Source: Solimonas fluminis (GTDB lineage Bacteria > Pseudomonadota > Gammaproteobacteria > Nevskiales > Nevskiaceae). From it: a stretch of DNA of 36,298 nt. A program made the position numbers and the translations under genes. A model generated the notes under the pieces. That model was given only the letters and a program-made list of their open reading frames with translations, was not told where the DNA came from and made no database searches. The stretch spans positions 1-36,298 of the forward strand of contig NZ_PSNW01000019.1 of assembly GCF_002930645.1 (NCBI RefSeq), given 5' to 3'. Shown one piece after another: positions 1-36,298 of the stretch (the first letter of the stretch is position 1; each line of letters opens with the position of its first letter).

Positions 1-1
1 C

Positions 2-238
2 GACTGGAACAACGCGGCGGAGGCTTTCCGCACGGCCCTGAAGTCGCGCAACCTCGACAAGCCCGCCGATGCGCACATGGCGCTGGGCACCGCGCTGTTC
101 AATGCCAACAAGTTCGCCGAGGCCCGGGGACAGTTCGTGGCGGCCGCGGCCTCTCCGGCACTGGCGCAGGCTGCTGGCAACTGGATCAAGTTCGTGGATC
201 AGGAAATCGCGCGGCGTGACGCGGTGAAGGATTTGTAG
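2..238 (+). CDS. TPR-repeat protein, C-terminal fragment (5' end outside window)
   Basis: An open frame runs in from the left edge and stops at TAG 236-238, leaving 78 residues. The fragment has a helix-turn-helix pattern like tetratricopeptide repeats: an AAEAFRTAL-type helix, then an AHMALGTALFNANKFAEARGQF unit, which is close to the TPR consensus. It ends in a polar helix around W-I-K-F-V. TPR proteins are protein-interaction scaffolds. A TPR protein of this kind often lies with ExbB/ExbD/TonB genes, and a TonB-like gene follows at 3296, but the link is inference. The class call is fairly safe; the specific role is unknown because the N-terminus is missing. Confidence 0.7.
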   Translation, partial: DWNNAAEAFRTALKSRNLDKPADAHMALGTALFNANKFAEARGQFVAAAASPALAQAAGNWIKFVDQEIARRDAVKDL

Positions 239-441
239 CCCGCCGCAGGCGGGAGGGTGGTCTGATGGGGATAGTGCTCGTGGAAGGGAAAAGGAAGTCC
301 CGGCGGCCAGGCGGCGGCCGCAGGACGGCCGCGGGTGCTGACGCAGATTTCCGTGCCGGGGCAGGGAGGCGCGGGCCAGGAATCAACAGGGCGGCGATGG
401 CCGCCGATGTCTCCTCCCCTGACCCGGAAAGTCAGGAACTC
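239..441. other. Non-coding leader-like region with hairpins; faint resemblance to a cobalamin riboswitch
   Basis: No convincing gene lies between 239 and 582. The stretch before the terminator can fold locally. A six-pair hairpin CCTGAC/GTCAGG spans about 418-436, and a GGCGG/CCGCC hairpin lies near 390-404. Short pieces resemble, in order, parts of cobalamin riboswitches: a GGAAAAGGAAG-like piece near 287-297, GGGAGGCG near 366-373, and CCCGGAAAGTCAGGAAC at 423-439 just before the terminator. The most conserved core box of that riboswitch was not found, and the downstream gene is a histidine kinase rather than a B12 gene. It may be a degenerate riboswitch, a small RNA, or the 3' untranslated end of the TPR transcript. 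Confidence 0.25.
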
Positions 442-483
442 ACGGCGCCAGCGCGGAATATCGCTGGCGCCGTTCTTTTTTTC
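442..483 (+). terminator. Strong Rho-independent terminator
   Basis: A perfect 12-bp stem (442-453 with 462-473) carries an 8-nt loop and is followed by a T-rich tract at 473-481. The T-tract gives plus-strand orientation. It ends either the TPR transcript or a separate RNA arising in the 239-441 gap, and insulates the histidine-kinase operon that starts at 583. Confidence 0.9.
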
Positions 484-582
484 CGGAGAAGGGCTCGGGG
501 CAGGGTGGGGTAAGGGTCAGTTTGCTTTCAGTATGATCCAAGCCAGCGTCAGCCTGGCAGGTGCAGGAACAGGGGGAAGGCG

Positions 583-2364
583 ATGCTGCAAAGACTGTTG
601 ATGGTGCTATCCATCGGCGCAGCGCTGGCCATGCTGGCCGTGCTGGTCGTCCGCACGCAGGGCGAGCCGCAGACGCTCGAAGGACACCTCGGACGCATGA
701 CGGCGCTGGCGCAGCTCAGCGCGGCGAACGTCGAGGCCGATACCCAGGTCATGCGGGCGCGCCTGAGCCTGGAGTCCGATGCCCAGGGACTGGAGGATGC
801 AATGCGGCGTCTCGAGGCGGCCCGTACTGCCCTGGCCCTGCATCGCGACGGCCTGCGCGCGGTCTCCCGCGATGTCGGCAACGCGGTGTCGGGCCTGCTG
901 CAGCAGCTGGACGACAAGCAGGCCCTGCTGGGTTCCTATCGCAGCCAGGTCGGCGAGTTCGCCGGCTCCTATGCGAAGTTCGGACAGGAGAGCGACCTCG
1001 TGCTGGCCGATCCCGCGCTGGCCGGCGATGCCGGCCTGCGCAGTGCCGTGCGGCGCCTGCTCGAGGAGGTGACGACCTACAGCCTGCAGTCGGCGCCGAC
1101 CAACCAGGACACCCTCGATGGCCTGATGACCCAGGTGACGGTCGGTGCGGGTTCGGCCCCCGCGCTGCGCAGCCGCCTGATCGCCCTGAGCAATGCCGCG
1201 GCCCGGGTGGTCGGCGACAAGGACCAGCTGACGGCCATCGCCGGCAAGCTCGGCGAGGTGCCGGTGGCTGCGACGCTCGACCGGCTGCAGAAGAACTACA
1301 TCGCGCACTATGCCAAGGACGAGGCCAACCTGGCGCGCTACCGGCAGGTGCTGGCGATCTATGCGGCGGCGCTGCTCGCGGTATTCGGTCTCGTCGGCTG
1401 GCGCCTGCGCCGCAGCTACGGCGAGCTGGACCGCAGCCATGACGAACTGCAGAACCTCAACGCCAGCCTGGAAGAAACCGTCCAGGCACGGACCGGAGAG
1501 CTGCGCAAGGCCCTGGACGACCTGCGCTTCCAGCAGGCGCAACTGGTGCAGTCGGAGAAGATGGCGGCCCTCGGCCAGATGGTGGCGGGCGTGGCGCACG
1601 AGATCAACACGCCGCTGGGCTATGCCCGCGGCAACGTCGAGACCGTGCGCGAATCCCTGCCTTTTGTCCGCGAGCTGATCGAGGCCGAGCAGTCCGGAGA
1701 TGCGCGGCGACGCGAGGAGGCGCAGCGGCGCTGGCCGGCGGATGAGGGGCTGGCCGAGTTCGAAATCCTGCTCAAGGATGCGGAGCATGGCCTCGGGCAG
1801 ATCGCGGAGCTGGTGCTGGGCCTGAAGGACTTCTCGCGCGTCGACCGCTCGCTGACCGAGCTGTTCAGTCTCAACGACGGCCTCGATACGGCGCTGAAGA
1901 TCTGCCAGAGCCAGCTCAAGGGCCGCGTCGAGGTGCAGCGCGAGTACGGCGAGCTGCCCCTGGTGCCCTGCGCACCCTCGCAGATCAATCAGGTCTTCCT
2001 GAACCTGATCAGCAACGCCGGCCAGGCCATCGAGGGCCAGGGCCTGATCATGCTGCGGACCTACGCCGAGGACGACGAGGCGGTGGTCGAGGTGCAGGAC
2101 AGCGGCTGCGGCATGGACGCCGACACCCTGGCGCACATCTTCGAGCCCTTCTTCACCACCAAGCCGGTCGGCAAGGGCACCGGCCTGGGCCTGTCGATCG
2201 TCTTCCGCATCGTCGAGGACCATCGCGGCCGCATCGAGGTGGATTCCCGGCCCGGCCAGGGCACGACCTTCCGCCTGCGGCTGCCCCTGAAGGCCGCGGC
2301 GGCCACATCCACCTCCACGATCGAGCCGGCCGGCGAGATCGTGCTGAAGGAGGCCTTCGCTTGA
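583..2364 (+). CDS. Membrane-bound sensor histidine kinase with DAHL-like sensor domain
   Basis: This 593-residue protein senses a signal through its N-terminal half and autophosphorylates on histidine to drive a response regulator. Membrane segments lie at about residues 5-24 and 255-274. They bracket an all-helical extracytoplasmic region with DAHL-like helical hairpins, including an ALHRDGL segment. A coiled coil follows, then the H-box VAGVAHEINTPLGY with phospho-acceptor His339. The ATPase domain has the N-box (FLNLISNAGQAI), G1 (DSGCGM), F-box (FEPFFTTK) and G2 (GKGTGLGLS). ATG 583 follows the ribosome site GGGGGAAGG. The gene overlaps the response regulator by 4 nt, so the two are almost certainly partners. 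The signal is unknown. Confidence 0.92.
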   Translation: MLQRLLMVLSIGAALAMLAVLVVRTQGEPQTLEGHLGRMTALAQLSAANVEADTQVMRARLSLESDAQGLEDAMRRLEAARTALALHRDGLRAVSRDVGNAVSGLLQQLDDKQALLGSYRSQVGEFAGSYAKFGQESDLVLADPALAGDAGLRSAVRRLLEEVTTYSLQSAPTNQDTLDGLMTQVTVGAGSAPALRSRLIALSNAAARVVGDKDQLTAIAGKLGEVPVAATLDRLQKNYIAHYAKDEANLARYRQVLAIYAAALLAVFGLVGWRLRRSYGELDRSHDELQNLNASLEETVQARTGELRKALDDLRFQQAQLVQSEKMAALGQMVAGVAHEINTPLGYARGNVETVRESLPFVRELIEAEQSGDARRREEAQRRWPADEGLAEFEILLKDAEHGLGQIAELVLGLKDFSRVDRSLTELFSLNDGLDTALKICQSQLKGRVEVQREYGELPLVPCAPSQINQVFLNLISNAGQAIEGQGLIMLRTYAEDDEAVVEVQDSGCGMDADTLAHIFEPFFTTKPVGKGTGLGLSIVFRIVEDHRGRIEVDSRPGQGTTFRLRLPLKAAAATSTSTIEPAGEIVLKEAFA

Positions 2365-3293
2365 CCATGGCTACAACCCCTGCCCGTCCGCGCCTGCTGT
2401 TCGTCGACGACGAGAGCCGCATCCTGATGTCGCTGAAGGCGATCTTCCGCGCCGACTACGACGTCACCACGGCCGAAGGCGGAGCGGCGGCGCTGGAGAT
2501 CCTGAAGAAGGAGCGCTTCGAGGTCATCGTCAGCGACCAGCGCATGCCCGGCATCACCGGCGTCGAGGTGCTGCGCACGGCCCGCGAGGTCCAGCCGCAG
2601 GCCGTGCGCATGCTGCTGACCGGCTACTCCGATCTCAATGCCATCATCGCCTCGATCAACGAGGGTGAGATCTTCCGCTTCATCCCCAAGCCCTGGGTCA
2701 ACGGCGAACTGCGCGAGACGATGGCGGCGGCGGTGCGCGCGGCCTCGGTGGAGCACGTGCAGCTACCGCCGGAGCCGCCGCCGGGGCCGGCGCAGAACGC
2801 GGTGTACCGCGAGGTCGGGGTGCTGGTGCTGGACGACGATCCCCAGACCGGGGCCGCGCTGCGCGCCGCCCTGGGCGGCGAGCGCGAGGTGCATGCCGCG
2901 GCGACCATCGATGCGGCCCTGGAGATCCTCGGGCAGCAGAAGATCGGCGTGATCTTCACGGAACTGGCCATTGCCGGCCAGGGCGTGGGCCCGCTGCTCG
3001 GTGCCCTGCGCCAGCATCACCCGGCGCTGGTCGTGATCGCCTTCACCGGGCGCGCCGACGCCAGCCACAGCATCTCCCTGATCAACCATGGCCAGGTGTT
3101 CCGCCTGCTGCAGAAGCCGGTGGCTTCCAGCGTGCTGCGCGGCACGGCCAATATCGCCAGCCGGCGCCATGAAATGCTGCGCCAGCATCCGGACCAGGCG
3201 CAGCGCGTGGTGGCCGATACGGCGCCCATGCTGCAGGCGGCCGAGCGCACCGGCCTGCTGGCCCGCCTCACCAAATTCCTGCGCCGGAGCTGA
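2361..3293 (+). CDS. Response regulator with two receiver domains and no output domain
   Basis: The first receiver domain (about residues 10-130) is complete, with acidic pocket D16/D17, phospho-acceptor D59 in VSDQRMPG, a conserved Thr in MLLTGY and K110 in FIPKPW. The second (about 152-260) keeps LVLDDD and the Lys in LQKP (K252), but has Glu201 in FTEL where the acceptor Asp is expected, so it may act as a phosphorylation-independent pseudo-receiver. No DNA-binding, GGDEF or HD-GYP domain follows; the last 50 residues are helical. TTG 2361 lies 7 nt after AAGGAGG and overlaps the kinase stop; ATG 2367 is the alternative start. It probably relays phosphate or acts by protein contact rather than binding DNA. 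Confidence 0.88.
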   Translation: MTMATTPARPRLLFVDDESRILMSLKAIFRADYDVTTAEGGAAALEILKKERFEVIVSDQRMPGITGVEVLRTAREVQPQAVRMLLTGYSDLNAIIASINEGEIFRFIPKPWVNGELRETMAAAVRAASVEHVQLPPEPPPGPAQNAVYREVGVLVLDDDPQTGAALRAALGGEREVHAAATIDAALEILGQQKIGVIFTELAIAGQGVGPLLGALRQHHPALVVIAFTGRADASHSISLINHGQVFRLLQKPVASSVLRGTANIASRRHEMLRQHPDQAQRVVADTAPMLQAAERTGLLARLTKFLRRS

Positions 3294-3295
3294 AC

Positions 3296-4039
3296 ATGGC
3301 CGAGTCTCCGTCTTCGCCTCCGGGCCTGCTGGCACGCATCGCCCAGTCCGCCGAGTACTCCATCGCCGCGGCCCTGCTGCTGGTCTGCGTCGTGGTGGGG
3401 GCTTCGCTGTGGTGGCTGCAGCCCCAGGAGCCCGAGGCGACGGAAACCGCCGCGGTGTCCACCACCGGCGCAGCGGCACCGGCGGTGGACGAGCGCGAGG
3501 CGCTGGACCAGGCCAGGCGCCGCCTCGGGGAGCGCTTCAGCGAACTCGACGAGCAGCAGCGCCGCCGTGCCGCCGATGACGAGGCGCGCCGCGAGCGCCA
3601 GCGGACGGAAGCGGCGGCGGCGGCCGATGCCCGGCGCGAGGCGGATCGGGCGCGCCTGCAGGCCGAGGCCCAGGCCAGGGAACAGCAGGCCGCCGTACGC
3701 GCCACGGCCCCGGCGGTTCCCGCGCCGGCTCCGGTCCCGGCGGCACGCCGTCCCGCCGAGATTGTCGATGCCGCCATCGATTGGTCGTCCTGCCGGCGGC
3801 CCAGCTATCCCGCCGGATCGGTACGCCGCGGCGAGGAGGGGGTGGTGGTGATCGCCGCGGACCTCGATGCCTCGGCCAAGGTCCGCCAGACCCGGGTGGC
3901 GCAGTCCAGCGGCCACGAGGCCCTGGACCGGGTCACGCTGGAAGCCGTGGGCAAGTGCCGCTTCTCCCCGGCCACGGAGGACGGGGTGGCCAAGGCGGCC
4001 ACGGCCCAGGTGCGCTTCACCTGGAAGCTGCAGAACTGA
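3296..4039 (+). CDS. TonB-like energy-transducer protein
   Basis: This 247-residue protein has one membrane anchor (about residues 21-41), then a long charged, Ala/Arg/Glu-rich region (about 65-135) predicted as helix or coiled coil, and an Ala/Pro-rich linker. The C-terminal domain from about 150 resembles a TonB C-terminus: RRPSYPAG, EEGVVVIAADLD, HEALDRVTLEAVGKCRFSPA and a final strand. Two cysteines (in SSCRRP and GKCRF) could form a disulfide. TonB domains contact outer-membrane transporters. Only 2 nt separate it from the response regulator, so it belongs to the same operon. It lacks a classical Pro-Glu/Pro-Lys spacer and has no ExbB/ExbD beside it in the window, so it may be a TonB-domain periplasmic protein of other function. 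Confidence 0.8.
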   Translation: MAESPSSPPGLLARIAQSAEYSIAAALLLVCVVVGASLWWLQPQEPEATETAAVSTTGAAAPAVDEREALDQARRRLGERFSELDEQQRRRAADDEARRERQRTEAAAAADARREADRARLQAEAQAREQQAAVRATAPAVPAPAPVPAARRPAEIVDAAIDWSSCRRPSYPAGSVRRGEEGVVVIAADLDASAKVRQTRVAQSSGHEALDRVTLEAVGKCRFSPATEDGVAKAATAQVRFTWKLQN

Positions 4040-4064
4040 CCGGCGGCGCGCCGGCCGCCGGCCG

Positions 4065-4164
4065 TTGTCCCTCCGGGACATGCCCGCTTGTCCCTGCGCG
4101 AAATGTCCAGGCCCCTGCGTCTACGGGCGGGATCGCCTTGCCGGCTGCCCGATAGCATTTGTCC
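4065..4164. promoter_or_regulatory. Cluster of TGTCC half-sites upstream of AraC-type gene
   Basis: The 188-nt gap between the TonB-like gene and the AraC-type gene holds TGTCC at 4066, 4089, 4104 and 4160. The first forms an inverted repeat TGTCCC-TCC-GGGACA (4066-4080). The second and third are direct repeats 15 nt apart. The segment 4093-4109 (CCTGCGCGAAATGTCCA) recurs with one change at 11682-11698. Direct half-sites near the gene's own start would fit autoregulation by an AraC-type protein, but this is inference. Confidence 0.4.
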
Positions 4165-4227
4165 CATGGAGAAACCCCGGCGCGAAACGCAGCCGGGGAA
4201 CGTGCGGGCGACAGGAGGAGGTGGAAG

Positions 4228-5235
4228 ATGGAAACGCTGTTCGTGATCGACAAGCGCAACTATCAGGATTGCCAGAGTGCTTTCCGGGGACCGCGCAACC
4301 GCGAGTACTACACCGGCGACTACACGGTCGAGCCCGGCTCGGTGATCGACGTGCGTGCCGAGCGCAAGGCCGTCGGATCCTCCTCCATCATCCGCCTGCG
4401 CTCCCGGACCCGGCAGTTCTTCCGCCGCACCTGGAACCACATCCGCGAGGATGCCACCGACGTCGCCACCTTCGCCTTCGTCAAGCGCGGGCGCATCAGC
4501 CTGTCCCATCCGGGCGGCGACAGCGTGGCGGGCCCCGGCGACTTCGTGTTCACCCGCTCCATGACGCCGTTCTCGGTCGAGTGCCTGCCCGGCGAGGACG
4601 GCGTGCACGAGGTGATGCACCTGACCGTGCCGATGCACCTGCTGCGGCGCCTCGGCTGCCACGACTTCAAGAGCGGCTTCTGCGTGCCGGCCAGCGGCCG
4701 CAAGTTCGGCATGGCCGAGAACATCCTCAGTGACCTGTTCGAGGATGCCGGCGAGATCCGCGAGCATGTCGCCCAGATGCTGGTCGAGACCGTGCTGTCG
4801 GTGCTGGGCGAGGCCATCCGGGAGCACGACTCCTGCGTGCCGCAGCGCCAGAAGCTGGCCGACAAGCGGGTGCAGGACGTGCTGCGCTACATCGAGACCC
4901 ACCTGTCCGACGCCAAGCTCAGCGTGGCCAGCGTCGCCCGGGGTTGCGGCATCTCGCCGCGCTACCTGTCCCTGCTGCTGAAGCTGCACGGCACGCCGTT
5001 CTCGACGCTGATCTGGGAGAAGCGCCTGCAGACCGCCGGCCAGTGGCTGTCGGCCTCCAAGACCGGCGAGGCCTCGATCAGCGAGATCGCCTATCGCGTG
5101 GGCTTCAAGAGCCCGGCGCATTTCAGCCGCATGTTCAAGCGCGAGTTCAAGCTCACGCCGCGGCAGTACCGCGCCGCCATGGGCGCGCAGGAACCGCAGT
5201 CGCTGGTCGTGGACGGCGGCGAATCGCGGCACTGA
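4228..5235 (+). CDS. AraC-family transcriptional regulator
   Basis: This 335-residue protein has an N-terminal sensor domain of the AraC-binding-like type (about residues 30-200, with a FVKRGRISLSHPGG-type cupin strand). A C-terminal double helix-turn-helix covers about 230-325, including VASVARGCGISPRYLS and the signature ISEIAYRVGFKSPAHFSRMF. ATG 4228 was chosen over an upstream TTG at 4159 because AGGAGGAGG sits just before it. The gene stands alone between the TonB-like gene and an enoyl-CoA hydratase. It may control nearby catabolic genes and its own promoter through the TGTCC sites upstream. The effector is unknown. Confidence 0.92.
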   Translation: METLFVIDKRNYQDCQSAFRGPRNREYYTGDYTVEPGSVIDVRAERKAVGSSSIIRLRSRTRQFFRRTWNHIREDATDVATFAFVKRGRISLSHPGGDSVAGPGDFVFTRSMTPFSVECLPGEDGVHEVMHLTVPMHLLRRLGCHDFKSGFCVPASGRKFGMAENILSDLFEDAGEIREHVAQMLVETVLSVLGEAIREHDSCVPQRQKLADKRVQDVLRYIETHLSDAKLSVASVARGCGISPRYLSLLLKLHGTPFSTLIWEKRLQTAGQWLSASKTGEASISEIAYRVGFKSPAHFSRMFKREFKLTPRQYRAAMGAQEPQSLVVDGGESRH

Positions 5236-5244
5236 GACCCCATT

Positions 5245-5272
5245 GCGGGGGCATCCGCCGGGATGCCCCCGC
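5245..5272. terminator. Perfect 12-bp hairpin between AraC-type gene and enoyl-CoA hydratase
   Basis: The stem 5245-5256 pairs perfectly with 5261-5272 around a GCCG loop, starting 10 nt after the regulator's stop. No T-tract follows, so it is a possible factor-dependent terminator, mRNA-end stabiliser or leader hairpin for the hydratase gene, not a proven intrinsic terminator. Confidence 0.5.
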
Positions 5273-5299
5273 CCACGACAACCCGGCCAAGGCCAGGAC

Positions 5300-6121
5300 A
5301 TGAACGCATCCTCCGGCGCACCGCTGCGCCGCTTCGACACCTTGGCCCTTGCCCGAAAGGGACGCCTGCTCACCATCACGCTCAACCGGCCGGAGGCGCT
5401 CAACGGCGTCAACCTGCGCATGCACGAGGAACTGGCGGAGGTGTTCCACTACGCCGCCCAGGACGAGCATTCGGACGTGGTGGTGCTGACCGGCGCCGGC
5501 CGCGCCTTTTCCGCGGGCGGCGATCTCGATCATGTCGCCCACAACGCGGCCAACCCGCAGCTGTTCGACAACGAGGTGCGCCTGGCCAAGCGCATCGTCT
5601 TCGCGATGCTGGACCTCGACAAGCCGCTGGTCTGCCGGCTCAACGGCCATGCCGTGGGCCTGGGCGCGTCGATTGCCCTGCTCTGCGACGTGATCTTCGC
5701 GGCGGATACCGCCCGGATTGGCGATCCGCACGTGGCCATCGGCCTGGTGGCGGGCGACGGCGGCGCCGTGGTCTGGCCGGCGCGCGTCGGCCTCTGCCGC
5801 GCCAAGGAATACCTGCTGACCGGCGAACTGCTCGGCGCGAAGAAGGCCGAGGAGATCGGCCTGATCAACCATTGCCTGCCGATGGCCGAGCTGGATGCCG
5901 CGGTGGACGCGTTCTGCGACAAGCTGCTCAGCGGCTCCCGCAACGCCATCCGCTGGACCAAGGTGCTGCTCAACCTGGAGCTGAAGCGCGTGGCGACGGC
6001 GGTGATGGATGCCGGCATCGCCTACGAGGCGGTGGCGCAGCGTTCGCCGGACCACCGCGAGGGCATCCAGGCGCTGATCGAGAAGCGCAAGCCGGTGTTC
6101 GGGAAGGGTGACGCGGAATAG
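5300..6121 (+). CDS. Enoyl-CoA hydratase/isomerase family protein
   Basis: This 273-residue crotonase-fold protein probably acts on a CoA thioester, adding water to a trans-2-enoyl-CoA or shifting a double bond. The oxyanion-hole segments are present: GRAFSAGGDLD (near residue 75) and NGHAVGLGASIAL (near 115). The usual first catalytic Glu, in a motif like QPEI-x2-G, reads GDPHVAIGLVAGDGG here, so His replaces that Glu and an Asp lies in GDGG. This variant is common in family members of uncertain reaction, so hydratase activity should not be assumed. ATG 5300 follows AAGG at 7 nt. The gene converges with the NPD-family gene. Confidence 0.88.
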   Translation: MNASSGAPLRRFDTLALARKGRLLTITLNRPEALNGVNLRMHEELAEVFHYAAQDEHSDVVVLTGAGRAFSAGGDLDHVAHNAANPQLFDNEVRLAKRIVFAMLDLDKPLVCRLNGHAVGLGASIALLCDVIFAADTARIGDPHVAIGLVAGDGGAVVWPARVGLCRAKEYLLTGELLGAKKAEEIGLINHCLPMAELDAAVDAFCDKLLSGSRNAIRWTKVLLNLELKRVATAVMDAGIAYEAVAQRSPDHREGIQALIEKRKPVFGKGDAE

Positions 6122-6174
6122 GCGGATGTCCAGTGGACATCCGCCCCGCCGGACACCCGGCCATGGATGGCCGG
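6121..6174. terminator. Two hairpins in the convergent gap
   Basis: A perfect 11-bp stem (6121-6131 with 6135-6145, 3-nt loop) begins at the last base of the hydratase stop codon. A second 7-bp stem follows (6157-6163 with 6168-6174, 4-nt loop). They lie between convergent genes ending at 6121 (plus) and 6247 (minus) and could end transcription both ways. Neither has a T-tract. The first stem contains the TGTCC/GGACA core also seen upstream of the AraC-type gene. Confidence 0.5.
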
Positions 6175-6246
6175 CCCGGGGGCAGGCCGGGAGGGAGGCA
6201 TCAGCGAGGCCCATCGCGGCTGCAGCCGCTTCCACGGGTTTGCTGC

Positions 6247-9184
<2,938 letters not shown>

Positions 9185-9452
9185 GGAAATACCGTGGATT
9201 CGGGCCGCAGGGCCCGCGGCGATGGCCGCCGGATTCGATCAGTCGGGAGATTGAAAGCAGCAGGGGTTCTGCCGCAGTTTAGCGAGGCGCCACCCCACCC
9301 CGGACGGTGCTGGCGGCGACAGGCAATACTGGCTGCGTGCGAGGACATCCGGCCCCCGGGAGCGGGCGCCATAATGGTTTGAAACTGGCGGCCTTTGCCG
9401 CCCTGGACCACCCTTCGGAGTACGGGCCTCCCAGCGAACCCGTCACCAGACC
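9185..9452. promoter_or_regulatory. Divergent intergenic region between two acyl-CoA dehydrogenase operons
   Basis: This 268-nt region must hold both divergent promoters. A CATAAT box near 9370-9375 resembles a plus-strand -10, but no good -35 lies 16-18 nt upstream. A GGCGG/CCGCC hairpin (about 9388-9402) follows. No AACAC-N3-TGTTGA motif occurs here. Nothing else definite was seen. Confidence 0.4.
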
Positions 9453-10658
9453 TTGACCCATACGACCACCACCGGCGGCAATCCCGAGGCCCTGCGCGCG
9501 GAGGTCCGCGCCTGGCTGCAACAGAACGTTCCGCCAGGCTGGCGCGCGGCCCAGACCGGCACTGGCCAGGACATGTTCGTGCGCTCCCAGCGCGACTGGT
9601 TCACCAAGCTGGTGAAGGCCGGCTATGCCACGCCCCACTGGAGCGCCGAGTGGCCCGGCGGCGGTCGCTCTCTGGCCGAGCAGAAGGTGATCTACGAGGA
9701 AGTGGCGCGCGCCGACGCGCCGCGCCTGATCCTGTTCTTCGTGGCGCTCTACCATGCCGCCTGCACGGTGATGGAATGGGGCTCCGAGGCGCAGAAGCGC
9801 CAGCACCTGCCGGGCATCCTCGAAGGCCGCGTCTGGTGCCAGGGCTTTTCCGAGCCGAATGCCGGCTCCGACCTGGCCTCGGTGCGTACGCGCGCCGAGC
9901 GCCGCGGCGACGTCTACGTGATCAACGGCCAGAAGACCTGGTCGACGCTGGCGCAGTTCGCCGACCGCTGCCTGCTGCTGGTGCGCACCGACGGCTCCGG
10001 CGCGCCGCAGGCGGGCCTGACCTACCTGCTGCTCGACATGAAGACCAAGGGCGTGACGGTGCGGCCGATCGCGCAGATCACCGGCGACGACGAGTTCTCC
10101 GAGATCTTCTTCGACGACGTCGAGGTGCCGCTGAGCGATCGCGTCGGTGAAGAAGGGCAGGGCTGGGCGGTGGCGCAGTCCACGCTGGCTTCCGAGCGCG
10201 GCCTCACCCTGGTGGAGCTGACGCAGCGCATGCGCTACTCGCTGCCGCGCATCGCCGCGATCATGCGCGAGCGCGGCGTGGCCGACGACCCGGCGCTGCG
10301 CCGCGAGCTGGGCCGGCTGATCCCGAAGGTGGACGCCGCCTGCGCGCTGGCCGACCGCTACCTGCTCAAGCGCATCGAGGGCACCGAGGCGGCGGGCGAT
10401 GCCTCCATCGTCAAGCTGGCCTACGCGCGCACGCTGCGCGAGTTCACCCTGCTGGGCCAGCGCATCGCCGGCCTGCAGGGCCAGTACCGCGAGGACTTCA
10501 TCCGCGGCGGCGGCATGGAAACCGGCAACTGGCCCTTTGATTTCATGAATTCCTACAATTGGTCGATTGCCGGCGGCAGCGACGAGATCCAGCGCAACAT
10601 CATCGCCGAGCGCCTGCTGGGCATGCCGCGCGAGCCGAAGAACTGGGTACTGGCGTGA
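9453..10658 (+). CDS. Acyl-CoA dehydrogenase, larger subunit of heteromeric steroid-type pair
   Basis: This 401-residue FAD subunit has CQGFSEPNAGSDLASVRTRA and NGQKTWSTLAQFAD in the middle domain and ends NWSIAGGSDEIQRNIIAERLLGMPREP. The YEGT glutamate is replaced by Ala-Gly-Gly. Glu248 in LASERGL lies where isovaleryl-CoA-type enzymes carry their base, and is the likely catalyst. In mycobacterial cholesterol degradation, adjacent dissimilar acyl-CoA dehydrogenases form alpha2beta2 enzymes acting on bulky ring-linked side chains. The next gene overlaps by 4 nt and is the probable partner. The start is TTG 9453 with no clear ribosome site; no ATG lies nearby in frame. Confidence 0.9.
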   Translation: MTHTTTTGGNPEALRAEVRAWLQQNVPPGWRAAQTGTGQDMFVRSQRDWFTKLVKAGYATPHWSAEWPGGGRSLAEQKVIYEEVARADAPRLILFFVALYHAACTVMEWGSEAQKRQHLPGILEGRVWCQGFSEPNAGSDLASVRTRAERRGDVYVINGQKTWSTLAQFADRCLLLVRTDGSGAPQAGLTYLLLDMKTKGVTVRPIAQITGDDEFSEIFFDDVEVPLSDRVGEEGQGWAVAQSTLASERGLTLVELTQRMRYSLPRIAAIMRERGVADDPALRRELGRLIPKVDAACALADRYLLKRIEGTEAAGDASIVKLAYARTLREFTLLGQRIAGLQGQYREDFIRGGGMETGNWPFDFMNSYNWSIAGGSDEIQRNIIAERLLGMPREPKNWVLA

Positions 10659-11677
10659 GCACTGCCGAACTGATCCAGCTGCGTGATTCCGCCCGCCAGG
10701 TGCTGGGCGAAGCAGGTCTGGCTGCGAGCGAATCGAAAACCTGGCCGCTGGTGCTGGAGCTCGGCTGGCTGCTGGTGGCCGTGCCGGAGGAACTGGGTGG
10801 CCTGGGCCAGGGACTGGCCGGCGCCTGTGCCTTCCACGAGGAGTTCGGGCGCAGCCTCGCGGCGGCGCCCTACCTGCCGGCGATGCTGGCCATCGACGCG
10901 GCCTGCGCCGCGGGCAAGGCGGACTGGGTGGAGAGATTCGCCACCCGGGACTTCGTCACCGCGCCGCTGGCCGATCCCGCGCTGACGCTCTCGGACGGGA
11001 AATTGGGCGGCACCGCCAGCGCCGTGCCCTCGGCGGACCTCGCCGGCCATGTGCTGCTCTGCGCCGATGACTGCGTAGCCCTGGTTTCGCTGAAGCAGGC
11101 CGGCGTGGAGTGGCGGGAGCGGCCCACCTGGGACGCCACCCGGCGCCTGTTCGACCTGCGCCTCTCCGGCGTGGAGCTGGACCCCGGGCTCGTCCTGGCG
11201 CGCGGCGAGGCCGCGCGGGCCCTGGCCCGGCGCCTGGCGGCGCAGCGCGACTTCGCCCTGGCTGCCGACGCCGTCGGCGGCGCCGCGGCCCTGCTGGACA
11301 GCACCGTGGAGTACCTCAGGACGCGCCGCCAGTTCGGCCGTCCGCTGGCCCTGTTCCAGGCCCTGAAGCACCGCTGCGCGGACCTGAAGGCCCAGGTCGC
11401 GGGTGCCGAGGCCCTGCTGGCCGAGACCCTGTCGCGGGCCGGAGACGACCTGGCCAGCCCGGCGGCGGAAAGGGCCGGGCAGGCGGCGAAGCTGCAGGCC
11501 TGCGCGGTCTATGCCCGGGTGGCGGAGGAAGCCCTGCAGCTGCACGGCGGCATCGGCATGACGGCCGAGCACCTCTGCCACCTGTACCTGAAGCGGGCCC
11601 TGCTCAACGAACACCTGGGCCGTGGCGGCAACCGCTACGATCTGGACCTGGCCGAGGCCCTTATGGCGGTCCCCTGA
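10655..11677 (+). CDS. Acyl-CoA dehydrogenase, smaller partner subunit
   Basis: This 340-residue divergent acyl-CoA dehydrogenase starts at GTG 10655 within the partner's stop (GTGA). It retains PEELGGLGQGL in the N-domain, a short and poorly conserved middle domain, and the C-terminal helices with YLRTRRQFGRPLALFQALKHR and LQLHGGIGMTAEHLCHLYLKR. It lacks the usual FAD-loop signatures and YEGT. Such short members form heterotetramers with a full-length partner and supply FAD-contacting residues. The tight overlap supports one enzyme made from the two genes. It probably acts on a branched or ring-linked acyl-CoA, which is inference. Confidence 0.88.
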   Translation: MSTAELIQLRDSARQVLGEAGLAASESKTWPLVLELGWLLVAVPEELGGLGQGLAGACAFHEEFGRSLAAAPYLPAMLAIDAACAAGKADWVERFATRDFVTAPLADPALTLSDGKLGGTASAVPSADLAGHVLLCADDCVALVSLKQAGVEWRERPTWDATRRLFDLRLSGVELDPGLVLARGEAARALARRLAAQRDFALAADAVGGAAALLDSTVEYLRTRRQFGRPLALFQALKHRCADLKAQVAGAEALLAETLSRAGDDLASPAAERAGQAAKLQACAVYARVAEEALQLHGGIGMTAEHLCHLYLKRALLNEHLGRGGNRYDLDLAEALMAVP

Positions 11678-11681
11678 GCCG

Positions 11682-11698
11682 CCTGCGTGAAATGTCCA
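11682..11698 (+). promoter_or_regulatory. 17-nt motif shared with the AraC-type leader
   Basis: CCTGCGTGAAATGTCCA lies 5 nt after the acyl-CoA dehydrogenase stop and 75 nt before the AcuI-type start. It matches 4093-4109 at 16 of 17 positions. Both copies lie in short intergenic gaps, so a shared binding site is plausible. Which protein would bind it is unknown; the AraC-type product of 4228-5235 is a candidate. Confidence 0.4.
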
Positions 11699-11773
11699 CC
11701 GCTTCGCAGATGCTGCGGCGCGGAAAGCCGTCCCCCTCCCTAACATGAGCCCGTACCCAAGAGACCCCACAAC

Positions 11774-12757
<984 letters not shown>

Positions 12758-12828
12758 CAGCGTCAAACATGTCGGCCCCCCGGTCCCGGATCTACGGAAC
12801 CGGGGCCCGGCTTCACCGGAGCTTTGCA

Positions 12829-13071
12829 ATGATCGGCATGGACGGCGGCGACAAGTGCCCCTTTTCGTTCAATTTCGACCCGGCCAGCTTCAAGGTGGGC
12901 GACACGGTGAGCTACCGCGTACCCAAGCTGGGGGATTTCCCCTTCGCCGCGCAGATCGTGGCGGTGCATGCGGACCATCTGGAGATCGTCGATCCGGGCG
13001 AACCGGGCAAGGTGATGCGCGCCACGCGCGAGAGCCGGCCGGTGGTGAGCGACGCGGAGGCGCTGGCCTGA
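12829..13071 (+). CDS. Small protein of unknown function (80 aa)
   Basis: This is a short soluble acidic protein with start ATG 12829 behind GGAG; an upstream ATG at 12769 is possible but has no ribosome site. It opens MIGMDGGDKCPFSF and contains KVGDTVSYRVPKLGDFPFAAQIV, which reads like a small beta-barrel or SH3/KOW-like fold, followed by VHADHLEIVDPG. No catalytic motif, signal peptide or membrane segment is visible. It lies between the AcuI-type gene and the START-domain gene on the same strand. Its function is not recognised. Confidence 0.7.
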   Translation: MIGMDGGDKCPFSFNFDPASFKVGDTVSYRVPKLGDFPFAAQIVAVHADHLEIVDPGEPGKVMRATRESRPVVSDAEALA

Positions 13072-13148
13072 TGCCTCCGGCCGGCCTTCAGCCGCCGGCA
13101 AGCTCCCGCACCCTAGCCTTTGAATCTCCCGAATCACGGATGCCTTCC

Positions 13149-13802
13149 ATGACCCGCTTGCTGACGCTGTTCCTGCTGCTGGCTGTCCCGTTCGCGCAGG
13201 CGGCCGACGAGGGCTGGCGGCTGGACAAGGAGCAGGACGGCATCCAGGTCTATACCCGGGCGGTGGAGGGCCAGAAGATCCGCGAGATCCGCGGTGTCGT
13301 CGGCATCAAGGCACGCCTGTCGGCGGTGGTGGCGGTGCTGAACGACGTGCCGGCCACGCCCGAACTCAGCGACGCGATCGGCGAGGCCCAGGTGCTGCAG
13401 CGCCAGAGCGCGGCGCGCTACCAGATCTACCAGCTGCTGAAGATGCCCTGGCCGCTGGACAACCGCGACATCGTCAGCCAGCGCGAAATCCGCCAGGACG
13501 CGCAGACCCTTGCCGTCACCATCGCCGATGCCGCCACGCCGGACGCGATCCCGCCCAAATCCGGCATCGTGCGCATCCAGAAATCCCGGCAGCAGTGGAC
13601 GCTGACGCCGCAGGCCGACGGCAGTGTCCTGGCGGAGATGCGCGCCATGACCGACCCGGCAGGGCCGATCCCGTCCTCCGTCATCAACTCGATGTCGGTG
13701 GGGGCGCCGTTCAAGAGCCTGCAGAAGCTGCGAGTGCTGGTGCAGCAGCCGAAATACCGCGACGCCCGCCCGGACTTCATCAAGGAACCGCCGGCCCGCT
13801 AG
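13149..13802 (+). CDS. Secreted START-domain lipid-binding protein
   Basis: This protein of about 217 residues begins with a signal peptide (MTRLLTLFLLLAVPFAQA, cleavage expected after AQA), so it acts in the periplasm. The mature part fits a bacterial START/SRPBCC lipid-transfer fold: WRLDKEQDGIQVYTR at the start, then IREIRGVVGIKA, PWPLDNRDIVSQ, QQWTLTP and a C-terminal helix (SLQKLRVLVQ) that would close the cavity. START domains bind sterols or other lipids. ATG 13149 is preferred because CGGA is spaced before it; ATG 13140 is also possible. Its place beside acyl-CoA genes fits uptake or carriage of a hydrophobic substrate, which is inference. Confidence 0.82.
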   Translation: MTRLLTLFLLLAVPFAQAADEGWRLDKEQDGIQVYTRAVEGQKIREIRGVVGIKARLSAVVAVLNDVPATPELSDAIGEAQVLQRQSAARYQIYQLLKMPWPLDNRDIVSQREIRQDAQTLAVTIADAATPDAIPPKSGIVRIQKSRQQWTLTPQADGSVLAEMRAMTDPAGPIPSSVINSMSVGAPFKSLQKLRVLVQQPKYRDARPDFIKEPPAR

Positions 13803-13805
13803 GGC

Positions 13806-14055
13806 GGCCTGTTGACGCGATGAACATCGCTGCGACGGAGACCGTCTTGTTACAGGGCTAAGTCCCGGCACGTGACGTGTACTCGACGTGCATCAGCGGA
13901 GCGGGACGGCGCCTTGTGCCAAAACGGCACCGCCCTCCGGGTGCCACCAGATTTGCCGCCATGCGGCGTTGCTCGTCCCGCTAAGCGCCGTCCTGGCGCC
14001 TGGCCTGGCGGCAAATCCGGAAGCGTCGCAGCGATGTTCATCGCGTTGACAGGCC
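13806..14055. repeat. 250-bp inverted-repeat element with nested hairpins
   Basis: The outer arms 13806-13837 and 14024-14055 are inverted repeats of 32 nt with 30 matches; the two mismatches fall where both arms read GTTGAC. Inside, GATTTGCCGCCA (13950-13961) pairs perfectly with 14006-14017, GGACGGCGC (13903-13911) with 13985-13993, and GGCACC (13926-13931) with GGTGCC (13940-13945). AGCGGGACG (13900-13908) can also pair with 13974-13982, giving an alternative fold. No open reading frame with a sensible product lies inside. It looks like a miniature mobile element or a large structured intergenic repeat, 4 nt after the START gene. No clear target duplication was seen. Confidence 0.7.
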
Positions 14056-14141
14056 CTGGGGCGGTGCCCGGGGCTTGCCCCGGCGCGTCCGGGGGTCTTG
14101 CTCATTGCGGCAGTGCCGCCTTTACAGGCACGCAATCCGCG

Positions 14142-14169
14142 TGGACAATCAACATCAGTGTTGTATAAC
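14142..14169 (+). promoter_or_regulatory. Sigma70-type promoter of the E1/Rieske operon
   Basis: TGGACA (14142-14147) and TATAAC (14164-14169) are 16 nt apart, one mismatch each from the consensus hexamers. Transcription would start near 14176, about 20 nt before ATG 14197, whose ribosome site is AGGAGAG. The operator motif 14149-14162 fills the spacer, a position where a bound repressor would block RNA polymerase. Confidence 0.75.
14149..14162 (-). promoter_or_regulatory. Operator motif, copy 1 (AACAC-N3-TGTTGA)
   Basis: Read on the minus strand, this is AACACTGATGTTGA; on the plus strand, TCAACA-TCAG-TGTT. The palindromic core is TGTT/AACA around 4 nt, typical of a TetR-family site. The same pattern occurs at 31327-31340 and 31396-31409, each at a promoter. 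It sits between the -35 and -10 boxes. Confidence 0.6.
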
Positions 14170-14196
14170 GACGTGCACGCACAATGAGGAGAGTGC

Positions 14197-15177
14197 ATGA
14201 GCGCCAATCCTTCCTTCACCCCCGCGACCCTGCTGGCCATCTGGCGCAAGGCGCGGCAGATCAACCTGATCGACGAGAAGTTCCGCGGCCTGCTGCGTTC
14301 CGGTCGCCTCGCGGCGGTGTACTACTCGCCGCGCGGCCAGGAGATCCTGGCGGCGGCGATGGGCGTGCACCTTCAGCCCACGGACTATCTCGTCACCACC
14401 TACCGCGGCATCCACGACCAGCTGGCCAAGGGCATTCCGCTCAAGCCGCTGTTCGCGGAGTACTACGCCAAGGCCACCGGCGCCTGCAAGGGCAAGGGCG
14501 GCCCGATGCACATCACCCACCCGGAAACCGGCGTGATGGTGACCACCGGCATCGTCGGCAGCGGCCTGCCGATCGCCACCGGCCTTGGCTGGGCCTCCCA
14601 GCTCAAGAAGGACGGCCGCGTCACCCTGGTCACCTTCGGCGACGGCGCCTCCAACATCGGCGCCTTCCATGAGGCGCTCAACATGGCCGCGCTGTGGAAG
14701 CTGCCGGTGATCTTCCTGTGCCAGAACAACCTGTACGGCGAGTCCAGCAAGTACGCCAAGACCACTTCCGTCGACAACATCGGCGAGCGCGCCGCCAGCT
14801 ACAGGATGGCCGGCGTGACGGTCGACGGCAACGACGCCGAGGCCATGTGGCGCGCCGCCGGTGAAGCGGTGGCGCGTGCCCGCGCCGGCGAGGGTCCAAC
14901 CCTGATCGAGGCCGTGACCTTCCGCTTCATGGGCCACTACTTCGGCGACCCGGGCGCCTACATCCCGAAGGAGGAATACGAGGCCCACCTGGCGCGCGAC
15001 CCGATGCCGGCCACCCGCGCGGCCGTGCTGGCCAGCGGCGCCGCCACCGAGGCGGAACTGGACGCCTACGACGCCGAGGTCAGCGCGCAGATCGAAGAGG
15101 CCCTGCAGTTCGCCGCCGACAGCCCGTTCCCGGATGTCGGCGAGATCGATATCGACGTCTACGGAGCCGCCGCATGA
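14197..15177 (+). CDS. Thiamine-diphosphate 2-oxoacid dehydrogenase E1 alpha subunit
   Basis: This 326-residue subunit is of the pyruvate/acetoin/branched-chain dehydrogenase E1 alpha family, which decarboxylates a 2-oxo acid (or cleaves acetoin) on thiamine diphosphate. The cofactor motif starts at Gly148 (GDGASN) and ends at CQNN about 28 residues later. TYRGIHDQLAKG, GKGGPMHI and GIVGSGLPIATGLGWA are family marks. Length and the TYRG segment resemble acetoin-dehydrogenase-like E1. It is the first gene after the promoter at 14142 and overlaps E1 beta by 4 nt (ATGA). No E2 or E3 gene follows, only a lone lipoyl domain, so the true substrate is open. Confidence 0.92.
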   Translation: MSANPSFTPATLLAIWRKARQINLIDEKFRGLLRSGRLAAVYYSPRGQEILAAAMGVHLQPTDYLVTTYRGIHDQLAKGIPLKPLFAEYYAKATGACKGKGGPMHITHPETGVMVTTGIVGSGLPIATGLGWASQLKKDGRVTLVTFGDGASNIGAFHEALNMAALWKLPVIFLCQNNLYGESSKYAKTTSVDNIGERAASYRMAGVTVDGNDAEAMWRAAGEAVARARAGEGPTLIEAVTFRFMGHYFGDPGAYIPKEEYEAHLARDPMPATRAAVLASGAATEAELDAYDAEVSAQIEEALQFAADSPFPDVGEIDIDVYGAAA

Positions 15178-16202
15178 GCGCCCCTGCTACGGCTACGCAA
15201 GCCAAGCCCGAGGTCATCACCTTCACCGAAGCCTTCTCCCGTGCGCTGCACGACGCCATGGAGATGGACCCCAGCGTCATCATGCTGGGCGAGGACATCG
15301 CCGACGAGGAAGGCGGCGGCATCTTCAAGGTCACCAAGGGCCTGTCGACCAAGTTCGGCACCGAGCGCGTGAAGACCACGCCGATCTCCGAGCAGGCCAT
15401 CGTCGGCGCCGCCATCGGCGCCTCGCTGGCCGGCATGCGCCCGGTCGCCGAGATCATGCTGATGAACTTCATCACCGTGCCGATGGACCAGATCGTCAAC
15501 CATGCCGCCAAGCTGCGCTTCATGTCCGGCGGCCAGACGCACGTGCCGATCACCATCCGCACCCGCACCGGCGCCGGCGCCGGCACCGGCGGCCAGCATT
15601 CCGACATGCTCGAGGCCTGGTTCGCCCACGTGGCCGGCATGAAGGTGGTGGTGCCGTCGACCCCGGCGGATGCCTACGGCCTGCTGCTGGGCTGCATCTT
15701 CGACGACGACCCCTGCCTGTTCATCGAGGACCAGCTGACCCGCACCCAGACCGGCCCGGTGCCGGTGAAGGGCGAGATCATCCCCTTGGGCAAGGCGCAC
15801 GTCGCCCGCGAGGGCAAGGATGTCACCGTGGTCGGCTACGGCCGACCGATCCGCGACGCCATGGTGCTGGCCGACAAGCTGGCGGGCGAGGGCATCTCGG
15901 TGGAAGTGGTGGACCTGCGCACGGTCTCGCCGATGGACACCGGGACGGTGCTGAAATCCGTGGCCAAGACCGGCCGCGCCGTGGTGATCCACGAAGCTCC
16001 GCGCAGCTTCGGCTGCGGCGCCGAGATCGCGGCGCGCATCCAGGAAGAACTGTTCGACCAGCTCAAGGCGCCGGTGCTGCGCGTCGCTTCGCGCGACGTC
16101 ACCGTGCCGTTCTCGCGCGTGCTGGAAGCCGAGTACCTGTACAAGGCCAGCGGCATCGAGGCGGCCATCCGCCGGACGCTGGAAAAAAGGACCCAGAAAT
16201 GA
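15174..16202 (+). CDS. Thiamine-diphosphate 2-oxoacid dehydrogenase E1 beta subunit
   Basis: This 342-residue protein has the transketolase-like pyrimidine-binding domain followed by the C-terminal transketolase domain. Marks include VIMLGEDIADEEGGGIF, TPISEQAIVGAAIG with the Glu that activates the thiazolium ring, GGQHSDMLEAWFAHVAGMKVVVPS, and VVDLRTVSPMDT near the start of the C-terminal domain. It completes an alpha2beta2 E1 with the preceding gene. An Ala/Gly-rich run (GAGAGTGGQ near residue 140) comes from a GC-rich microrepeat but also occurs in relatives. Its end overlaps the lipoyl-domain gene by ATGA, so all three are made together. Confidence 0.93.
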   Translation: MSAPATATQAKPEVITFTEAFSRALHDAMEMDPSVIMLGEDIADEEGGGIFKVTKGLSTKFGTERVKTTPISEQAIVGAAIGASLAGMRPVAEIMLMNFITVPMDQIVNHAAKLRFMSGGQTHVPITIRTRTGAGAGTGGQHSDMLEAWFAHVAGMKVVVPSTPADAYGLLLGCIFDDDPCLFIEDQLTRTQTGPVPVKGEIIPLGKAHVAREGKDVTVVGYGRPIRDAMVLADKLAGEGISVEVVDLRTVSPMDTGTVLKSVAKTGRAVVIHEAPRSFGCGAEIAARIQEELFDQLKAPVLRVASRDVTVPFSRVLEAEYLYKASGIEAAIRRTLEKRTQK

Positions 16203-16429
16203 GCGTTGAAGTACGTATCCCGCAGATCGGATTCTCCACCCAGGAAGGCACGCTGACCGAGTGGCTGGTGGCCGACGGCGGCAAGGTGGAGGCGGGCAAG
16301 CCGCTGTATACCCTGGAGCTGGACAAGTCGGTGCAGGAGGTCGAGGCACCGGCCTCCGGCACCCTGAAGATCCACGCCGCGGTGGGCGAGGTCTATTCCG
16401 TCGGCCACCTGGTGGCCGAAATCGTCTGA
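16199..16429 (+). CDS. Free-standing lipoyl-domain protein (76 aa)
   Basis: The whole protein is one lipoyl/biotinyl attachment domain: IPQIGFSTQEGTLTEWLV, then the hairpin ELDKSVQEVEAP with Lys43 as the probable lipoylation site, then GHLVAEIV. Normal E2 proteins continue into an E3-binding domain and an acyltransferase core; both are absent because TGA follows at once. It overlaps E1 beta by ATGA and so is meant to be reductively acylated by this E1. A separate acyltransferase, or direct use of the acyl-lipoyl carrier, would be required. Biotin rather than lipoate is less likely next to an E1 and with DKS instead of MKM. Confidence 0.88.
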   Translation: MSVEVRIPQIGFSTQEGTLTEWLVADGGKVEAGKPLYTLELDKSVQEVEAPASGTLKIHAAVGEVYSVGHLVAEIV

Positions 16430-16460
16430 AGCAACCTGCCGGCGTGCAGGAGGAGAGCGC

Positions 16461-17885
16461 ATGAACACGACCGCGCAGAACAGCTGGCCGGAGAGCTGGC
16501 GGGTCCTCGAACACGGTATCCGCGCCGGTCGCTACACCGACCCGGCCTTTGCCCGCCTGGAGCACGAGAAGCTCTGGAGCCGCGTCTGGCAGGCCGCCGC
16601 GCGCCTGGACGAGATTCCGGAAAAGGGCGACCACACCACCTACGAGATCGGCGACCAGTCGGTGCTGATCGTCCGGGCCGACGCCGACACGGTCAAGGTC
16701 TACCACAACGTCTGTCCGCACCGCGGCACGGCGCTGTCCGAGGGCGGCGCCGGACACTTCAGGAACTGCAAGATCATCTGCCCCTTCCATGGCTGGCGCT
16801 GGAACCTGGAGGGGCAGAACGAGTATGTGCTGGAGCGCGGCGAGTTCCGCAACGGCCAGCTGCGCGACAGCGACGTCGCGCTGCGCGAGGTCCACCACGT
16901 GGTCTTCGCCGGCTTCATCTTCATCAACTTCGACCGCAACCCGCAGCCCTTCGACGAGTTCATCGCGCCGGTGCGCGCCCTGATCGAGGGACTGGCCATC
17001 GGCGACATGCGCCATTACTGGTGGAAGGCCCTGCCGGTGAAGTCCAACTGGAAGGTGGCCCAGGAGGCCTTCTTCGAGGGCTACCACGTGCCGGCCACGC
17101 ATCCGCAGCTGGAGCCGGATGCCGCCGACATCATCTACAACGGCACGCCCACCCCGGAGAGCGACCAGGGCTTCGCCCACCGCAACGTGGAGACGGAGAA
17201 TTTCGCCAACGGCCATGGCCGCTTCTTCGCCGGCAAGAAGACGCCGATGCAGGGCCACGTCAAGCAGAAGCACGGCGATCCGGTCGACATGATGGCCGAC
17301 CGCCTCAACCTGCTGGTCACCGGCATGGACGCCATGGTCCTCAAGGAGGATGTCGAGCTGGTGCGCTCGCTCAAGGGCAAGCCGATCCCCGAGGGATCGA
17401 GCCTGGGCGCCGAGTACGTCAAGGCGCTGTACACCACCGCCGCGATGCAGAAGCGCCCGATGCCCAAGCCGGTGCCGGAGATCCTCGGCATGTGGGGCGG
17501 CGAGATCTTCGTGTTCCCCAACCTGCTGATCCTGCCTCAGGCCGGCAACGCGATGATCTACCGCATCCGTCCGGACGGCTTCGACCCCGACAACTGCATC
17601 TTCGAGATCTTCTCCACCAAGACCTACCCGGCGGAAGCCAAGCCGCCGCGCGCGGTGGTCCAGAAGGTCACCGACGTGCTCGATCCCGAGCAGGTGCTGC
17701 TGATCCCGCGCCAGGACCTCGGCAACATCCCGCGCATGCAGCGCGGCCTTCACTCCCGCGGCTGCAAGCAGATCTGGCTTGCCGCCGACCAGGAAAAAAT
17801 GATCCTCAACATGCACCAGCAGCTCGACCTGTACCTGACCGACAGCCCTCCGGCCCCGCCGTCCGCCGGAGCTGCCGCCGCATGA
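16461..17885 (+). CDS. Rieske non-heme iron oxygenase, large (alpha) subunit
   Basis: This 474-residue ring-hydroxylating or monooxygenase-type subunit has a 2Fe-2S Rieske centre at Cys85-x-His87 (VCPHRGT) and Cys107-x2-His110 (CPFHGWRW). The catalytic iron site is in NWKVAQEAFFEGYHVPATHP, which holds the two His ligands; the Asp ligand lies in the C-terminal part. Oxygenases of this type put O2 into aromatic, steroid or terpenoid rings and need a reductase. No reductase or beta subunit is nearby. ATG 16461 follows AGGAGGAGAG. Its stop overlaps the fused dehydrogenase start (ATGA). Confidence 0.92.
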   Translation: MNTTAQNSWPESWRVLEHGIRAGRYTDPAFARLEHEKLWSRVWQAAARLDEIPEKGDHTTYEIGDQSVLIVRADADTVKVYHNVCPHRGTALSEGGAGHFRNCKIICPFHGWRWNLEGQNEYVLERGEFRNGQLRDSDVALREVHHVVFAGFIFINFDRNPQPFDEFIAPVRALIEGLAIGDMRHYWWKALPVKSNWKVAQEAFFEGYHVPATHPQLEPDAADIIYNGTPTPESDQGFAHRNVETENFANGHGRFFAGKKTPMQGHVKQKHGDPVDMMADRLNLLVTGMDAMVLKEDVELVRSLKGKPIPEGSSLGAEYVKALYTTAAMQKRPMPKPVPEILGMWGGEIFVFPNLLILPQAGNAMIYRIRPDGFDPDNCIFEIFSTKTYPAEAKPPRAVVQKVTDVLDPEQVLLIPRQDLGNIPRMQRGLHSRGCKQIWLAADQEKMILNMHQQLDLYLTDSPPAPPSAGAAAA

Positions 17886-20080
17886 ATTTCAACCTGTCCG
17901 AAGAGCAGGAGCTGATGCGCGAGACCTTCGCGCGCTTCCTGACCGAACAGAGCAGCATGCCGCGCGTGCGCGCCGCCATGCCTTCCGGCTTCGACGCCGC
18001 CCTGTGGAGCGGGCTGGCCGAGCTCGGCGCCTTCTCGATCCGCGTGCCGGAGGACGCCGGCGGCCTGGGCCTGGGACTGCTCGACGCCGCGCTGCTGATG
18101 GAGGAAACCGGGCGCACCCTGGCCTCCGGCCCCGTGGCCGAGACCCTGGTGGCCGCGCGACTGCTGGCCTTGCTGGGCGGGCAGGCCGAGCTGCTGGAGC
18201 GCGTGCTGTCCGGCTCCGCCGTGGTCAGCCTGGCCTTCCACGATCTTGCCAGCCGCCCCTCGCAGTGGGTGGCCGGCGGTGCCGTGGCCGAGGCGGTGAT
18301 CGCGCGCCAGGGCGGCGAGATCGTGCTGGTCACGCTGCCCGCCGGCGACAAGGGCGAGGACAATCTGGCTTCGACGCCGGTGGCCGAACTGCGGCTGGCG
18401 GAGTGGCCGCGCCGCGCGCTGGCCAGCGGCCCGCAGGGCCTCGCGCACTTCGAACAGGCCCGCGAGGAATGGAAGCTTCTGATCGGCGCCGCACTCGCCG
18501 GCCTGGGCCGCGAGGCCCTGCGCATGGCCGCGGCCTATGCCAGCGAGCGCAAGCAATTCGGCCAGTTCATCGGCCAGTTCCAGGCCATCTCGCACCCGCT
18601 GTCCGACCTGCTCTGCGAGGTCGACGGCGGCAAGTTCCTGGTATGGAAGGCGATCCGCCATATCGCCGACGGCGCTCCCGAATCCGCCGCGGCCGTGTCC
18701 GTGGCCGCCTGGTGGAACAGCGAAGCCGCCTCGCGCTCCGTGGCGCAGGCCCTGCACACCTTCGGCGGCTACGGCCTGACCACCGAGTACGACATCTTCC
18801 TGTTCAACCTGCGCGCCAAGGCCTGGCCGCTGGTGCTGGGCGATCCGCAGCGTCTGCTGGAGGAGGCCGGCCGCCGGCTCTATGCCGGCGAGAAGGCGGA
18901 ACTGCCGCGGGCCGGCGACTGCCCGATCGATTTCGACCTGGGCGCGGACGCCCGCGCCATCGCCGCGGAGATCGACGCCTTCTTCGAGAAGCACGTCACC
19001 CCGCAGATGCGAGAGAAGTTCCACTACAGCTGGGAAGGCTACAACCCGGAGATCCACCGCAAGCTGGCCCAGGAGAACCTGCTGTTCCCCGGCCTGCCCA
19101 AGGAGATGGGCGGGCGCGGCCTGTCGCCCTACGCCAAGATCGCGGCGATGGATGCCTTCGAGCACCAGGGCTACAACACCCCGGCGGCCAACGTCGCCCA
19201 GATGGTGGCCCTGATCATCCACCGCTTCGGCACCGACGAGCTGAAGCGCGAGGTACTGAGCAAGATCATGTCCGGCGAGGTGATCGCCAGCCTGGGCTAC
19301 TCCGAGCCCGGTTCGGGCTCGGACGTCTTCGCCGCGCAATGCAAGGCCACGCGCGACGGCGACGGCTGGCGCATCGACGGCACCAAGATGTTCACCAGCG
19401 GCGCGAACCTCGCGTCCTATGTGCTGATGCTCTGCCGCACCAATCCCGACGTGCCCAAGCACGCCGGCCTGACCATGTTCATCGTGCCGCTGAAGGCGCC
19501 CGGCGTGACCATCCAGCCGGTGTACACCTTCCAGGACGAGCGCACCAACATCACCTTCTACGACGGCGTGCGCATCCCCGACAGCTGGCGCCTGGGGGCC
19601 GTCGACGGCGGCGTGCGCACCATGAGCGCCAGCCTGGAACTGGAACACGGCGGCGGCTTCTCCAAGGTGCAGCGCGCCATGCTCAAGGCGGCCGAGGAAC
19701 TCTGCCGCGAGATCCGCCACGAGGGCCGCCCGCTGATCGAGGACCGCGCCGCCCAGGTGCGCCTGGCGCGCACCACGGCCAACCTCTGGGTGTCCGACGT
19801 GCTGGCCTTCCGCGCGCAGTGGACCATCGCCGAGAAGAAGCCGAACCACGCCTACGGCCCCATGGCCAAGCTGTTCTCCTCCGAGAAGTTCCTGACCGAC
19901 GCCCGCGACCTGCTGGACCTGACCGCGCCGCTGTCCCTGTCCAAGCGCAAGGGCGCTGCCGCGCTGGTCAACCAGTGCTATCGTCATGCGCACGGCACCA
20001 CGATTTACGGCGGCACCAGCGAAGTCCATCGCAGCATGATCGCCGAACGCGCGCTGGGCATGCCGCGCACCCGCGCCTGA
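17882..20080 (+). CDS. Fused double-domain acyl-CoA dehydrogenase (FadE34/ChsE3-like arrangement)
   Basis: This 732-residue chain contains two acyl-CoA dehydrogenase modules. The first (about 1-330) is the short partner type, with FSIRVPEDAGGLGLGL, ERKQFGQFIGQFQAI and TFGGYGLTTEYDIFLF. The second (about 350-732) is the full FAD type: ASLGYSEPGSGSDVFAAQ, DGTKMFTSGANLAS and the end TIYGGTSEVHRSMIAERALGM. Gly replaces the YEGT glutamate, while Glu588 in LELEHGG lies at the isovaleryl-type base position. In Mycobacterium, FadE34 has the same fused plan and acts on steroid side chains, where most such enzymes are made from two genes. It lies between the Rieske and hydratase genes in a tight operon. 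Confidence 0.9.
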   Translation: MNFNLSEEQELMRETFARFLTEQSSMPRVRAAMPSGFDAALWSGLAELGAFSIRVPEDAGGLGLGLLDAALLMEETGRTLASGPVAETLVAARLLALLGGQAELLERVLSGSAVVSLAFHDLASRPSQWVAGGAVAEAVIARQGGEIVLVTLPAGDKGEDNLASTPVAELRLAEWPRRALASGPQGLAHFEQAREEWKLLIGAALAGLGREALRMAAAYASERKQFGQFIGQFQAISHPLSDLLCEVDGGKFLVWKAIRHIADGAPESAAAVSVAAWWNSEAASRSVAQALHTFGGYGLTTEYDIFLFNLRAKAWPLVLGDPQRLLEEAGRRLYAGEKAELPRAGDCPIDFDLGADARAIAAEIDAFFEKHVTPQMREKFHYSWEGYNPEIHRKLAQENLLFPGLPKEMGGRGLSPYAKIAAMDAFEHQGYNTPAANVAQMVALIIHRFGTDELKREVLSKIMSGEVIASLGYSEPGSGSDVFAAQCKATRDGDGWRIDGTKMFTSGANLASYVLMLCRTNPDVPKHAGLTMFIVPLKAPGVTIQPVYTFQDERTNITFYDGVRIPDSWRLGAVDGGVRTMSASLELEHGGGFSKVQRAMLKAAEELCREIRHEGRPLIEDRAAQVRLARTTANLWVSDVLAFRAQWTIAEKKPNHAYGPMAKLFSSEKFLTDARDLLDLTAPLSLSKRKGAAALVNQCYRHAHGTTIYGGTSEVHRSMIAERALGMPRTRA

Positions 20081-20090
20081 GGAGAACGGG

Positions 20091-20903
20091 ATGTCCGAAG
20101 CACCGCACCTGCTGGTCGAGGAACAGGGCGCGATCCTGATCGCGACGCTGAACCGGCCGGAGAAGCTCAACGCGCTCAGTGCGCAGCTGATGGGCCTGTT
20201 CGAGCAGGCCCTGCACCGGTTCCGCGATACGCCGGAACTCAAGGTCATGCTGGTGCGCGCCACCGGCCGCTTCTTCTGCACCGGTGCCGACCTGCGCGGC
20301 GGCGACGGGCGCGCCGCGCCGGCCACCACCGGATCGGCCATCCGCGAGAACCACCGCATCCGCCTGAACGGCATGCACCGCATCTACGACGAAATGGAGG
20401 CCATCGAGAAGCCCATCGTCGTGGCGCACCACGCCACCTGCATGGGCGGCGGCCTCGAGCTGTCGCTGTCCTGCGATTTCCGCCTGGCGGCGAAGAGTGC
20501 GAGCTATGCCTTCCCCGAGGGCAAGTTCGGCGTGATCCCCGCCTCCAACGGCGTCAGCCGACTGGCCCGAATGGTCGGCACGCACTGGGCGCGCTACCTG
20601 ATCATGGCCAACCTGCCGGTGAACGCCGACCGCGCCCTGATGATGGGCCTGGTGCACGAGGTCTTCCCGGACGAGAGCTTCGAGGAAGACGTGATGAAGT
20701 TCTGCCGGCACCTGGCGGCGCAGAACGGCGAGCAGATGGGCACCGCCAAGCTGGCCATCGAGCTGGCCCGCGACGTGGGCCTGGCGCAGGCGCGCAATGT
20801 CGAGCGCATGGCCAACAGCGCGCTGATGCTCAACCCGGCGTACCTGGAGGGCATCCGGCGCTACGTCGAGGGGATCGGCAAGGGCAGCAAGGGCGGAGAT
20901 TGA
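20091..20903 (+). CDS. Enoyl-CoA hydratase/isomerase family protein
   Basis: This 270-residue crotonase-family protein has oxyanion segments RFFCTGADLRGG and ATCMGGGLELSLSCDF. A Glu at the first catalytic position lies in FPEGKFGVIPASNGVSRL. The second catalytic Glu position (near MVGTHWARYLIMANLPV) is not acidic, so the protein may be an isomerase or single-acid variant rather than a standard hydratase. It would act on the product of the fused acyl-CoA dehydrogenase 10 nt upstream. ATG 20091 follows GAGGAG. Confidence 0.88.
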   Translation: MSEAPHLLVEEQGAILIATLNRPEKLNALSAQLMGLFEQALHRFRDTPELKVMLVRATGRFFCTGADLRGGDGRAAPATTGSAIRENHRIRLNGMHRIYDEMEAIEKPIVVAHHATCMGGGLELSLSCDFRLAAKSASYAFPEGKFGVIPASNGVSRLARMVGTHWARYLIMANLPVNADRALMMGLVHEVFPDESFEEDVMKFCRHLAAQNGEQMGTAKLAIELARDVGLAQARNVERMANSALMLNPAYLEGIRRYVEGIGKGSKGGD

Positions 20904-20907
20904 ATCC

Positions 20908-20988
20908 GTCGTGCCGGAGCAAGCCGGCACCAGTCCCGGACGTCGGGTGCCCATTGCCTGACCGGGATGCCGCCTTCGCCGGCATGAC
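20908..20988. repeat. REP-like inverted pair
   Basis: GTCGTGCCGGAGCAAGCCGGC (from 20908 to about 20930) is followed in the opposite sense by a 25-nt palindrome, 20964-20988, running GGGATGCC to GGCATGAC. A related single copy lies at 23633-23659. Such GTC-(A/G)TGCCGG palindromes are common extragenic repeats in proteobacteria. It sits between the hydratase and aldo/keto reductase genes and could stabilise or separate the two parts of the transcript. Confidence 0.6.
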
Positions 20989-21019
20989 AGGGGTAAGAAA
21001 GGCCTTCCGGAGGAAACCG

Positions 21020-22075
21020 ATGCCCACGCAGCTCGATCACTACCGCCTGCTGGGCCATTCCGGCCTGCGCGTGTCGCCGCTGGCCCTGGGCACCATGACC
21101 TGGGGCGTCGGGCAGGGCTGGGGGACCGACGAGGCGGAGGCCCGCAGGATCCTGGACCTGTATGCCGGCCAGGGCGGCAACTCCATCGACACCGCCAACT
21201 TCTATGCCAACGGCGAGTCCGAGAGCATGATCGGACGTCTCGTGCAGGGACGGCGCAATCGCTTCGTCATCGCCAGCAAGTACTCCCTGAGCATGTCGCC
21301 GGGCGATCCCAACGCCAGCGGCAACCACCGCAAGAACATGCTCCAGTCGGTCGAGGCCAGCCTGCGACGGCTGGAAACCGACCACCTGGACCTGCTGTAC
21401 CTGCACGTCTGGGACCAGCGCACGCCGGTGGACGAAATCCTGCGTGCCTTCGACGACCTGGTGCGCGCCGGCAAGATCCTCTACATCGGCGTCTCGGACA
21501 CGCCGGCCTGGCAGGCCTCGCGCATGCAGGCCATCGCCGAGCTGCGCGGCTGGAGCCGGCTGGCGGCCCTGCAGATTCCCTACAACCTGACCGAGCGCAC
21601 GGTCGAGCGTGAGCTGATCCCCATGGCCGCGGCCATGGGCATGGGCGTGCTGCCCTGGTCGCCGCTGGCGGGCGGGGTGCTGTCCGGCAAGTACCGGCAG
21701 GACGACCTTTCCGCCGACCGCTCCGCGATGAATTCGCGCAGGAACATCAATGTCGCGACCGGCCGGCTCAGCGAGCGGACGCTGGGCATCGCGGCGCAGG
21801 TCACGGCCGTGGCGGGCGAGATCGGCTGCACGCCGGCGCAGGCGGCACTGGCCTGGACCCTGCTGAACCCGGCCGTGACCTCGCCGATCCTGGGCACGCG
21901 CACGGTGGCGCAGCTGCAGGACAACCTCCAGGCGCTGGAGGTGAGCTTCAGCGCCGCGCAGATCGACCGGCTCGACGCCGCCAGCCGCATCGATCTCGGC
22001 TTCCCGCACGAGTTCCTGGGCTCGGGCGTGATCGGGCCGATGTTCGGCAACGTCAAGGTGGCGGTGCGCCCATGA
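21020..22075 (+). CDS. Aldo/keto reductase
   Basis: This 351-residue TIM-barrel NADPH-dependent oxidoreductase shows the catalytic tetrad Asp and Tyr in IDTANFYANGESE, Lys in VIASKYSL and His in LYLHVWDQ. Further marks are IGVSDTPAWQ, the coenzyme-site stretch GVLPWSPLAGGVLSGKY and the C-terminal PILGTRTVAQLQDNL. It reduces a carbonyl or oxidises an alcohol of unknown substrate. ATG 21020 was chosen over an upstream in-frame start because GGAGGAAACC precedes it and the upstream part is REP sequence. The stop overlaps the ligase start by 4 nt. Confidence 0.92.
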   Translation: MPTQLDHYRLLGHSGLRVSPLALGTMTWGVGQGWGTDEAEARRILDLYAGQGGNSIDTANFYANGESESMIGRLVQGRRNRFVIASKYSLSMSPGDPNASGNHRKNMLQSVEASLRRLETDHLDLLYLHVWDQRTPVDEILRAFDDLVRAGKILYIGVSDTPAWQASRMQAIAELRGWSRLAALQIPYNLTERTVERELIPMAAAMGMGVLPWSPLAGGVLSGKYRQDDLSADRSAMNSRRNINVATGRLSERTLGIAAQVTAVAGEIGCTPAQAALAWTLLNPAVTSPILGTRTVAQLQDNLQALEVSFSAAQIDRLDAASRIDLGFPHEFLGSGVIGPMFGNVKVAVRP

Positions 22076-23628
22076 GCCGGGAGGACCTGCACCGGCCGCT
22101 GTACGTCCCGGACCTGCTGGTCAACGCGCTGAAGCAGGTGCCGGAGAAACCGCTGCTGCAGCTGGCGGATGGCACGATCTACACGGTGGGCGAGGTACGC
22201 GACGCCACCAGCCGCTTCGAGCAGGCCCTGCGCAGCCTGGGCGTGGCCAAGGGCACGCGCGTGGGCCTGCTGTCGGCCAACCTGCCCGAGGTGCTGTTCT
22301 CCAACAACGCGGTACAGCTGATCGCGGCGGTCTACGTGCCGATGTATCCGCTGGGCGGTCTGGCGGATCACCAGCACGTGATCGTGGATTCCGGCGTGGA
22401 GCTGCTGATCTTCGACGCCCAGCGCCATGGATCGCGTGCGGCGGAACTGGCGGAGCGCTGCCCCGGCCTGAAGCTGGCGGCCCTGGGAGAGAGCGCCCTG
22501 GCCCCCGATCTCTGCCGCCTGGCAGCCGGCTTCGCCGCGCAGGCCCTGGCGGCACCGCGGGTGGAGCCCACCGATGTGATCCGCCTGGGCTATTCCGGCG
22601 GCACCACCGGCAAGCCCAAGGCGCTGGCCAGCGTGCAGCGCACGGGCCTGGCCACCCTGCAGATGATGATGGCGGAGTGGGAGTGGCCCAACCCGCCGCG
22701 CTTCCTGTCCTGCACGCCGCTGTCGCATGCCGGGGCCGCCATGTTCATGCCGACGCTGCTGCGCGGCGGCAGCATGCTGGTGCTGCCGGGCTTCGATCCG
22801 GTGGCCGTGATGCAGGCGATCGAGCAGCACCGCATCAACTGCGTACTGCTGGTGCCGACGATGATCTACGCCCTGCTGGACCATCCGCGCTTCGGTGAAT
22901 TCGACCTGTCGAGCCTGGAGACGGTGTTCTACGGGGCCTCCTCGATTTCGCCGCTGCGGCTGAAGGAAGCCATCGAGCGCATCGGCCCCGTCTTCTTCCA
23001 GTTCTACGGCCAGGCCGAGGCGCCGATGTCGGTGACCGTGCTGCGCCGTGCCGAGCACGACGTGAACGACCTGCGGCGACTGGCGAGCTGCGGACGTCCC
23101 ACGCCCTGGGTGCAGGTGGAACTGCTCGACGGCGACAACCGCCCGGTGCCGGACGGGCAGCCCGGCGAGATCTGCGTGCGCGGCCCCCTGGTGATGGAGG
23201 GCTATCGCGACAATCCGGAGCTGACGGCGCAGGCCTTCGCCGGCGGCTGGCTGCATTCGGGCGACGTCGCCGTGCGCGATCCGGGCGGCTTCCTGCGCAT
23301 CATCGACCGCAGCAAGGACATGATCGTCAGCGGCGGCTTCAACATCTACCCCCGCGAGATCGAGGACATCCTGGCCCTGCACCCGGCCGTGTCGCAGGCC
23401 GCCGTGATCGGCGTGCCGCATCCGAGATGGGGCGAGGCGGTCACCGCGCTCGTGGTGCTGCGCCCGGGCCAGGCCGCGAGCGCGGAGGAGCTGGTGGCGC
23501 TGGTGGCGGAGCGCAAGGGCTCCTTCCAGGCACCCAAGACAGTGGAGTTCGTCGAGGCGATTCCCCTGACCGCCGTCGGCAAGCCCGACAAGAAGGGGCT
23601 GCGGGCGCGCTACGGACAAGTTTCCTAG
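22072..23628 (+). CDS. Acyl-CoA ligase (AMP-forming)
   Basis: This 518-residue ANL-family enzyme activates a carboxylic acid with ATP and CoA. It has the phosphate loop YSGGTTGKPKA, the adenine motif FYGQAEAP, the hinge region with GDVAVRDPGGFLRIIDRSKDM, and a final Lys in TAVGKPDKKGLR for adenylation. The length fits FadD-type ligases of steroid and aryl acids as well as medium-chain enzymes, so substrate cannot be assigned. It is the last gene of the operon starting at 14197 and probably provides CoA activation before the beta-oxidation genes act. ATG 22072 overlaps the aldo/keto reductase stop. Confidence 0.92.
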   Translation: MSREDLHRPLYVPDLLVNALKQVPEKPLLQLADGTIYTVGEVRDATSRFEQALRSLGVAKGTRVGLLSANLPEVLFSNNAVQLIAAVYVPMYPLGGLADHQHVIVDSGVELLIFDAQRHGSRAAELAERCPGLKLAALGESALAPDLCRLAAGFAAQALAAPRVEPTDVIRLGYSGGTTGKPKALASVQRTGLATLQMMMAEWEWPNPPRFLSCTPLSHAGAAMFMPTLLRGGSMLVLPGFDPVAVMQAIEQHRINCVLLVPTMIYALLDHPRFGEFDLSSLETVFYGASSISPLRLKEAIERIGPVFFQFYGQAEAPMSVTVLRRAEHDVNDLRRLASCGRPTPWVQVELLDGDNRPVPDGQPGEICVRGPLVMEGYRDNPELTAQAFAGGWLHSGDVAVRDPGGFLRIIDRSKDMIVSGGFNIYPREIEDILALHPAVSQAAVIGVPHPRWGEAVTALVVLRPGQAASAEELVALVAERKGSFQAPKTVEFVEAIPLTAVGKPDKKGLRARYGQVS

Positions 23629-23632
23629 GGAC

Positions 23633-23659
23633 GTCATGCCGGGGCGAAAGCCGGCATGG
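23633..23659. repeat. REP-like palindrome in a convergent gap
   Basis: GTCATGCCGG and CCGGCAT arms flank GGCGAAAG, related to the repeat at 20964-20988. It fills the 42-nt gap between convergent genes and may end both transcripts. No T-tract was seen. Confidence 0.6.
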
Positions 23660-23670
23660 CGCCTTCTCTC

Positions 23671-24408
23671 TCAGCCAGCCCGGCGCGCGGCCACGTTCAC
23701 GCTCACCAGCTGCACGTCCGCCGGCAGGTCGACCAGGGCGCGGAAGACCTCCGTCACCGAGTTGACGTGCGAGATCGGCCGCTCGCGCAGGTTGAGCCCT
23801 GCCGCCAGGGTGGCCTCGCGGAAGCGCAAGGCGAGCTGCGGGTCCATGCTGAAGGTCTTGCCCTCTTCCATCATCTGGCCGGCGCGGACGTTGGTGACCC
23901 GGATGCCCGCCGGCTCCAGCTCGTGGAACAGGCCCTCGGAGAAGCGTTCCAGGCCGGCCTTGCTGCTCTGGTAGGCCACCATGAAGGGGAACTTGAAACC
24001 TACCGATTCGCTGCTGACGTTGATGATGTGGCTGCCGCGGCCCATCAGCGGGATCGCGGCCCGGGCGCAGAGCATCGGGCCGGCCAGGTTGGTGGTCACG
24101 GCCTGCAGGATCTGCGCGTCGCTGGCCTCGGCGATCAGGAAGGGCTCGTAGACCGCGGCGTTGTTGACCAGCACGTCCAGACGCGGATGGTGCTTCGCGA
24201 TCTCGGCGAAGGCGGCCCGCACCGAGTCGGGCGAGGCGACGTCGCAGGCGACCGCCAGGGCGCGTTCGCCCAGCTCCGCGGCCAAGGCCTCCACCTTGGC
24301 CGCGGTGCGGCCGAGCAGGACGACGTTCTCGCCGTCGCGGTGGAAGCGGCGGGCCAGGGCGCGGCCCAGGCCGACGCCGGCACCGGTGATCACGAGGGTC
24401 TTCGACAT
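23671..24408 (-). CDS. Short-chain dehydrogenase/reductase
   Basis: This 245-residue classical SDR has TGAGVGLGRALA for the cofactor, NNAAVYEPF, a catalytic Ser in NVSSES, and Tyr and Lys in YQSSKAG. An Arg in LLGRTAAKV suggests NADP preference. The C-terminus is divergent and short. Substrate unknown; alcohol/ketone chemistry on the pathway intermediate is likely. ATG 24408 follows GGAG. It is the last gene of a minus-strand run that begins at 31265. Confidence 0.88.
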   Translation of the reverse strand: MSKTLVITGAGVGLGRALARRFHRDGENVVLLGRTAAKVEALAAELGERALAVACDVASPDSVRAAFAEIAKHHPRLDVLVNNAAVYEPFLIAEASDAQILQAVTTNLAGPMLCARAAIPLMGRGSHIINVSSESVGFKFPFMVAYQSSKAGLERFSEGLFHELEPAGIRVTNVRAGQMMEEGKTFSMDPQLALRFREATLAAGLNLRERPISHVNSVTEVFRALVDLPADVQLVSVNVAARRAG

Positions 24409-24433
24409 GTGCTGCTCCGTTACGAAGGGAGAA

Positions 24434-24853
24434 TCAGCCGCGCGGCTTCAGGATCTTCCAGATGCCGTCGACGCTGGCGACCGTCCGCTCGCCGACGCCG
24501 ATGAGCCCGCGCAGGAATACGAGGTCCGAACTCCGCCGCAGTACCTGCGGGCGGCAGACGATGAATTCTCCGACCTTGGCCGCGGAGATGAACTGGGTCT
24601 GCAGCTGCGCGGTGACGCAGTTCATCGCGCCGAGCTGCTGGATCACGGCGTAGCCCAGGCTGACGTCGGCAAGGGTCAGCAGCATGCCGCCGTGCACCGT
24701 GCTCATGTGTCCGTTGACGTGCGGCTGGCCGGAAACGAAGCCGACTTCCAGCTCCGGCAGCTTGCCCCGCGTCCAGAGACCACCGGAAACGCGAGAGAAG
24801 CCGTCGATGTCCAGCCGGGTCCAGCCTTCCGCCGCCAGGTTCTCCGGTGTCAC
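24434..24853 (-). CDS. Hotdog-fold thioesterase, PaaI type
   Basis: This 139-residue single hotdog domain has the typical HVNGHMSTVHGGMLLTLAD segment with the HGG turn, then TAQLQTQFISAAKVGE and a final strand. PaaI-like proteins release CoA from acyl- or aryl-CoA and often relieve CoA trapping in catabolic clusters. The start is GTG 24853, 3 nt after the stop of the upstream acyl-CoA dehydrogenase, so translation is coupled. Its substrate is unknown. Confidence 0.88.
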   Translation of the reverse strand: MTPENLAAEGWTRLDIDGFSRVSGGLWTRGKLPELEVGFVSGQPHVNGHMSTVHGGMLLTLADVSLGYAVIQQLGAMNCVTAQLQTQFISAAKVGEFIVCRPQVLRRSSDLVFLRGLIGVGERTVASVDGIWKILKPRG

Positions 24854-24856
24854 GGT

Positions 24857-25762
24857 TCAGTGACCGAAGGCATGCCGTGCCACGGCCAGGGCCTGCCCGC
24901 CGCGGCCGCCGAGTTCGGAGACCAGGGCCTTGAGGCGGTAAGTCCAGAGATGCAGGGGGTGTTCCAGGGTCATGCCCATGGCGCCGAGCATCTGGTGCAG
25001 GTCGTAGGCGATGCGGGTGGCGCTCTCCTGTGCGTGCAGGGCCGCCAGCGCGGCGTCGGCGGGGTCGCCGGTGGCGGCGGCCTTCAGGGCCAGCCAGCGG
25101 ACGCCGCCGGCCAGCACGGTGCATTCCGCCATGCGGTGCCGCAAGGCCTGGAAGCTGCCCAGCGGGCGGCCGAACTGCTTGCGCACGCTCAGGTGCTCGC
25201 CGGCCGAGGCGATGGCGGCCTGCAGCAGGCCCGTGGCCTCGGCCGCCAGGGCGACACGCAGCCAGGTCCGCACACTGGCCGCGTCCTCGGCGGACAGCAC
25301 GGTGGCGGCGGGGCGGCGCTTGAGCCGGCCCATCGGGTAGGCGAACAGGGATTCCGCGGGCTCGACATCGCCGGGCGTCACCCGTGCCAGGCTGACCTGG
25401 TCGCCGTCGATCAGGATCAGGGTTTTCGCGGTGGCGACGAAGCGTCCCGGCCGGCCGTTCTCGACCACCGCGATCGGCCGCGGCCATTCGCCGGGCAGTT
25501 GCGGCCGCACCAGCATCGACAGCGCGGTGTCGACGGTGCAGGGCAGCCAGGCCAGGCGCTCCACGGCCATCGCCGCGGTCAGCGAACCCAGTTCGGGCAC
25601 CTGGGCGATGTCGAAGTAGCCCCCGTCGTCGAGTTCACATTCCAGGCCGTCGCCGGCCAGCGCGAAGCCATGGAAATCGATGGGCCTGAACTCGAAGGGC
25701 TTGGCCAGCCGGTCGAGGGCGCTCATCAGCGCGGACTGGTCGGTTGTGAGCGTGAAGTCCAT
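24857..25762 (-). CDS. Acyl-CoA dehydrogenase, smaller partner subunit
   Basis: This 301-residue truncated-type acyl-CoA dehydrogenase is shorter than normal (about 380). The N-terminal helical domain is largely lost and the middle domain is divergent. The C-terminal domain is clear: HLSVRKQFGRPLGSFQALRHRMAE and LGAMGMTLEHPLHLWTYRLKAL. It corresponds to the small member of alpha2beta2 acyl-CoA dehydrogenases and overlaps its probable partner (25762-26898) by one base, the two codons sharing ATGA. The pair resembles 9453/10655 in logic, but the small subunit is shorter. Confidence 0.87.
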   Translation of the reverse strand: MDFTLTTDQSALMSALDRLAKPFEFRPIDFHGFALAGDGLECELDDGGYFDIAQVPELGSLTAAMAVERLAWLPCTVDTALSMLVRPQLPGEWPRPIAVVENGRPGRFVATAKTLILIDGDQVSLARVTPGDVEPAESLFAYPMGRLKRRPAATVLSAEDAASVRTWLRVALAAEATGLLQAAIASAGEHLSVRKQFGRPLGSFQALRHRMAECTVLAGGVRWLALKAAATGDPADAALAALHAQESATRIAYDLHQMLGAMGMTLEHPLHLWTYRLKALVSELGGRGGQALAVARHAFGH

Positions 25763-26898
25763 CAGCGGGGCTCCCGCGGAAGCTGCAGCAGTTCCGTGGC
25801 GATCAGGTTGAGCTGGATCTCGGCGGCGCCGGAGGCGATGCCGGCGACGATGGCGCGCTGGTGGTGCGCCAGCAGCAGAGGGTCGCCTCCCGACAGCGCT
25901 TCGGGCAGGTGCTCGACGACGAACTCTCCGACCAGGCGCTCGCACATGACCGTGGCATAGCGCGCGGCGCTGGCTTCGGGGCCGGTGGGCGTGCCGTGGC
26001 GGCGCTGGTCGACGATCTGGTAGCTGTACAGGCGGGCCGCCTCGCAGGCGGCATGGGCGCGGGCCGACTGCTCGACGGCACCGTGGCCGTAGCGGCCCTC
26101 GCGGCGCAGGCGCTCGACGGCGCGGCGCAGCATGCGCGAGGCCAGCGCGAAGCGGGGGATGCCGACGCGTTCCAGCGACAGAGCCGCACGGGCAATCTCC
26201 CAGGCCTGGCCCTCGGCGCCCAGCAGCGCGCTTTCCGGCACCCGCACGTCGTCGAAGAACACCTCGTGGATGTCGCCCTCGCCGATGACGCTGGGAATCT
26301 GGCGCACGGTGATGCCCGGCGTGTCCATCGGTACCAGGAATACCGACATGCCGGTCTTGCCGGGCGCGGTGCGCGCCAGCAGGAAGCAGGTATCGGCATG
26401 GCCGGCGTAGGAGGTCCAGATCTTCTGGCCGCTGATGCGGTAGAAACCGCCATCCTTCTCCGCGCGGGTGCGCAGCGAGGCGAGGTCGGACCCGGCTTCG
26501 GGTTCGGAGAAGCCCTGGCACCAGAGGGTCTCTCCGCGCGCGATCGGGGGGATGTAGCGGGCCTGCTGCGCCTCGCTGCCGAAGCGCATCAGCACGGGGC
26601 CGATCCAATTGACGTTCATGTACTGGCCGCCACGCGGCTCGCCCGCGGCCCACATCTCCTCGGCCAGGATGAAGGCGGTCCAGGCGTCGGCATCGCGGCC
26701 GCCCCAGCGCTGCGGCCAATGCGGCACCAGCAGGCCGGCCTCGGCCAGCGCGCCGCAGAACTTCTTGGAGAAGGCGCTCTGCGACTCCGAGCCCGGGCCA
26801 TGGGCCTGGGCCTCCCAGTCGGCAGGCAGGTTCGCGGCGAGGAAGGCCCGGACCGTGTCGCGGAAGGACTGCTGCTCAGCGTCCCACTGGAAATCCAT
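25762..26898 (-). CDS. Acyl-CoA dehydrogenase, larger subunit of second heteromeric pair
   Basis: This 378-residue subunit has CQGFSEPEAGSDLASLRTRA, SGQKIWTSYAGHAD and the middle-domain strand GEGDIHEVFFDDVRVPE. The C-terminal signature reads IASGAAEIQLNLIATELL, so the YEGT glutamate is missing, while Glu243 in LSLERVGI stands at the alternative base position. It would pair with the next gene on the minus strand. ATG 26898 follows GGGAG. It lies 28 nt after the aldehyde dehydrogenase, in the same minus-strand unit. A bulky acyl-CoA substrate is inferred from the subunit type. Confidence 0.9.
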   Translation of the reverse strand: MDFQWDAEQQSFRDTVRAFLAANLPADWEAQAHGPGSESQSAFSKKFCGALAEAGLLVPHWPQRWGGRDADAWTAFILAEEMWAAGEPRGGQYMNVNWIGPVLMRFGSEAQQARYIPPIARGETLWCQGFSEPEAGSDLASLRTRAEKDGGFYRISGQKIWTSYAGHADTCFLLARTAPGKTGMSVFLVPMDTPGITVRQIPSVIGEGDIHEVFFDDVRVPESALLGAEGQAWEIARAALSLERVGIPRFALASRMLRRAVERLRREGRYGHGAVEQSARAHAACEAARLYSYQIVDQRRHGTPTGPEASAARYATVMCERLVGEFVVEHLPEALSGGDPLLLAHHQRAIVAGIASGAAEIQLNLIATELLQLPREPR

Positions 26899-26926
26899 CA
26901 GGCTCGCTCCCGAGTGTTCTTTATTT

Positions 26927-28357
26927 CTACAAGCCGAGGCACAGGTACTTGATCTCCAGGTAGTCGTCGATGCCGTACCGGGAGCCCTCGCGGCCGAGGC
27001 CCGAGGCCTTGACGCCGCCGAAGGGCGCCAGCTCCGTGGAGATCAGGCCGGTGTTGACGCCGACGATGCCGGCCTCGATGCGCTCGGCCACGCGCCAGAT
27101 GCGGCCGATGTCGCGGGCGTAGAAGTAGGCGGCCAGGCCGAAGGGCGTGGCGTTGGCCTGCGCCACCGCATCGTCCTCGTCGCGGAAGCGGAACACCGGA
27201 GCCAGCGGGCCGAAGGTCTCCTCGCGGGCCACCAGCATCTCGGCCGTGGCACCGGTCAGCAGGGTCGGGGTGAAGAAGCGCCCGCCGCGCGCATGCGGCA
27301 TGCCGCCCGTCAGGACCCGGGCGCCCTTGGCGGTGGCATCGCCGATGTGCTCGCGTACCTTGGCCAGGGCCTTGTCGTCGATCAGCGGGCCGATCTCGGT
27401 GCCCGCCTCGGTGCCGGCGCCGACCTTCAGCGCCGCGGTGGCGGCGGCCAGCCTCTCCACGAAGGCGTCGTGGATGCCGGCCTGGGCATAGATGCGGTTG
27501 GCGCAGACGCAGGTCTGGCCGGCGTTGCGGAACTTGGATTGGATGGCGCCGGCCACGGCCGCGTCGAGGTCGGCATCATCGAAGACGATGAAGGGCGCGT
27601 TGCCGCCCAGTTCCAGGCTCAGCTTCTTGATCGTCGGCGCGCTCTGTTCGTAGAGCTTCGCGCCGATCTCGGTGGAGCCGGTGAAGGACAGCTTGCGCAC
27701 CTTGTCGCTGGCGGTCAGGGTGTCGCCGATCTCGGCGGCGCTGCCGGTGACCACGTTGAGCAGGCCCGCGGGCAGGCCGGCCTCGCCGGCCAGCGCACCG
27801 AGCGCGAGCGCGGTGAACGGGGTCTGCGACGCCGGCTTGACCACCACGCCGCAGCCGGCCGCCAGGGCCGGGCCGATCTTGCGCGTGATCATCGCCGCCG
27901 GGAAGTTCCAGGGCGTGATCGCCGCCACCACGCCGATGGGCTGCTTCAGCACCACGATGCGCTTGTCCGGCGCGTGGCTGGGGATCACGTCGCCGTAGAC
28001 CCGCTTGGCCTCCTCGGCGAACCACTCGATGAAACTCGCGGCATAGGCGATTTCGCCGCGGGCCTCGGCCAGGGGCTTGCCCTGCTCCTGCGTCAGCAGG
28101 GCGGCGAGTTCTTCCTGCCGTGCCATGATCAGGTCGTGGTAGCGGCGCAGGATGCGGGAACGCTCCTTGCCGGTCAGGCGCGACCAGGGACCCATGGCCT
28201 GTTCGGCAGCGTCGATGGCGCGGCGGGTCTCGGCGGCGCCCAGGCGCGGCACGCGGCCGATCACCGCGCCGGTAGCCGGATCGTCGACCTCGATCCAGCG
28301 CTCGCCGCTGACCCATTCGCCGCCGATCAGGCAGGCTTCCCGCTTCAGGCTCGTCAT
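26927..28357 (-). CDS. gabD: Succinate-semialdehyde dehydrogenase-type aldehyde dehydrogenase
   Basis: This 476-residue NAD(P)-dependent enzyme oxidises an aldehyde to the acid. The catalytic Cys283 lies in NAGQTCVCANR, whose paired cysteines are the hallmark of succinate-semialdehyde dehydrogenases. The general base Glu249 lies in LELGGNAP. Other marks are ITPWNFP, KPASQTP, SFTGSTEIG and SELAPFGG-like TELAPFGGVKASGLGREGS. Length fits GabD. In this context it may instead handle a pathway aldehyde, for instance one released by the aldolase-like protein at 34252. The ribosome site is weak. Confidence 0.87.
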   Translation of the reverse strand: MTSLKREACLIGGEWVSGERWIEVDDPATGAVIGRVPRLGAAETRRAIDAAEQAMGPWSRLTGKERSRILRRYHDLIMARQEELAALLTQEQGKPLAEARGEIAYAASFIEWFAEEAKRVYGDVIPSHAPDKRIVVLKQPIGVVAAITPWNFPAAMITRKIGPALAAGCGVVVKPASQTPFTALALGALAGEAGLPAGLLNVVTGSAAEIGDTLTASDKVRKLSFTGSTEIGAKLYEQSAPTIKKLSLELGGNAPFIVFDDADLDAAVAGAIQSKFRNAGQTCVCANRIYAQAGIHDAFVERLAAATAALKVGAGTEAGTEIGPLIDDKALAKVREHIGDATAKGARVLTGGMPHARGGRFFTPTLLTGATAEMLVAREETFGPLAPVFRFRDEDDAVAQANATPFGLAAYFYARDIGRIWRVAERIEAGIVGVNTGLISTELAPFGGVKASGLGREGSRYGIDDYLEIKYLCLGL

Positions 28358-28495
28358 GCCGCGATCTTATCGGCAGGCAGGCGGGGCCTCGGGCCTATTG
28401 CATGCGCAGGCACATCATGGGTCATCGACAGGACAAGCCGAGGCGGGAAGGGCGGAGGCCCACCGGGCGTCCACCCCGCCGAAGGCCTCGCTGCA

Positions 28496-29563
28496 CTACG
28501 CGGCCTTGCGCAGCTCCAGCCGGCGCCGGTAGCCCTGCGGCGTGGAGCCGGTCCAGCGCTTGAAGGCGCGGCCGAAGCTCGATTGCTCCGAGTAGCCCAG
28601 CATGGCGGCCAGTTCGTCCAGCGCCACCTCGCTGGCCTGCAGGCAACTCTCGGCCAGTTCCCGGCGCTGGCGCTCCACGATCTCCGAGAAGCGCAGGCCG
28701 TGGCCGCTGAGGCTGGCCTGCAGCGTGCGGACCGGGATGCCCATCTTGCCGGCGCAGTGCTCGATCGAGCACTTGCCGGACGACAGGGAGCCGCGCACAT
28801 AGTCCTCCACGCGCTCGACGATGCCCTGGCGAGAGGCATTGCGGACCCGCTCGAAGTAGCCGCCCAGCAGGCGGAACAGCAGGCGGTTGGCGCTGGCCAC
28901 CGGCTGGTCGAGCACGGCGCTGGGGAAGGCGATGACGCTGACCTCGGCGCGCGGGCGGAACTCGCAGCCGAAGAATCTCGCGATCTCCGGAAGGTCCTTC
29001 TGCCTGGCGTCGATGCGCAGCCCGACGTAGCGCGGCTTGAAGGAGCGCCCGGCAAGCTGGCGCAGCAGCTTCATCGTCATCAGCGTGCCCTTGTAGCTGG
29101 CCTGGTCGGCGGCGCCCGGGTCGCTCTGCACGCGCCAGCGCAGCTCGGCGAGCTCGGGACCTTCCACCAGCTCCATCGCCACCAGCGGGCAGTGCACCAC
29201 CGGGATGTAGTCGATGAAGCAGGCCAGCGCCTCGCGGAAGCTGGACGCGGAGCGGCACAGCGTGGCGATGGCGCCGAAGGTGTCCGGATCCTGGAACTCG
29301 CCCAGGCGCAGGCCGAACAGGGGATCGTTGAAGGCGCGGCTGCAATGCTCCATCAGCTGCACCAGGCCCTTGCTGTCGATATAGGCATCCGGATCGCGCA
29401 TCGCCCGTGGGTCGATGCCGTGCCGCTCCAGCAGCTCGCGAGGATCGGCACCGAGGCCGCGCACCAGGTCGCCGAAGCCGGCGAGGTTGGCGGCGCGGAT
29501 CTGGAGGCCGACCGGCACCGTGTCCAGAGGGCCCTCGAGGCTGTAGAAGAATGCTTCGCTCAT
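28496..29563 (-). CDS. AraC-family regulator with arabinose-binding-like N-domain
   Basis: This 355-residue protein has an N-terminal domain of the Arabinose_bd/OruR type: IRAANLAGFGDLVRGLG, then DPLFGLRLGEFQDPDTFGA. The C-terminal AraC helix-turn-helix contains CAGKMGIPVRTLQASLSGHG and LDELAAMLGYSEQSSFGRAFKRWTG. ATG 29563 was chosen over an upstream in-frame start because GGAGAGCGGCG precedes it. It lies 19 nt after the KstD-like gene and probably shares its transcript, so an activator made with the enzymes it controls is likely. The ligand is unknown; the AACA-N4-TGTT sites look more like TetR than AraC sites. Confidence 0.9.
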   Translation of the reverse strand: MSEAFFYSLEGPLDTVPVGLQIRAANLAGFGDLVRGLGADPRELLERHGIDPRAMRDPDAYIDSKGLVQLMEHCSRAFNDPLFGLRLGEFQDPDTFGAIATLCRSASSFREALACFIDYIPVVHCPLVAMELVEGPELAELRWRVQSDPGAADQASYKGTLMTMKLLRQLAGRSFKPRYVGLRIDARQKDLPEIARFFGCEFRPRAEVSVIAFPSAVLDQPVASANRLLFRLLGGYFERVRNASRQGIVERVEDYVRGSLSSGKCSIEHCAGKMGIPVRTLQASLSGHGLRFSEIVERQRRELAESCLQASEVALDELAAMLGYSEQSSFGRAFKRWTGSTPQGYRRRLELRKAA

Positions 29564-29582
29564 CGCCGCTCTCCTTCGTTGC

Positions 29583-31265
29583 TCAGTCCGTCGTCGCGCC
29601 CAGTGCATGCCGGGCCGCGACATAGCCCCAGGTCATCGCTGGCCCGATGCTGCCGCCGGCCCCGGGCTCCACTCCGCCCATGACCGAGGCGCTGGAGCTG
29701 CCGGTGGCGTACAGGCCCGGGATCGCCGAACCGTCCGTCCGCAGCACCCGTGCCTGAGCGTCGGTCAGCAGGCCGCCGAAGGTGCCGACGTCGCCGGGGT
29801 AGAGCTGCACGGCATGGAAGGGCCCCTGCTCGATCGTGCCCAGCGTGTTCGAGGGGGTGTGCAAGGGGTCGCCCACCCAGCGGTCGTAGGCCGAATCGCC
29901 GCGGCGGAAGTCCTCGTCGCGGCCCTGGCGCACGAAGCCGTTGAAGCGTTCCACGGTCGCGCGCAGCGTGGCGGCGTCGATGCCGCAGTCCGCGGCCAGC
30001 GCTTCCAGCGTGGCGCCGCTGCGCAGGAAGTTCGCCTCCGCCCAGGCCTTGGGCTTCTTCCTGCCCGGCATCGTGCCGGCCAGCATGTACTTGCCCAGGT
30101 ACTGGCTGTCGAACACCATCCAGCTCGGTATGGCCGGCGCCTTGCGGGCGTGTTCCATCATGCGTTCGCTGAACTCGGGATGGGAGGAGGATTCCCGCGC
30201 ATAGCGGCGGCCGGCCTGGTCCACCACGATCGCATGCGGCTTGCAGACGTCGTTCTGCATCGCCGCCTTGATCATCATCTTCTCGCTGCCCGGCGGCAGC
30301 GCGATCTCCATGCCGATGCGCTCGCCCATCTGCGCCAGTGCGGCGCCGATGCGCTCGCCTTCCTCGATCATCTCGCCGGTATCGGCCTCGATGGCGCTGG
30401 ACCAGGCGGCGGAGGTGCCGGGGATGTAGCGATCCAGCATGCGCTGGTTGCGGGCGAAGCCGCCGGCATTGATCAGCACGCCCAGGGTGGCGGCGACCGC
30501 CTGCTCCCGGCCCTTCCGGACGAGCCGTACGCCGCTGGCGCGGCCGTCCTGCAGGAGGATCTGCCTCACCTCGGCCTCCAGCCAGATCTCGACGCCGGCC
30601 TGCAGCGCGGCATGAAGCAGCTGGCCCTGCAGGGCCTGGCCGGCGGTGCTGCGCTGGCGGCCGGTGAGCTTGTCGGCGACGGCGCGTCCGAGGATGCGCA
30701 GCAGTGTCTTCCTGGCCTCGCCGCTGCGCTTGACCAGCGGCAGTTGCATGGCCTCGTCGAGGTTGGCGGGCAGGGGCAGGAAGCCGGGGCGCAGCTTCTT
30801 GCGCCAGTCGCCGAGCCGGCGGATGTCGAACAGCTCCGACACCACGGCGCGGCCGGGCACCGAGGCGCCGGGAGCGTCGTAGTAGTCGGGCCAGGACGGA
30901 ATGCGGCGGAACTTCAGGCCCTGTTCCGCCAGGAAGTCGATCATGCGCGGCGCCTGCTCGACATAGGCCAGGCGGCGCTCGCGGCAGGCCCCCGGCATGT
31001 CCGGACGCTCGCCGATCACCGCGTCGAGATAGGCCGTGGCCTGCTCCGCGCTGTCCTCGATGCCCGCCTGCTTCATGTAGCGGTTGGCCGGAATCCACAT
31101 CACGCCGCCGGAAATGGCGGTGGTGCCGCCCACCAGGGCGGTCTTCTCCAGCACCAGCACGCGCTTGCCGGCCTTGCGCAGCACCAGGGCGGCGCACATC
31201 GAGCCGGCACCGCTGCCGACGATGACGAAATCGAAGCTCTGCGGCGGGGCGCCGTTGCTGTCCAT
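29583..31265 (-). CDS. KstD-like FAD-dependent dehydrogenase (3-oxosteroid 1-dehydrogenase family)
   Basis: This 560-residue flavoprotein has the FAD loop at residues 17-21 in VIVGSGAGS, VLEKTALVGGTTAISGG and the closing motif GLYATGSSSASVMGG. It belongs with 3-ketosteroid delta-1-dehydrogenases and fumarate-reductase-type flavoproteins. Two residues that make KstD act on steroids appear changed. The Tyr in the KstD YPGAG motif is Glu533 here (VEPGAGG), and the Tyr expected after RYxxES seems to be His (RESSSH). It may desaturate a different ketone or perform another redox step. ATG 31265 follows GGAGGAAGG; an earlier ATG at 31334 overlaps the operator. It leads the minus-strand operon. Confidence 0.85.
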   Translation of the reverse strand: MDSNGAPPQSFDFVIVGSGAGSMCAALVLRKAGKRVLVLEKTALVGGTTAISGGVMWIPANRYMKQAGIEDSAEQATAYLDAVIGERPDMPGACRERRLAYVEQAPRMIDFLAEQGLKFRRIPSWPDYYDAPGASVPGRAVVSELFDIRRLGDWRKKLRPGFLPLPANLDEAMQLPLVKRSGEARKTLLRILGRAVADKLTGRQRSTAGQALQGQLLHAALQAGVEIWLEAEVRQILLQDGRASGVRLVRKGREQAVAATLGVLINAGGFARNQRMLDRYIPGTSAAWSSAIEADTGEMIEEGERIGAALAQMGERIGMEIALPPGSEKMMIKAAMQNDVCKPHAIVVDQAGRRYARESSSHPEFSERMMEHARKAPAIPSWMVFDSQYLGKYMLAGTMPGRKKPKAWAEANFLRSGATLEALAADCGIDAATLRATVERFNGFVRQGRDEDFRRGDSAYDRWVGDPLHTPSNTLGTIEQGPFHAVQLYPGDVGTFGGLLTDAQARVLRTDGSAIPGLYATGSSSASVMGGVEPGAGGSIGPAMTWGYVAARHALGATTD

Positions 31266-31326
31266 CTGTCCTTCCTCCGGTTCGCCGCGGGTGCCGGCGC
31301 CTGCAGGGGCGGGCCGGTCGTTGATA

Positions 31327-31340
31327 AACACCATTGTTGA
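31327..31340 (+). promoter_or_regulatory. Operator motif, copy 2 (AACAC-N3-TGTTGA)
   Basis: AACACCATTGTTGA has the same AACA-N4-TGTT core as the other two copies. It lies 62 nt upstream of the KstD-like start on the minus strand. A weak minus-strand promoter may overlap it: TTGACC at 31357-31362 and AACAAT at 31333-31338 with an 18-nt spacer. Confidence 0.6.
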
Positions 31341-31395
31341 TTGATTGTGCCGCCGTGGTCAAGTGCCCTGCCGGCCTGGAACAATCCTCTTTATG

Positions 31396-31409
31396 AACAC
31401 CACTGTTGA
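31396..31409 (+). promoter_or_regulatory. Operator motif, copy 3 (AACAC-N3-TGTTGA)
   Basis: AACACCACTGTTGA overlaps the -35 box of the ferredoxin promoter and is embedded in a longer inverted repeat AACAC/GTGTT (31396-31414). With copy 2 it forms two direct repeats 69 nt apart in the divergent region. Flanking bases also agree (AT(A/G)AACACCA). Confidence 0.6.
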
Positions 31410-31434
31410 GTGTTAACGGGCTTTGTGCGATAAA
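31406..31434 (+). promoter_or_regulatory. Sigma70-type promoter of ferredoxin-P450 operon
   Basis: TTGAGT (31406-31411) and GATAAA (31429-31434) are separated by 17 nt. Transcription would begin near 31441, about 50 nt before ATG 31490. The -35 is covered by operator copy 3, so repression by a protein bound there is expected. Confidence 0.6.
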
Positions 31435-31489
31435 GGCGCGGCGTGGGCCACGACTCTTTCTACTGTCCGCGCGGCGTCTGGAGGACGAC

Positions 31490-31690
31490 ATGAAAATCCG
31501 CATCGACAAGGCCAGGTGCGTGGGCAATGCCCGTTGCGCCGCGATCTCGGAAACCCTTTTCCCGCTCGACGACGATGGCTATATCGCGATCACCGAGGTT
31601 GACGTGCCGCCGGGGCAGGAACAGATCGCCCGGCGCGGTGCCCGGGCCTGCCCCGAGCGCATCATGATCATCGAAGAAGACAGCAAGTAG
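31490..31690 (+). CDS. 3Fe-4S ferredoxin (P450 electron donor type)
   Basis: This 66-residue ferredoxin has cluster cysteines Cys10, Cys16 (CVGNARC) and Cys54 (ARACPER). The fourth Cys of a 4Fe-4S motif is absent, as in the small ferredoxins that feed bacterial P450s. It is acidic and cytoplasmic. ATG 31490 follows TCTGGAGG, so the in-frame sequence upstream is not needed. The P450 lies two genes downstream in the same operon and is the probable partner. A ferredoxin reductase is not in the window. Confidence 0.92.
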   Translation: MKIRIDKARCVGNARCAAISETLFPLDDDGYIAITEVDVPPGQEQIARRGARACPERIMIIEEDSK

Positions 31691-31766
31691 ACCGCAAGCG
31701 GCGCGCCGCCGGCGCGCCATCCGCAATCAGGACTTGATAAGAACTAAGCCGCAGGAGAATCGGGAC

Positions 31767-32579
31767 ATGGACTTTCTGGGATACAAGGGCAGGCGCGTGG
31801 TGGTCAGCGGTTGTTTCTCCGGCATGGGCGAGGCGACGGCCCGCCAGCTGCTGGAGCAGGGGGCCGAGGTGCATGGCCTGGACTACAAGCCCACGGCCCT
31901 GAAGCTCGCCTCCTTCAACCAGGTGGACCTGCGCGACCCGGCCGCGATCGACGCCGCCGTGGGCAAGATCGGCGGCAAGGTCGATGCGCTGTTCAACTGC
32001 GCGGGCCTGCCGCAGACGGCACCGGCGCTGGACGTCATGAAGGTCAACTACGCCGGCACGCGCCGCGTCACCGAGCGCGTGCTGCCGCTGATGCAGGCAG
32101 GCGGCGCCATCGTCAGCGTGTCCTCCAACGGCGGCATGGGCTGGAGCCGCCGCATTCCGACCATCATGCAGCTGATCCAGGCCGACGGCTACGAGGCCGC
32201 CGTGAAGTGGTGCGAGGACAATGCCGAGACCGTGCGCGAGGGCTATGCCTTCTCCAAGGAGGCGATCATCGTCTGGACGATGCTGATGTCCAACCGCTTG
32301 ATCAAGAACGGCATCCGCATCAACTGCACCATGCCGGGCCCGACGCAGACGCCGATGATGAGCCACTTCGAGCAGGCCACCAAGGCTTCGGTGCTCGAGG
32401 CGGCGATGCAGCCGATCAACCGTCGCTCGACCCCGGACGAGCAGGCCGCCGCGCTGCTGTTCCTGAACAGCCCGGTCGCCAGCTACGTCAACGGCGTGTC
32501 CTTCGCGGTGGACGGCGGCTTCATGGCCGGCATCGCCACGGGGCAGATCGATCCCCGCAGCCTGATGGCCAACGCCTGA
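31767..32579 (+). CDS. SDR of 3-alpha-hydroxysteroid dehydrogenase type
   Basis: This 270-residue short-chain dehydrogenase has SGCFSGMGEATA for the cofactor, LDYKPT with an acidic NAD-selecting residue, LFNCAGLP, a Ser in SVSSNGGMG, and Tyr with Lys in YAFSKEA. The form with a long insertion before the Tyr, and PGPTQTPMMSHFEQA, recalls 3-alpha-hydroxysteroid dehydrogenase/coniferyl-alcohol dehydrogenase-like SDRs. It may oxidise the alcohol made by the P450 or a ring hydroxyl. ATG 31767 follows AGGAGA. The 76-nt gap before it holds a palindrome GGCGCGCC-GCC-GGCGCGCC. Confidence 0.88.
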   Translation: MDFLGYKGRRVVVSGCFSGMGEATARQLLEQGAEVHGLDYKPTALKLASFNQVDLRDPAAIDAAVGKIGGKVDALFNCAGLPQTAPALDVMKVNYAGTRRVTERVLPLMQAGGAIVSVSSNGGMGWSRRIPTIMQLIQADGYEAAVKWCEDNAETVREGYAFSKEAIIVWTMLMSNRLIKNGIRINCTMPGPTQTPMMSHFEQATKASVLEAAMQPINRRSTPDEQAAALLFLNSPVASYVNGVSFAVDGGFMAGIATGQIDPRSLMANA

Positions 32580-32595
32580 ACCCCGGAGCACCAAG

Positions 32596-33843
32596 ATGAG
32601 CGAAACCCTCAGCCCCGCGGTGGCACGTCCGGATCACATCACGGACGCGGTCTTCTACGACTTCGACATGTTCGCGGACCCGGCCTACCTGGCCAATCCG
32701 CACGCGCGCATCCTGGACATGCACAAGAGCGCGCCGCCGATCTTCTGGACCCCGCGCAACGGCGGCCACTGGATGTTCGTCAGCCATTCCGCCAACTTCG
32801 AAGCCTCGCGCGACGTCGAGAAGTTCTCCAGCGAGATCGTGCCGCAGTCCAAGATCAAGGAAATGCTGGCCAAGCTGCCGCCGGGCGCGCCGCACATCCC
32901 GCAGCCGCTGCCGATCAACATCGATCCGCCGGACCACACCATCTACCGCGCGCCGCTGCAGCGCGCCTTCTCGCCCAAGGCCATCAACGAGCTCAAGGGC
33001 AGCATCCGCGAACTGGCCATCTCCCTGATCGAGGGCATGAAACCCAAGGGCTCCGCCGACTTCGTCTCCGAGGTGGCCGAGCCGCTGCCGGTGCAGGTGT
33101 TCCTCAAGATGTTCGGCCTGCCGCTGGAGAAGCAGGCCGCCTACCGTGCCTTGGTCAAGGAGCACATGGAGAACATCAAGAACCACGATCCCGCGATGAT
33201 CGTGCGGCGCATGCTCAAGCTCACCGCGATCATGAAGGAGACCATCCTCGATCGTAAGGAGAACCCGAAGGACGACCTGATCAGCATGCTGTGGCAGACC
33301 CGTATCGGCGATCGCGAGACCACGATCAACGACATGGAGAACTACTGCGTGGTGCTGTTCACCGCCGGCCTCGACACCGTCGTCAACGGCATCAGCCTGG
33401 GCGCCTACCACATGGCCACCCATCCGGAGCTGCAGCAGCAGCTGCGCGCCGATCCCTCGCAGATCCCGGCCGCCACCGAGGAAATGCTGCGCCGCTACAC
33501 CTTCACCGTACCGCTGCGCCGCGTGAGCAACGACATCGAGTTCCAGGGCGTGCAGCTGAAGGCGGGCGACCGCATCATGCTGTTCCTGCCGGGCGCAGAC
33601 CTCGACGCCAAGGAGTACCCGAACCCCGAGGTCTACAACCACAAGCGCGAGAACAGCGTGCATATCGCCTTCGGCGCCGGCCCCCACCGCTGCCTGGGTT
33701 CGCACCTGGCGCGGGTCGAACTGCAGGTGGTCTACGAGGAACTGCTCACCCGCCTGCCGGCATTCAGCCTGGACGCCTCCAAGCCGGTGACCTTCCACGG
33801 CGGCCACGTCGTGGGCCCGGACCACGTCTGGCTGAAGTGGTGA
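32596..33843 (+). CDS. Cytochrome P450
   Basis: This 415-residue soluble bacterial P450 has the heme motif FGAGPHRCLG with axial Cys366. The I-helix oxygen-activation motif is FTAGLDT (Asp260, Thr261). The K-helix ExxR is in TEEMLRR, and PPDHTIYRAPLQRAFSP is the C-helix region. It belongs among class I P450s that use a ferredoxin, like the camphor/linalool/cymene and actinobacterial steroid enzymes; which family is not clear by eye. It would hydroxylate the hydrophobic substrate and so start the pathway. ATG 32596 follows CCGGAG. Only 4 nt separate its stop from the DUF35 start. Confidence 0.94.
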   Translation: MSETLSPAVARPDHITDAVFYDFDMFADPAYLANPHARILDMHKSAPPIFWTPRNGGHWMFVSHSANFEASRDVEKFSSEIVPQSKIKEMLAKLPPGAPHIPQPLPINIDPPDHTIYRAPLQRAFSPKAINELKGSIRELAISLIEGMKPKGSADFVSEVAEPLPVQVFLKMFGLPLEKQAAYRALVKEHMENIKNHDPAMIVRRMLKLTAIMKETILDRKENPKDDLISMLWQTRIGDRETTINDMENYCVVLFTAGLDTVVNGISLGAYHMATHPELQQQLRADPSQIPAATEEMLRRYTFTVPLRRVSNDIEFQGVQLKAGDRIMLFLPGADLDAKEYPNPEVYNHKRENSVHIAFGAGPHRCLGSHLARVELQVVYEELLTRLPAFSLDASKPVTFHGGHVVGPDHVWLKW

Positions 33844-33847
33844 CGAA

Positions 33848-34252
33848 ATGGCAGTGACCCGTCCGCTGCCCCGGCTGGATGCCGACAACCGGCCCTTCTG
33901 GACCGGCGGCGCGGAAGGGCGTCTGCTGCTGCACCGCTGCCAGGACTGCAAGAGCTTCGTGCATCCGCCGCGCCCCGTCTGCCGCTACTGCCTCTCGGAG
34001 AACGTGGTTCCGGAGGCCGTGGCCGGCACGGGCGTGGTGGACAGCTTCACGGTCAATCACCAGAAGTTCCATCCGGCCTTCGAGGTGCCCTATGTCATCG
34101 CGCGCATCGCCATCGATGGCGCGCCGGGCGTGTACCTCACCAGCAACATCGTCGGCTGCCCGGCGGACTCGGTCGATTTCGGCGATCGGGTGAAGGTGAC
34201 CTTCCTGCAGCAGGACGGCGTCTGGCTGCCGCTGTTCGAGAAGCTCGGCTGA
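33848..34252 (+). CDS. DUF35/OB-fold zinc-ribbon protein
   Basis: This 134-residue protein has an N-terminal rubredoxin-like zinc ribbon (Cys31, Cys34, Cys45, Cys48) and an OB-fold ending FGDRVKVTFLQQDGVWLPLFEKL. DUF35 proteins bind acyl-CoA beside thiolases. In steroid side-chain degradation, a DUF35 domain is needed for the Ltp2-type aldolase to work. It overlaps the thiolase-like gene by one base (TGATG), which strongly suggests a complex. Other DUF35/thiolase pairs act in acetone or polyketide chemistry, so substrate is not fixed. Confidence 0.92.
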   Translation: MAVTRPLPRLDADNRPFWTGGAEGRLLLHRCQDCKSFVHPPRPVCRYCLSENVVPEAVAGTGVVDSFTVNHQKFHPAFEVPYVIARIAIDGAPGVYLTSNIVGCPADSVDFGDRVKVTFLQQDGVWLPLFEKLG

Positions 34253-35412
34253 TGACCGTCGACGAAGCCTATATCAGCGGCATCGGCCAGTCCGAGATCG
34301 CCGTGAAGCAGAAGCGCCACCCCTTGCTGCTGACACTGGATGCCGTCCGCGAGGCCCTGGACGAAGCCGGCCTCGGCATCGGCCAGATCGATGGCGTCTC
34401 CACCTATCCCGGCCGCGTGCCTGCCTTTCTCGGCTTCTCTCCGGTCGGGGCCGACGAACTGATCGACGCCCTGGGCATCCGCGCCCGCTGGTACGCCGGC
34501 GGCGGCGAGATCACCTCGCAGCTCGGCGCCGTGGTGGCCGCCGCCACCGCCGTGCGCGCGGGCCTGGCGCGCCACGTCATCTGCTTCCGCACCGTCTACG
34601 AGGCGGCGGCCCTGGCGCGGCCCGAGGAGTACCCGCCGCTGCGCCGCGACCGCGTCGATGGCCATTCGCAGTGGTTCGCACCCTTCGGCGCCATCTCCGC
34701 GGCCAACTGGACCGCGCAGTACGCCATGCGCCACGTCAAGCGCTACGGCCTGACGCGCGAGCAGCTGGCGCAGATCGCGCTGACCGACCGGGCCAATGCC
34801 TGCAGGAATCCGCGCGCCCTGGTGCGCGAGCCGTTGACGATGGACGAGTACCTGTCGGCACGCATGATCTCCTCGCCGCTGTGCCTCTACGACTGCGACC
34901 GCTTTACCGATGCCTCCACCGTGATCATCGTTTCGGCGGGTGGCGCGCTGGACGAGGTGCGCTGCACGCCGGTGCGCATCGCCGCTATGGCCGGCACCGT
35001 CGAGCGCCACAGCTGGGACCAGGCCGAGTGGATGGCCTGCTATCCCACCGGCGCCGAGCTGTGGAAGCATGCCGACTACAAGCCGGCCGACGTCGACACC
35101 GTGCAGCTCTACGACGGCTTCAGCTTCCAGGCCGTGGCCTGGCTGGAGTCCCTGGGCTTCTGCGGAGTGGGCGAGGGCGGGCGCTTCATCGAGGGCGGAA
35201 GGCGCATCGCCCTGGACGGCGAGCTGCCGCTGAACACCTTCGGCGGCCAGATCGGTGCCGGCCGCCTGCACGGGTTCGGCTTCGCGCACGAGGCGGTGGT
35301 GCAGCTGCGCGGCAAGGGCGGCGAGCGCCAGATCGCCGGAGACCCGAAGGTGGCCGTCGCCACCTCCGGCGGCGGCCCGCTGGCTACCGCCCTGCTGCTG
35401 GCCAGGGACTGA
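34252..35412 (+). CDS. SCP2-thiolase/Ltp2-like protein, probable side-chain aldolase
   Basis: This 386-residue protein has the SCP2-thiolase fold: YISGIGQSEI at the start, TLDAVREALDEAGL, a central region starting YAGGGEITSQLGAVVAA, and the end VATSGGGPLATALLLA. The catalytic Cys expected in thiolases is absent from the GGEITSQLGA segment, a feature shared with Ltp2-type retro-aldolases, which use tyrosines. Tyr287 in QLYDGFSFQ and His340 in RLHGFGF are candidate active-site residues. Paired with DUF35, it may cleave a beta-hydroxyacyl-CoA side chain into a ketone or aldehyde and a short acyl-CoA. This role is inferred from neighbour and motif pattern. Confidence 0.88.
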   Translation: MTVDEAYISGIGQSEIAVKQKRHPLLLTLDAVREALDEAGLGIGQIDGVSTYPGRVPAFLGFSPVGADELIDALGIRARWYAGGGEITSQLGAVVAAATAVRAGLARHVICFRTVYEAAALARPEEYPPLRRDRVDGHSQWFAPFGAISAANWTAQYAMRHVKRYGLTREQLAQIALTDRANACRNPRALVREPLTMDEYLSARMISSPLCLYDCDRFTDASTVIIVSAGGALDEVRCTPVRIAAMAGTVERHSWDQAEWMACYPTGAELWKHADYKPADVDTVQLYDGFSFQAVAWLESLGFCGVGEGGRFIEGGRRIALDGELPLNTFGGQIGAGRLHGFGFAHEAVVQLRGKGGERQIAGDPKVAVATSGGGPLATALLLARD

Positions 35413-35416
35413 AGCC

Positions 35417-36148
35417 GTGAGCGCGCTCGACCAGCTCCCAGGGTTCCGGCGCCGTTTCCGCGTCACGCCCGGCCGGGGATGGGTGCGCAGCGAGGTCGAG
35501 GACGACTATCACCACATGACGGTGATCCTGCGGCACGAGGCCGGCGTGGTGACCGAGGTGGAGCCCATCATGCACCGCGCGCCCTGGACCACCTGTCCGG
35601 GGGCGCCGGCCCAGTTGCGGCAGACCTTCACCGGCGTCGCGCTGGAAGACTTCGCCTTGCGCGGCGAGAAGACCGCCAACTGCACCCACCTGCATGACCT
35701 GGCGGTCCTGGCGGCGGCGCATGCCCAGGACCGTGCTCCGCTGGTCTACGACATCCTGGTGTCCGATCCCGTCGAGGGCCGGCGCCGCGTGGAACTGCGC
35801 CGCGACGGCGAACCCCTGCTGGGCTGGAGCGACCAGGACCATCGTATCGTCGAGCCCGCGGAGCTCGCCGGTCTCGGCCTGTTCGATCAGCTGCGGCCCT
35901 GGATCGACTCGCTCGACCCGCCGCGCCAGGAGGCGGCGCGCCTGCTGCGCTGGGGCGCCATCCTCGCCCATGGGCGCGTCATCCCCATGGAGCGGCAATC
36001 CGACGCCAGCCGCATGCCGCCGAACTGCTACAGCTTCCAGCCGCCGCGCAAGGCCCAGGCCCGGCGCGTCGGAGCGATCCGTGATTTCAGCCAGGGTCCG
36101 GCGCAGCCGCTGGACCCGTACACCCCTGCAACCGCGCCCGCGCCCTGA
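35417..36148 (+). CDS. DUF2889-family protein
   Basis: This 243-residue protein starts at GTG 35417 (4 nt after the thiolase-like stop; weak ribosome site). It has FRRRFRVTPGRGWVRSEVEDDYHHM, then HRAPWTTCPGAP, ENK-like segments and CTHLHDLAVLAA, which fit the DUF2889 family seen beside aromatic or steroid catabolic genes. His, Cys and Asp in HMTV, TTCPGA and CTHLHDL could bind metal. It has no signal peptide. Its function in this family is unknown. Confidence 0.82.
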   Translation: MSALDQLPGFRRRFRVTPGRGWVRSEVEDDYHHMTVILRHEAGVVTEVEPIMHRAPWTTCPGAPAQLRQTFTGVALEDFALRGEKTANCTHLHDLAVLAAAHAQDRAPLVYDILVSDPVEGRRRVELRRDGEPLLGWSDQDHRIVEPAELAGLGLFDQLRPWIDSLDPPRQEAARLLRWGAILAHGRVIPMERQSDASRMPPNCYSFQPPRKAQARRVGAIRDFSQGPAQPLDPYTPATAPAP

Positions 36149-36176
36149 TGCCGCGCGCCGCCCTAGGAGAAGATTC

Positions 36177-36298
36177 ATGAAGATGAACGACATGGTGCTG
36201 ATCAGCGTGGACGATCACATCAGCGAGCCGCCGGACATGTTCAAGGCGCACCTGTCTGGCGAGGAGCTGAAGACGGCGCCGACGCTGCACGTGGCGCC
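36177..36298 (+). CDS. Amidohydrolase-family protein, N-terminal fragment (cut by window)
   Basis: The first 40 residues follow ATG 36177 with the ribosome site AGGAGA. VLISVDDHISEPPDMF matches the start of ACMSD/amidohydrolase-2 proteins, where the Asp-His would bind metal (the family has D-x-H here). Such proteins decarboxylate or hydrolyse ring compounds, and are frequent in P450- and steroid-related clusters. The rest lies outside. Confidence 0.85.
   Translation, partial: MKMNDMVLISVDDHISEPPDMFKAHLSGEELKTAPTLHVA

Follow-up and report, generated by a model that had tools for sequence, protein, structure and literature searches.

A conserved palindrome at catabolic promoters of Solimonas fluminis and its association with a TetR-family candidate repressor

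In mycobacteria, the TetR repressor KstR controls a regulon in which a short palindrome recurs at many intergenic promoters of lipid/steroid-type catabolism; this motif overlaps the -10 element, and two copies occur in a single divergent intergenic region (PMC1995591). In Caenibius tardaugens, steroid degradation genes are under the TetR-like repressor EdcR, described for one cluster, with a proposed palindrome, TnnCnnTACnAnTnGTAnnGnnA, over the -10 box (PMC8700777). AtuR/RdmA, a TetR protein that represses terpene-type catabolism from one operon in Pseudomonas, has two inverted-repeat sites 40 to 42 bases apart and the operator AGCAAGCGCTTGG (PMC9973270).

Here, we analyzed a 36,298-nucleotide stretch of the Solimonas fluminis genome (the window), whose catabolic promoters carry a palindrome of a related kind. 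The regulon of KstR and the one proposed here share a TetR-type repressor (a candidate here), a repeated intergenic palindrome, overlap with the -10 element, and two copies in one divergent region. However, KstR belongs to a different phylum, and the likeness is drawn from regulon features rather than from protein sequence. The KstR operator, TnnAACnnGTTnnA, also has the form AAC-N2-GTT (PMC1995591), whereas the form here is AAC-N6-GTT, and the motif does not match TnnAACnnGTTnnA. A KstR-like spacing (TCAACA and TGTTGA with a spacer of 0) was rejected, with no matches in the examined stretches of the own genome (G000) and of two genomes of the same genus (G048 and G049); the spacer-0 palindrome had one match among the other loci of kstD and of TetR-A, the candidate repressor considered below. 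With EdcR, the locus shares the TetR type of its candidate repressor and a palindrome over the -10, but the operator TnnCnnTACnAnTnGTAnnGnnA differs, as does that given for AtuR/RdmA (AGCAAGCGCTTGG). By analogy, the regulon would be a new one, a counterpart of that of KstR with a different operator.

The first-pass annotation had reported three copies of AACAC-N3-TGTTGA, and the window indeed contains exactly three exact matches, at 14149-14162 (minus strand), 31327-31340 (plus), and 31396-31409 (plus). The core it had named, AACA-N4-TGTT, is an exact palindrome at 3/3 sites. Each palindrome has a consensus near TAATCAACA-N4-TGTTGATTA, and the 16-base sites (14149-14164, 31325-31340, and 31394-31409) each lie one mismatch from TCAACA-N4-TGTTGA. 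These sites, termed operators 1 to 3, and the features around them are as follows.

14121..14126, plus strand: E1 promoter -35, TTTACA, with a 17-base spacer to the -10
14144..14149, plus strand: E1 promoter -10, GACAAT, last base common to operator 1
14149..14164, unstranded: operator 1, TCAACATCAGTGTTGT, exact match, at the promoter of the E1-alpha/E1-beta/lipoyl/Rieske operon, over its -10/start region
14197..15177, plus strand: E1-alpha subunit (Pfam E1_dh, 8.5e-73), first gene of the E1/Rieske/acyl-CoA operon
16461..17885, plus strand: Rieske oxygenase alpha subunit (Pfam Ring_hydroxyl_A and Rieske)
28496..29563, minus strand: AraC-type regulator behind kstD (Pfam Arabinose_bd and HTH_18)
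29583..31265, minus strand: KstD-like FAD dehydrogenase (NCBIfam PRK12844, 2e-183, under the family cut-off)
31325..31340, unstranded: operator 2, TAAACACCATTGTTGA, exact match, over the kstD -10
31333..31338, minus strand: putative kstD promoter -10, AACAAT, within operator 2 (consensus match only)
31357..31362, minus strand: kstD promoter -35, TTGACC
31394..31409, unstranded: operator 3, TGAACACCACTGTTGA, exact match, right arm also serving as the ferredoxin -35
31406..31411, plus strand: putative ferredoxin/P450 promoter -35, TTGAGT, read from sequence, position confirmed
31429..31434, plus strand: putative ferredoxin/P450 promoter -10, GATAAA, read from sequence, position confirmed, 17-base spacer
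31490..31690, plus strand: ferredoxin (Pfam Fer4_15, 5.2e-13), first gene of the ferredoxin/SDR/P450/thiolase unit
32596..33843, plus strand: CYP101-like cytochrome P450 (best PDB match CYP101J2, 7.7e-63)

Operator 1 had been placed between the -35 and -10 elements of the E1 promoter. Because these elements lie at 14121-14126 and 14144-14149, the site instead overlaps the -10 by its final base and extends across the start region. It is kept ahead of E1-alpha in G049, G048, and a further relative, G037; GCCTTTACAG is unchanged in 4/4 aligned E1 promoters, and the -10 reads GATAAT in G048. The other two placements, ahead of the KstD-like gene and over the ferredoxin/P450 -35, agree with the positions found here, operator 2 lying at the kstD promoter itself. 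Operator 2 is kept in G049, G048, and Sinimarinibacterium, and GGTCAAG, from the kstD -35 region, was found in these three and in the own genome. The best PDB match of the KstD-like protein is a 3-oxosteroid 1-dehydrogenase (7p18, 1.3e-95). Its start is likely 31265, the position from which orthologues align; the ATG of the open reading frame, at 31334, falls within operator 2. The AraC-type gene probably shares one transcript with kstD and is likely a target of operator 2, and its Sinimarinibacterium orthologue (70% identical to the 28496 protein) has a site of its own in front. At the position of operator 3, a site occurs in all 8 aligned genomes, which were chosen for having one, and is followed by GATAAA in 6/8 (absent in G048 and G086). 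The distance from operator 3 to operator 2 is 69 to 71 bases in the own genome, G049, G048, and Sinimarinibacterium.

Within the window, AACAC-N3-TGTTGA had 7 matches at up to two mismatches (mean, 2.13; 0/100 shuffles reached 7), and the count of AACANNNNTGTT at up to one mismatch was reached by 8 shuffles; by themselves, the window statistics are modest. Across the own genome, AACANNNNTGTT was found at 21 places versus 2 for the reversed control, 3 of the 21 falling deeper than 40 bases within a called gene, and TCAACANNNNTGTTGA (TCAACA-N4-TGTTGA at up to one mismatch) was found at 10 places versus 2. All 10 of the latter are intergenic, with a non-coding share of 12.9% in the stretches examined, which were chosen around sites. 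The genome scan suggested with the original observation thus finds a motif that is not scattered within genes at chance frequency. The proposal that the motif joins three operons stood insofar as all three have sites, but the regulon is larger, with 7 further own-genome sites at up to one mismatch from TCAACA-N4-TGTTGA. A literature search with the N-form of the motif returned no publication, and among the titles listed by a further search none concerned it.

A comparison with relatives had also been suggested, and sites recur there upstream of the same operons and at the same promoters, out to Salinisphaerales and Steroidobacter MAGs. Within the genus, TCAACA-N4-TGTTGA and its reversed control gave 11 versus 0 matches in G048 and 10 versus 1 in G049, where 3/11 strict matches (C26, C59, and C60) resemble one repeat. 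The named Sinimarinibacterium flocculans strain DSM 104150 has the same arrangement as the window. A weight matrix was built from 22 sites (10/10 own, 10/11 from G048 with the L154 site omitted, and 2/10 from G049, whose other 8 were kept out as repeats of own-genome promoters), and a strong site is one with a matrix score of at least 20. The promoter scan covered 56 hand-picked, non-independent sites, with orthologous copies among them. Among 27 kstD loci (L093 being the G049 contig), L094 to L101 were compared in full and L115 to L119 entered only the motif scan, with two 2-mismatch matches, both in L118; the mycobacterial loci L102 to L114 were left out of that scan.

A TetR-type site with its repressor gene outside the window had been predicted, and this is supported by the association of the sites with a TetR protein, TetR-A, encoded elsewhere in the genome and the best candidate for the repressor. 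Both own-genome copies have an N-terminal TetR_N DNA-binding domain.

C15:318-1010: TetR-A (PF00440, TetR_N, 48.6 bits, cut-off 24)
C8:98977-99636: TetR-A paralogue, 71% identical (PF00440, 47.4 bits, cut-off 24)

A further genome of the genus, G050, has no TetR-A at E≤1e-40 and gave 2 sites versus 2 for the control. TetR-A is present in 13 of 85 genomes of the order. Strict sites and reversed controls number 69 versus 4 in these 13 genomes and 32 versus 35 in the 72 without TetR-A; at least three strict sites occur in 10/13 versus 3/72 (Fisher 2.3e-8, not a clean probability, as the genomes are related). In 18 TetR-A neighborhoods from genomes that did not train the matrix, 33 strong sites were retrieved from 316 kb, in 12/18 loci (6/18 had none). 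In contrast, no strong site turned up in the 400 kb surrounding a control set of 20 different TetR genes, which we chose from a list of those of the own genome and G048, and at a matrix score of 15 the counts were 44 around TetR-A versus 1 around control genes. The recognition helix VNRGTAY(Q/H)HF occurs in 24/24 TetR-A copies, with one position varying between Q and H. Strong sites occur in 4/8 of the kstD loci L094 to L101, and all 4 of those genomes have TetR-A; L096 to L098, from genomes with only distant TetR-A relatives, have none in the kstD locus.

The correspondence has exceptions on both sides. Novosphingobium malaysiense has TetR-A (2e-70), yet no strong site in the kstD locus or around TetR-A, and among TetR-A genomes G040 and G041 have no strict site and G037 has two. 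Conversely, three strict sites each were found without TetR-A in G058, G063, and G068 (controls 1, 2, and 0), and one-mismatch matches exceed controls in G032 (12 versus 3), G006 (11 versus 0, 5 of the 11 being one repeated sequence), G043 (11 versus 3), and G004 (8 versus 1), all without TetR-A. Autoregulation is common, though not universal, in the TetR family. Among the 24 TetR-A copies, those of G045 (0 mismatches) and G086 (1) have the 16-mer in the 300 bases ahead of the gene, and in G062 it occurs with two mismatches at -384; the 13-mer lies upstream in G037 and G091 (1 mismatch) and in G027 and G048 (2). The remaining copies of the 24, including both own-genome ones, have no upstream match at up to two mismatches, the C15 copy having only 317 upstream bases on its contig to search. 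A site lies just downstream of TetR-A in G039, G024, G027, and G086. NCBIfam and PDB matches of TetR-A are concentrated in the DNA-binding domain and stay well below the NCBIfam cut-offs, and a class-wide search returned 1/369 genomes, the own one, which is uninformative.

Because TetR-A travels with catabolic clusters, it would be expected to co-occur with the sites even if it were just a target or a neighbor. Other binders were also weighed. The one that survives best, though still unlikely, is a second TetR protein, TetR-C (G000 C23:6227-6865; G048 C1:4259575-4260216), whose gene is transcribed away from E1-alpha on the other side of the E1 site in the relatives G048 (L200) and G037 (L205). 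TetR-C also lies beside a weaker two-mismatch site in Nevskia (G024, L206) and near TetR-A in G062 (L237), and 8 of the 9 family genomes (of 58) with TetR-C at E<1e-60 have at least three strict sites. However, the own genome has no site within 1.5 kb ahead of TetR-C (L203), and G056, with no TetR-C at E≤0.001, has 6 strict sites against 2 controls, and a single 20-kb stretch of it contains 6 strong ones, which disfavors TetR-C as sole regulator. It is less probable again that TetR-A is merely linked and that TetR-B (C15:8872-9477) or another regulator binds the sites. The own genome does have 61 TetR_N matches, and stretches of C15, C8, and Nevskia that carry sites include TetR-B or a homologue, but in another named group, Steroidobacter (L234), the sites cluster around TetR-A, and no such clustering is seen around the 20 control TetR genes from G000 and G048.

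The involvement of the AraC-type protein (28496), which the first-pass annotation had considered, is improbable still, whether this protein or a relative were to bind as activator or autoregulator. AraC genes do stand directly behind sites (C8:23579; G048, L153:8193; Sinimarinibacterium, L099:11681), but they are of two types behind the same motif, one in the window and Sinimarinibacterium and the other in L018 and L153, the latter 27 to 31% identical to the window type with different helix-turn-helix sequences. AraC proteins were set aside as binders for this reason and look like targets instead. AraC-type sites are usually direct repeats located upstream of or over the -35; the motif, in contrast, is an inverted repeat on the -10/start at E1 and kstD and on the -35 at ferredoxin. 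Chance palindromes are scarcely credible: the window shuffles are only moderately impressive, 8 of them equaling the AACANNNNTGTT count, but the excess within and across genomes, intergenic placement, and base-level conservation rule chance out, the genome-wide counts being decisive.

We therefore return to TetR-A, a dimer of which probably has its operators at these sites. A 16-base palindrome on the -10/start or -35 is the short promoter palindrome expected of a TetR operator, and it is association that links this palindrome to TetR-A. TetR-A, from the C15 copy and the C8 paralogue, would bind TCAACA-N4-TGTTGA and keep RNA polymerase from the promoters, occupying the -10/start in the case of E1 and kstD and the -35 in that of ferredoxin/P450; because the sites cover core promoter elements, steric repression, rather than activation, is the natural reading. 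TetR-A may be released by a compound of the pathway or by the CoA thioester of such a compound, and release would open together the E1/Rieske operon, kstD-araC, ferredoxin/SDR/P450/thiolase, as well as the promoters that carry the seven other sites. With AraC-type activators inside the regulon, derepression would set off local activation as well. A motif found by eye becomes in this way a testable regulon with a single operator, a main candidate for the repressor, and ten own-genome sites. Dispersed P450, Rieske, KstD-like, acyl-CoA, and CoA-transferase genes would be grouped as one coordinated program, which should help the search for the substrate.

More speculatively, TetR-A paralogues with a common recognition helix and diverged sensor domains may share one operator set, with the N4 spacer and a rarer N1 spacer tuning which promoters respond and with AraC proteins as a second tier; such a multi-input gate seems doubtful at present. 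If it is real, several intermediates could open one catabolic regulon, and the gate would govern a cyclic-hydrocarbon/steroid-type network of Nevskiales-type bacteria and Steroidobacter. Two TetR-A copies are present in G000, G048, G049, G039, and G024, and four in G027. The palindrome with a 1-base spacer (N1) is enriched in four sets (5, 4, 2, and 13 versus 0 in the controls); part of these matches are embedded in the 16-mer, and 6/8 of those that stand alone are intergenic.

The first-pass annotation claimed three copies of the motif in the window, and their positions were borne out exactly by pattern matching. All three sites (operator 1, 14149-14164, E1/Rieske unit; operator 2, 31325-31340, kstD; operator 3, 31394-31409, ferredoxin/P450 unit) are AACA-N4-TGTT palindromes and, at 16 bases, lie one mismatch from TCAACA-N4-TGTTGA. 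With up to one mismatch, the window count of the palindrome was reached by 8 shuffles of the window. Because such shuffles are insufficient to show more than chance, the motif was tested on the whole genome (4,668,848 bases, with the window as contig C11). There, AACANNNNTGTT occurred at 21 places versus 2 for the reversed pattern; 3 of the 21 were located >40 bases within a called gene. With at most one mismatch, TCAACANNNNTGTTGA was found at 10 places (2 for the reversed control), all of them intergenic (10/10); with two mismatches, the counts were 54 and 14. The operator is real, and the regulon it defines is a new one of a type already described; a good candidate for its repressor is encoded elsewhere in the genome. 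Sites on other contigs were as follows:

C8:13613, upstream of a LysR gene
C8:23579, upstream of an AraC gene
C8:106670, upstream of an aldehyde dehydrogenase gene
C9:30007, upstream of an SDR gene
C15:4167, between divergent CoA-transferase and SDR genes
C15:10354, upstream of a gene that matched no Pfam family at 1e-8
C23:12969, upstream of an XdhC-like gene

Comparison of the KstD protein places Solimonas sp. BWSM_106 (88%) nearest among named relatives, followed by Sinimarinibacterium flocculans and a Nevskia MAG (74% each). Within the genus, sites with at most one mismatch numbered 11 versus 0 for the control in G048, 10 versus 1 in the genome taken to be BWSM_106, and 2 versus 2 in G050. 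The last is a natural negative, with sites at the control count and no TetR-A (the main candidate repressor) at E ≤ 1e-40. In promoter alignments, the surroundings drift while the sites are conserved. The E1 site is shared by S. fluminis, BWSM_106, G048, and G037, and the ferredoxin-side site is also present in G056 and in Nevskia, Salinisphaerales, and Steroidobacter MAGs. The pair of sites that separates kstD from its divergent neighbor is spaced at 69 to 71 bases in S. fluminis, BWSM_106, G048, and Sinimarinibacterium; in G048, the P450 gene itself (59% identical) takes the neighbor's place, with no intervening ferredoxin gene. A matrix trained on 22 sites from three genomes gave the consensus TAATCAACA-N-Y-R-N-TGTTGATTA; sites scoring 20 or more are termed strong.

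At the four E1 promoters, GCCTTTACAG is invariant; after a further 17 or 18 bases comes GACAAT, GATAAT, or GAAAAT, on the last base of which the palindrome begins. An exact TTTACA or TTGACA starts 25 to 31 bases upstream of 10/56 listed sites versus 0/56 at a control distance; as the other 46 have neither hexamer there, this arrangement represents one promoter class. The kstD palindrome lies over the putative -10. At the ferredoxin promoter (TTGAGT-N17-GATAAA), the right arm of the palindrome serves as the putative -35, and GATAAA follows the site in 6/8 aligned sequences. A steric repressor has this geometry, covering the -10/start or the -35, and we infer repression. The longest kstD open reading frame (29583-31334) begins inside operator 2; the start is likely at 31265.

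Several TetR genes occur in site-bearing loci, including the following:

C15:318-1010, TetR-A (TetR_N, 48.6 bits)
C8:98977-99636, TetR-A paralogue, 71% identical (TetR_N, 47.4 bits)

The end of C8 and the start of C15 bear the same amidohydrolase-like fragment, and the assembly may therefore break there at a repeated gene.

TetR-A was found at E ≤ 1e-40 in 13/85 genomes of the order. These 13 contain 69 strict sites TNAACANNNNTGTTNA (reversed control, 4), and the remaining 72 contain 32 (control, 35). Three or more strict sites were present in 10/13 genomes with TetR-A (exceptions: G040, 0; G041, 0; G037, 2) versus 3/72 without it (G058, G063, and G068). The contrast weakens when one mismatch is allowed, with 8 to 12 matches in some genomes that lack TetR-A. 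Among genomes outside the training set, 18 TetR-A neighborhoods held 33 strong sites in 316 kb (12/18 loci), and the 400 kb surrounding 20 other TetR genes of S. fluminis and G048 held none. Of the two TetR-A copies in the Steroidobacter MAG, one has six strong sites within its 20 kb and the other has none. Four of eight kstD loci carry strong sites, all in TetR-A genomes. No strong site was found in the kstD loci of three genomes with only distant TetR-A relatives (E of 1e-16 to 2e-20). Novosphingobium malaysiense, despite carrying TetR-A (2e-70), also has none in its kstD locus or around that gene. The recognition helix VNRGTAY(Q/H)HF is present in 24/24 TetR-A copies, among which the commonest residue has an average share of 0.88 within the DNA-binding domain and 0.69 beyond it. 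Around a TetR-A copy of G048, ∼17 kb (C1:4303719-4320129) contain three sites that differ by no more than one mismatch and two more that differ by two, a dense part of the regulon.

The strongest rival reading is that a different TetR protein, TetR-C, binds the sites: in G048 and G037, its gene sits across the E1 site, and in Nevskia it is next to a weaker one, yet G056 has strong sites and no TetR-C. As co-occurrence alone cannot separate a regulator from a linked target, we regard TetR-A, on these genomic patterns, as the probable repressor.

The first-pass annotation placed the repressor outside the window or invoked the AraC-type protein; the former is supported, with TetR-A as candidate, while the AraC gene reads as a regulon member. 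This gene (28496-29563, minus strand) is probably under operator 2, since only 19 bases separate it from kstD. Its Sinimarinibacterium orthologue has its own site in front, and sites at C8:23579 and in G048 are followed by AraC genes of a second type. With both types behind sites, AraC genes are read as second-tier members.

Among solved structures, the CYP101-like P450 matches CYP101J2 best (7.7e-63); the dehydrogenase is similar to 3-oxosteroid 1-dehydrogenase (7p18, 1.3e-95), and regulon loci also hold acyl-CoA, thiolase, Rieske, and CoA-transferase genes. Together, these suggest that the pathway degrades a cyclic terpenoid, a steroid, or a related alicyclic compound. Comparable pathways are controlled by the TetR repressors KstR (PMC1995591), EdcR (PMC8700777), and AtuR/RdmA (PMC9973270), whose operators differ from this motif. 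The motif, written with N, was not found in the open-access literature searched.

Look-alike palindromes were also observed. At C12:545351-545386, where a TetR gene and a lipoprotein-like gene diverge, a pair of AACA-N4-TGTT palindromes, each with the ending TGTTAC, is spaced by 24 bases, possibly as a private operator of the adjoining TetR. TCAACAATGATGTTAC (C9:41656-41671), conserved in BWSM_106 (L164:2538), lies where a TetR gene diverges from a transporter-like operon that is read as RND efflux; it may be another repressor's site resembling the main motif. Intergenic palindromes of the form TCAACA-N-TGTTGA, which stand alone and have a spacer of 1 base, 3 bases different from the main class, occur in the following TetR-A or kstD loci (locus:position):

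L236:9822, just upstream of TetR-A
L243:9720, just upstream of TetR-A
L237:8498
L244:9525
L247:5594
L094:3235
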